From Sipunculus nudus (Eukaryota > Annelida > Sipuncula > Golfingiida > Sipunculidae), in NCBI GenBank assembly GCA_026874595.1, contig CM049307.1, forward strand, positions 34,762,862-34,826,861: a stretch of DNA of 64,000 nucleotides, read 5' to 3'. The notes under the pieces were generated by a model. That model saw nothing but the letters and a program-made list of their open reading frames with translations. It was not told the DNA's origin and did no database searches. Shown here piece after piece: positions 1-64,000 of this stretch; position 1 is the first letter of the stretch, and every line of letters begins with the position of its first letter. The position numbers were made by a program, and so were the translations under genes.

Positions 1-188
1 AAGAATATGAAACACAGCACTGCCACAGTGATTGATGCCCATCGCCAGCGATAAGGTGCTTCGTGAAAGGATGGTCCTTCAATTTTATTTGCATAGCTGC
101 CATCTGATTGGAACATCGGCAGGAGCTCTTCTCTATCAATGTCCTTCTTCCTCCTCCCTGGGCTCCGGCCTTTCCTTGGTTTACTCAT
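1..188 (-). CDS. N-terminal exon of an unidentified membrane protein, cut by the window edge
   Basis: Read from ATG at 188-186 down to base 1, the minus strand stays open for 62 codons and leaves the window without a stop. The product starts MSKPRKGRSPGRRKKD, strongly basic. It continues with DREELLPMF, an acidic dileucine signal of the [DE]xxxL[LI] type typical of endosomal or lysosomal membrane proteins. Near residues 49-62, after the basic stretch RWRW, a hydrophobic run (ASITVAVLCFIF) looks like the start of a first transmembrane helix. The codons read like genuine coding sequence, unlike the repeats elsewhere. Upstream there is a plausible splice acceptor (TTTATGTTCAG, ending at 228), so 189-227 would be 5' UTR of the same exon. 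I do not recognise the family. A lysosomal multi-pass transporter is a guess from the dileucine and helix only. Confidence 0.6.
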   Translation of the reverse strand, partial: MSKPRKGRSPGRRKKDIDREELLPMFQSDGSYANKIEGPSFHEAPYRWRWASITVAVLCFIF

Positions 189-227
189 GTTTATGATTCA
201 GGTAGGAATCACTTGACTCTGGAGTTC
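189..227 (-). other. putative 5' UTR segment and splice acceptor of the left-edge gene
   Basis: On the minus strand a T-rich stretch ends in CAG at 230-228 and is followed by 39 nt up to the ATG at 188. This would place a 5' UTR intron upstream. No branch point or upstream exon was identified, so the call rests on the acceptor alone. Confidence 0.35.
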
Positions 228-855
228 CTGAACATAAATACAAACATAATCAATCATAATGAATATATACAGTGACAAAGTAACAAACAAAATAAGAAAT
301 TTCTTGGCATAGAAGATGCCATAGTATCCCCAGACAATTAAGGCGTACCCCTTTCTAAAATAATCCCCCTTCTTCAGAAGCATAAACTGACATATGACAA
401 GGCCAAGACCACCAGGGTCATAGTCACAAATGTATGAACTTCTTGAAGGGGACAATTCACATATCAAATTTAAAGAAAAGAAAACAAGTTATTCAAAAAT
501 ATTGGTACATATACACAGCGTATGAGCGCGCATGGAACTCTGCCAATGGTCTGCAGAATGAACAAATCTTACAACTATAGTCTGTTCCACTGATGGGCAC
601 CCACTGAAATATGTTAATCTTTTCTAAATATCACAGAAAGTAAGCTGCAATGGAGGAATGAGGCATACTCCTTATTAACTAGATTGAAACCAAAACCATA
701 CCTTGTTAAATATTTAAGTAATTCGTTAAAATCAAAATATGAGATAATTCTAAAAATAACAGTCCCTTTGTTACAACATCTTAACCAAACTGTCCAGTGA
801 ATGGTACAAAGTTACAAAACCATGACTAATTTAATTTATTCACTTTAATATCAGT
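228..855. other. unassigned AT-rich stretch
   Basis: If the left-edge model is right this is its first intron or upstream flank. No recognisable repeat end, tRNA box or exon was seen. The open frame on the minus strand at 467-198 has no family resemblance and ends just before the proposed acceptor. Confidence 0.4.
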
Positions 856-1110
856 GGGGGCGGTGGTGTAATGGTTAAGGTGTGGGGCTCACAATCGAGA
901 GGCGGTGAGTTCGAATCCAGGTCAGACCCCAACCGTGCCAAGATCTTTGGGTACCAGTAAATACTGATAAGGTAATCTGCGATGGAATAGCCTCTTATCC
1001 AGGAGGAGTTTAACTCCTAAGTTGTTTCACGTTACAGAAACTGGGATAAGCTCCACCCTGATGAGGCATTAGGCTCAGGTATAAAAACCCAACAGACTTA
1101 ACCTTTTTAC
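856..1110 (+). mobile_element. tRNA-derived SINE
   Basis: The head is tRNA-like. There is an A-box-like TGGTGTAATGGTTAAGG near 864-880, a perfect B-box-like GTTCGAATCC at 909-918, and a closing GACCCC at about 925-930. The body contains the stretch GTTTCACGTTACAGAAACTG followed by GGGATAAGCTCC. From memory this resembles the conserved central domain of broadly distributed mollusc SINEs; the exact superfamily name (Meta/MESC type) needs a search. A T-rich tail follows. It cannot be a functional tRNA gene, because the anticodon-arm region does not fold cleanly and the body continues well beyond the tRNA length. Confidence 0.7.
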
Positions 1111-1768
1111 CTACCAAACAAACTTATGAAGGCATATGTAAATGCTCACATGGTGAAACAACTACATTTAAAGACTGTTGAATGGTTGTTGAGTGTCAAA
1201 ATTATTCTAACTATGGACCCATGGGTCTTGACTCTCAGATGAATTTGATTGTAAGGATATTTCAATGCTGGACCATTACTTTTCAAGTACATGTGAACCA
1301 TGTATATGAAAATGCAAGTACTAAACAATTTGAACAAGAACCAATAACACAAACATCATTACTTAAATACTGGATTAGGTGCACAAAACACAAAATTGAT
1401 TGATTATATAAATCTTATCTGCCCAAAATCAAATAGCATGAGTTTTTTGTACTATAAACTTTCCTTTTCATATCATTGTTGACTGTACGATGGTCAACAG
1501 ACGAGGGACAATGCACACCATCGCATAAGCTCACAGGTTAGCTAAAAATATGAGGTGCCACCAGTATTCAGGAACTGAAGAAACTAATTATGATCAATAA
1601 GGGCATCACTAGATAACATTGCATCTAAATACTAACATTACTGTGATTTGATGGGAGAAAAAAACTACAGGAGTCACCACCAGTCTTATACAACTGAAGG
1701 AACTAGTCATGTTCATAAAACATACCTGGTTTAAGTGACCTCCCTGGATATTTACTAAGAAGTTTCTA
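1111..1768 (+). repeat. mosaic of R2 and R3 repeat pieces
   Basis: At 1211 there is an R2-type 5' palindrome (GGACCCATGGGTC) followed by a degenerate arm. Bases about 1263-1390 match 36503-36610, inside an R3 element. An R3-type 3' end (CATCGCATAAGCTCACAGG, then TTAGCTAAAAA) closes at about 1549. R2 sequence resumes and ends in TCAGCTGAGCTAAAAAT near 1898, inside the duplication unit. The simplest reading is an R3 fragment inserted into an R2 element. No coding potential. Confidence 0.5.
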
Positions 1769-1899
1769 GGTCCAGGAGTTAAGATTTGTGCCCTGCAAAC
1801 AGACACCCAGATGGCCGGGCACCTGGATGCCCTGATGGGAGACAGACAATGTGCCATTCCTATACCTCAGTTGACCTTCAAGTCAGCTGAGCTAAAAAT

Positions 1900-3250
1900 T
1901 GTAATTGTAGTAAAAGTGAGACTGCTAACCCATGACAGAAGCCATGCCTCTTGGCTAAAAAGGTTCAGTAGAAAAAGAAGGTTGTAACTATATAAATGTT
2001 GTGTTTTTGTTAAGTTGTTTTACATCTCATTATCAGGCCTTTGCTTCCTTTTCAGCTTAAGTGTCAAATTGTGTGGGACAGATGGTGGAACAGACTATAA
2101 ACATCTAATACATCAAGGGACTTCGTGAATCCACAAAAATCAGTGTAGAAGGGATGAAGTAAGGCATGGTGGCAAGGGGAAATAGTTAGATGTGTTACAT
2201 ATAAGCATGGATGTCTGCCAATTAAACATGCTTGAAGGTGGCACCACCTATTATTTGAAAAAGAAACTATCCAAGATGTATGCACATACAAAGGTTCAGG
2301 TGGAAAAGTCTAACCACCGCCGAGATATGAGTGATTTTATCCCACAGCAGACAAACAGATGGACGCTGTCCAAAATGGTTGCAGGTGGTGACACCAGTTT
2401 TGTGTATGATGGAGAGATATGTGAGATCCAAACACATGCCAAACTTCAGGCAGATACGTCAAACCAGTGAGGAGATATAAGCATTGATGTCTGCAGCATG
2501 AATGTGAATGTAGGTGGTGACACCTGTCATAAAATCACGAAAGCTATACAGGATGTATAAGCATGCCAAGTTTCAGGTGAATAAGTCAAACCACTGCCGA
2601 GATATGAGTGATTTTAACCCAAGTCAAAGGAACAGATGGACACTGTGCAAAAATGGTTGCAGGTGGTGCCATCAGTTTCTTGTATGATACAGAGCTATGT
2701 GAGATCTAAACACTTGCAAATTTTCAGGAAGAAAGGTCAAACAGGTCTGGAGATTTAGGCATGGATGTCTGCAGTGTGAATGTGAATGTAGGTGGTGCCA
2801 CATGTCAGAAAATCAAGAAAGCTATCGAGGATGTATAGGCATGCCAAATTTCAGGTGAATTAGTCAAACCACTGCAGAGATAGGGGTGATTTTAACCCAA
2901 GGCAGAAAAATCAGATGGATGCTGTGCAAAAATGATTGTAGATGGTGCCACCATTATTGTGTATGTTATAAAGCTATCCAAGGGCTACATTTGCGCAAAA
3001 AACTTTTCCTGATTGGTCAAACGAGTCTGAAGATATGTGTGTTTGTGTGTCAAAACAGACGCACAGATGGACGCACTGGACAGAGGAAAAATCAGAGGTC
3101 AACGCAAAATGGTTAGACACCAGTTCACATGTGTAAGTTTCAGAAAAATTGGTCCAGTAGTCTCAGAGGAGTTCTCCGGAAACCAATACAGCGCCAGGAC
3201 CCGGTCAGAAACACAGTATCCGCAAAACTTTGTTTTGGCGAATACAATTA
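1900..3250 (+). repeat. R1 repeat element, unit A copy 1
   Basis: From about 2118 the sequence runs through degenerate tandem modules with the phrases 'gccgagatatgagtgatttta', 'cagacaaacagatggacgctgt' and 'aggtggtgccacc'. It ends in the R1 3' hairpin at about 3217-3247, GTATCCGCAAAAC paired with GTTTTGGCGAATAC. Modules are about 130-150 bp. Unit B retains only about 470 bp of this element because of an internal deletion. Confidence 0.6.
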
Positions 3251-3260
3251 CTACTGACTA

Positions 3261-3548
3261 TGTGGTGAAAATGACAACCAAACATCTGGTGAAAATAACA
3301 ACTAAACATCTGGTGAAAATGACAACCACACAGCTGGTGAAAATGACAACTAAACATACGGTGAAAATGACATTTAACAGCTGGTGATAAATGACAGCTA
3401 AACATCTGGTGAAAATCACAACCAAACATCTGGTGAAAATCACAAGTAAACATCTTGTGAAAATCACAACCAAACATCTGGTGAAAATCACAACTAAAAA
3501 TCTGGTCAAAATCACAACCAAACATCTTGTGAAAATGTCAACTCAAAA
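3261..3548 (+). repeat. 24-bp minisatellite
   Basis: About 12 degenerate copies of a 24-bp unit with consensus CATCTGGTGAAAATCACAAC plus CAAA. Because 24 is a multiple of three, several frames on both strands stay open and read as octapeptide repeats such as KITTKHLV. These are by-products of the period. The array starts directly downstream of the R1 3' end. Confidence 0.85.
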
Positions 3549-4735
3549 TGTATCTTTGTTTATAAAATATATCATGGAACACCTCAGTCTTGGTTTTGTT
3601 GGCTGCTTGTAACCACTATGTAATCATGTCATATTCTGTCACCTCACACTGAATCAGTTTATGGAACAATAAAATAACTACAGGGCCATCTTGGATCAGG
3701 TTGCAGAACAATTAGAAATTGGAGGACTTGATAAAATAACTACGTAGAACAATACGATAATAAAAGGGCTGATTTATCTGTCATCATGTGATGATATATA
3801 TTTAAATATCCATCCCAATATATTATATATTATATATAAATATTCTATTCTAATATTTAAATTATATCAGGATACAAAATACTAAATTTATTTATAGGTA
3901 TACTTTACACATCACAAAATTCATGCAAAACACAAGGAATGTTTAATTTTAAATTACCATTTACATGAACTAATTTGCCTAGTGAACAAATCAAGAAACC
4001 TGGTATCTAAAATTAACACATTAAATAATATTTTAACTCTTTGACAAATAATGCATGTACTTTATGAGATATGATGCTCCTCATGCTTTCTGTCCACTCT
4101 GATTTTCAGAAGTGAAAGTCCCAGTGTGTGTATTCATTATTGAAGTTCTTGTGTTCCAATAAACACCTCTGAATTATGCCCAAGTTCGTCATGTGTGACC
4201 AGTATTCATTGTTGCAACTTGGTCAACCTTAGCAAATATTCAAGTGACTGGTCTCTACCATGTTAATACGGTTTACATGACAAATAACCATCACCAAGAA
4301 CTGTCTATATCATATGAATAAACTTACTACTTACCAATAGGAGGAACCAATTATTAATTGATATGTAACAGTTGTAATCATTTGGTACTGTGATGTATTC
4401 TGAACTGTGGACATTCAGATAATACACTGCCTTTTTACTACATACTAAGTGAACACATACAAAGCTGTGCTGTGTTGATATTAAGACAGATCAATACGGC
4501 CAAGGTGAAGAAGACTTCTTATGAAGTATGTCTGTGGCGGTATCTACTTGTATATCAATAAATGAACAGTGAACACAATGTGTCTCCAGACAGGTATCAC
4601 AGCACAAACACTGAATAGGACAATAAATACAGCTGGTGTATGTTAACCTAGCAGTGTATTGTATAATATACCATTCACTGCATTTAACAGTAACATAGAA
4701 CCTGAAAGTTACTAACAACAACCTGTCAAACTTGG
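3549..4735. other. non-coding, AT-rich part of duplication unit A
   Basis: Duplicated at 19150-20335. No convincing exon, RNA gene or transposon end was seen. It contains short AT-rich runs such as 3820-3850. Confidence 0.5.
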
Positions 4736-5000
4736 AGCATGGTGGTATAATGGTGGTATAAAGGTTAAAGGAGCTGGACTTGGGTAATTGCGCAAGGTTG
4801 TGGGTTTGCATCCTGATGTAACAGCTGTCTGCGCTAAGACTCCTAGGCAAAGTCTTTACCACAAGGATGCGCTCTCTTGACCCAGGAGTGAATGGGTATT
4901 GATCATGGGTGGAAGGCAAATGTAGAACGAATAACCTTCTAGTGCCTGTTATGACTGCTTGGTTTGTATGCTCCCCAGTGAGCCAAGAAAAGCTACAAAT
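4736..5000 (+). mobile_element. tRNA-derived SINE, unit A
   Basis: The head has a TGGTATAATGGTTAAAGG-type A box, locally duplicated, and a B box GTGGGTTTGCATCC near 4800-4813. The body includes CTTGACCCAGGAGTGAATGG. The same body appears in the opposite orientation at 12074-12308. Copies in unit B are at 20336-20600 (+) and 22257-22492 (-). The body differs from that of the SINE at 856-1110, so at least two SINE families are present. Confidence 0.7.
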
Positions 5001-5844
5001 TATCACATCTCAAGTAAAATTGCATTACTCCTTGCCCTGTTAATTGACAACAAAAGCCTTTTTCAAATTTCATCACAAAATTGCCCAAATATCACTCCAT
5101 TAAATTGTTAATAATAGCTCTAGGTATAAGTCTTAATAAATATAGCAACAAATCTGCATCATAAGAGGCACTTATTTCTGCATGAACATGGAGACATGTC
5201 CTATTATTTATAAACAAAACATAAAGCACCCCAATATGGACTGGTCTTGGATACCAGCACGGCAGCAGTTGAACCAAATGATTACTTTTCTCACAAAAAC
5301 TGGTGCTGAGGAAAAGAGAGGACTTATTTTTCACTGCCTTACTCCATATTTAAGTATATATATATAACTGCAGTACAAGTGAAACATGACTTTTTAATAT
5401 TTTTTTATAAAAATATTTTTATCTGACCCTTGGATAAGCTGTTCCGGCAATTGTGACTGGTATCATGACTCCCAGGCCCAGTCCATTGATTTAAGAGAAG
5501 CCTGTGTGTCATGTTTTCATGGCTACATTGCCACATATGTTGTCTTACAAACAGCTTGAATATAGTTCACAAACACATACATCCATAACAGGGGGATTTT
5601 TACAGCCTTTCTCAGCAATTTTTAACCCATATTTCTTTAATATATATGCAGGATAAGTCAGAAATCCTACAGAAAATGAAAAGACTGGAACTATCATCAT
5701 GATTCTAATGATTTATTTATGATAATTTATTCAAATTTTATATATTAAGAATTTGAACAAATGACCAATGCAACACAGTTTAAGTAATTATGACTGAGAA
5801 ATTACAATTCTGTGTGTGAACAGTTAACCACCACTGCACACTGA
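5001..5844. other. non-coding flank left of the hAT insertion
   Basis: Present in both duplication units (B: 20601-21444). Short open frames here are conserved only because the duplication is young. No recognised feature. Confidence 0.45.
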
Positions 5845-5852
5845 GCAGTGAC
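5845..5852 (+). repeat. hAT target site duplication, left
   Basis: GCAGTGAC, repeated immediately right of the element at 11263-11270 and present once at the empty site 21445-21452. Confidence 0.95.
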
Positions 5853-5865
5853 CAGACCTGGGAGC

Positions 5866-6010
5866 CGCCGCCGAATTGAGCCAGCCGCCGCCGTTTATTA
5901 TATAAGCAAGCCGCCGCCGATTCTTTTTTTGAGCCGCCACCGCCAGCCAGCCGCCGCCGATTATTTTAAACCGGCTCAGCCGCCGGCGAAATACTGAATA
6001 CGCCGGTGAT
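5866..6010 (+). repeat. 5' subterminal AGCCGCCGCCG motif array of the hAT
   Basis: About five copies of AGCCGCCGCCG separated by 10-20 bp AT-rich spacers, ending in GGCTCAGCCGCCGGCG. The right subterminus (about 11115-11250) has related CAGCC and CTCAGCCGG copies in the same orientation. In hAT elements such clustered subterminal hexamer-like motifs are bound by the BED-finger transposase; that role here is inference. Confidence 0.7.
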
Positions 6011-6149
6011 AAAAGGCTGTATTAGACATTCTGTGACAACAGCAAGACAGCCTTTTCTGGATATTGTACCATATAGCAATAACACGTCAAAGTCGTCAAT
6101 ACGAACCATTTTTTCCAGCAGTTAGTAATCTTTCCAACTTACGCTAGGC

Positions 6150-6192
6150 GCCGCTACCGCTCCACAGGCTCACCAGTGGTTGCGGTAGCGGC
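6150..6192. other. GC-rich hairpin inside the hAT 5' region
   Basis: GCCGCTACCGC (6150-6160) pairs perfectly with GCGGTAGCGGC (6182-6192), with an inner CCAC/GTGG extension. It lies upstream of the transposase, so it could mark the promoter or 5' UTR, but nothing else supports that. Confidence 0.4.
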
Positions 6193-6490
6193 CTCTTGTG
6201 GATGAATGTCATGGAAACCTGTTGGCTGACTCGGGACTCGTTGGAATCATCTCACTGCGTCTGTGCAGACGGCACATGCTCCGTAAATTTATAACGGAAG
6301 GTTTTTATAAACGTCATTGTCAGTGGTTTAATCTTGTATAAAATTTAAAAGCTCGTCTTACCTAGACATCAGTAGTGTTATAGTGCACCGGGCACGTGAT
6401 GTGTGTATGGCTTACTTGTTAAAATTATGAAAAAGTATTCCGTATCCCCCAAGAACTGATACTGATGCAGCTGCTTAATGATCAGATACT

Positions 6491-6493
<3 letters not shown>

Positions 6494-6538
<45 letters not shown>
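6494..6538. repeat. TA microsatellite
   Basis: About 22 TA dinucleotides, internal to the hAT element. Confidence 0.95.
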
Positions 6539-6540
<2 letters not shown>

Positions 6541-6950
6541 CAAATGTTTATCACTTTAAATGTCGATTAGAAACTATTGGCCTTATAATCAGATAATATA
6601 AGCAGAGAACGATGTCTGGCATTATGTGCTCTGAGTTTCCCCAGCCACGGTGGGCCGGGACCGCCTGTTTAAAGTTGTTACAATGTATTAAGTGTCAGTT
6701 TTGTGGCTCTGTTAGCAAAGGTCACACAGGTTGTTATATTGATAAATCACCGACTACTAATTGATTGTACAATATTTATTTAATTTTTAAAAGAATAAAG
6801 CATTGCTCTGACTTATATAAGTTATAATCACTTCTGAATCGTACTGATGAATAGTCTTGTGTGTATAGGGAAAATACAGTAATACACGTTTCCTTTGTAA
6901 CGGCTGTGACTTTGTGACTAACTGCCCTCGGTTCAGATTCCTAACCGGCT

Positions 6951-6967
6951 CCCCCCCCCCCCCCCCC
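6951..6967. repeat. poly-C tract
   Basis: Seventeen consecutive C, internal to the hAT element. Confidence 0.95.
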
Positions 6968-7127
6968 GCGACCTCCGACCCCAATCCTCCGGTATTCAGG
7001 CTAAGGCTTATAGGCATAAATTAACACGCAGCCGTCATGGTTACCATTCAAGTGCCATTACTGACATAGCAAGCAGTATAATATATACCTTATACATACA
7101 GAGTTACATATCTCTGCAACACGTGTA

Positions 7128-7130
<3 letters not shown>

Positions 7131-7188
<58 letters not shown>
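7131..7188. repeat. TA microsatellite
   Basis: About 29 TA dinucleotides, internal to the hAT element, upstream of the transposase exon. Confidence 0.95.
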
Positions 7189-7191
<3 letters not shown>

Positions 7192-7772
7192 TTTCTTCAT
7201 ATTCAGTGCTCACAAACAGTAAAAAATGACAGTTTCTCAATAAGGATTGTGTCATTTGTTTAATTGTTTACAAAGTTGTCAGTTTGCAAGATCTTCGGGT
7301 CAGCAGTAATATAGGGGTATGGACTGTTTTCCAAATACTTTGACAGCACTTTTTTTTTATGAACACTGAATCATTGATCATCTTGATTTTGCATGCTCAT
7401 CAATTTTTCATGGAATTGAAAGCTTGTTTCAATATGTTACTGTTTCAACTTGTAACATTATATAAATGTGTTTATTGAGACATTTATTTAAAAAAAACGA
7501 AACTGATCTTTCTCTAAAATGTACGTAATATGTACTATGAAACTGCAGGGCACGAATCATATAAGAATATTAAAGAAATAAAAATCCAGTGAAATTTATA
7601 TGACATAACTTTGAACCAGGTAAAGCCTTAAAATTTTTATTTTATTTTATATTCTAACCATGTGTTTGGCATCATGAAAACAGGATGTTATTATGTTAAT
7701 ATGTTATTACATTTTTTAAATTATATTGGATCAAGCACTTACATTATTCGGAATGTTATGGTATTATTAATG

Positions 7773-7784
7773 TTTGTATTTCAG
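7773..7784 (+). promoter_or_regulatory. likely splice acceptor before the transposase exon
   Basis: A T-rich tract ends in CAG at 7782-7784, 10 nt before the first in-frame ATG. An in-frame TAA at 7768-7770 closes the frame just upstream. Both agree with an exon beginning at 7785. Confidence 0.5.
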
Positions 7785-7794
7785 AGAGCAGCAT

Positions 7795-9840
7795 ATGGTT
7801 GAGATAAATGCAACAACGAGTCAACAAGGGAATTTAAGGAAGCGAAGAACCCCAAACACAAATGTTTCAATTAATCTGGCTCCTGAAAATTCCAAACTGA
7901 TGTCATACAAAGTTATATCTGATCCTGCAAAGGTAAAACGACATAGCAAAGTCTGGAGATACTATGGTCTTTTAGCAGATGGCAATGGAACTATCCTTCA
8001 AGAAGATGTATATTACTGTCGTCCATGTTTAACACAGGAAATAGACCTGCTCCGTGAAGGAAAAGCTGCACACATATCACGAATTCATCACCTTGAGGGT
8101 GGTACAGGCACAGGAAATATAAAAGTTCATCTCTTCAAAAAGCATAACATTGACACAGACAAGGACAGTGTGTTAAGAAAACAAAAAAATGTCTTAACAA
8201 ATTATTGCCAGTTGAAACCAACAGCAGCAAATTCACAATACGACATGAATAGAGATATTGTTCTATGGCTAAGTGAAGACTTGCAACCATTCAGCATTGT
8301 GGACAAAACTGGCTTCAAAAAGTTCACAGAGAAGAACTTTGGTATAAAATTGCCAGACAGGTCTACACTGGGGAAAGCCCCATTTGTTGACATGTACAAG
8401 ACCATTAAAGAGCACATTAAGTCAGAGCTACAGAGGGCTGAATCAGCAACGCTAATGTTTGATGGCTGGACAGACAGGTACCAGAAACTGCCATTTTTGG
8501 GAGTAAGAGTAGCTGTGATGCTGGACTGGCAAGTAAAGATCTTCACTCTGAGCTGTGTGCCTCTGGAGGGCCACACAGCAGCTAACATGAAGGACCATTT
8601 GAAAGACCTCATCTCTGACTTCTTTGGGAAGAATGCCAATGATCTGAAATTGCATGCAGTTCATGATGGTGCAGCAAACATGATGAAAACCTCAAGGTTA
8701 TTGAATATTGACAACCCACAACACTGTGTTGCACATGTTCTTCATTTACTTCTGAGTGAAGATGGGTTTAACAAGTCTGCAGCAGTGTCCGAACTCTTAC
8801 ACAAAGCTAGGAATATTGTGACTGCTCTTCACTACAAAAGCTACTCCCTCAGTCAAGAAGCTCTGTTCGAAAACGACCTAGCGATATTTGACAAGATATC
8901 CGAAGCATGTCATGTTAATCAGTTGGACGAGCAGTTCCCATTCCAACAGTTCTTCCAAGAGCCAGACACAGCGTGTACTGATACAGCCCAGCAGGCCTCC
9001 CATAAAACGCTCAAGATCCAAAACTGCACCAGGTGGAACAGTGCTTTAAGCATGCTCGAGTCAATTCTTTCCATGAAGAACGCATGTATGAACATGCTTA
9101 AAAAAATCGGCAAGTATGACCTCGTCATGGACGACGACGAAATACTCCTATTGCAAAATGTCGTTGACTTTCTCCAACCATTTCGAGATATGACAGAAAT
9201 TGTTAGCATATCAGGGAATTCCCTTGCCATAATTCCACTGATTAAAGGTCATATAGAAAATGTCTGTCAGGCGAAAGCTGGGGATTGCCCTGAAATCAAA
9301 CAACTAAAGAAAGCAGTTGCAAGCAGGATTGATGACCGATTAAGGATGTCAGACACTGCCAGAATGGCATGCATGGTTGATCCAGCCGTACGCCACATCT
9401 TTACTAAAGATGAAGTAATGGACACACTAATGGAGCAAGTAGATCCAAACCTACCAGGAGAAGGTGGCCCCTCAACATCTACAAATGTGGAGCCTAACAT
9501 GTCAAAGAAAATGAAGCTGTTGACATCACTAATTCCAAGCACATCTGTTGAAAAGGAAGACGATGGACTCAGAAATGAGATAAGAAATTATCAAGTACAT
9601 TCCCCAAATGTAGAGGAAAAGGCCAATGCATTGATGTTTTGGCAAAACAATCAAATGCATTATCCCCGACTCGCGATTGCAGCCAAAGAGTATCTTTCAA
9701 TCCCGTGTGCCAGTGTCCCCGTTGAGTGCATGTTTAGCACAACTGGTCTTATCATGAATTCAAAGAGGAGTTCACTAAGTCCTATGACAATGAATATGAC
9801 AACATTCATTCATGATAATATAAATTTCGTCAAGCCTTGA
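7795..9840 (+). CDS. hAT-superfamily transposase with BED zinc finger
   Basis: The 681-aa enzyme would excise and integrate the surrounding element in the nucleus by the DDE cut-and-paste reaction. Numbering from ATG at 7795, a BED-type finger has C75, C78, H112 and H117 as likely zinc ligands. The RNase H-like core has D223 in FDGWTD and D291 in HDGAANM, then the hAT-typical HCVAH (C311, H314) and the RW pair at 413-414 (TRWNSAL). The C-terminal dimerisation region has the third catalytic residue E644 in SVPVECMFS. All three acidic residues are present, with no stop or frameshift. The frame is open upstream only to 7771. A splice acceptor (TTTGTATTTCAG, ending 7784) sits just before the ATG, so an upstream exon may add residues or be non-coding. 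A possible polyadenylation signal AATAAA lies at 9941. An Ac/ZBED-like branch is likely; a domesticated host gene is unlikely given the intact TIRs and target duplication. Confidence 0.93.
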   Translation: MVEINATTSQQGNLRKRRTPNTNVSINLAPENSKLMSYKVISDPAKVKRHSKVWRYYGLLADGNGTILQEDVYYCRPCLTQEIDLLREGKAAHISRIHHLEGGTGTGNIKVHLFKKHNIDTDKDSVLRKQKNVLTNYCQLKPTAANSQYDMNRDIVLWLSEDLQPFSIVDKTGFKKFTEKNFGIKLPDRSTLGKAPFVDMYKTIKEHIKSELQRAESATLMFDGWTDRYQKLPFLGVRVAVMLDWQVKIFTLSCVPLEGHTAANMKDHLKDLISDFFGKNANDLKLHAVHDGAANMMKTSRLLNIDNPQHCVAHVLHLLLSEDGFNKSAAVSELLHKARNIVTALHYKSYSLSQEALFENDLAIFDKISEACHVNQLDEQFPFQQFFQEPDTACTDTAQQASHKTLKIQNCTRWNSALSMLESILSMKNACMNMLKKIGKYDLVMDDDEILLLQNVVDFLQPFRDMTEIVSISGNSLAIIPLIKGHIENVCQAKAGDCPEIKQLKKAVASRIDDRLRMSDTARMACMVDPAVRHIFTKDEVMDTLMEQVDPNLPGEGGPSTSTNVEPNMSKKMKLLTSLIPSTSVEKEDDGLRNEIRNYQVHSPNVEEKANALMFWQNNQMHYPRLAIAAKEYLSIPCASVPVECMFSTTGLIMNSKRSSLSPMTMNMTTFIHDNINFVKP

Positions 9841-11114
9841 ACGATTCATATGCATTATCTCCGAGCTCATATAGCCGCTACTAAATGAAACGGGTAAATC
9901 AGACTGGGACGGTAATCTAATTAGGTTAAGGTCACACTTAAATAAAAAAAAAAATTAACAGCTTACCAATCATATTTTTGAGCTGTAACAATAACCCAAC
10001 TGTCCGTCCGTCTGTCCTTAGTTTCAAGAACGCTAGTTATCATCGCCACTAGGCTATTTATTCCTGGAATATAAAAGTAATTATAAAAAACCACGTATGC
10101 CACGTGTTTATGGGGCTGCGCCATTATTTATGTTTAATCCAGGTTGCATAACCTACAGAGCTTCATCCATCCTGGGCAATGTGCACACATTACCTGATTA
10201 TAATGACATGCTAAATTATAGACTCCCGCGCATCTTTCATGTAGTCGGTAAAAAGTAAACATTGCAGATATTTCTTATCGCCGTCCCTACTTAGCCAGTT
10301 CTTGACCATGCTTCAGATAAATTTGAGATTTTTATGAAAACCTGAAATTTTGCTTTAATATTTCATGTGGGGTGTTATTTGAAGAAAATAAATTCAAACT
10401 CACTTTTGTACCCATAAGGCGATTAGCTCAAATACCACATATGTAATTTTATCAAGTTTCAGATGATTATTGTACAAGGCACATAACATATCCCCTTGTA
10501 ACATTGAATATAAGCTGTGGATTTGCTCCTCTAGACAAGACTTTGTGGTTTTAATAATTAATGGTAATCCTCAATATACTTTGATTAACCGAAGTAGGAA
10601 CATAATACTTTTTTTTTACCTAGTTCAAACTTTGAGGTTCAAGTGCATATCTTCATGGAACAAAATGTTTTGTACTCATAAGGTATTTTTTTTAATTTCT
10701 TATTAACTTAGGAGTATATAAGACATATGTTTGCACATGTTGCCAATTTCGGCAGAGGACTCGTTCAGCAAATGTTAAGCATGTTTTAACGGCGTTTCAT
10801 TTTAATATTTTCTCATTTTCATATATTTTTTGTACAACACAGGAGAATAATAACATGCACTTATTTTCTTTAATAAATCATTTTCTGTAACCAAATGTGT
10901 ACACATTTTTATTCCGAACAACCTTTAATAATACATTAACATGATAAAAATAATTGTGTGCCCATTCGTCATTATATGTTTGCCTTTAGTAGTAAAACTG
11001 TAGGCTAGCATCTAGTTTGCAAAAATACTTTCTTTTTGTTGTGATTATCTATGTTGTCAGTAATAAAAAAAATTATTATGAAAATAATGAGATTTTTGTC
11101 TATTAAACCTCTTC
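9841..11114 (+). other. 3' non-coding part of the hAT element
   Basis: AT-rich sequence with AATAAA at 9941 followed by an A-run. No second reading frame with domain character. Ends at the right subterminal motif cluster. Confidence 0.5.
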
Positions 11115-11262
11115 CAGCCATTGGTCAGCCACTCAGCCAGCCACAACTTTGTTAAACAAGCCATCATCATTTTTCTAACGGCTCAGCCGGCTCAGCCGGC
11201 TAGCCATCCATTTTTCCTTCCAGCCAGCCGATTTACTGGTCAACGGCTGGCTCCCAGGTCTG

Positions 11263-11270
11263 GCAGTGAC
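11263..11270 (+). repeat. hAT target site duplication, right
   Basis: GCAGTGAC, identical to 5845-5852. Confidence 0.95.
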
Positions 11271-12073
11271 AAATAGGGACATGCCCCCTAAGACAGGATA
11301 TGGCTAATTCAGCTTCTCATGAAGATGGAGGAAATAAAGGACTTGCTGGCACAGGCGGTTACCCGTTTGTGCAGGCAAGCGTGATTTAGCTGGACACTCA
11401 TTAGCATGAACGAAACTGACTATCCCCACTTTGTTAGATAATGTTAAATCATCCAAAGCAGTTGATTAAAGATCAAATTCTAATTCAAAATGTGTCGAAT
11501 GCAACCATTTTTTCTGTCTTTTCATGTCTCTGTAATATTTTTTTAAACACAGCATGATAAATGTAATAATCACGTATCATGATGATTGGCAATTAAAAAC
11601 ACTATGTCTAGTGCATACAGAGCTGTGTTGAATGAATGGGCTTGTCCGGTTGGACTCTAGGGGGCACTAGTTGTTTGCCTGTAGTTTTTCAAGCAGGCAG
11701 TTGTTTACTGCCTCCATGCACAAGAGTATCGGAATTAGTGATATCCCGTATAAGCTAGCAGCCTGCCATGCCAGTGGTCACAGCTTTTCCTGTAAACATG
11801 GGTGCACACCTCATTTCTGGGAGTGAAAAAAAACACTTTGCAGTATATAATCAAATTCAATTTATTAAAGGGGCCCAATTACCTACATGACTTTTATAAA
11901 CTAAAGAAAATTCTTTAGAGTTTTTATAAAAAAAAAGGCCAGAAAACTTGGATACATTTGCACACAGGCTGCTTGTTTTGTAAAGGTGGGGGTTTATAGT
12001 CTGATACCACAGACAATGTCAGTCTCATCTGACTTTACACTTTGCCTTCCTGGTCTTTCAGGCTTGTTGATTC
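11271..12073. other. non-coding part of duplication unit A, right of the hAT
   Basis: Duplicated at 21453-22256 with about 2-3% differences by eye. No gene or repeat end identified. A diverged relative of 11868-12640 without the SINE may lie at about 44960-45150. Confidence 0.4.
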
Positions 12074-12308
12074 TTGTAGCTTTTCTCGGCTCCCTGGGTG
12101 AGCATATAACCCAAGCAGCCATATCAGGAGCTAGAAAGTTATTCATTATACATTTGCCTTCCTCCAATGACCAGTACCCATTCACTCCTGGGTCAAGAGA
12201 GTGCATCCTTGTGGTAAAAACTTTGCCTACGAGTCTTAGCTAAAATGGCGGTCAGAACGGGACACAAACCCACAAGTCCAGCACTCTATAGATCCATTAC
12301 ACCACCAC
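12074..12308 (-). mobile_element. tRNA-derived SINE, reverse copy, unit A
   Basis: The reverse complement starts with TGGTGGTGTAATGGATC and shares the body CTTGACCCAGGAGTGAATGG with the plus-strand SINE at 4736-5000. Its B-box region reads GTGGGTTTGTGTCCC. With the SINE at 4736 it forms an inverted pair within each duplication unit. Confidence 0.65.
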
Positions 12309-13534
12309 ATTGTTTATATCAACATGTTTATAATATGTATATAATATGTGCTAAAATAATCAAAACAAATTCAACATGGACATCTGGCAGCAAGTCAGAT
12401 AAGCCAGATTTTTGCAAACTGCATTTTGCAACAAGTGACCTTTGCATTCATGCATTCATGCAAACTACCAGCTTAGGTTACATGTTTTCCTATTTGTCAA
12501 CATTGCTGTGTTTACAATCATGCTGTTGATAAACAAGTTCACAGAGGCCTTATAAAATCTTTTCAAACCAGCATAACAGAGGAAGCCAGAAATCACATAA
12601 ATTCTTGTTCAAAAGGTAAATGAATGGGCACAAGGGTGTGAAATTCCTTTGTCTGACTCGTCCGACACAGGAATTTTTTAACACAGACATTTTATGCCAC
12701 TTACTCGTCTGTGGACAAGCAGAAAATACAAAATAATATTCACTGAAAAATGTGTAAAGAATATGCCAATGAGAATGTATCCTTTATCGATTACGCGTAG
12801 AATGCGTTTTTTGCTCCAATTCATGTGAACAGCGTGTTCTGTGTTGATAAACATAGAGGCCGATATTGTTTGCTGACGATAGACTAGTTCCCCTCTACTA
12901 CAAAGTTGCTTTTGTTATTTCTCTATGGATGTGATGACAAAGTTAGGAGCAAGGGAACAAGTCTATGCTGGTGTCAACTTCTGCAATCATCAGATCATCA
13001 GCAACATCCCAATTCACCAACATGCCAACCGCCGTCTTTATGCCAAATTTAGACATTTAGTTCACATCAGGTTCTGAACTTGTGAAAAATAACCAAGGAT
13101 ATCATATTTTAGGAAAAGGGTAGCATCTTTGAAAATGGTTGGCATCCATCCAGCATTGGCAATCATTGAGGCAGAGAGCAGGAACCACTTCAGTCGCCCT
13201 CACAATGATTCAGTTTATATCAGCCGCTGCGAGCACCATGGCATTTCAAACAACTGTGGCTCATGTGTGCCCATAATGGTATATTCAAATGAAAAATGAT
13301 GTTTAAGATATTGGCAATTGTAACTTTTTAATGCCATGTAATTTATTCTTTAGCAAAAATAAAGTCTGGCAATTGCCAGAGCATTCTCAAGGTTTGTTAT
13401 GCATTAGAACCTGTGTGTGGTCTGTTCCATCAAGGGGATGCCCAAAGATCCATGTCTGCATGCATGTAACGCGGTGTTGGTATCCAGGCACAGCGAACAG
13501 AAAAACAGAGTGCGGTAACTATGGCTAGCATGAT
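12309..13534. other. unassigned part of duplication unit A
   Basis: Duplicated at 22493-23725. It holds one short frame of note at 13135-13299, listed separately. Otherwise nothing recognised. Confidence 0.4.
13135..13299 (+). pseudogene. short open frame, possible exon relic, unit A
   Basis: A 54-codon frame from ATG encodes a Cys/His-containing peptide with the stretch SRCEHHGISNNCGSC. It is preceded by an acceptor-like TATCATATTTTAG. The copy in unit B (23325-23486) is the same but for one codon and an earlier stop, which fits any sequence of this duplication age. No family recognised; coding status doubtful. Confidence 0.2.
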
Positions 13535-13689
13535 TAACAAGGCCTACAGGCCTAATGCAAACCTGTGCAAAGTTTGGGAGTATGAATGGAGGATTATTTT
13601 AAAAATTGATCCTCTTATGTCCTGCATATCTACCTTAGTATTATGATTTCAGCAAAATGGATGTTTTGGACCTGCAAGTTTTGGACTAG

Positions 13690-15625
13690 GACATTTTAAA
13701 ACTAGAATATGGGTAGTAAACATGCGACTACATGTATCCGCCAAAATCAGAGTGAGACGGGTGAAGTGAGGCATGGATTGAGTGGCAAGGGGAAATAGAG
13801 TGAGGTGTGCATATTAGCATTGATGCCTGCAGCTGAAATGTGTATGTAGGTTGCACAATCTACCACAAAATCCAGAAAGCTGTCCAAGTTGTATACATAT
13901 GCAAAATTTTAGGCAGATAATTTTAACCACTACTTGTATATGAGTGATTTTATCCCACAGCAGACAAACAGAAGGACGCTGTCCAAAAATGGTGGCAGGT
14001 GGGGCCACCAATTTTGTATATAAATAAGAGCTATATGAGATCTATACATACGCAAAATTTCAGGGGGATATGTCAAACCAGTCCTGAGATATAAGCCTGA
14101 ATGTCTGCAGCGTAAACATAAAAGTAGGTGGTGCCACCTGCCACATAATCGAGAAAGCTATCCAAGATGTGTAAACATGCATAATTTTAGGCAAATATGT
14201 CAAACCACTGCCGAGATATGAGTGATTTTATCCCATGGCAGACAAACAGACAGATGCTGTGCAAAAATGGTAGCAGGTGGCGCCACCAATTTTGTGTATG
14301 ATTAAGAGCTATGTGAGATCTATACACATGCAAAATTTCAGGGGGATATGTCAAACCAGTCCTGAGATATTAGCCTGAATGTCTGCAGCGTAAACATAAA
14401 TGTAGGTGGTGCCACCTGCCACAAAATCGAGAAAGCTAACTAAGATGCATAAACATGCAAAGTTTTAGGCAGATAATTCAAACCATTACTGAGATATGAG
14501 TGATTGTAGCCCACGGCAGACAAACATACGGACGCTGTGCAAAAATGGTGGCAGGTGACACCACCAATTTTGTGTATGATTAAGAGCTATGTGAGATCTA
14601 TACACATGAAAAATTTCAGGGAGATATGTCAAACCAGTCCTGAGATATAAGCCTGAATGTCTGTAGCAGATACATAAATGTAGGTGGCGTCACCTGCCAC
14701 AAAATCCAGAAAGCTATCCAAGATGTATAAACCTGCAAAAGTTTAGGCAGATATGTCAAACCACTGCCGAGATATCAGTGATTTTTCCAACGGCAAACAA
14801 ACAGACAGATGCTGTGCAAAAATGATTGCAGGTGGCGCCACCAATTCTGCGTATGATAAAGAGCTATGTGAGATCTATAAACATGCAAAATTTTTGCCAA
14901 ATCGGTCAAATGGTTCCCGAGATATGAGCTTGGATGTCTGCAGCTTAAATGTGAATGTAGGTGGCGCCACCTGTCATAAAATCAAGAAAGCTGTCCAAGA
15001 TGTATATACAGTGGAACCCCACAATTACGACCACCTTGGGGACTGACCAAAGTGGTCGTATTTTGGAGGTGGTCGTATTTGTGAAACTCTAAGTTACCTG
15101 GATCGTGTATTTAGGACCAAAAATAGTGGTCATAATTGTGGGGTGGTCGCAATTGCGGGGTGGTCGCAATTGCAGGGTGGTCCCAAGGCGGGGTTCCACT
15201 GTACATGCAAAATTTCAGGTGGATAAATCAAACCAATGCAGAGATATGAGTGTTTTTATCCCAAGGCAGATGAACAGATGGACGCTGTGCAAAAATGGTT
15301 GCAGGTGGCACCACAATTATTAGTGTATATTATAAAGCTATCCAAGGGCTACCTTTGTGCAAAATTTTTAGCCTGATCGGTCAAACGGTTCCCGAAATAT
15401 GTGGGATTATGTGTGGAAACAGACGCACAAATGAATGCTGGGCAGAGAGGAAAGGTCAGAGGTCAACCTAAAATGAGGGCACAGCAGTTCACATGTGACC
15501 CGATCATAATTCCAAATTTTAAAAAAAATTCTGCCCAGTGGTTACAGTGGAGTTCTCCGGAAACCTATGTGGCGGTGGCGTCGGCGTCCAACTGAAAACA
15601 TAGTGTCCACAAAACTCTGTTTGTA
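13690..15625 (+). repeat. R1 element with palindrome-bearing tandem array, unit A copy 2
   Basis: The 5' arm GTATCCGCCAAAATC begins at about 13736. Tandem modules repeat about every 277 bp, each made of two half-units of roughly 129 and 148 bp. Each half-unit begins with GGTGGCGCCACC or a one-step variant (perfect copies at 14276, 14831, 14960). It ends near 15600 with a degenerate 3' arm. A pogo-like MITE is inserted at 15009-15201. Confidence 0.65.
15009..15201. mobile_element. pogo/Tigger-like MITE, unit A
   Basis: A 193-bp element with TIRs CAGTGGAACCCC and GGGGTTCCACTG, flanked by TA on both sides, inserted into an R1 module. The interior is built from short GGTGGTCG-type repeats. The unit B copy (25334-25492) is 159 bp because it has fewer of these. 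No coding capacity. Confidence 0.8.
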
Positions 15626-17134
15626 GCTCGCACCACCAGTCTTGTATACAACAAAGACATATATACATATGCCCAATGTTAGACTGATATGTCAAACCCC
15701 TCCTGTGAAATAAGCACGGACATACACTGTGCAAAAATTATTGTAGGTGGGGCCACCAGTCTTATACATTATAAAGCAACCTGATATGTATAAACATGCC
15801 CAATTTTAGGCTGATGTATGAAATTCCTCTGTAGAAATAAGAAGGCACTGCAAAAGTCAATGTAGGTGGCACCACCTGTCTTGTAAATGAGAATACCATC
15901 AAAGACACATACACAGGTCAAAATATCAAGCCAATACATCAAACTTCCCTAGAGTTTGATGCACTGGGCTGAACAGGCTTAGGTGAGTAAGGCAGTTCGA
16001 GTGAACTGTGACAAATTGCTGCCTCAAGCTACTGCACTGAGTGAACTCATGACCTGCACCTGGCTAGACTGAGTGAACTTTTGACCTGTACCTGGCTGCA
16101 CTGAGTGAACTCTTGACCTGTTGCATAATCTGACACAGTTGGCAGTCTGCCAAAGCTATAAACAGATCCAGGCTGAACTTTGGTGCCAAATCTGATGCAG
16201 TGAGCAGTCTGCCAAAGCTATAAATAGAATGCAGCTACTGCACTGAGTGAACTCTTGGCCCATACTTGGGTGCACTTCTTCCAATCCTGGCACTGTGCCA
16301 AAACTATTTATAGAGCTGACATCATCCTGGCTAATGGCCAACATCAAGGCACTGGCAATTTGCCAATGGTAAACCAAGTGCTGCCATCTGTACACAAAAG
16401 TGGTCCCTACTTGAAATAAATTTGAAATTAATTTTCCTAATACAAAATGTTTTCAGCTGACCTTTTATAAAAAAAATCAGGAATATATGTAAAATTATTA
16501 CAGATGCGTACTGAATGCAAAATTAAAATACAGATATATCTCATTGATGGCAATATTTTGAATTAAGTTGAGTAGGGATACCAATAATTTATAATCCATG
16601 TACAGTTGTCTTTATATAGCCACAGACAGTGGAATATCCATGATTGTAACATTGTCTGGTATGATGAATAAATTAAATCATAAATCTGAATTTTTTAAAA
16701 GCTTTTAAAAAAGCTTTCTTGTCAATATTAACCAAAGATAACCTGAAATCTAAATGTCTAGTGGCATGATGTAATAGATGCTGATAAACTGGTGCCAGGC
16801 TAGATGTAACAGCATCACACAGCTAACATATATGGTAAAATGACTCAACTCAATCTCCATAATTCAGCCAAAAATCATTCATGTGGAACCATTAATGACA
16901 ATTATTATAAGAATTATTGTAGGGATTATTCTTGTAAAATATTTAACAAACTGGCTTCAGTGGCATCAGTCGAAAAACATTTCGCAGGTTTATAACTCAT
17001 ATAGGAAGATACAGCAAACTGGCTAAGTTCAGCTTCCTGTAACTCAGCCAAAAAGCACTGAACCAAAACCATTTCAACAAACTTGAATTATCATCATCTG
17101 AGAATGATTAATGTGTGAGATTTAAGAATTTAAG

Positions 17135-17242
17135 ATGATCCTAGGGTAGAGCTTTTTTAAGTTTATTCAAATGGTCTCTATTTTTGAAGAGATTATTAGA
17201 GACCATTTGAATAAACTTAAAAAAGCTCTACCCTAGGATCAT
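17135..17242. repeat. perfect 46-bp inverted duplication, unit A only
   Basis: Bases 17135-17180 are the exact reverse complement of 17197-17242, separated by 16 nt. The right arm is the ancestral sequence, shared with unit B near 27510-27560 and with 39465-39515. The left arm replaces about 150 bp present in unit B. Confidence 0.9.
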
Positions 17243-18371
17243 TTCTGTGCGATATTAAACAATTTGGCCAAATTGTTTTAGAAAAGAAGTTTTTTGTAGC
17301 CCTCAGTGTGATACAGGCACTGATGACCCCGTACAAAAAAGGCTGATGCAGGTGGCGCCACCAATACCACAATTTCAGATATGACCTATGTGACCAACAT
17401 TGGCATTGAATTTGGTGATGATAGCTCCAGCTGTTTCTGAGATTGAAATTTTAATATGCATTTTTAGACGGATGACAAAGTTCAACCTCCTGTAACTTGG
17501 CCAAAAATCTCCGAACTGGAACCATTCAAACAAATTTGAGAGAGATTGTTCCAGGGATCATTTCTGTGAAATATTGGACAATTTGGCTTGACAATTTCGG
17601 AGAAGAAGATTTTTAAAGCTTTTTTAGCTTTTTTCCTATAAAATCAAAGAAAATGCAGTTAGAAAAAAATAAACTATTTCCGATAGAATTTTTCAGCTGA
17701 CTTATTATTTGCAAAACTTTTGGTGATGCTAGCCCCTGCCATTTTTGAGATAGCTATGGTTATTGTACAGACGACACACGACGTACGACGGATGCCGCTG
17801 CACCATCGCATAAGCTCACAGGTTTGCTAAAAATGCTAATATTTCTGTTCAGTATGTAACAATGTGAGCACTCCAGGAGAAAAGAATGAATCATATCTCA
17901 TTCAGATTTTTACAAGTTTTTACTTTGCAACTTGCTTAATGCTTCAACCTGAAGCAGCGATAATAATCAGGTCTTCAAGCTTAAAGGGCCATATTAAACA
18001 GACTTATATTGATTTTAGTTATTTTCAATGTAGCCCGATTGAATCGGACTCAATATTATTAGGCCCACCAGGTCCACGAGTTAAGATTTGTGCCCTGCAA
18101 ACAGACACCCAGATGGCCGGGCGCCTGGATGCCCTGATGGGAGACAGACAATGTGCCATTCCTATACCTCAGTTGACCTTCAGTCAGCTGAGCTAAAAAT
18201 TGTAATTGTAGTAAAAGTGAGACTGCTAACCCATGACAGAAGCCATGCCTCTAGGCTAAAAAGGTTCAGTAGAAAAAGAAGGTTGTAATTATATAAATGT
18301 TGTTTTTTTGTTAAGTTGTTTTACATCTCATTATCAGGCCTTTGCTTCCTTTTCAGCTTAAGTGTCAAATT

Positions 18372-18851
18372 GTGTGGGACAGATGGTGGAACAAACTATA
18401 AACATCTAATACGACAAGGGACTTCGTGTATCCACAAAAATCAGTATAGAAGGGGTGAAGTAAGGCATGGTGGCAAGGGGAAATAGTTAGATGTGTTACA
18501 TATAAGCATGGATGTCTGCCAATTAAACATGCTTGAAGGTGGCACCACCTATTATTTGAAAAAGAAACTATCCAAGATGTATGCACATACAAAGGTTCAG
18601 GTGGAAAAGTCTAACCACTGCCAAGATATGAGTGATTTTATCCCACAGCAGACAAACAGATGGACGCTGTGACGCACTGGACAAAGGAAAAATCATAGGT
18701 CAACGCAAAATGGTTAGACACCAGTTCACATGTGTAAGTTTCAGAAAAATTGGTCCAGTAGTCTCAGAGGAGTTCTCCGGAAACCAATACAGCGGCAGGA
18801 CCCGGTCAGAAACACAGTATCCGCAAAACTTTGTTTTGGCGGATACAATTA
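18372..18851 (+). repeat. R1 repeat, internally deleted copy, unit B
   Basis: Equivalent to 2070-3249 of unit A but shortened by about 700 bp. The deletion junction at about 18669 lies between two stretches that both contain GATGGACGC in unit A. The 3' hairpin at 18819-18849 is more perfect here (GTATCCGC…GGCGGATAC) than in unit A. Confidence 0.6.
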
Positions 18852-18861
18852 CTACTGACTA

Positions 18862-19149
18862 TGTGGTGAAAATGACAACCAAACATCTGGTGAAAATAAC
18901 AACTAAACATCTGGTGAAAATGACAACCACACAGCTGGTGAAAATGACAACTAAACATACGGTGAAAATGACATTTAACAGCTGGTGATAAATGACAGCT
19001 AAACATCTGGTGAAAATCACAACCAAACATCTGGTGAAAATCACAAGTAAACATCTTGTGAAAATCACAACCAAACATCTGGTGAAAATCACAACTAAAC
19101 ATCTGGTCAAAATCACAACCAAACATCTTGTGAAAACGTCAACTCAAAA
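18862..19149 (+). repeat. 24-bp minisatellite, unit B
   Basis: Same array as 3261-3548 with a few substitutions and no change in copy number by eye. Confidence 0.85.
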
Positions 19150-20335
19150 CCTATCTTTGTTTATAAAATATATCATGGAATACCTCAGTCTTGGTTATGT
19201 TGGCTGCTTGTAACCACTATGTAATCATGTCATATTCTGTCACCTCACACTGAATCAGTTTATGGAACAATAAAATAACCACAGGGCCATCTCGGATCAG
19301 GTTGCAGAACAATTAGAAATCTGAGGGCTTGATAAAATAACCACGTAGAACAATACAATAATAAAAGGGCTGATTTATCTGTCATCATATGATGATATAT
19401 ATTTAAATATCTATCCCAATATATTATATATTATATATAAATATTCTATTCTAATATTTAAATTATATCCGGATACAAAATACTAAATTTATTTATAGGT
19501 ATACTTTACACATCACAAAATTCATGCAAAACACAAGGAATGTTTAATTTTAAATTACCATTTACATGAACTAATTTGCCTAGTGAACAAATCAAGAAAC
19601 CTGGTATCTAAAATTAACACGTTTAATATAATTTTAACTCTTTGACAAATAATGCATGTACTTTATGAGATATGATGCTCCTCATGCTTTCTGTCCACTC
19701 TGATTTTCAGAAGTGAAAGTCCCAGTGTGTGTATTCATTATTGAAGTTCTTGTGTTCCAGTAAACACCTCTGAATTATGCCCAAGTTCGTCATGTGTGAC
19801 CAGTATTCATTGTTGCAACTTGGTCAACCTTAGCAAATATTCAAGTGACTGGTCTCTACCATGTTTATACGGTTTACATGACAAATAACCATCACCAAGA
19901 ACTGTCTATATCATATGAATAAACTTACTACTTACCAACAGGAGGAACCAATTATTAATTGATATGTAACAGTTGTAATCATTTGGTACTGTGATGTATT
20001 CTGAACTGTGGACATTCAGATAATACACTGCCTTTTTACTACAAACTAAGTGAACACATACAAAGCTGTGCTGTGTTGATATTAACACAGATCAATAGGG
20101 CCAAGGTGAAGAAGACTTCTTATGAAGTATGTCTGTGGCGGTATCTACTTGTATATCAATAAATGAACAGTGAACACAATGTGTCTCCAGACAGGTATCA
20201 CAGCACAAACACTGAATAGGACAATAAATACAGCTGGTGTATGTTAACTTAGCAGTGTATTGTATAATATACCATTCACTGCATTTAACAATAACATAGA
20301 ACCTGAAAGTTACTAACAACAACCTGTCAAACTTG

Positions 20336-20600
20336 GAGCATGGTGGTATAATGGTGGTATAATGGTTAAAGGAGCTGGACTTGGGTAATTGCGCAAGGTT
20401 GTGGGTTTGCATCCCGATGTAACAGCTGTCTGCGCTAAGACTCCTAGGCAAAGTCTTTACCACAAGGATGCACTCTCTTGACCCAGGAGTGAATGGGTAT
20501 TGATCATGGGTGGAAGGCAAATGTAGAACGAATAACCTTCTAGTGCCTGTTATGGCTGCTTGGTTTGTATGCTCCCCAGGGAGCCAGGAAAAGCTACAAA
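20336..20600 (+). mobile_element. tRNA-derived SINE, unit B
   Basis: Counterpart of 4736-5000. The A-box region (TGGTATAATGGTTAAAGG) is better preserved here than in unit A. Confidence 0.7.
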
Positions 20601-21444
20601 TTATCACATATCAAGTAAACTTGCATTACTCCTTGCCCTGTTAATTGACAACAAAAGCCTTTTTCAAATTTTATCACAAAATTGCCCAAATATCACTCCA
20701 TTAAATTGTTAATAATAGCTCTAGGTATAAGTCTTAATAAATATAGCAACAAATCTGCATCAAAAGAGGCACTTATTTCTGCATGAACATGGAGACATGT
20801 CCTATTATTTATAAACAAAACATAAAGCACCCCAATATGGACTGGTCTTGGATACCAGCACGGCAGCAGTTGAACCAAATGATTACTTTTCTCACAAAAA
20901 CTGGTGCTGAGGAAAAGTGAGGACTTATTTTGCACTGCCTTACTCCATATTTAAGTATATATATATAACTGCAGTACAAGTGAAACATGACTTTTTAATA
21001 TTTTTTTATAAAAATATTTTTATCTGACCCTTGGATTAGCTGTTCCGGCAATTGTGACTGGTATCATGACTCCCAGGCCCAGTCCATTGATTTAAGAGAA
21101 GCCTGTGTGTCATGTTTTCATGGCTACATTGCCACATATGTTGTCTTACAAACAGCTTGAATATGGTTCACAAACACATACATCCATAACAAGGGGATTT
21201 TTACAGCCTTTCTCAGCAATTTTTACCCATATTTCTTTAATATATATGCAGGATAAGTCAGAAATCCTACAGAAAATGAAAAGACTGGAACTATCATCAT
21301 GATTCTAATGATTTATTTATAATAATTTATTCAAATTTTATATATTAAGAATTTGAACAAATGACCAATGCAACACAGTTTAAGTAATTATGACTGAGAA
21401 ATTACAATTCTGTGTTTGAACAGTTAACCACCACTGCACACTGA

Positions 21445-21452
21445 GCAGTGAC
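21445..21452 (+). other. empty hAT target site in unit B
   Basis: A single GCAGTGAC where unit A has two copies flanking the 5410-bp element. No excision footprint is visible, so this is the pre-insertion state. Confidence 0.95.
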
Positions 21453-22256
21453 AAATAGGGACATGCCCCCTAAGACAGGATATGGCTCATTCAGCTTCTC
21501 ATGAAGATGGAGGAAATAAAGGACTTGCTGGCACAGGCGGTTACCCATTCGTGCAGGCAAGCGTGATTTAGCTGGACACTCATTAGCATGAACGAAACTG
21601 ACTATCCCCACTTTGTTAGATAATGTTAAATCATCCAAAGCAGTTGATTAAAGATCAAATTCTAATTCAAAATGTGTCGAATGCAACAATTTTTTCTGTC
21701 TTTTCATGTTTCTGTAATATTTTTTTAAACACAGCATAATAAATATAATAATCAAGTATCATGATGATTGGCAATTAAAAACACTATGTCTAGTGCATAC
21801 AGAGCTGTGTTGAATGAATGGGCTTGTCCGGTTGGACTCTAGGGGACACTAGTTGTTTGCCTGTAGTTTTTCAAGCAGGCAGTTGTTTACTGCCTCCATG
21901 CACGAGAGTATCGGAATTAGTGATATCCCGTATTAGCTAGCAGCCTGCCATGCCAGTGATCACAGCTTTTCCTGTAAACATGGATGCACACCTCATCTCT
22001 GGGAGTGAAAAAAAAGCACTTTGCAGTATATAATCAAATTCAATTTATTAAAGGGGCCCAATTACCTACATGACTTTTATAAACTAAAGAAAATCCTTTA
22101 GAGTTTTTATAAAAAAAAAAGGCCAGAAAACTTGGATACATCTGCACACAGGCTGCTTGTTTTGTAATGGTGGGGGTTTATAGTCTGATACAACAGACAA
22201 TGTCAGTCTCATCTGACTTTACACTTTGCCTTCCTGGTCTTTCAGGCTTGTTGATT

Positions 22257-22492
22257 CTTGTAGCTTTTCTCGGCTCCCTGGGTGAGCATATAACCCAAGA
22301 AGCCATATCAGGCACTAGAAAGTTATTCATTATACATTTGCCTTCCTCCAATGTCCAGTACCCATTCACTCCTGGGTCAAGAGAGTGCACCCTTGTGGTT
22401 AAAACTTTGCCTACGAGTCTTAGCTCAAATGGCGGTCAGAACGGGACACGAACCCACAAGTCCAGCACTCTATAGATCCATTACACCACCAC
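22257..22492 (-). mobile_element. tRNA-derived SINE, reverse copy, unit B
   Basis: Counterpart of 12074-12308. Confidence 0.65.
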
Positions 22493-23324
22493 ATTGTTTA
22501 TATCAACATGTTTATAATATGTATATAATATGTGCTAAAATAATAAAAACAAATTCAACATGGGCATCTGGCAGCAAGTCAGATAAGCCAGATTTTTGCA
22601 AACTGCATTTTGCAACAAGTGACCTTTTTACCTCTGCATACATGCAAACTACCAGCTTAGGTTACATGTTTTCCTATTCGTCAACATTGCTGTGTTTACA
22701 ATCATGCTGTTGATAAACAAGTTCACAGAGGCCTTATAAAATCTTTTCAAACCAGCATAACAGAGGAAGCCAGAAATCATATAAATTCTTGTTCAAAACG
22801 TAAATGAATGGGCACAAGGGTGTGAAATTCCTTTGTTTGACTCGTCCGACACGGGAATTTTTTTAACACAGACAAGACATTTTATGCCACTTACTCGTCT
22901 GTGGACAAGCAGAAAATACAAAATAATATTCACTGAAAAATGTGTAAAGAATATGCCAATGAGAATGTATCCTTTATCAATTACGCACAGAATGCGTTTT
23001 TTGCTCCAATTCATGTGAACAGCCTGTTCTGTGTTGATAAACATAGAGGCCGATATTGTTTGCTGATGATAGACTAGTTCCCCTCTACTACAAAGTTGCT
23101 TTTGTTATTTCTCTATGGATGTGATGACAAAGTCAGGAGCAAGGGAACAAGTCTATGCTGGCATCAACTTCTGCAATCATCAGATCATCAGCAACATCCC
23201 AATTCACCAACATGCCAAAATGCCGTCTTTATGCCAAATTTAGACATTTAGTTCACATCAGGTTCTGAACTGTGAGAAATAACCAAGGATATCATATTTT
23301 AGGAAAAGGGTAGCATCTTTGAAA

Positions 23325-23486
23325 ATGGTTGGCATCCATCCAGCATTGGCAATCATTGAGGCAGAGAGCAGGAACCACTTCAGTCGCCCTCACAATGATT
23401 CAGTTTATATCAGCCGCTGCGAGCACCATGGCATTTCAAACAACTGTGGCTCATGTGTGCCCATAATGGTATATTCAAATGAATAA
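23325..23486 (+). pseudogene. short open frame, possible exon relic, unit B
   Basis: Counterpart of 13135-13299, one codon shorter because AAA became TAA at the end. Confidence 0.2.
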
Positions 23487-23725
23487 TGATGTTTAAGATA
23501 TTGGCAATTGTAACTTTTTAATGCCATGTAATTTATTCTTTAGCAAAAATAAAGCCTGGCAATTGCCAGAGCATTCTCAAGGTTTGTTTTGCATTAGAAC
23601 CTGTGTGTGGTCTGTTCCATCAAGGGGATGCCCAAAGATCCCAGTCTGCATGCATATAACGCGGTGTTGGTATCCAGGCACAGCGAACAGAAAAACAGAG
23701 TGCGGTAACTATGGCTAGCATGATT

Positions 23726-26700
23726 AACAAGGCCTACAGGCCTAATGCGAACCTGTGCAAAGTTTGGGAGTATGAATGGAGGATTATTTTAAAAATTGAT
23801 CCTCTTATGTCCTGCATATCTACCTTAGTATTATGATTTCAGCAAAATGGATGTTTTGGACCTGCAAGTTTTGGACTAGGACATTTTAAAACTAGAATAT
23901 GGGTAGTAAACATGCGACTACATGTATCCGCCAAAATCAGAGTGGGACGGGTGAAGTGAGGCATGGATTGAGTGGCAAGGGGAAATAGAGTGAGGTGTGT
24001 TGCATATTAGCATTGATGTCTGCAGCTGAAATGTGTATGTAGGTTGCGCAATCTACCACAAAATCCAGAAAGCTGTCCAAGTTGTATACATATGCAAAAT
24101 TTTAGGCAGATAATTCGAACCACTACTTGTATATGAGTGATTTTATCCCACAGCATACAAACAGAAGGATGCTGTCCAAAAATGGTGGCAGGTGGGGCCA
24201 CCAATTTTGTATATGAATAAGAGCTATATGAGATCTATACATACACAAAATTTCAGGGGATATGTCAAACAAGTCCTGAGATATAAGCCTGAATGTATGC
24301 ATTGTAAACATAAATGTAGGTGGTGCCACCTGCCACAAAGTTGAGAAAGCTAACTAAGAAGCTTAAACATGCAAAGTTTTAGGCAGATAATTCAAACCAC
24401 TACTGAGATATGAGTGATTTTAGCCAACGGCAGACAAACATACTGACGCTGTGCAAAAATGGTGGCACCACCAATTTTGTGTATGATAAGATGTGTAAAC
24501 ATGCAAAATTTTAGGCAAATATGTCAAACCACTGCCGAGATATGAGTGATTTTATCCCATGGCAGACAAACAGACAGATGCTGTGCAAAAATGGTACCAG
24601 GTGGCGCCACCAATTTTGTGTATGATTAAGAGCTATGTGAGATCTATACACATGCAAAATTTTAAGGGGATAAGTCACACCAGTCCTGAGATATTAGCCT
24701 GAATGTCTGCAGCGTAAACATAAATGTAGGTGGCGCCACCTGCCACAAAATAGAGAAAGCTAACTAAGATGCTTAAACATGCAAAGTTTTAGGCAGATAA
24801 TTCAAACCACTACTGAGATATGAGTGATTTTAGCCAACGGCAGACAAACATACTGACGCTGTGCAAAAATGGTGGCAGGTGGCACCACCAATTTTGTGTA
24901 TGATAAAGAGCTATGTGAGATCTATACACATGAAAAATTTCAGGGAGATATGTCAAGCCAGTCCTGAGATATAAGCCTGAATGTCTGTAGCAGATACATA
25001 AATGTAGGTGGCGTCACCTGCCACAAAATCCAGAAAGCTATCCAAGATGTATAAACCTGCAAAATTTTAGGCGGATATGTCAAACCACTGCCGAGATATC
25101 AGTGATTTTTTCCCACGGCAAACAAACAGACAGATGCTGTGCAAAAATGATTGCAGGTGGCGCCACCAATTCTGCGTATGATAAAGAGCTATGTGAGATC
25201 TATAAACATGCAAAATTTTTGCCCAATCGGTCAAATGGTTCCCGAGATATGAGCTTGGATGTCTGCAGCTTAAATGTGAATGTAGGTGGCGCCACCTGTC
25301 ATAAAATCAAGAAAGCTGTCCAAGATGTATATACAGTGGAACCCCACAATTACAACCACCTTGGGGACTGACCAAAGTGGTCGTAATTTGGGGGTGGTCG
25401 TATTTGTGAAACTCTAAGTTACCTGGATCGTGTATTTAGGACCAAAAATAGTGGTCCTAATTGTGGGGTGGTCGCAAGGCGGGGTTCCACTGTACATGCA
25501 AAATTTCAGGTGGATAAGTAGAGATATGAGTGTTTTTATCCCAAGGCAGATGAACAGATGGACACTGTGCAAAAATGGTTGCAGGTGGCACCACAATTAT
25601 TAGTGTATATTATAAAGCTATCCAAGGGCTACTTTTGTGCAAAATTTTTAGCCTGATCGGTCAAACGATTCCCGAGATATGTGGGATTATGTGTGAAAAC
25701 AGACGCACATATGAATGCTGGGCAGACAGGAAAGGTCAGAGGTCAATCAAAAATGAGGGCACAGCAGTTCACATGTGCCCCGATCATAATTCCGAATTAA
25801 AAAAAAAAATCTGCCCAGTGGTTACAGTGGAGTTTTCCGGAAACCTATGTGGCGGTGGCGTCAGGGTCCAACTGAAAACATAGTGTCCACAAAACTCGCA
25901 CCACCAGTCTTGTATACAACAAAGACATATATACATTTGCCCAATGTTAGACTAATATGTCAAACCCCTCCTGTGAAATAAGCACGGACATACACTGTGC
26001 AAAAATTATTGTAGGTGGGGCCACCAGTCTTATACACTATAAAGCAACCCAATATGTATAAACATGCCCAATTTTAGGCTGATGTATGAAATTCCTCTGT
26101 AGAAATAAGTAGGCACATACACTGCAAAAGTCAATGTAGGTGGCACCACCTGTCTTGTAAATGAGAATACCATCAAAGACACATAGACAGGTCAAAATAT
26201 CAAGCCAATACATCAAACTTCCCTAGAGTTTGATGCACTGGGCTGACGAGGCTTAGGTGAGTAAGGCAGTACGAGTGAACTGTGAAAAATTGCTGCCTCA
26301 AGCTACTGCATTGAGTGAACGCATGACCTGCACCTGGTTAGACTGAGTGAACTTTTGACCTGTATCTGGCTGCACTGTGTGAACTCTTGACCTGTTGCAT
26401 AATCTGACACAGTCGGCAGTCTGCCAAAGCTATAAACAGATCCAGGCTGAACTTTGGTGCCAAATCTGATGCAGTGAGCAGTCTGCCAAAGCTATAAATA
26501 GAATGCAGCTACTGCACTGAGTGAACTCTTGGCCCATACTTGGGTGCACTTCTTCCAATCCTGGCACTGTGCCAAAACTATTCATAAAGCTGACATCATC
26601 CTGGCTAATGGCCAACATCAAGGCACTGGCAATTTGCCAATGGTAAACCAAGTGCTGCCATCTGTACACAAAAGTGGTCCCTACTTGAAATAAATTTGAA

Positions 26701-28143
26701 ATTAATTTTCCTAATAAAAAATGTTTTCAGCTGACCTTTTATAAAAAAAAATCAGGAATATATGTAAAATTATTACAGATGCGTACTGAATGCAAAATTA
26801 AATACAGATATATCTCATTGATGGCAAAATTTTGAATTAAGTTGAGAAGGGATACCAATAATTTATAATCCATGTACAATTGTCTTTATATAGCCACAGA
26901 CAGCGGAATATCCATGATTGTAACATTGTCTGGTATGATGAATAAATTAAATCATAAATCTGAATTTTTTAAAAGCTTTTAAAAAAGCTTTCTTGTCAAT
27001 ATTAACCAAAGATAACCTGAAATCTAAATGTCTAGTGGCATGGTGTAATAGATGCAAATAAACTGGTGATAGGCTAGATGTAACAGCATCACACAGCTAA
27101 CATATATGGTAAAATGACTCAATTCAATCTCCATAATTCAGCCAAAAATCATTCATGTGGAACCATTAATGACAATTATTATAAGAATTATTGTAGGGAT
27201 TATTCTTGTAAAATATTTAACAAACTTGCTTCAGTGGCATCAGTCGAAAAACATTTCGCAGGTTTATAACTCATATAGGAAGATACAGCAAACTGGCTAA
27301 GTTCAGCTTCCTGTAACTCAGCCAAAAAGCACTGAACCAAAACCATTTCAACAAACTTGAATTATCAACATCTGAGGATGATTAATGTGTGAGATTAAAG
27401 AATTTGGCCCAGTGGTTTTTGAGAAGAAGATCTGTGTAGCCACTGAGCTGAAATGGGCTGTTATGGCACATGACTAAATTCAGCTTCCCATAACTTAGCC
27501 AAAAGTCACTTAATAGAGACCATTTGAATAAAATTCAAAAAGCTCTACCCTAGGATCATTTCTGTGCGATATTAAACAATTTGGCCAAATGGTTTTAGAG
27601 AAGAAGTTTTTTGTAGCCCTCAGTGTGATACAGGCACTGATGACCCCATACAAAAAAGGCCGATGCAGGTGGCGCCACCAATACCTCAATTTCAGATATG
27701 ACTCATGTGACCAACATTGGCATAGAATTTGGTGATGATAGCTCCAGCTGTTCCTGAGACTGAAATTTTAATATGCATTTTTGGATAGATGACAAAGTTC
27801 AACCTCCTGTAACTCGGCCAAAAATCTCCGAACTGGAATCATTCAAACAAATTTGAGAGAGTTTGTTCCAGGGATCATTTCTGTGAAATATTGGACAATT
27901 TGGCTTAACAATTTCGGAGAAGAAGATTTTTAAAGCTTTTTTAGCTTTTTCCCTATAAAATTAAAGAAAATGCAGTTAGAAAAAAAATTAACAATTTCCG
28001 ATAGAGTTTTTCAGATGACTTATTATTTGCAAAACTTTTGGTGATGCTAGCCCCTGCCATTTTTGAGATAGCTATGGTTAACGTACAGACAACGCACGAC
28101 GTACGACGGATGCCACTGCACCATCGCATAAGTTTGCTAAAAA
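23726..28143 (+). repeat. R3 repeat element with nested R1 element, unit B
   Basis: Counterpart of 13536-17833. The nested R1 array (about 23895-25890) differs from unit A in module arrangement. Perfect GGTGGCGCCACC copies lie at 24600, 24729, 25156, 25285 and, in the R3 body, 27668. The 3' arm has lost CTCACAGG (CATCGCATAAGTTTGCTAAAA near 28123-28143). Confidence 0.65.
25334..25492. mobile_element. pogo/Tigger-like MITE, unit B
   Basis: 159-bp counterpart of 15009-15201 with CAGTGGAACCCC ends and TA flanks. Confidence 0.8.
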
Positions 28144-28359
28144 TGCTAATATTTCTGTTCAGTATGTAACAATGTGAGCACTCCAGCAGAAGAGAATGAA
28201 TCATATATGATTCAGATTTTTACAAATTTATACTTTGCAACTTGCTTAATGCTTCAACCTGAAGCAGCGATAATAATCAGGTCTTCAAGCTGATGATGTT
28301 ATCTGCATATTAATCATTATAAAGGGCTATATTAAACAGACTTATATTGATTTTAGTTA

Positions 28360-29196
28360 TTTTCAATGTAGCCCGATTGAATCGGACTCAATATTATTAG
28401 GCCCGCCATATATTGAGTCCGATAGCCATACAGTGAGAGTTTCTACAATATAAGCCATAGACTACACGCCACCAAATGCCCTTGTGACTAGTGTCAACAG
28501 GGGTTTATTACCCAATGCTTGCGGTCATTCTTCAGAGCCAGGCTCGTTGAAACAAAATGTAACATTATTTTAGCTGTCAATCACTTGAGTCAGCGAGGCT
28601 ATCAGTGAGGTCATCAAGTGCGCCTGTTCAACTGTTCTTCTGTCCCTACTAAACTCGCTGACACGCCTGTGGTTAAAACGTCGGTAAATGTTTAAAAATG
28701 ATGATCCAAGTTTAATTTTAGTTGCTATCAAAACCATGAAACGCATGCTTATTGGTGTTAAAATGGTATAATCCTGTGTCTTGTTGTTTGGCAGTAAACA
28801 GGCAGTCAAAGAAGATGCAACGGATCCGTTGCATCTTCCGTGGCTTATATTGCAAAAACTCTCACTGTATGGCTATCGGACTCAATATTATTTGGCCCAC
28901 CATATATTGAGTCCGATAGCCATACAGTGATTAAAACGTTGGTAAATGTTTAAAAATGATGATCCAAGTTTAATTTTAGTTGCAATAGAAACCATGAAAC
29001 ACATGCTTATTGGTGTTAAAATGAAATAATCCTGTGTCTTGTTGTTTGGCAGTAAACAGGAAGTCAAAGAAGATGCAACGGATCCGCTGAACCTTCCGTG
29101 GCTTTTATTGTAAAAACTCTCACTGTATGGCTATCGGACTCAATATATGGCTGGCCTAATAATATTGAGTCCGATTCAATCGGGCTATTTTCAATG
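28360..29196. mobile_element. foldback Mutator-like element with 9-bp target duplication
   Basis: Element 28369-29187 (819 bp) is flanked by TTTTCAATG on both sides. The TIRs start TAGCCCGATTGAATCGGACT and continue as imperfect inverted repeats for roughly 90 bp, through GTCCGATAGCCATACAGTGA. The interior is a direct duplication of about 330 bp (28670-28860 resembles 28925-29105), with the inner TIR sequence repeated between the copies at 28860-28930. This suggests a nested or partly duplicated element. No transposase. A 9-bp duplication with long TIRs fits the Mutator superfamily; that is inference. Confidence 0.75.
28811..28838. repeat. perfect 28-bp palindrome
   Basis: A spacer-free palindrome centred on GGATCC within the foldback element, with arms GAAGATGCAACGGA. 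The duplicated counterpart near 29068-29097 has decayed (…GGATCCGCTGAACC). Confidence 0.9.
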
Positions 29197-30062
29197 ATAA
29201 TTAAAAGTTGTTTTATTCCGACAAGTTGGACATAGCTGCGGACAACCAACTGTTTGCATCACACTTGTCCACGGAAAAGCAATGAAATTTCATATTTCCA
29301 CACCCCTGCCTGGCAGGCTTTAAAATGTATTCCTGAAATGAATGCTATCCAATGATATATATATCTACGATAAAAATTCCACATTTAACAAATTTAGTGA
29401 TACACCTATAATCAAACAAGGAATGATATACCGATAGCTAAAGCATGTACCTTTTAGTCCATCTCTGGACCCTTGTGTCCCATGTTAGACCCGATGGACG
29501 GACACCGTTTAACAATAACTTTAAAGTTTAAACCCCTCACTATAATTTAAGTATAACACAATAGCAGTGAATTCTCTTCTAAGAGCTCGATATTACTTTT
29601 ATATATATGCGTTTTCTTTGTACCTAGAACGTGGAGTTACTTACCAGTGTGACCGGGAAGCTGACATGTTATCATCCTACCCTCACAAGATTAAAATGGT
29701 CTTGTGACTTTCCGACTGCCTGACTGCTCTTGAGCTGTCACAATCCCCAGTGATATGGATTCCCTACCACGTTACGTCATACGGAATCCCCCAGAGGGAA
29801 CCCCTATGACGTGTTCTGAGGAATTCCGAAATAGACTGATCCCGTACTCAATGGTGCGATTTTATAAAAACTTCAATCTGTCAATTAAATGAGAAAAAAG
29901 AAGAAAAGCACGATCCGAAATCAGAAATATTTATGATTATCTGATGACAAATACATAAAACTGTATAAAGTACATATTTGGATAAACAGCGTTGAACCAG
30001 ACGTGTCATCCTGAAAGTTGAAGCGGCCTGACTTGTTCATAATTTTGCCGCCAGGTGTCAGT
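29197..30062. other. non-repeat stretch upstream of a candidate exon
   Basis: No transposon ends seen. It contains two CRE-like half sites (TTACGTCATA near 29775, TATGACGTG near 29808) and moderately GC-richer sequence at 29640-29860. This could be promoter or 5' UTR, but nothing confirms transcription. Confidence 0.3.
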
Positions 30063-30182
30063 ATGCGACGGATTTTAGGCAGAGCAGTTTGTTATAAATT
30101 GCCCCAGAACACAGGATTTCATAGTACAGCACCCAGTGGGATAGTTCTCAATATTAGCTCTCTGAAGAGCTGTAATGCTTAG
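30063..30182 (+). CDS. candidate first coding exon with a mitochondrial-presequence-like N-terminus
   Basis: A 39-codon frame begins MRRILGRAVCYKLPQNTGFH and ends at TAG. The first 30 residues have five basic residues and no acidic ones, and could form an amphipathic helix, like mitochondrial targeting signals. The stretch lies in non-repeat DNA just right of the CRE-like sites. A spliced gene would leave this frame before the stop; weak donors exist (GTGGGA near 30136, GTAATG near 30172) but no second exon was recognised. May be chance. Confidence 0.25.
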   Translation: MRRILGRAVCYKLPQNTGFHSTAPSGIVLNISSLKSCNA

Positions 30183-33100
30183 ATCATGACAATCTTATGC
30201 TTCCATGTCATCTAATGCCTGTTTATCAATTATTTATCATAAAATTTTTATTTGATTGATTAATTTTATATATAGCAAAGTTTAATTCATGTAGCTTCTC
30301 TTCTATTAAACAATTTAATATATAAATTACTGTACTAACCTTGGAATTTTCAGTGTTGCTTCCCACAATGTTAATAATTTTAATAATAATAATAATAATA
30401 ATTATATGGTTTCTCAAAAGTATGATAGAGCCCATTTGCCAATTTCTACTCAGAACTTTATTAATAATTTTGTGATGAATAAATGCTTCTTAGAAATGTT
30501 TTACATTAACTGTGTTGTCATGTTTCCATTGAAAATGTATTTTAGCTAGCATCTATGCTGAAGCCCAATACTTGCTCTTGAGAGCTTCCTCAAGAATTGC
30601 CCTGACCAAATCAATGCAATTCCAATCTGATATGATCCACAGTGTTGTATCCTCACCAATGTAACCTATCATCCCAGGCTATTTGAAGAAATTGATGATT
30701 TCAAATTACAGGGATGTTGCCCTAATAAAATTAGTGAAACTTGATGTCTTTCTCCTTCAACAAGAGAATGCAAAGCTTATCTCGAAGCATGCAGATACAC
30801 ATATAGTAGAACCCGGAATGACCTCATGAGGGTAAAATCGTGATGTATTAATGTTTATCAAAATTGTCTTATTCACTATAACCCAAGTGTTTATCAAGTA
30901 GGGCTGAAATTATAAGTACCTAAAATTTTCTGTAGTTTTCCCCAAGACATTGAGTTTACCCCTATATATAGCTCTCCTTCTTCTGAAGCATACAATGACA
31001 CATACAAAGTCTAATGAGACTTAAGTCACCGTTTTGAATTTATCTAAAGAACTTAAAATGTTTTGTGCACCAATATTGAGGAAATTTAAGAAATGTAGTA
31101 CTAAAAACATTAAGGTGTTCACAAAAATACTATTTCATCATAATTCTTCTTGATAGTAATGGTAAAGTTCACAAACTTGTTGAGACCACAAGTTTGCAGT
31201 ATATCAAAGGTTATGGTCATATTTACATAACCTTTATATTTACACACATTGGATCATCAGGATCAAGGGCATCAGTTTTTTGGACTTGACTGAAAATTTG
31301 AATGAAACAATAAATTTGAGGAGGGGGGGGGGGGGATGTGCAGTACAGGGGAAGGAATGCTTGGGGCTCACAAAATTCCAATATTTCTGCAGATTTAAAT
31401 TTGAAGGCATAATTATGAGATCAAAGTCACCAATTTTACAAATTGCCTGTCACCTTTCTGACACTACAAGTATATAAAATTTGAGGGGGACACATGCAGT
31501 ATCTAAAAAGTTATGGGGAGTAAAATCCATTATATCAGCAGATTTGACCTTAAAGATCAAGATCATCAGCTTTCAGACTTCTCTGATAACTTGGCTGAAA
31601 CAACAGGTGTACTAAATATGAGGTAATGCATGACCCTGCTGAAATATGTGACAGTGCAGGGTCTCCGTGGTGATAAAAAAATACAGCTGAACCGGGAAGA
31701 ACACAACACAATATAACAATATATAGGTGATCATTTTATTTGAACAAGTTATGTGCATAAAACAATGACTAGCCATAATGAAGAGTATTAATACTGTGAA
31801 ACATAAAAGCAATTGAGAATTTGATTGTTGTTACTGGCGAATATGACAAGAGGTTTATACACTACTTGACATGAAACCTTTGTATGCTGAGAACAACCAT
31901 TATCATGAGCCTGACTATCAGTAGAGGTCGAGTAATCCATGATACATTCACTAAGTTCTGGTAACTTGATCATAATATTCTGTATTGAGCACATGAGGTC
32001 TTGTAGGTACAAGAGCAAGGCCATTTAAGCATTGCTACACAAGAATATGAACTTTAAAATCATAGGCTTAAGCACTTCAGATTATTGAGACAATGAGTTT
32101 TTTTCACTCCTATACATTTATACACATCTAACGTTTAGGCTAAGTAATGTATTTCTGGTCAACACATAAGTAAATTTTGTGCTACTGATTTGAAAGCATT
32201 TACATAAACTACTATTCATGCAGTGGTGGTATTCATAAATTCATGTATTTTTTAATTCCTTTTGAAGGTAGCATTCAGTAAATCCCTGCTCAGCAAATCA
32301 CAGACAAATATACCTGCAGGTAAATGCAAAGGTTTTAACAACTACAATTTAAAAAATATGAATTTAGTAGAATTAATGCAGCCACACCAAAATCATGAGT
32401 TTCTATTCATGAAATATTTATATAATACAAATAATAGTATAATCACATTACAAATAATAATCATAAAACTCTCATAAATCACTGCAATTCATGAATGCAG
32501 ATACAAACTGAAATTAGCATTGGTAATTAACCAAACAAGATTACAAAATCATGCAAAATTGTGATTAAGCAAAATATTTAACTTCAAGTTTGCTTTTAGT
32601 TACACCAGAAAGTAATAATGATCAAAATGTTGGTACCATACTTTAACAGTCAGGTAAAAGACAAGCTGAATATATGTACTCATCACATAAAACATGTTTC
32701 AAGCATTCAAATTATAACAGAGTTTATGTATCAATATAATAAATTTTCAAATCAGTTGTTCACTATTATTCCATGTAAAACTATATAATGCAGAGAATGC
32801 AAATACTGTAATCATGAGTGAATACACAAAATATTCAATTAAAATTAAAATATCATGTTCATTAAGGTAAACAGTATTACATTTTGGTAATTAAAGTGAA
32901 CATTGTCACATTTACTGATTACAATTTCCCCAAGTCTGACTCTAATCTTGGGGTTTCCACATTGTCTCATTAGGGTCTGCAGCTGATAAGTTTTTGTGAA
33001 GGCACAAAGGACATTTTTTTACACCGGACAAACATTATGCTGTGCCACTAAAAGACATCCACTGAAAAATTCAAACAAATTGGAAACTCTCCAATCTAGG

Positions 33101-34063
33101 ATTAATCCAATGCAGTGGTCGTGCCTCTTAATACAGCAATAACCAAAAACAATTTAATAAATTTAAAAGACCAACAAGTTTAAAAGCTACAGTTACAGAT
33201 ATATAAATATATCAAGTACATATCAATACAATGAAACACAAAGTTATTATCATGGTGTTTTACAATATCTACAAATTAAATATACATCTATTTTCTATAT
33301 GTACAATATGTTGCATAAAAAATAAACCCAAAGTATTTTAAGCTGTCATTAAATCTTTTGCAAACACATTTATAACTTAAAAAGCACAAGAGCAAAGACC
33401 TCCGCCAAGTCAGCTCATTAGCCTCAAATGATACTGTCAGAAAAGCAGCATTTTCCCCTTTAAAATATTTCTGGATCAAGAATGTTTCCATATCAAAATT
33501 TAAAAAATTTTTCCTTCAATCATTGCTGAGCTATCCTGAAATTTTATCAAAATCTGTCAATAACTTTTTGACTAATGTTACCAACAGATACACATACAAA
33601 CCAATACCAGCAAAACCATAGCCCCTTTCGCTTTGTGGAGGTAATAAATGGGTAAAGTCGAATATATTTGCAGACTAAAGCTAAGATTTCTTATATGTAC
33701 GGTATGTGGGATGCGGAAAGCGTAAAATATTGGTACACATGTTGAGAAACAAAGGTGAGATTCCTCATGCGGAATGCTTGTATATCCGGCAGAAAATTAT
33801 CAATACATGTAGCAAATTTTCAAGTTTCTGGATGATATCAAGGGGCAACACGTAGAAAAAATGCATGTTGCCATGCAGATTCATATGAAATCTCTCAACA
33901 CACTTTCTATATTCCGTAGAAAAGGAATCTTACACGTTAATACTGAAGAAACTAGCCCTCGAAATTTGCCAAAAAGGGGTTTTTGCCCAATCCCCCTATA
34001 GGGGTAGGGGTTTTGGGGAGCTCAAGTCATTTACTTTCTTATTGAAACAGGGCAAAGGACTAT
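30183..34063. other. mostly unassigned AT-rich region
   Basis: It holds an AAT microsatellite (about 30378-30402), a G13 tract (31323-31335) and a repeat 3' end of the type CCCTTTCGCTTTGTGGAGG at about 33625-33650, matching the end of the 338-bp array at 35405-35440. No supported gene. Confidence 0.4.
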
Positions 34064-35440
34064 AACAAGTGACCCATGGGTCATGATGCTCAGCTGACTG
34101 GGAAGAGATTTGCAAAAGAAAATTTTATCATCTGAATGGTAGTATATATACCCATTCAACTGAAGTATCAAACAGATTAAACAACAGGCGAGTTGTGTCT
34201 GTATTTATATATCTTAAAAATAGAGAAAAAATGCATAAACTTTTAAAAAAAATACAGGTGGCTCCACCAGTCTGCAGAAACTAATAAAAACACTTAATGG
34301 TCAATATCCATGCAAAGAATCATGGTGATCTCTGTATTAGTTGTTCAGATACTCAAGCTTTTGTATCAAATTTTCCATTATTCTGAGGGGTACTTTGGGG
34401 CCACATTGCTCGAAGGATATGGGTAACAGAGACCTAATTTCTGGTTTCCATAGAGCCTTTTCATAGGTCTCTCACTGTGTTAAGAACGAAGATTCTAGGT
34501 CCAGTCTATACGATTGGTGCCCTGTTAACAATGTTCACATTTTTAAAGGTCTCAATAATAGAGAAAAAAAATCGTAAAAATTTGAAAAAAATAGAGGTGG
34601 CGCACCCAGTCTGCAGAAACTGATGGAACAGGTCATGATCAATATGTATGCCGAAAATCATGACCATCAGTGTTGTAGTTATTGAGATACTGCAGTTTTT
34701 GTATCAAATTTTCCATTATTCTGGGGGGTAATTTGGAGCCATACAGCTTAAAGAATATGGGTAACAGAGACCTAATTTCAGGTTTCCATGGAGACTTTTT
34801 ATGGGTCTCCCTGTGTGTCAAGAATGAAGATTCTAGGTCCAGTTGTTACGATTTGTTCCCTGTTGACAGATAACTACATCCTTAAAGGTCTCAAAAATAG
34901 AGAAAAAAATGTAAAAATTTGCAAATTTACAGGTGGCACCACCAGTCTGCAGGAACTGATGAAACATCTCATGATCAATATGTATGCCAAAAATCATGAC
35001 CATCAGTGATTTAGTTGAGATATTGGAGTTTTTGTATGAAATTTTTGACTATTCTGGGGGGTACTTTGGGGCCCCATTGCTCAAAGGATATGGGTAACAG
35101 AGACCTAATTTCTGGTTTCCATGGAGACTTTTCATAGGTGTCACACTGTGTAAAGAATGAAGATTCTAGGTCCAGTCAATACGATTTGTGCCCTGTTAAC
35201 AATGTTCACATTTTTAAAGGTCTCAAAAATAGAGAAAAAATTCGTAAAAAATCAAAAAATACAGGTGTCACCATCAAATTTAATCCATTGTTCCTTGTAT
35301 CATTGCCCAGCTATCCTGAAAATTTCATCAAACCCTGTCGAGGACTTTTTGTATTATCATGCTAACAGACAACTGATAAACAGACAGACAAACGTGCCCA
35401 AAAACATAATCCCTGTCGCTAGGCTTGGCGGAGGTAATAA
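34064..35440 (+). repeat. 338-bp tandem array element, copy 1
   Basis: The 5' end is R2-like (AACAAGTGACCCATGGGTCA, then GCTCAGCTGACT). About three modules of roughly 335-340 bp follow, marked by ACCAGTCTGCAG at 34264, 34604 and 34939 and by GGTCTCAAAAATAGAG. The 3' end is CCCTGTCGCTAGGCTTGG plus CGGAGG. The paralogue at 59564-62403 shares the 5' end and array phase. Confidence 0.7.
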
Positions 35441-36443
35441 ATGAAACGAATAGCAAGTGCTTTGAATTATCTATGAGAAAGTATAAATGTAATATAATCA
35501 ATCTATTACAAATTTGATTGCATAAAAGTTGTACTGAATATAATTAAATACTGACTTAATTTTAATGCATCCTTTAAACATCTTTGATTTATGCTCATGG
35601 GTGGTGTGAATCACAATAATACTGTGCAAAGGTATAAATATAAAAGTTTCATCACAAGCAGCCTGTAAAACACTAAAACAGGTATCACCTTTGGTAAATA
35701 CTAAGTTAATTTAATAATTCACCAGTGAAAGGATGCAATGTGTACAGCAAGGGTTCACTTCAGAAAACAAATTAAGCTAACTTGGGGTGTGCGTGTCACT
35801 AATGATACTCGTAAAAAATATTGGCCATGCAAATATAAGTGAATCCCCTGCGTAAACAAAGAGAGCATCACTTAGGGTTTCCAAATACAAGTATTTTTCA
35901 AACAATAAACATGACAAAGCAAAGAAACAATCTTGCAAGTGATCAACTCTGAAATATGTTTCTTTATAATATAAAATGGTGTTTGGTGAAAAGTGATTTG
36001 CCTATAAGAGAAAGAGAAGCACATTTATAAAACATGACGTAAGTAATATATCTTGCATTCTCTAATTTAATTAATGTTAAGAATATGTTGCTGTTTCTAA
36101 CCCTATAAATTCATCAGATCTGAAACAATTGATGTAAGCATTATGGTTTCATCAAAACAGTCATGTTTATGGGGGAAATATGAATACCTGCATCCTGTGT
36201 TAGCCATTGTTTAAAAATATGATCTGTAAAAATCTTTTATCCCATCAATTCCTTGTAAAACAGATAAGGTTTTTAAAGATACAATGTTTGAAGAAATTTC
36301 AAACTGCTCAAATTATTTTATAATCAATTGACATATTGTAGTTCTACTCTGAGTTTAGCTAATCATTAAAAACACACTGGATCTATATTATTGTTACTTA
36401 TGCATATTTTATGTACCAGTAAACCATGTTGCAATTTTATTAA
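35441..36443. other. no recognised feature
   Basis: AT-rich sequence between repeat elements. No splice-compatible frame or repeat terminus noticed. Confidence 0.4.
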
Positions 36444-39400
36444 AACAAGGCCTACAGGCCTAATGCGAACCTGTGCATTGGGAAATACACCAGGTATAAT
36501 GCTTCAATGCTGGACCATTACTTCTCATGTATATGAACAATGCAGGTACTAAACATTTTGAATAAGAAACAATTACACAAACATCACTGCTGAAGTTTTG
36601 GCATGGGTGCACACAACACAACTAAGGACCCATGGGTCTCAACGCTCAGCTGAATTTGTCTATAAGGATATTTTTAAAGAAATTTTTCAGAATGACAGTC
36701 CTGTGACCTTAAACAATGACCTTGTGACCAAAAAATCTTAGAACTTAATATCATTGAACTTGCAGCATTAGGATTATTGTAACAATCTTTTAAAAAGTGA
36801 CCTTGACCTCTGACCAGATAACCTCAAATTCTACAGGTTTCCTCACTTTAGGCAAGTAAGCCATGTGTGAACGTTGGAAAGTTCAGGATGAAAAGTTTGA
36901 TTTACAGTGCATCCACAATCTTTTTAAAGATGTGGCTCCTGTGACCTTCAACTTAGACCGCTGGACCCTGGTAATCAAAATGAATTTACTTATGTGGTTG
37001 GTCATTATTAAATCAAGTTTGAAGTCAGTTTATTTTAGTAAATAAATAGAAAAATATTCGTTAAAATAGAAAAATACAGGTGGCGCCACCACGTTTCAGG
37101 AACTGACAACACTAGTCATGGTCAATATTCAAGGCAAGATTCATGACAAACCATGCATTAATTATCAAGATATTGGAGGTTTTGTATCAAATTTCTTACA
37201 ATTCTGGGGGTTACTGTCAAGCTAAGAATATAGGTCGCAGTGACCTAATTTCAGGGTCCCAAGGACATTTTTTATTGACCTCCCTGGATTATCACTTAGA
37301 AACTTCTAGGACCAGCTGTTATGATTTGTGCCCTGCTAACGGACGGCCGGATATCCGAATAGACGACGGACAAAGCGCTATTCCTACACCTCAGTTGACT
37401 AATAGTCAGCTGAGCTAAAAATGATTGTAGCTGGCACCACCAGTCTTGTATACAACAAAGCTATCAGAGATATATACATATGCCAAAGTTCAGACTGATA
37501 AATCAAACCCCTCCTGAGCAATAAGCAGGGACACATACTGTGCAAAAATTATTGTAGGTGGCACCACCAGTCTTGTATACGACAAAACTATTCGATAGGT
37601 ATAAATATGCCCAATTTCAGGATGATATATCAAATTCCTCCATAGAAATAAGCAGGCACAAAAGTCACACACTGTGCAAAAGTCACTGTAGGTGGTGACA
37701 CCTGTCTTGTGAACAAGAAATCCATCAAGGACGCATAGACAGGTCAAAATATCAGGCCAATACATCAAACTTACCTTAAGTCTGATGCATGGGGCTGACC
37801 ACGCTTAGGTGAGAAAGGCAGTTACCCAGAGTGAAGTGTGACAAATTTGCTTGCTCCGGCTACTGCACTGAGTGAACTCATGACCTGCACCTGGCTAGAC
37901 TGGGTGAATTTTTTACCTGTACCTGGCTGCACTGAGTGAACTGTTGACCTGTTGCCTAATCTGATACAGTTGGCAGTCTGCCAAAGCTATAAACAGATTG
38001 GTTCCACATGCAGCCCTGAGAGGCATGACACCAATGAGGTGATCACATGGTGCCCATGAGGTGTTCACATGTCACACATGAGGGGATCACATGCCTTGTG
38101 CTTGGCTGCACTGACTGAACTCTTGACCTATATCTGGCTGCACTGAATGAACTCTTGATCTATTGCCAAATCTGAAACAGTTGGCAGTTTCTTAACCTAT
38201 TTAAATATACAGACACAATCTTAGCCTGTTGGCAAATCTGTTTACACATACTGAAGGACTTTGGCTAAAATGCATTTTTTCAAGCTGACATATTCATAAA
38301 CTTTTTATCAAAATATCTAGAATAATAAAAGAGGCAGTTTTTTCATAAATAAGCTGAATCCCACAACATTTGATATATGACAGATTATTGCATAAAATCT
38401 GGGGATTGTAGTTCCTGCTATTCTGAGAAATTATGGGTTAATGTACAGATGACCAATGACCCCCATACAAAAAAGGTCAATGCAGGTGACCACCAATACC
38501 TGAATTTCATATATGGCTCATGTGACCAACACTGGCAGAAAATTTGGTGATGAAAGCTCCGGCTGTTTCTGAGATTGTCATTTTAGTATGCTTTTTCGGA
38601 CAGATGACTAGGTTCACTTCCTGTAATTCGGCAAAAATTCACTGAAATTGAACCATCTGAACAAACTTGAGAGAGATGATTTAAAAGATTATTTCTGTTA
38701 AATATTGAACAAATTGGCTTGACCGTTTTGGAGGAGAAGATTTTTAAAGGTTTTTTAGCTTTTTCTCTATAAAATCTGAGAAAATGCAGATTTTTTCAGA
38801 TGGCTAATTTTTTGCATTAAATTTCATGATGCTAGCTCCAGTCTATCCAATAGTATGAGTTAACATATACCTGTGATTGTAAACATAGCCTGGCATGAGG
38901 AATATCTAAAATCATAAATCCACATTTTTTAAAAGTTTTTAAAAAAAATTCTTGTTAATATTAACCAAAGATAACCTGAATTCTAAATGTCTGGAGGCAT
39001 GATGTAACAGATGCTGATAAACTGGTTCCAGGCTAGATGTATCTGTTTCACACAGCTAACATATATGGTAAAATGACTCAATTCAATCTTTATTATTCAG
39101 CAAAAATTCATTCTTTGGAACTATAAAAGACAATTAATTATTATAAGAATTATTCAGGGAATTATTCTTGTAAAATATTAAACAAATTGGCCTCAGTGGC
39201 GTCAGTCAAAAAACGTTTTGCAGGTTTATAACTCATATGGGAAAATAAAGCAAAATGCTTCCCATAACTCAGCCAAAAATCACTGAACCAAAACCATTTG
39301 AACAAACTTGAATTATCAACATCTAAGGATAATTAATGTGTGAGATTTAAGAATTTGGCCCAGTGGTTTTTGAGAAGAAGATCTTTGTAGGCGCTGAGCT

Positions 39401-40105
39401 AAAATGGGCTGTTATGGCATATGACCAAATTCAGCTTCCCATAACTCAGCCAAAAGTCACCGAACTGAGACCATTTGAACAAACTTCAGAAAGCACTACC
39501 CTAGGATCATTTCTGTGCAATATTAAACAATTTGGCCAGATGGTTTCAGAGAAGAAGTTTTTTTGTAGCTGTCGGTTGATATGGGCACTGATGACCCCCG
39601 TACCAAAAAAGGCCGATGCAGGTGGCGCCACCATTACCTCATTTTAAGATATGACTCATGTGACCAACATTAGGATAAAATTTGGTGATGATAGCTCCAG
39701 CCGTTTCTAAGATTGTAATTTTAGTATGCTTTTTTGGACAGATGACTAAGTTCAACTATCTGTAACTCTGCCAAAAATCACCGAACTTAAACCATTCGAA
39801 CAAATTTGAGAGAGATTGTTCCAGGGATCATTTCTGTGAAATATTGGACAATTTGGCTGAACAGTTTCGGAGAAGAAGATTTTTAAAGCTTTTTTAGCTT
39901 TTTCCCTATAAAATCTTAGAAAATGCAGTTAGCCAAAAAATAAGCAAAATCCGATAGAAATTTTTAGATGACTTAATTTTTGCATGAAATTTCGTGATGC
40001 TAACTCGTGCCGTTTTTAAGATGGTATAGGTTAACGTACAGATGACGGAGGAAGGACGCCGGACGACGCCACACCATCGCATAAGCTCACAGGTTCGCTA
40101 AAAAA
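36444..40105 (+). repeat. R3 repeat element, copy 3, with a nested R2 element
   Basis: The 5' end is AACAAGGCCTACAGGCCTAA, then GCGAACCTGTG; the 3' end is CACAGGTTCGCTAAAAA, so the arms match over 11 bp (GCGAACCTGTG/CACAGGTTCGC). A short R2 copy (about 36619-37420) interrupts it, ending in the hairpin CAGTTGACT…AGTCAGCTG followed by AGCTAAAAAT. The rest parallels 15635-17833. Perfect GGTGGCGCCACC at 37079 (in R2) and 39621 (in R3). Confidence 0.65.
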
Positions 40106-40610
40106 CTATTAATCAAACTCTCTATCTACAATCCCACATGCTGATGTCATGTCATGTCATCAGCAGGATGATACCTACATGGCAATAATCTTCTCTGTAT
40201 TTTATGTCCCCAAACTAGGGAGACTATATAGTATTCAGATTCCCACATCTCTAAACAGTGGGACTACCTGATACACACTTGCTAGCTGTTTCAACTAGTT
40301 GACTAGCTGACATTTGTTTTACAGGTTAATACTTCTGAGTACAAAATGTAAAAGGTCAGTTTTCTGTGTAAATTTGAGGTTATTTGTAAGGATGAAGAGC
40401 ATTAGTATTAATTTGCAGTTGAGTCTGCAAAAAAGATGTAAATGTTGACTAAGTATTGATGCACAGAAATAAAAGCCAAAAATAAATGTATGAGGTGAAC
40501 AACAGTGCTCAATGAAACACCATCACATCAATCCATTAAGCATAAAATCTGAATAAAATCATCAAGATGCTCCATTTACTGCTGAAATTGCAGCAGTTAT
40601 CATAAAAATA
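40106..40610. other. no recognised feature
   Basis: Unique-looking sequence between an R3 and an R2 element. Confidence 0.35.
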
Positions 40611-43266
40611 AACAAGGGACCTATGGGTCACGGCGCTCACCTGATATATATGATAAAAAATATGATTTAGAAATGAGGCACATGCTGGTTTTATATGGTA
40701 ATAAAAATAAGCTGTATTATGAGTTGTTGTTGTTTAGCTTATGTATGATTTTGATAGTACCTTTGGAGACAGGAAAGAGGATTAATTTTATTTATTTCAT
40801 TAACAAATGGAGTGGGATTGTCACACAGATTTTGACTTGGCCATATAACTAATATAAGCAGAACATATAATATAAGAGTTTAACTATTTATTAGAAAAAT
40901 TACAAATATTGTCCTAAATATAATTTTTATTAAAAATAGTAAGAGAATAGTATGATTTTTTCAAATAAAATATGACTGAAATGATTATTAAAATAATATT
41001 AAAGAATATATTCATGAATGCATTCATTAATACATTTTGAAAATATTTGCACTGGTATTCATATACTTTCATTTTTACCTGAATTCCCATTCTTATGAAA
41101 GAAATTTTATAATGGAGTACATATTCATATTCATGTTTAAATACAATTGCAAAGTATTCCAACCATGTCTGGTATTTATTCAGTTTTCACCAAACAATGA
41201 TGTTGAGAATCCAGAATACACAAAATTCACACATTTAAATAATGATCATAAGTACCTGGTTTTATGGCTTTTATTTATATTAAAAAAAAATGTAATATAT
41301 TTATTTTGGACTAATTTCACATCAATGTACACACTAGACACAGTAGGAATCTAGATTAATATTATAAACTGCATCTTTGTCTATCATTAATTTCCTTCAT
41401 ATGATCCCTAATGATTAGTAATGAATAATATGATTTACTTTTTTATCATTAAAATTGAACTGAAAAATACCATAGGTGACTGCATGGTGTTATTTGGAAT
41501 ACATGACATTCTATCCATCAATACAAGATTCTTATATCATCGGTAACTGCAAGTTATTTTCCTGTTATTATCAACTAACAAATTCCTTTTCTATTTTTCT
41601 TTAATTTGTTATTAAAAACCAATAAAAATTTATTAATTTATTGTTTATTGTTATGTTGTTGGTTAAAACTACTAGATGAGTTGGGTTGGACACCTAGATC
41701 AACTGTGGCTGGCCATTATATAATAAGCTGCCTGGACGCCCCAGTTTATGTCTCGCCTCAAGCATGCATAATTTGCTGAAAGTTCAACCAGGTCAACATA
41801 CAGGTGACTCAAGAGGTGCTACAGAGAGCCAAGGTCTGACATGGTCTCATAAAAACATTAATAAAAGCTACAATTTTTGGCCAATTTCTTTCAGCTTTTC
41901 AAACTAAAAAGCTGAAATCTTTATGTGTGCATGATATGAAAATTATATCAACAGTACTCACAGGAAACAAACATGCCATGGTCAAAGTTGGGCAAAATTT
42001 AAGGTACTTATCTTATATTTATACTAATAACTTATACAATTTGAAAAATTCAGAACTAATTTTGGGTATTCAATTGAATCCTGATTAAATAATGTTACAT
42101 CCCTGACAAAAAATCTCTAGCTTCAGCAATCCTCTTGTTAAGGGAGTAAATATATTTCTTGATTTTTTAAAAAGTGCATTATGTTTGGGCCCATAACTTA
42201 AAACAATTACGCAATACTGACATCATTTCTGGCATGTGCATAGAGAATATATAGAAAAATATGTATATTATATATGATTAAAGTCAGATCAGTGGTTTTT
42301 ATATTAGGCTGTCTTGAAGTGTAACAATGGGTTTTTAATGGAAAAATGAAGTTTTTCATTAATATCTCGAAGGTATTAAGTCCTAGTGATCAAATTCTTG
42401 GCATGGTAGGGGATTTTTGAGACATCTAATTGTATGCCAAATTTTAGGAACTGAGAGCTGAAGTTGGGGAGCTGAGCACTTGCAAACTGCATGACACTAG
42501 TTTGATGTAAACAATATGTTACATGGTGCTTGAAAGCTTGAATAAAATCTACAGTTTTGATCAACTGGTTTCAAATTTTTGGTGTTAACAGACAAAATGC
42601 TAAAAAAAACATGCTGTGAAAATTGAATCCACAGTACTTACAGGAAAAAAACGTGCCATGGTCAAAGTTGGGCAAAATTTAAGGTACCAATTTTTTATTT
42701 TTGTTAATATTTTAAAAAATTTAAAAGATTTTGATCTAATTTTGGGTATACAATTTAATTTTGATTAATTAAAGTTATATTACTGGAAAAAAAGTTTATA
42801 GCTTTAACATATTTTGTGTTAAGTGATCAAATATCTTTCCTGATTTTTTACACAATGCATTATGTTTGGGCCCATAACTTTTTAAATTTTTATAATACAG
42901 ACATAATTTCTGGCATGTACATAGGAATTATATAGAGGAATAACTATGGTAAATATGAGGAAAAACAGATGAGTGGTTTTGATATTAGGCAGTCCTGAAG
43001 TGTAAAAATAGGTTTTTAATAAAAAATTGAGGTTTTTCTTTAATTTCTCAAAGGAACAAAGTCGCAAAGACCCAGTTTTCGGCTTGGTAGGAGATCTTGG
43101 GGACATCTAACATTATGCCGAATTTTGGATTCCTAGGTCTTACGGTTTCAAAACGTGCCACATCTACGGACGGACGGACGGACGGACGGACGGACAGACG
43201 GACGGACGACGGACAATGGACCACGACTATAGCTCAGATGACTTATAGTCAGCTGAGCTAAAAATA
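40611..43266 (+). repeat. R2 repeat element, uninterrupted copy
   Basis: It starts AACAAGGGACCTATGGGTCA, then CGGCGCTCACCTGA. The body includes two diverged modules with 'aaaacgtgccatggtcaaagttgggcaaaa' (about 41970 and 42650). An (ACGG)n microsatellite lies at 43166-43211. The end is the hairpin GCTCAGATGACT (43232-43243), loop TAT, AGTCAGCTGAGC (43247-43258), then TAAAAAT. This copy gives the empty site for the non-coding hAT near 42397-42410. Confidence 0.75.
43166..43211. repeat. (ACGG)n microsatellite in R2
   Basis: About 11 ACGG/ACAG units directly before the 3' hairpin. A shorter version is at 50882-50908 in the second long R2 copy. Confidence 0.9.
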
Positions 43267-44401
43267 CATAAAATTAGAAACAATTACCAAAAGGACTCCT
43301 AAGAACAAATTTTGTTCATATTTGTTCCTGCAAAATTAAGACAAATGTAAACAGCTTACATTAAAGCATGTACCTGTAAAAAGGTATAAGTTGATTTGTA
43401 AAACAGTTTCATAATTAAAGGTACACTAACAACTTTTCTACAGTAACGATACTATGGTACTTTTGTATTGCTTACCAATATACTGATTGATAAAATTTGC
43501 ACCATAAACACATTTTAACAGCTAACACAGAGTTAATGTAAAGCTGCAGATCTGGCCCGCAGAAATCTCAAAAAGGTTAATCTGTGATAACCGAGTATTC
43601 CATATTAATAAAATAGACCCCAGAAAAGCAAATAATACATGTATAATAGGAGCCCTCACACCTTTGCATTTATCAGTTCAAAAGTTATTTGAAAACATGA
43701 AATTTTGTCTGATGACTAATAAAATCAGATCCTTGCAAACAATCTCCTTGTAACAGTTCCACAAAGTTCATAATGATCCTATTTGAAACTTGGGCAGATA
43801 AAAATAAACTGTGATACCTGTTAAAGCAAGCACTAGTGATGAGAATTGTATGTTATACAAAACCACATACATGTTTCACTGCCACATGTTTTTAAATGAA
43901 ACTTTTCAACAGTTGGAGAGAGAATGTTATCTATTCAATAAGTTACCAATGACAGAGTTCCTGGGACTGGATGAATTCATGAAATATATCTCCAAAATAA
44001 TACAGGAGTCTAACATGCTCCTGCTGTCCCAATAATACAAACTTCTGGGAGGGAAGTAGGAACCCTAACATGTACACATACCAAAATGATATACCTGTAT
44101 GTATAAGGGTTTCAAGTCTCCAAAAGAGCTTTCATCACTCTGATTAAAAACACAGATTGTCCCAATTTCTACTCAGTGAGACCATAATAATCTAAAACAC
44201 CATTCACTCTGTACCTGTTATTATTTGAACATTTATTTCCCCACAAGGTACATAAAGGATTCCTGCATCTCTCTCAAGCCTGACTGACATGATCTGTTAA
44301 CAATAAAATACACAGCTATAAATTAAGATTTGTCAAAACAACATAAATGATTTGGATTTAATGATAAATACACAAACAGTCATAGGAATGACTGACATAT
44401 A
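43267..44401. other. no recognised feature
   Basis: Downstream flank of the LITAF-like gene. A 74-codon open frame on the plus strand (43811-44035) has no family resemblance. Confidence 0.35.
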
Positions 44402-44579
44402 CAGTGAAATGTCGCCTGACAACCACCCCGCTATCAGGACCACCCTGATAAGACAACCACTTTTTTTGGTCCCAGACCAACATAAATCACCATAAAACCT
44501 CCCTCTCAAATGACCACCCTGCTAATACAACCGCTTTGGCTGGTCCCACAGGTTGTCACTTTATGGCTAGATTTCACTG
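44402..44579. mobile_element. pogo/Tigger-like MITE
   Basis: A 178-bp element with ends CAGTGAAATGTCGCC and the inverse of CAGTGAAATCTAGCC, flanked by TA on both sides. The interior has repeated ACCACCC/GACAACC motifs resembling the MITE at 15009. Confidence 0.8.
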
Positions 44580-45203
44580 TAAAACCATTCAAAATCATTT
44601 GGCCCCAAAGCCCTTAATCGTGTACGCTCTTTTACAGGCCTCGAATAAGTGGTGTGACCCTGGTGATCTTTACATGACAATTTAAAATCTATCTTGCAGT
44701 AAACAAACAATGTGGTTCAAAACCTTTGTACTCAGTTTTAGTATTAACAAGCAGGTCTTCCTATTGTTGGTCTGTGTGCACAGACACTATTACAAAGCTA
44801 TTTGGGCTAATTAAATATATATTAGATCTTGGAGTTGCTTGATAACTAATATTTTTTGCAAGTAAAACATGTTATGGAATATCAGTGGATATTATGGTCA
44901 AACTGACTGGAACTTAACTGTCAGAAAAAACTATACTTCAGTTTAAGATGGGGGCATGCCTTTGCTAAAATTTATTAAAGGGGCCTTTTGTTACATATTG
45001 TTCACTAATAGCTTGTTGATGAGCGAGCTCATACATCAAACACAGAGGTGTTATAAGAATTTTCTAACAGGAATTACTCACAGTTCATTTATATGTTCAG
45101 AGGTCAGAAATCACTTAATTCTACGGAAAAAGTAGGTGAATAGCTGGCTTTAAAGATGTACAAAAGTAACTCTCTTTGATCATAAAGCTACCCAAATGAT
45201 ATA

Positions 45204-45387
45204 CAGTGGAACCTGTCTGAAAGACCAATTGTGCAATTGACCAATAAGACCAGCTGTCTATTACCCTTGAGTCAATCAATAGCTTCAGATTGTTTTATGC
45301 AGACAGGTCTAATAAGACAACCTGTTGAGTACCGTAAGACCACTTTTGGCAAGTCCCACCAGTGCTCTTATTACACAGGTTTCACTG
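45204..45387. mobile_element. pogo/Tigger-like MITE, diverged
   Basis: A 184-bp element with ends CAGTGGAACCTGTC and the inverse of CAGTGAAACCTGTG. The left flank is TA, the right flank is now AA. It may lie in the 3' UTR of the LITAF-like gene, whose end was not located (one AATAAA on the minus strand at 44975-44970). Confidence 0.65.
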
Positions 45388-45669
45388 AATATATCTGATT
45401 TTGATGTATGAGAAATGTTGTCTGGGACTATCAAATGACCAGGTTAAGGGATTTATATAAGACATTCAAAAAGGTCTGATGTAAATGAGATGTAGATAGT
45501 TCCAGTCATGACATGAAGATGAAATTGACTAAGTAAAATTAAGGAATGGCTAAGTTGACAAAATCTACTGAGCGGTAATGTTTCTTTATAACTATTGATC
45601 TTAAACTCCTGTTTACTGATATGACACCAGCTCCTCTGGTTCCAGGTTGTGACACACGGTGATCTGCCC

Positions 45670-45778
45670 TTACAAACGGCTCCAACGGGAGATATGCTGG
45701 TGACAGTTGGGGCATGTGTGGACGACGTCCTTACAGCTGTCCACACAGCAGGGTATCAGACAGCATCCCGCATCACAT
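45670..45778 (-). CDS. LITAF-like gene, last coding exon
   Basis: The acceptor TTTTATTTTAG precedes 45778. One base completes the glycine codon split by the intron, and 35 further codons end in TAA at 45672-45670. It carries the second CxxC (HTCPNC) and the conserved VDSCKDV segment. Confidence 0.85.
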
Positions 45779-48700
45779 CTAAAATAAAACAAAATTTAAT
45801 ACATAATAGGATAATATTCATAACATGAAAATATAGTACGCTTATACATGAAATATATCAAATTATCACTGAATTAAAAAGAATGTTGTGGTTTCAATCA
45901 AACTAACATGCCACAAAAATGATATTGAAAAGAGTGAGATTCATGCTAGAAATTGCACTTAATCCTGTGGAATTTTTTCAGGTAGTTGCTGCTATCTTTC
46001 TCCAAGGATTTTGAAGTTGCTGAACACCAAAAACTGGCAGTGACATTTGGGTTAAGAGGGTTACACTAGTGGCAAAGACCTTAGCCAGGGGGGTCACAGT
46101 GGGGAAAATCATTGAACATGAATTATTAATTAAACCACTATTATCCCACTACCAATGTACCATAAACCTAAGCAATGACTGAAATCTTTAATTTACACAA
46201 TCACACTGGGAAAAACCCTTGTCCACTGAATTGTCAGGGTATAAGGCCATTAGTCCATTTAACCACAATATCTAAAGGGGATTGTAGTATATTTAAACAA
46301 GGGACCCATGGGTCACGGCACTCAGCTGTTATATATGATAAAAAATATGATTTAGAAATGAGGCACATGCTAGTTTTGTGTGGAAATAAATATAAGCTGT
46401 ATAATGAGTTGTGGGTGTTTAGCTTATGTATGATTTTGATAGTATCTTTGGAGACAGGGAAGAGGATTGATTCATTTATTTTATTAACAAATGGAGTGCT
46501 ATTGTCACACAGATTTTTACTTGGCCATATAACTTAAAAGCAGAACATGTAAGAGTTTAACTATTTATTAAAAATAATTACAAATTGTCCCAAATATAAT
46601 TTTTATTAAAAATAATAAGAGAATCATATGATTTTTTAAAATTAAATACAACTGAAATGATTATTAAAATAATATCAAAGAATATATTCATGAATGCATT
46701 CATGGATACATTTTGAAAGTATTTGCACTGGTATTCATATACTTTCATTTTTACCTGAATTCCCATTCTTATGCAAGAAATTTTATAATGGAGTATATAT
46801 TCATATTAGTATTCAAATACATTTGCAAAGTATTCGCACCATGTCTGGTATTTATTCAGTTTTCACCAAACAATGATGTTGAGAATCCAGAATACACAAA
46901 ATTCACACATTTAAATAATGATCAGAAGTACGTGGTTTTATGGCTTTTATTCATATTAAAAAAAAATAAATGTAATATATTCATTTTGGACTAATTTCAC
47001 ATCAATGTACACACTAGACACAGCAGGAATCTAGATTAAAATTATCAACTGCATCTTTGTCTATCATTAATTTCCTTCATATGATCTCTAATGATTAGTA
47101 ATGAATAATATGATTAATTTTTTTATCATTAAAATTGAACTGAAAAATACCATAGGTGACTGCATGGTGTTATTTGGAATACGTGACATTCTATCAATCG
47201 ATACAAGATTCGTATATCATCAGTAACTGCAAGTTAATTTCCTGTTATTATCAACTAACAAATTCCTTTTCTATTTTTCTTTAATTTGTTATTAAAAACC
47301 AATAAAAATTTATTAATTTATTGTTTATTGTTATGTTGTTTTTCAAAACAACTACTAGATGAGTTGGGTTGGACACCTGGATTAACTGTGGCTGGCCATA
47401 AGCTGCCTGGCTGCCCCAGTGTGTCTCGCGTCTGTCAGGCGTGCAAAATTTGATGAAAGGTCAACAAGGTCAACATACAGGTGACACCAAAGGGGATGGG
47501 GAGAGCTAAGGTCTGACATGGTCTTATAAAAACATTTCTAAAAGCTACAAGTTTTGGCCAATTTCTTTCAGCTTTCTAAACTAAAAAGCTGAAATCCTTA
47601 TGTGTGCATGAAATGAAAATTATATCAACAGTGCTCACAGGAAACAAACGTGCCATGGTCAAAGTTTGGCAAAATTGAAGGTACTAATTTTATATTTATA
47701 CTAATAAATTATAAAATTTGAAAAATTCAGAACTAATTTTGGTGAATTCAATTTAATCTTGATAAGATAATGTTACATCCCTGACAAAAAATTTCTAGCT
47801 TCAGCAATCCTCTTGTTAATGGAGTAAATATATTTCTTGATTTTTTACAAGGTGCATTATGTTTGGGCCCATAACTTAAAACAATTACGCAATACTGACA
47901 TCATTTCTGGCATATGCATAGAGAATGTATAGAAAAATATGTATATTAATATGATTAAAGTCAGATCAGTGGTTTTGATATTAGGCAGTCTTGAAGTGTA
48001 ACAATGGGTTTTTAATGGAAAAATGAAGTTTTTCATCAATATCTCGAAGGTATTAAGTCCTAGTGACCAAATTCTTGGCATGGTCAGACATGGGGTCTAT
48101 TACAGTTGTTCTATTACTATTACTATTACTATTACTTTCAATTTCTGATATTACTATTACTATTACTATTACCACATTTTATCTTCTATTACTATTACTA
48201 TTACTGGGGTATCTATTACTATTACTATTACTATTACATAAACTGATGGGAGGATTCTAGACTTTGCGCAGCCATGAGTGCTATAAACTAGCACTGCAAT
48301 CACATTTTTATATTATATATTAATATTAGAAGCACCTATATCATACAGTTACCTACACAATTTTCTTATACTGTGTCTGTCATTAACAATAAGTCTAATG
48401 ATACTGGAGATCATAATTATTTCAGCTTCTTTAATTCTGTTTATATATATATATATATTTTGAAACATCAATTATTATTGGATTATTTCAAGTCGAAATT
48501 ATAAGATAATTGTATGAACTCTTGAATACATGTAATTTAAAAGCAACCCATTGTAAAGACCCTGGCATATGTAAAATATTGATTTATAATTATATGCATA
48601 CATTTTTTATTATTTTCATATATATTTCACATAAATTTATTTTATAGTACATACTTCGTTAAGATCTTCTTTCGCATAATTAATAAATAAAGATTTTCAG

Positions 48701-51700
48701 TGTAACATTGGTACTATGAAATAACAGACAAGTATTAAAAGAATTATTTTAAAAGAATATTTTTATAAATTAAATAGATAATACATGTGCCTGCAGTATG
48801 ACTTTATCAAAGTGACTGTAGTACTGGTATGAGTTCATATAGCATTGTAGGCGGTGTGCACCCGGTGAGACGCATCCCGATAAGACATACGTCCCAACGG
48901 TCTTTCAGTCTTTCCTTCATTCTTCCCTTCGTTGCATAACTCTTTCTTTCTTTCTTTCATTTATTTTTTGTCTTCTGGTTTTACATTAAGTTTACGGTTG
49001 GTTGATGGAAGATGGGTATTCATTAGCGGTTCTTTATGGACTCAATTAGCGGTTAGTAGGAACTCAAAGGTATAAGGTTTTAAATGATTCATCATCCAGA
49101 AACCTTTGATCGACATTTTTCGTCCGTTAATTAAAGATTCATCCTTTGAACTGTACGAGTGGCCGCGTTGGGTGAATGGTTTCTCGTGACCGCGTTTATA
49201 CTGCGGCTTCGCTGGTCTCTGGTGAGCAGTTCGTTCATGTTTGAGCAGACTAAATATGTTCTCACGACATGATAAACATACTTATAATAGTGAAAATTAT
49301 AACAGGAATATGGAAAATAAAGTAAGAAGTTACACGTTAAACCTGTAATTATCAGTCATTTAAACCTCTGGTTAGGCCAATAAATTGGAGAACACTGATG
49401 GGTTAACCATACCCGGAGTTTATCACTATTGAGGGATGGTTGTACTTTAAGCCAAAATAATGCTCTAATTAACAATAAAATTACTAAATATTTTGTCAAA
49501 CTTCAGTTAAGGAACACAACGATATAAGTGCATGAGGGTAATATAGTAATAATGGATAACACAGATATACTAGGCATTAACGTGTGCTGATTTGACGTAT
49601 GTTGCATCGATCACAGAGCTTAATGATTTCCCAAAGTGACCCAAGAGAGGGTTTACTAACGAAAGTATAATTAACTATTATTACTTAGTCTTTTTGTTTT
49701 AGTACATGTAAAGTTTAGACAGTCAGACAAGTGATACATGTACTCTTATTTTAACAATACGTCCTATCAGGATACGCTTCAGTGGGTACGTCCCGGCGGC
49801 CTACGTCCCAAAAATCTGCGTCTCACCAGCCTGTAGTCTTGTAGGCTTCCATACGTTATGGGTAGTGAAAACACCATAAGCTTATCATGAACATTTTGGG
49901 TCTGCACTGCAACTACATCTGGTTCCATATTCTATTTTTCTTAAATGTGTGTTATTGCAATCTGTATGATTAAAATGCAAACTGGCTTGTGAAAATAAAT
50001 CTAGGTACATTTCAGAATATGCATATGGATTGATGGATGTGAGATAAGATGTACATGTCAATATAATAATACACAATTTATCTGTCTCATAACACCAAAC
50101 ATTCCTCTGTTTATCCATGGTTTACTAATCAAAGGTCAGATTGTGCCAGGTTACCTATTTGGCTGTGACCTGCTTTGTCCAGTACTCTTATGTAATTAGC
50201 ACCAGTGGTCACCAGCAGTGTGGCAGCTGGCCCATGCTTGCCTCAACAATAGGCACTTCCTGGGCAATTGCTGGACAAGAATTGAGTGTGTTCAGCATTA
50301 TTTGCTGATATGCTTCATGATCAAGGGGCTCACAGGAAGTAATAGAAAGTAATATGTATTACTCTATTACTTTGCCTTCTGTTTCTATTACTATTACTAT
50401 TACAGCTAAAATTTTTGAGTCTATTACTATTACTATTACTTATTACTATTACCCCATGTCTGGGCATGGTAGGGGATTTTGGAGACATCTAATTGTATGC
50501 CAAATTTTAGGAACTGAGAGCTGAAGCTGGGAAGCTGAGCTCTTGCAAACTGCATAACAGAAGCTTGATGTAAACAATATGTTACATGGTACTTGAAAAC
50601 TTGAATAAAATCTACAGTTTTTGATCAACTGGTTTCAAATATTTGATGTTAACAGACAAAATGCTAATAAAAACATGCTGTAAAAATTAAATCCACAGTA
50701 CTTACAGGAAAAAAACGTGCCATGGTCAAAGTTGGGCAAAATTTAAGGTACCAATTTTTTATTTTTGTTAATATTTCAAAAATTTTTAAAAATTTTGATC
50801 TAATTTTGGGTATACAATTTAATTTGATATTAGGCAGTCATAAAGTGTGAAAATATGGTTTCAAAATGTGCCACATCTACAGACGGACGGACAGACGGAC
50901 GGACAGACAACTGACAATGTACCATGACTATAGCTCAGATGACTTATAGTCAGCTGAGCTAAAAATGTCTGTAATACTCACCCGAGGAAACACAGGAGCA
51001 CACACATGAGCCAGGTGTAAGTCCCTACTTCATAATATCTGGATGTGACCACTTGTGCTTGGCAGTGTGGACATATTGTGCTGGCTGGTCCTTCACGGAA
51101 CATTGGCACCACTGTAGAATGAACAACTGGCTGCTGGGTAACTACCACCGTGGATGATTGTCCATAACGCGCATGACCTGGCTGTCCATATGCTGCCTGA
51201 GCTGGCTGTCCATACACTGGTGGAGTAGGCTGTCCATATGCCCCCTGTCCATAAGGAAGTTGAGGTGGCTGTCCATAACTAGGTGGTGGTGATGATATAC
51301 CTGCTGGTGACAGAACAGACCTTTTCTAGCAACACCTATGGGCAATATCTGACATGTATGATTCAGGGTTAGTAACCTACATGTTTATAATGGTCAGTGG
51401 TGGAAGGGGTTTTGTTTCATTGACATAAGTTATAGGGTCCTTGACCACGGTGAGAACCTGAATGCAACAGGGTTCATCTTGTAAAGCTATCTTTTGAACG
51501 TTTCTATTCCAACAACTAATGTTTGCCTGTGCAGGCACATCCCTCTGATCAATAGGATTTTGGGGTAAAACCTAGGAATCTTTGGTAATAGCTGGGTAAA
51601 ACCTATTTTACCCAGCCCAGCATTTTGTGTGGGGCAGGGTAAATTTAGTAGAAATGGTACAATATATTGATAAATTAATGAATCTATAAATGCTAGAAAT

Positions 51701-51828
51701 GAATGTATGATTACTAATGGCTCTGACATTTCAGATTAAAAGTAACTTCTGAACTATCGGTATAGTGTATAAGTAATAATATATTTGCATCTCACCTGGT
51801 TGTGCATACGGTGGTGGTGCCTGACTAC
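45670..51828 (-). CDS. LITAF-domain protein (LITAF/CDIP1-like), spliced, 5' exon not found
   Basis: Three exons join in phase: 51828-51796, 51300-50982 and 45778-45670, all with AG acceptors and GT donors, ending at TAA. About 150 residues are visible. The N-terminal part is Pro/Tyr/Gln-rich with PPPY and PPPSY motifs (PPxY type, possible WW-domain E3 ligase contacts) and about six YGQ repeats. The LITAF domain follows: ICPHC, a hydrophobic segment YTWLMCVLLCFLG continuing across the splice into CDAGCCLIPCC, then VDSCKDVVHTCPNC. The two CxxC pairs would form one zinc site, with the hydrophobic part anchoring the protein to the cytosolic face of late endosome or lysosome membranes, as known for the family. 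Size and C-terminus match full-length relatives, so only the first coding exon is missing. The last intron is 5.2 kb of nested transposons. Confidence 0.85.
48085..50462. mobile_element. non-autonomous hAT element with TATTAC subterminal arrays, 2378 bp
   Basis: TIRs CAGACATGGGGT and ACCCCATGTCTG. Flanking 8-bp duplication GGCATGGT at 48077-48084 and 50463-50470. The paralogous R2 copy has the uninterrupted site (TTGGCATGGTAGGGG near 42397-42410). Both ends carry arrays of CTATTA/CTATTAC (48105-48237 and 50372-50451) in the same orientation. No transposase. Its first ten bases, CAGACATGGG, differ by one from the autonomous hAT's CAGACCTGGG. Confidence 0.85.
48853..49838. mobile_element. possible DNA transposon nested in the non-autonomous hAT
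   Basis: The inner ends share GGTGAGACGC and its inverse GCGTCTCACC, with ACGTCCC copies just inside both ends. The same 8-mer TTGTAGGC lies at 48845-48852 and 49839-49846, suggesting an 8-bp target duplication. The outermost 9-11 bp of the TIRs do not match well, so limits and superfamily are uncertain. It includes a short CTTT microsatellite near 48940. Confidence 0.45.
50982..51300 (-). CDS. LITAF-like gene, YGQ-rich and first-CxxC exon
   Basis: The acceptor CACCAGCAG ends at 51301 and the donor GTGAGT starts at 50981. 319 nt: two bases, 105 codons, two bases. It encodes the YGQP repeats, PPPSY, the first zinc pair (ICPHC) and most of the hydrophobic segment. Confidence 0.85.
51796..51828 (-). 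CDS. LITAF-like gene, 33-nt exon
   Basis: A tiny symmetrical exon between TTTTTTACAG and GTGAGATG, encoding SQAPPPYAQP plus split glycine codons. Its length (11 codons) means skipping would keep the frame and remove one PPxY motif. Confidence 0.7.
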
Positions 51829-52351
51829 CTGTAAAAAATATGATAATGACATTAATAAAGATGAAAACAGAGTGCAGCAGAGTGGATATATAACGTGAAA
51901 GTTGAATACTGGTCTGTAACTTTTTTTATCTGAATGATGCACTTTGAGAACAAAAATGTCTTTGTATTTTATAAGTCTGCTTTAATTCAATGATTCATGA
52001 CTGCCACTATCTGAAAAAAATATTACTTACAATTACTTCACAAAGTCATGCACAATATTTTTGTGTTTATTCCATCCTACATGGGAGATTGTCACTGTCA
52101 GACCAACACAAATTAAGTTCAAGAATTCACTTCATTCCTGGATCAGTATGTACTGACATACAAAAATAAAATTCAAGCATTCATTTCATCCTTGCATTAG
52201 TATACATTTAAGTATTGAAAAGCAAAAATAAAGTTCTAGAATTCACTTCATTCCATTCAGTATGTATTTCCAAAAAGAATACCTTAAACAGCACTTTCCA
52301 CTTAATTGTTAAATAATTGATTATTTAAATCAACTGAATACACAATATATT

Positions 52352-52355
<4 letters not shown>
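51829..52355 (-). other. upstream intron region of the LITAF-like gene
   Basis: No further exon recognised. At 52105-52270 a 65-70 bp unit (AATTCACTTCATTCC core) is repeated about three times in degenerate form. Confidence 0.4.

Positions 52356-52446
<91 letters not shown>
52356..52446. repeat. TA microsatellite
   Basis: About 45 AT dinucleotides. Confidence 0.95.
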
Positions 52447-52448
<2 letters not shown>

Positions 52449-52493
52449 TTATAAGTAATTTAACCATCATGGGAAGTGTGGTGAAGGCATATA

Positions 52494-53751
52494 CAGTGAA
52501 AACTGATCTAACAGACACCTCACTTAGGTGGACAACTGGCTATAATGGACAAGATAGTTAAGTCCCTTTAAAATACCCTTAATGTTATATATAAGCGGAA
52601 CCTCTGTAAGGCGGACACCTCACAACTGCAGACAGGGGAAAGCAGATTTTCAACTGAAACCAACTTTCAAAGAGTATATGAACCTGACAAATGCAGACAC
52701 GCTACGTCACCTCTGGCGGACACTGATCACTTGCCCCGGGGAACATCAAAGGCCACCGGTACTGTCGCTGTTCCCAGGACTGGAACACAAAGGATTCTGC
52801 AATCCCCAGTTGTTACCTTAACACGTGTCCATGCTCATGTCACGGTGTGATGTGCTCCTAAGTTAAACACAGCAAATATGAAGCGGTAAACATCGCTTTA
52901 CTTTATTTCACTGTTAATCATTCACACGTTGGGAAGCTGCATATTTTTCGCTGATTAAATGGCTACCGATTACTCATGCATCCCTGATCTCACCACGCAA
53001 TATCTACCTGTAAAATTAGCCACTTTGTTATAGCAGGCTGTTTGATATTTATTTATCCGTTTTGTTCAGTATATCTCAAACTGATCTGCTCAGTGTCAAA
53101 CATCTGCTTGCTCCGCAGCTGTTTTCTACCGTGCCGCCGTGCACAAGTTTCTATGGGTTCATTTAATCTCGGGTGCCTTCAACATTATAGCATCAATCCA
53201 AACAACTATCATCAAAGAAAGTTTATTTTAGGCTTAAGCTACATTCACCAATAAAAATGAATGTTCCCAGGTTCGTAGCCATTACAATCTTCACATTATC
53301 AATGTCGTCATCATCTCTGAGATGATCACATTTGGACTGCTGAACAAGGGGGGTTTTAGACAATGCCACCAGGTGGCACCACACATACTCCTGGATGGGA
53401 GCCTGTGCTATCTGAGAAGGTCAAGCCTATTCGACTGAGTAAATCATGAAAAAGAGCGTACACAAGTATATGAACATTGTTTTTATGGATGTCTTCATAG
53501 ACGTTTCTCCTTATATTGTTCACTTCTTGAGATAAGTAAAAATAATCACAGTTTGTATATGAATATTGAATGCATGATGTGTGCATGGGTATGTTGATAT
53601 AATACAATAAACACGTTCTTGCAGCTGTTCGTTGTCTTTATTTATCATCCCTCAGTTATCAACCATGGTCAGCCTGCCTGATAAAGACACCTCACTATTA
53701 AGGACAAAATGATTGAGTCCCTTGACTGTCCGCTTTAGACAGGTTTCACTG
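52494..53751. mobile_element. pogo/Tigger-like element, 1.26 kb
   Basis: The left end CAGTGAAAACTGATCTAACA is inverse-similar to the right end (CAGTGAAACCTGTCTAAAGC read on the minus strand), and TA flanks both sides. GACACCTCAC-type stretches occur near both ends. A second terminus-like motif, AGCGGAACCTCTGTAAGGCG at about 52593, suggests another MITE piece inside. A relic of the interior (about 53350-53390) holds CCACCAGGTGGCACCAC. No transposase reading frame seen. Confidence 0.6.
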
Positions 53752-53753
53752 TA

Positions 53754-56726
53754 TTTGTTATCAGTATAAGCTGTCAGTTTTTTAACCAACTTTCATGTTA
53801 ACATTAGAAATTTCCTGTTTCTGTTCTGCATATCTATGATAAGCTGGCAAATAACTGGGGATATTTACTGGCTTTCATTGTTTCCTATATTCATTTTGTT
53901 TTATTTATATTAAGCTGTTAAATGTATTTGCATATGCTTTAATCTTACCAGTTTATTTTCATTTTATTGTTTTCATTTTTCTTATTTTTGTGGTTATGTA
54001 ATCACCAGCACACTCCCTGAAACAATTCCAAAATAGTTCAGTTTGACTGTGCATAGTATGAAGGAGATAAAGCATTATCTCAACTGAACACTTGTGAGAA
54101 ACTGGGTCACTAGCTATGCTGCAAAAACTGTGAGGCACTTAAACAAGCCCCATTTTCAACAGGCATGGGTTAACAATATGTAACAGAAATATGGGACAGG
54201 CTGGAAACCTTTCACAAATTTGACAGGCCAGATGGACCAAAAAGTAAATTTTTTTCTATATCTTCAATAAAACAACAAGCAGAGGCTGAAAATTGCAACA
54301 GTCCCATGTCTTTACCATGTAAACATGATGACAACAACAAATTTTCAGTACAAACATATCCCCTCAGATGAGGTAAATTTAGTAGTGTTAATGACTGGAT
54401 TTTTTTATGACTTATTAATCTTAATTTTCTACAGCAGTAGAGAGATACACTACATGCATCAATATTCAAAATCCAGCTTGCATTCATGCATGCACCAAAA
54501 AACTGGTAAACCTTAGTAGGACTTCTATCAGTCAGTGATTCAGTGGTCTACCTGTTTCTGACTATGAACCAAAAGATGCCCCTGATCACTGGCTAACTAA
54601 AGACGAAAGAGGAAGACATATCAAAGTACATGCTGTCACAAACACAAATTTATTCTGAATCAGGAATTAGTACACGGCAAAGCGTATCAGACTCACGGTT
54701 TCAGCTTTCTGTCCATACCAAGATTACAATGGATATGGATCTATCTGCTTATCTATTTGTATAACCAAAGAATCCTTAACATAAACTGTATATCAAGCTT
54801 CATCTGATGGCTATATATAATCCAGTGGTAATAATACACTCCAATGCCCTCTGTATACAAATCTGCCAATATTATAAGTCCCCTGTCCGGGTTATACAAA
54901 TCGTTGATGGCCGTACCGCCGTCTCAGGTGTAACAACCATACTAACTCCTAAATATATGGTTGACACTACTTTGACAAATTCACCCTTGTCTAGGGCAAT
55001 GGTGGGCAACTACATTAGTACCCACAGAATGACTACAAGGAGCCTCTGGAGTAAATTAAAACATGACCTAAATCACTACCCATCAGAATCAGACTCAAAA
55101 ACTGTGCAGTATATTTCCTAAGTTTGGCGTGTTGTCACGGCATTCGAGTGTTTCATGACATGTGACCTAAGACAGTGTAACTTATTGACCAATGAACGAA
55201 GAATTACTAAATGGCTTCTTTTGAGAAACTTTCTTCTGTCCTGCCAATGTAAACAAAGCTGTTTCAAGGTGACCTTGATTTATATATATTCCCTATATCA
55301 CTTTATAAAATAATATGTTCTCTAAGCAGTAACTATAAACTTTATAAAATAACTGGTTTATCATAAACCCATTTTAGATCCTCAATCGTAAACATGAATT
55401 TACTAATCACTCCCTGTCGTAGTGTCTATAGCTATGACGTCACATTTAAACAAATAGTTACTCTTTTGTGAGTCTGTTTACACCAGTATACATCAATACA
55501 TTAACATTCATATGACATTATATTAGTGATGTTTATAAAATAAACAGATTACATATATACATTGGTCTTGGGTTTTATATAGACATAATTTAATATTGGC
55601 ATTTGTGTCACATGCAATACGGTATTACCAGTAGTTCTAGGGTACGATTTGAAAAATAATACATATTTTGACAATATAATAATAATAATTTATGTTAATT
55701 TCAAACATTACACATGTCACATGATCTTCATTGCATTTGATTGACAATCCACAAAAAGGTTTAAAATATTTGCTATAATTCCTAATGTATCTGCTTCCAT
55801 AACCTTTGATCTCACATTTGCCCATTTACCCATCCAATGTTCTGCTAGTCATTAACTTTATGGGATATCTTTATTATTTTAAGACCAGTGACTTTTGAGT
55901 TGTTCATTTCTGAAGGACCAGTAGGCCCAGAAATATTTTTCAAGCCCTGCACCAGAAAAATCTTATTCCTGGTAGCATGGTAACAGGCTTTTGCTCAGTA
56001 TACTCTAACATGTGAATTTATAAATCTCTTAATTATTCTCATACATAAGTCTTCTATAATCAAATACTGCTTTATCAGGGATTTAATTTTTTTATTGATC
56101 ATCACTTGATTGTGCACATAGATTTGCTAATATTTGAGTTCTGGCTGACAGAAGGAAACCTGTTGTCACCTAAGTAAATGTATCTCTGCAAGCTTCATGA
56201 TCAACTTTATTGCATGTTTATAACATTTAAAGTATACAGCAAGGGTTATACATTCAAAATGATGAGACATCCTTCAGTTGATTGAAATTTCTTGTTCCTT
56301 GTCAGTTACAGATATCTTGAAATATTTTAAACAACCATTGAAATCTGTGTGAGGCTGGATAGGGGAAACAATTTTATTATGAGATAGGAGCTGCTCTTTG
56401 GAGGGTTGCAGTTTCAGTTTTGCCTTCATTGTCCATCAGCTGCCAAATAAATTCAGTGGGGCATAAAGTTGCAATTTTTCATAATCCTAAATACTGGTAG
56501 ATAATATATCCAGCAAGTTTGGCATTATTGACTCTGGATGTTTCAAAGACAGAGATACAGGTAGTGCAAAAGTTTCTGGTTGTACACATTTACCAGTTCC
56601 AAAGTGAAAAACTATTTTGCTAAAATCAAATTAATATGTACATTAAACAATGAGACAGTTTTTACAGAAACTGAAGAACAATTCCAGGTGTCATGCAGTC
56701 ACCTTCATCAGCAGCTGCATTTGCAA
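53754..56726. other. unassigned region upstream of the LITAF-like gene
   Basis: No repeat termini recognised. A perfect CRE octamer TGACGTCA lies at about 55434-55441 and could belong to a promoter for the minus-strand gene. No first exon could be demonstrated, and the open frame at 54807-55121 has no family resemblance. Confidence 0.3.
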
Positions 56727-59563
56727 AACAAGGGACCCATGGGTCATGGCGCTCAGCTGATCATGATTGGACTATAAATGTATCACCATTGTTATACTAT
56801 ATTGAGTAGAAAAAGCTTATGAATATCATGGTCATGTTGGGCTTTAATAAAGGAATATAATGTAATATGTGAGTAAATGATATATGAAATAATCTGACTG
56901 ATGGATTAATATGGAGTAAAATATAGTGGTTTATTTTTTATTTATTTGGAAGGGGTCGAAAAAAACAATTTATTTGAGCAAATATGAATGCAAAGACAGT
57001 ATACTAAGCAGTGGTATAATGATGATAAGGCTATTTGTTGAAGGATCTATAGTGTATGGAAAACTGCAAGCTTTCAATTTGACAGATACAAGGTTATGAT
57101 TAACTATGCTGATGAGGGGATTTATGAATTTGTGACTGTATGACATGATATCTTAACAAGATCGGTCTTGACAAGGTACATTATTTTGATGACCCTCAAG
57201 TCTACATATTACACAATATTGACATAATTTCTGGCATGTACATAGGTACCTATGGACAAATGGTCAACATTACTGAACCACCTAGAAGGTTAAAATATTA
57301 AAAATATGATGAAATGTAGATAAAGTTTGAGAGGAAGAGGTAATTTGGGCCATGGTTGGTTTATATGATTGAAGAAAATGTTGCAAATAATATTTGAGAT
57401 CTGACCATGCCTTTCCATTGGTTACATTTTTGATAAGCTGTTGACAGTTCAACAGTTTACACATTTGTCTGATGAGATCCAATTTATTTGGTGAACCTTT
57501 TTTATCAATGTTATGATATGTATACAGTTGCCATAACGTCCCCACTCCACAGTTGCAATGACTTGATTGGGGGGGGTGGGGGGGGGGGGGGGTGGTTGTT
57601 GTGCTATGATCAGAGTTACAACGCCTCTGTCTCTCTGTAGATATTTTCTTTAATTATTAAATTTTATGCTATAGCCATAGAACTATTGTTCACTGTGCCA
57701 AGGAGCAAAGCCTCAGTGGGATGAAGAAGGGAATGGTGAGAGTTACAACACCCTTGCATATACATACAGGATATGAAATTTAATTCAACAGTGCTTATAA
57801 AAAAAAGTTTATTCATGAACATTAAATATTTAAAACAGACAGAAAGATGGAGAAACAAAGCAAATCATTTTTTTCCCCATTCTACTGAGCCAATAACAAG
57901 GGACCTATGGGTCACTGTGCTCAGCTGACGTTAACCTTGAAGGTAAAAATCTAAAATAATATCAAATGGAGATAAAGTGTATGAGGAAGAGGTAAAAAAG
58001 GCCATGGTTGGTTTACATGATTGGTTTGTATTGATGAGCAAGAAATTGTTGCAAAAAATATTTTGTGACCTGACCATGTGTTTCCTAATGTTGAAACTAA
58101 AGCATGTGAGCAGTTTGTGAACAAATGATCTGTACTATTACCATGATCATTAGTTGGTTTTTCAATTAACTGTTGACATTTCTGTAGTTTACACATTTGT
58201 TCAATTGAATCTATTTTTTTGTATAAAAAATATTATTAAATATATATGTATTTTTTTATGAAATGTATACAGTTGAAATATAGCTAATTAACAACATAAA
58301 AAAGGGCAAACAAAGCCTGATCTCAAATTCTGCTAAGGCAGGAAAATAATGAACAAATGTTTGTATTAAATCCTCATTTTTTTATCACATCAATTATTTT
58401 CTAATTTAAGTTTATATTTCTATACATTTCCAATTTATCATATATATCTGAATATAAAAGTTGATTCATAATTCTTGATTGCATCATCATAAATCTCAAT
58501 CTTGTCAGATAACACCACATCATGCATACAAATGTTTATTTATTTTTTACCACAAAAATATATCTTTTAAATCTGCAAAACAATAAATATCTAAAAATAA
58601 TACTTGATTTAGATTTCACAATTTTTAATTGTGTCTTTATTTATCCATAATGTGCTTCATATTTTATAATAATTTAAGCATACTGATGGGTTCAATTATA
58701 TTTGTTAAAATCATTTAAAAGAAAATTGATTTCTTTAAAAATGCTACATTACACAACATTGCATCTTCTGGACTACACCTTGAATTATTTTTTCAAGGAA
58801 AGTTTTTGAATATCGGAGTGGAAACAGCATTACAATTAAGGAGATACAATGAAAACAATAACAATTACTGCATTACACTTGGTGGGTTGGGTTTGCCGGG
58901 GGGGGGGGGGGGGGGGGGGGGTGATTGGGGTGGTGATATGAGAATAACTGTACACCTGTCACAGCAGGGGATCTCCCCCAGTGACTGTAACAAATCAGAA
59001 ACCCTGGCATAGCTGACTTCCAGTGACCTGGAGTGGGACCCTGCATCTGTAATCAAAGCAAGTGACTACAGAAAAAAAAATCAATAACTAGCTTAATTTT
59101 CAAGCTTTTACTTTCAAATTTCAGATTTAGACAAACAAAATATTTATGTTTACATGCTGTGAAAATTAAATCAATGGTGCTTACAGGAAAAAAACGTGCC
59201 ATGGTCAAAGTTGGGCAAAATTTAAGGTATTGGGTTTTTTTTTTATGCTAATAACTTAAAAAATTTACAAAATTCGGATCTAATTTTGGGTAAACAATTG
59301 AATCTTAATTAAACATAGTTATATACTTGAGAAAATAGACTCTAGTTTCAAAATTTTTCATGTTAAGTGAGTTATTATTTTTCCTGATTTTTTATAAAGT
59401 CCATTATGTTTGGGCCTATAACTTAAAGAATTTATATACTTTACAGACTTAATTTCTGGCATGTACATAGGAACTATATAGAGGAATATTTATGGTAAAT
59501 ATGAGGAAAAACAGATGAGTGGTTTTGATATTAGGCAGTCCTGAAGTGTGAAAATAGGATTTT
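56727..59563 (+). repeat. R2-type repeats, nested
   Basis: R2 5' ends (AACAAGGGACCYATGGGTCA) occur at 56727 and 57895. Bases 59160-59558 match the R2 interior at 42610-43010. The R2 body is interrupted at about 59560 by the 338-bp array element. G-runs at 57569-57594 and 58898-58921. Confidence 0.6.
56872..58476 (+). repeat. second tandem duplication, first copy
   Basis: Nearly identical to 62404-64000. Only a few substitutions (for example AAGGGGTCG against AAGGGTTCG, CAAAGACAG against CAATGACAG) and a G-run length change were seen. The repeat distance is about 5.53 kb. Confidence 0.9.
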
Positions 59564-62403
59564 AACAAGTGACCCATGGGTCATGACGCTCAGCTGACTG
59601 GGAAGATATTCGCAAAAGGAAATTTTATCAATAGAATGGTAGTATATACCCATTCAACTGAAGCATCAAACAGATTAACCAACAGGCCAAGATTTAGTCT
59701 GTATTTATATATCTCAAAAAAAGAGAAAAATGTGTAAACTTTTAAAACTTGAATACGGGTAACCGACAAGTGACTACATGTATCTGCCAAAATCGGATAG
59801 TGAGGCATGGATTGAGTGGCAAGGGGAAATAGAGTGAGGTATGTTGCATATTAGCATGGATGTCTGCAGCCTAAATGTGTATGTAGGTTGTGCCACCTAC
59901 CACAAATCCAGAAAGCTGTCCAAGTTGTATACACCTGCAAAATTTTAGGCAGAAAAGTCAAACCACTACATGTATATGAGCGATTTTTGCCCATGGCAGA
60001 CAAACAGACAAACACTGTGCAAAAATCTTTGCAGGTAACCCCTCCAGTTTTGTGTATGATAAAGACCTATGTGAGATCTAAACACATGCACAATTTTGGC
60101 CCAATCGGTCAAATGGTTCCTGAGATATGAGCTTGGATGTGTGCAGCGTTAACTAGAATGTAGGTGGCGCCACCTGTCATAAAATCAAGAAAGCTGTCCA
60201 CGATGTATAAACCTGCAAAATTTTAGGCAGTTATGTCGAACCACTACAGAGAAATGAGTGATTTTAGGCCACGGCAGACTAACAGACAGACGCTGTGCAA
60301 ACATTGTTACAGGTGGCGCCACCATTTTTTGTGTATGTTACAGAGCTATCAAAGGGCTACATTTGTATAAATTTTATTTCCTGATCGGTCAAACGGTTCC
60401 CAAGATATAAGCTTGGATGTCATCAGCGTGAACGTGAACGTAGGTGGCGCCACCTGTCATAAAATCAAGAAAGGTATCCTGGATGTATACGCATGATGAA
60501 TTTCAGGTGAATTAGTCAATTCACTGCAGAGATATGAGTGTTTTAACCCAAGGCAGATGAACAGATGGACACTGTGCAAACATGGTTACAGGTGGCGCCA
60601 CCATTTTTTGTGTATGTTATAAAGCAATCCAAGGGCTACATTTGTATCAATTTTATTTCCTGATCAGTCAAACGGTTCCCGAGATATGAGGGTTTATGAG
60701 TGGAAACAGACCCACAAATGGACACTGGATAGAGAGGAAAGGTCAGAGGTCAACGCAAATTGGTTAGGCACCAGTTCACATGTGACCCGATAATAGGTGT
60801 AAGTTTGGGAAAAATCGGTCCATTAGTCTCCGAGGAGCTCTCTGGAAATGAACGCCGCCGCGGTGGAGGAACTCGGTCAAAAACATAGTATCCGCAAAAC
60901 TTCGTTTTGGCGGATACAAAAATACAGGTGGCTCCACCAGTCTGCAGAAACTAATAAAAACACTTAATGGTCAATATCCATGCAAAAAATCATGGTGATC
61001 TCTGCATTAGTTGTTCAGATACTTCAGTTTTTGTATCAAATTGTCCATTATTCTGAGGGATACTTCGGAGTCCTATAGCTTGAAGGATATGGGTAACAGA
61101 GACCTAATTTCAAGTTTCCACAGGCACCTTTCATGGGCCTCCTTGCATGACAAGAATGAAGATTCTAGGTCCAGTTGTTGCGATTTGTACCCTGTTGACA
61201 GATAACCACATCTTTAAAGGTCTCAAAAAAAAGAAAAAAATTGGTAAAAATTTGAAAAAAAATAGAGGTGGCACACCCAGTCTGCAGAAACTGATGGAAC
61301 AGCTCATGATCAATATGTATGCCGAAAATCATGACCATCAGTGTTGTAGTTATTGAAATACTGCAGTTTTTGTATCAAATTTTCCATTATTCTGGGGGGG
61401 GGGGTGTATTTTGGACCCATACAGCTTAAAGAATATGGGTAACAGAGACCTAATTTCAAGTTTCCATGGAGACTTTTCATGGGTCTCCCTGTGTGTCAAG
61501 AATGAAGATTCTTGGTCCAGTTTTTATGATTTGTGCCCTGTTAACAGATGTTCATATCTTTAAAGGTCTCAAAAATACTGAAAAATTTCGTAAAAAAAAC
61601 CGAACAAATACAGGTGGTGCCACCAGTCTGCAGAAACTTATGAAACACTCCATGATCAATATCCATGCAAACAATTATGGTTATCTCTGCATTAGTTGTT
61701 CAGATACTTTAGCTTTTGTATCAAATTTTCCATTATTCTGAGCTGTACTTTGGAGTGCCATAGCTCAAAGGATATGGGTAACAGAGACCAAATTTCAGGT
61801 TTCCATGGAGACTTCTCATGGGTCTCCCTGTGTGTAAAGAACAAAGATTCTAGGTCCAGTCGTTACGATTTGTACCCTGTTGACAGATAACTACATCCTT
61901 AAAGGTCTCAAAAATGGAGAAAACAATTCGTGAACATTGAAAAATACAGGTGGCGCCACCAGTCTGCACAAACTGATGAAACATCTCATGATCAATATGT
62001 ATGTCGAAAATCATGACCATCAGTGATGTAGTTAATGAGATATTGAAGTTTTTGTATGAAATTTTTGACTATTCTGGGGGGTAATTTTGGGCCCCATAGC
62101 TCGAAGGATATGGGTAACAGAGACCTAATTTCTGGTTTCCATGGAGACTTTTCATAAGTCTCTCAGTGTGTCGAAAATGAAGATTCCAGGTCCAGACGTT
62201 ACGATTTGTGCCACGCTAACAGATGACAGCATCCTCAAAGGTCTCAAAAATAGAGGAAAAAATCGTAAAAAATCAAACAGTACAGGTGGCGCCACCAGTC
62301 TGCAGGAACTGATCGAACATCTCATGATCAATATGTATGCCAAAAATGAAGACCATCAGTGATGTAGTTATGAAATATTGAAGTTTTTGTATGAAATTTT
62401 TTA
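59564..62403 (+). repeat. 338-bp tandem array element, copy 2, with nested R1
   Basis: It starts AACAAGTGACCCATGGGTCA like 34064. An R1 element (59748-60918) is inserted where copy 1 reads CTTTTAAAAAAAATACAGG. Five ACCAGTCTGCAG-marked modules follow (60935, 61274, 61619, 61957, 62294). Perfect GGTGGCGCCACC at 61949 and 62285. The last module is cut by the duplication junction at 62403. Confidence 0.75.
59748..60918 (+). repeat. R1 element, best-delimited copy
   Basis: Delimited by comparison with the uninterrupted array at about 34240. It begins CTTGAATACGGG. Its 5' arm is GTATCTGCCAAAATCGG (59780). Palindromes lie at 60163, 60312, 60443 and 60591, spaced 149, 131 and 148 bp. It ends in a hairpin: GTATCCGC and AAAAC (60888-60900) pair with GTTTT and GCGGATAC (60904-60917). 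The 5' arm matches the 3' strand of this hairpin. Confidence 0.75.
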
Positions 62404-64000
62404 AGTAAATGATATATGAAATAATCTGACTGATGGATTAATATGGAGTAAAATATAGTGGTTTATTTTTTATTTATTTGGAAGGGTTCGAAAAAAACAA
62501 TTTATTTGAGCAAATATGAATGCAATGACAGTATACTAAGCAGTGGTATAATGATGATAAGGCTATTTGTTGAAGGATCTATAGTGTATGGAAAACTGCA
62601 AGCTTTCAATTTGACAGATACAAGGTTATGATTAACTATGCTGATGAGGGGATTTATGAATTTGTGACTGTATGACATGATATCTTAACAAGATCGGTCT
62701 TGACAAGGTACATTATTTTGATGACCCTCAAGTCTACATATTACACAATATTGACATAATTTCTGGCATGTACATAGGTACCTATGGACAAATGGTCAAC
62801 ATTACTGAACCACCTAGAAGGTTAAAATATTAAAAATATGATGAAATGTAGATAAAGTTTGAGAGGAAGAGGTAATTTGGGCCATGGTTGGTTTATATGA
62901 TTGAAGAAAATGTTGCAAATAATATTTGAGATCTGACCATGCCTTTCCATTGGTTACATTTTTGATAAGCTGTTGACAGTTCAACAGTTTACACATTTGT
63001 CTGATGAGATCCAATTTATTTGGTGAACCTTTTTTATCAATGTTATGATATGTATACAGTTGCCATAACGTCCCCACTCCACAGTTGCAATGACTTGATT
63101 GGGGGGGTGGGGGGGGTGGTTGTTGTGCTATGATCAGAGTTACAACGCCTCTGTCTCTCTGTAGATATTTTCTTTAATTATTAAATTTTATGCTATAGCC
63201 ATAGAACTATTGTTCACTGTGCCAAGGAGCAAAGCCTCAGTGGGATGAAGAAGGGAATGGTGAGAGTTACAACACCCTTGCATATACATACAGGATATGA
63301 AATTTAATTCAACAGTGCTTATAAAAAAAAGTTTATTCATGAACATTAAATATTTAAAACAGACAGAAAGATGGAGAAACAAAGCAAATCATTTTTTTCC
63401 CCATTCTACTGAGCCAATAACAAGGGACCTATGGGTCACTGTGCTCAGCTGACGTTAACCTTGAAGGTAAAAATCTAAAATAATATCAAATGGAGATAAA
63501 GTGTATGAGGAAGAGGTAAAAAAGGCCATGGTTGGTTTACATGATTGGTTTGTATTGATGAGCAAGAAATTGTTGCAAAAAATATTTTGTGACCTGACCA
63601 TGTGTTTCCTAATGTTGAAACTAAAGCATGTGAGCAGTTTGTGAACAAATGATCTGTACTATTACCATGATCATTAGTTGGTTTTTCAATTAACTGTTGA
63701 CATTTCTGTAGTTTACACATTTGTTCAATTGAATCTATTTTTTTGTATAAAAAATATTATTAAATATATATGTATTTTTTTATGAAATGTATACAGTTGA
63801 AATATAGCTAATTAACAACATAAAAAAGGGCAAACAAAGCCTGATCTCAAATTCTGCTAAGGCAGGAAAATAATGAACAAATGTTTGTATTAAATCCTCA
63901 TTTTTTTATCACATCAATTATTTTCTAATTTAAGTTTATATTTCTATACATTTCCAATTTATCATATATATCTGAATATAAAAGTTGATTCATAATTCTT
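62404..64000 (+). repeat. second tandem duplication, second copy, cut by the window end
   Basis: Aligns to 56872-58476 with almost no differences. Contains an R2 5' end at 63419. Confidence 0.9.

Follow-up and report, generated by a model that had tools for sequence, protein, structure and literature searches.

Three repeat families of Sipunculus nudus are probably non-autonomous Helentrons and tend to share direction along examined chromosome stretches

The closest described counterpart of the repeats studied here is Cg_HINE of the Pacific oyster. In the available parts of the oyster study, this element carries a subterminal inverted repeat (subTIR) and an inner inverted repeat at one end, a microsatellite, short arrays of satellite-like modules, and a subTIR with a palindrome at the other end, and it occupies T-rich targets without target duplication; Pearl is re-categorised in the same source as a non-autonomous Helentron (PMC7492417). 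Helentrons, HINE-Mo and DINE-1 have, as far as the accessible sections of their description go, a subTIR near the 5′ end, a further subTIR and a stem-loop within ~60 bp of the 3′ end, TT insertion and a Rep/helicase/endonuclease partner (PMC4067079). These traits find parallels in the repeat families R1, R2 and R3 of S. nudus, the likeness to Cg_HINE and Pearl being one of layout by description and not of sequence comparison. Bivalve pearl elements have the same layout, as the initial annotation of this DNA had stated. Unlike HINE-Mo and DINE-1 in the accessible sections of PMC4067079, the lineages described here are nested, whole elements appear to ride in other lineages, and orientation is coherent along the stretches examined.

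Our analysis covered a window of 64 kb (G000:C2:34762862-34826861; "the window" means this whole stretch) in a 1.43-Gb genome of 153 contigs. Self-comparison of the window and reading of its letters yielded three end types. The best full explanation of R1, R2 and R3, to which we assign a probability of about 0.92, is that they are non-autonomous Helentrons (HINEs) moved by rolling-circle Helentron proteins. As elements they are ordinary and represent a known kind of transposon. The initial reading as HINEs is supported by the layout, the T-rich junctions, one R1 empty site without target duplication, and Helentrons of the same genome that carry the R2 terminus. The elements mapped in window coordinates were as follows.

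1209..1897, minus: R2a HINE enclosing an R3 LEFT end (1547); duplicate LEFT end at 18198
2119..3247, minus: R1 HINE, LEFT 3247, RIGHT undetected; duplicate LEFT end at 18848
13536..17832, minus: R3 HINE with R1 nested inside
13700..15620, minus: R1 HINE inside R3, its decayed LEFT end located by reading
23726..28146, minus: R3 HINE, duplicate of 13536-17832; LEFT end partly deleted
23890..25900, minus: R1 HINE inside R3 and duplicate of 13700-15620, with approximate LEFT boundary
34064..35440, minus: R2b RIGHT end, 336-bp modules and fourth LEFT type; 35 bases identical to a Helentron terminus
36444..40103, minus: R3 HINE with R2a nested inside
36620..37420, minus: R2a HINE nested in R3
40611..43263, minus: R2 HINE with c-type RIGHT end; ACGG microsatellite at 43166-43214
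46296..50964, minus: R2 LEFT 50964 and next RIGHT 46296, one element by order only
56872..62403, unstranded: tandem unit 1 of 3, ~5.5 kb; units 2 and 3 follow at 62404-67928 and 67929-73456 (window coordinates)
59564..62403, minus: R2b RIGHT end and 336-bp modules; LEFT taken as window coordinate 74034, past the window
59746..60919, minus: full-length R1 HINE nested in an R2b element, LEFT 60919, RIGHT 59746; paralogous empty site at 34248

All three families had been credited with one layout of complementary arms, tandem modules and an ACGG-type microsatellite. Arms and modules are indeed common to them, the modules having periods of 278, 336-338 and 127 bp in the window, but the microsatellite is not: an ACGG run was listed for R2 only (43166-43214 and 50879-50908), R3 holds a degenerate run recognised by reading, and none was seen on reading R1 in the window. 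The arms are GTATCCGCCAAAA in R1 (13 bases), GCTCAGCTGA in R2 (10-11 bases in the better copies) and GCGAACCTGTG in R3 (11/11 in the copy at 36444-40103), in line with the complementary subterminal inverted repeats of at least ~11 bp by which HINEs are recognised. In the orientation of the initial annotation, the window holds five matches to the R2 3′ end (0.07 expected from shuffles), three to the R3 3′ end, three to the R1 3′ hairpin, five to the R2 5′ end and three to the R1 5′ arm (shuffles gave 0.00 for each of these four); CTAAAAA was seen in the 3′-end matches of both R2 and R3, as claimed. The published HINE orientation, taken from the available parts of PMC4067079 and PMC7492417, is the reverse, and what had been named the 3′ hairpin is in fact the 5′ (LEFT) end.

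The LEFT ends differ. In R1 the end reads TTGTATCCGCCAAAAC..GTTTTGCGGATAC and forms a hairpin, in R2 it is TTTTAGCTCAGCTGACT followed by the inner arm, again as a hairpin, and in R3 it is TTTTAGCGAACCTGTGAGC without one. Fold scores agree with the earlier statement that R1 and R2 place an arm in a terminal hairpin (z −7.38 and −4.94; R3, z +1.11). At 35276-35440, R2b modules are joined to a LEFT end of a fourth type, TTATTACCTCCGCC. The RIGHT ends, whose last base is uncertain within terminal Ts, consist of TCAGCTGAGC, five bases, GACCCATGGGTC and CTWGTT in R2; of TTTTGGCGGATAC, a GTAGTCG..CGACTAC stem and CTAGTT in R1; and of CACAGGTTCGC, AGGCCTGTAGGCC and TTGTT in R3, where a scan placed them at 13536-13567, 23726-23757 and 36444-36475 (plus coordinates). 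Like HINEs, all three families thus have a palindrome near the 3′ end, namely GACCCATGGGTC (R2), GTAGTCG..CGACTAC (R1) and AGGCCTgtAGGCCT (R3). The ends of the families had been called unrelated; the LEFT ends do differ, but the term is too strong for the RIGHT ends, since these resemble one another in their common succession of palindrome and CTWGTT finish. When folded, the RIGHT-end strands of two R2 copies and of R1 gave z values of −0.28, −1.24 and −0.74, not clearly better than those of shuffles. The CTAG that precedes TT in R1 and R2a is like the CTRR of canonical Helitrons; R2b, R2c and R3 have CTTG. Membership of the canonical group (5′-TC, 3′-CTRR, insertion between A and T) was rejected on account of these CTTG ends and of LEFT ends that are not TC.

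Insertion-site dinucleotides and target duplications, proposed earlier as a check, point to TT insertion without target duplication, as in HINEs. With one row per distinct flank and the window itself (L001) excluded from the scans, T precedes the TTTTAGC pattern of the R2 LEFT end in 86% of 43 flanks and follows the R1 RIGHT end in 67% of nine. After the R2 RIGHT end the next base is T in 46% and A in 32% of 41 distinct flanks, selected with at most three mismatches to three typed end strings that include the last bases themselves. The single empty site compared concerns R1: the copy at 59746-60919 splits an R2b element, and the paralogue of that element that lacks the insertion shows an eight-T tract at 34248. 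As the occupied site kept five T on the left and four T after a G on the right, a target duplication there would comprise one T at most. Genome-wide, up to two mismatches allowed, there are 11,538 R1 LEFT ends (5807 plus, 5731 minus) and 9,347 R3 LEFT ends (4724 and 4623); the R2 RIGHT end followed by T has 6,817 exact matches (3377 and 3440). The reversed-pattern control returned 0 for each.

The HINE families tend to share direction along the chromosome stretches examined. In published HINE orientation, every R1-R3 terminus detected in the window lies on the minus strand, and with 20 kb added on each side (104 kb) the same is true of 44/44 termini detected at the thresholds used; once the segmental duplication and the three tandem units are discounted, about 19 elements are left by hand count. 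At other fetched loci, neighbours were concordant with the query element 20 times and discordant six times (p 0.009), a count that covers the 32 of 38 loci with an R3 LEFT end, skips ends within ~1.0-1.4 kb of that end, and misses opposite-strand ends in L007, L011, L021 and L034 and same-strand ends in L011, L021 and L027. A hand recount with the missed ends added gave about 23 concordant against 11.

On contig C1, the comparison used the first 100 places listed per pattern, a sample from the start of one contig that was set by listing order; pairs are non-independent and minus is commoner than plus (67 of 100 listed R2 places). The 100 listed R1 LEFT ends formed 39 strand runs where 50.8 would be expected (P 0.011), and the 100 listed R2 places 27 where 45.2 would be (P 5e-5). 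R1 LEFT pairs within these places agreed in strand in 14 of 16 cases below 20 kb and in 32 of 41 below 50 kb (p 0.0006). The R1 LEFT pairs at 50-100 kb (13/34 on the same strand) and at 0.8-1.6 Mb (0.42 of 371 pairs) speak against coherence.

Agreement also extends across families. Between R1 and R3 (100 and 57 listed places), 109 of 150 pairs at 3-200 kb agreed, which none of 56 circular shifts reached; by distance, the figures were 16/25 at 20-50 kb (p 0.17), 28/43 at 50-100 kb (p 0.06) and 55/72 at 100-200 kb. For R2, 100 listed RIGHT ends were set against the places of R1 (64) and R3 (36) that fall within one common stretch of 12.6 Mb. At 3-100 kb, 102/128 R1-R2 pairs and 66/74 R3-R2 pairs of these listed places agreed, each value being reached by 0/99 circular shifts, and the R2 majority within that distance predicted the strand of R1 correctly 36 times and wrongly 12 times (16 without call) and that of R3 20 times and twice (14 without call). 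At longer range agreement was weaker and uneven, with R1-R2 fractions of 0.61 at 200-400 kb (reached by 36/99 shifts), 0.64 at 400-800 kb (3/99) and 0.52 at 0.8-1.6 Mb, and R3-R2 fractions of 0.66 at 200-400 kb (14/99) and 0.70 at 1.6-3.2 Mb (0/99). In the first 1.2 Mb of C1 all 46 listed termini are minus (13 R1, 24 R2, 9 R3); all seven listed R1 and R2 places at 1.23-1.40 Mb are plus.

A bacterial precedent suggests what the shared direction may mean. IS200/IS605 transposons, which move as single strands, prefer the lagging-strand template, and the orientation of their copies follows a chromosome-scale polarity, there the direction of replication, according to the available parts of PMC5371812; the copies studied here likewise appear to follow such a polarity along the stretches examined. 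The two systems differ in that IS200/IS605 are bacterial and unrelated to these eukaryotic elements and in that the polarity here was read from termini. For Helitrons, the available part of PMC5876387 regards the missing target duplications as probably indicating that a single-strand process is at work. By analogy, the targets of Helentrons and HINEs might be T tracts that lie single-stranded in one template strand at forks, and the relics of these elements would then record fork direction, an idea we hold at somewhat less than even odds. In that case fork direction would be preserved, as it is by IS200/IS605, in relics of several lineages that number tens of thousands, which we propose just as tentatively. 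A narrow literature search, which included the accessible parts of PMC5371812 and PMC5876387, found no report of fork-set orientation for Helitrons. If the start of C1 is assumed to be a chromosome end, its uniformly minus termini would fit a fork moving leftward at the left end of a chromosome, as such a fork would expose the minus strand as lagging-strand template.

There is an even chance that the shared orientation stems instead from the composition of the strands, from segmental duplication or from selection with respect to genes, and not from insertion at forks. The non-HINE parts of the window indeed contain more T tracts of at least four bases on the minus than on the plus strand (268 vs 220) and have an AT skew of 0.03, yet a ratio of 55:45 is small beside 44/44 termini. 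Segmental and tandem duplications are present as well. Against these alternatives stands the agreement between families with different LEFT ends, which extends over more than 100 kb. R1 pairs with different loop variants, which for this reason are less likely to be recent duplicates, still agree in 20/27 cases below 50 kb (p 0.0096), although in only 29/51 below 100 kb (p 0.19). Composition, duplications and selection against elements lying one way round within long genes could all contribute. If the orientation holds genome-wide, target choice of eukaryotic rolling-circle elements would become testable by sequence alone, and the relics could be read as a fossil map that shows the polarity of replication (or transcription) in a genome for which replication data are lacking.

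Autonomous partners provide further support for the HINE assignment. The PF14214 domain was matched at least 143 times in the genome, with 150 of 195 candidates scored, and some of the matches lie in frames of more than 2200 aa. The C17 Helentron has a 2342-aa open frame that contains PF14214 and ends in helicase and endonuclease-like sequence, this end being in frame with PF14214 by coordinates, as the middle of the frame lies outside the fetched sequence. About 1 kb past its stop lies an R2b RIGHT terminus, of which 35/35 bases equal window positions 34064-34098. C7 has an endonuclease-like frame and, after it, a c-type R2 RIGHT end with no mismatch to the 19-base pattern (one copy). C17 and, by its endonuclease-like frame, C7 agree with the Helentron plan of a Rep/helicase with a C-terminal endonuclease. 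The endonuclease scores lie below the Pfam cut-offs in both (C17, 23.4 bits for a cut-off of 24.5 and 22.6 bits for one of 27.4), whereas at least one cut-off is exceeded in L053 and in L055.

The R2 termini beside these genes would be misleading if HINEs had landed there by chance and the true partner were another element. HINEs are very abundant, an R1 HINE probably sits in the C17/C5 Helentron, and the LEFT end of this Helentron is outside the sequence seen. We nevertheless regard such a coincidence as improbable. The C5 copy is 98.9% identical to C17 over 645 bp, a comparison that covers the RIGHT side without the endonuclease part, and the match stops one base past the terminus. BLAST similarity of the C17 terminus to other fetched sequences does not extend beyond roughly the final 35-45 bases, no fetched R2 HINE matches upstream of the subterminal repeat, and a second family has the same arrangement in one copy. 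A still less probable origin is that of MITEs moved by a cut-and-paste (DDE) transposase, which a hAT-like ORF within the window, the large number of copies and the presence of short inverted repeats close to the ends might suggest, but the repeats are subterminal and not terminal, the two ends differ in structure (layout of R1-R3), the R1 empty site, the one source on duplication, shows none beyond one T at most, and R2 RIGHT ends occur on two endonuclease Helentron families, which largely refutes this origin for R2.

The HINE reading accordingly links R2 to autonomous elements by its RIGHT end. Among the six Helentron regions fetched, one LEFT-side and five RIGHT-side, R2 ends are present in the RIGHT-side regions L052 and L054. 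The fetched 3′ regions L053, L055 and L056 gave no convincing R1, R2 or R3 terminus, L053 holding one match with four mismatches, and no R1 or R3 partner emerged there or in the partly fetched C11, the RIGHT ends of L055, L056 and C11 lying beyond the fetched sequence. The proposal that the termini define distinct rolling-circle lineages, with matching Helentrons to be sought in the genome, is backed by partners for R2, with two Helentron families and two RIGHT subtypes (one a single copy). For R1 and R3 the fetched Helentron 3′ regions yielded no partner, and separate lineages are suggested by their differing subterminal repeats; both would have autonomous partners of their own. Because the fetched sequence stops short of the LEFT end, the identity of C17/C5 with R2 applies to the RIGHT end; the LEFT end is expected to be like TTTTAGCTCAGCTGAC. 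As a LEFT end of this Helentron, TTTCAGCTCACCTGATT was discarded because homology between the copies runs on upstream. In the available parts of PMC7492417, the authors of the oyster study could not tie HINEs to the autonomous elements they examined; the occurrence of R2 termini on two Helentron families bears on the question left open there.

These observations suggest how the elements move. The HINEs carry only a LEFT and a RIGHT signal around tandem modules. The LEFT signal is the subterminal repeat, which pairs with the inner arm to form a hairpin in R1 and R2; the RIGHT signal comprises the complementary subterminal repeat, the palindrome and the CTWGTT end. The endonuclease-bearing Rep/helicase of Helentrons in the same genome, for R2 presumably the proteins encoded at C17, C5 and C7, would nick the element ends, and one strand would be peeled off through rolling-circle replication and joined into a T tract without target duplication.

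Elements of one lineage are found within those of another. In the C17 and C5 Helentrons, R1 LEFT and RIGHT ends lie at the same place, with differing module numbers and with homology on both sides, and a whole R1 probably rides inside this R2-type Helentron. R2a copies across the genome contain, at a fixed join, the LEFT end of R3; ten loci (L003, L006, L007, L008, L010, L013, L014, L016, L025 and L038) have an R3 RIGHT end ~250-315 bp further on, and both R2 ends were also detected in L007, L008 and L013. With a whole small R3 and R2 ends in the same loci, and R1 in a Helentron, it appears that one lineage can spread another as cargo.

The modules share a 12-bp palindrome, GGTGGCGCCACC, which occurs 50 times in the window at up to two mismatches (0.38 expected). 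It is found in three module groups (R1x/R1y/R3a, R2a/R2b and R3b) without strong mutual similarity; the closest cross-group module pairs were equalled in 15 of 300 shuffles. We did not accept it as a proven functional site, as it is not clearly better conserved than other 12-mers of the same modules: those conserved at least as well numbered 5/88 in R1x, 0/88 in R1y, 11/88 in R2b, 15/67 in R3a and 55/88 in R3b. A search by terminal motifs and palindrome gave, among the papers listed and judged by titles, none on these repeats. The unit at 56872-62403 belongs to a three-copy tandem array that extends past the window; rolling-circle read-through was dismissed as the origin of this 5.5-kb array, its junction lying inside modules and not at a LEFT end. 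Besides the hAT-like ORF of the window, a LITAF-like frame and, by reading, a trefoil-like frame were noted, which point to an animal.

The module groups of R1, R2 and R3, the three non-autonomous Helentron families with tandem modules in the window, have the palindrome GGTGGCGCCACC in common. Apart from this motif, the three groups of window modules are without strong mutual similarity, and a constraint on the palindrome was not demonstrated in them. Three further features of the window concern the termini of these families and open frames:

35276-35440, fourth type of LEFT end, fused to R2b modules
50978-51325, minus strand, frame with a LITAF-like zinc ribbon, adjoining an R2 LEFT end
7771-9840, plus strand, hAT C-terminal dimerisation domain encoded in an open frame of 689 aa

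The first of these is possibly an element that combines the ends of two lineages. A near-identical sequence, GTGTTGTGTGCA, adjoins R2 copies of differing subtypes at window position 36620 and in three regions fetched from the same genome (L015, L018 and L024); it looks like a recurrent insertion site within R3.

In the C5 Helentron frame, the N-terminal portion (L051:3-572, minus strand) matched the herpes tegument N-terminal model of Pfam; for the C17 Helentron, the helicase part (L047:4500-5999, minus strand) matched a herpes helicase model. We take these matches of the two near-identical Helentrons, whose RIGHT terminus is of the R2 type, to reflect remote homology inside a transposon.

Duplications of two kinds are present. 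A segmental duplication within the window pairs 1768-5852 with 18070-21452 and 11263-17131 with 21445-27405, at approx. 95-98% identity over the aligned parts. The other is a tandem array across window 56872-62403, L029 and L030, in which a unit of approx. 5.5 kb occurs three times head to tail, with 99.6-99.8% identity between the copies.
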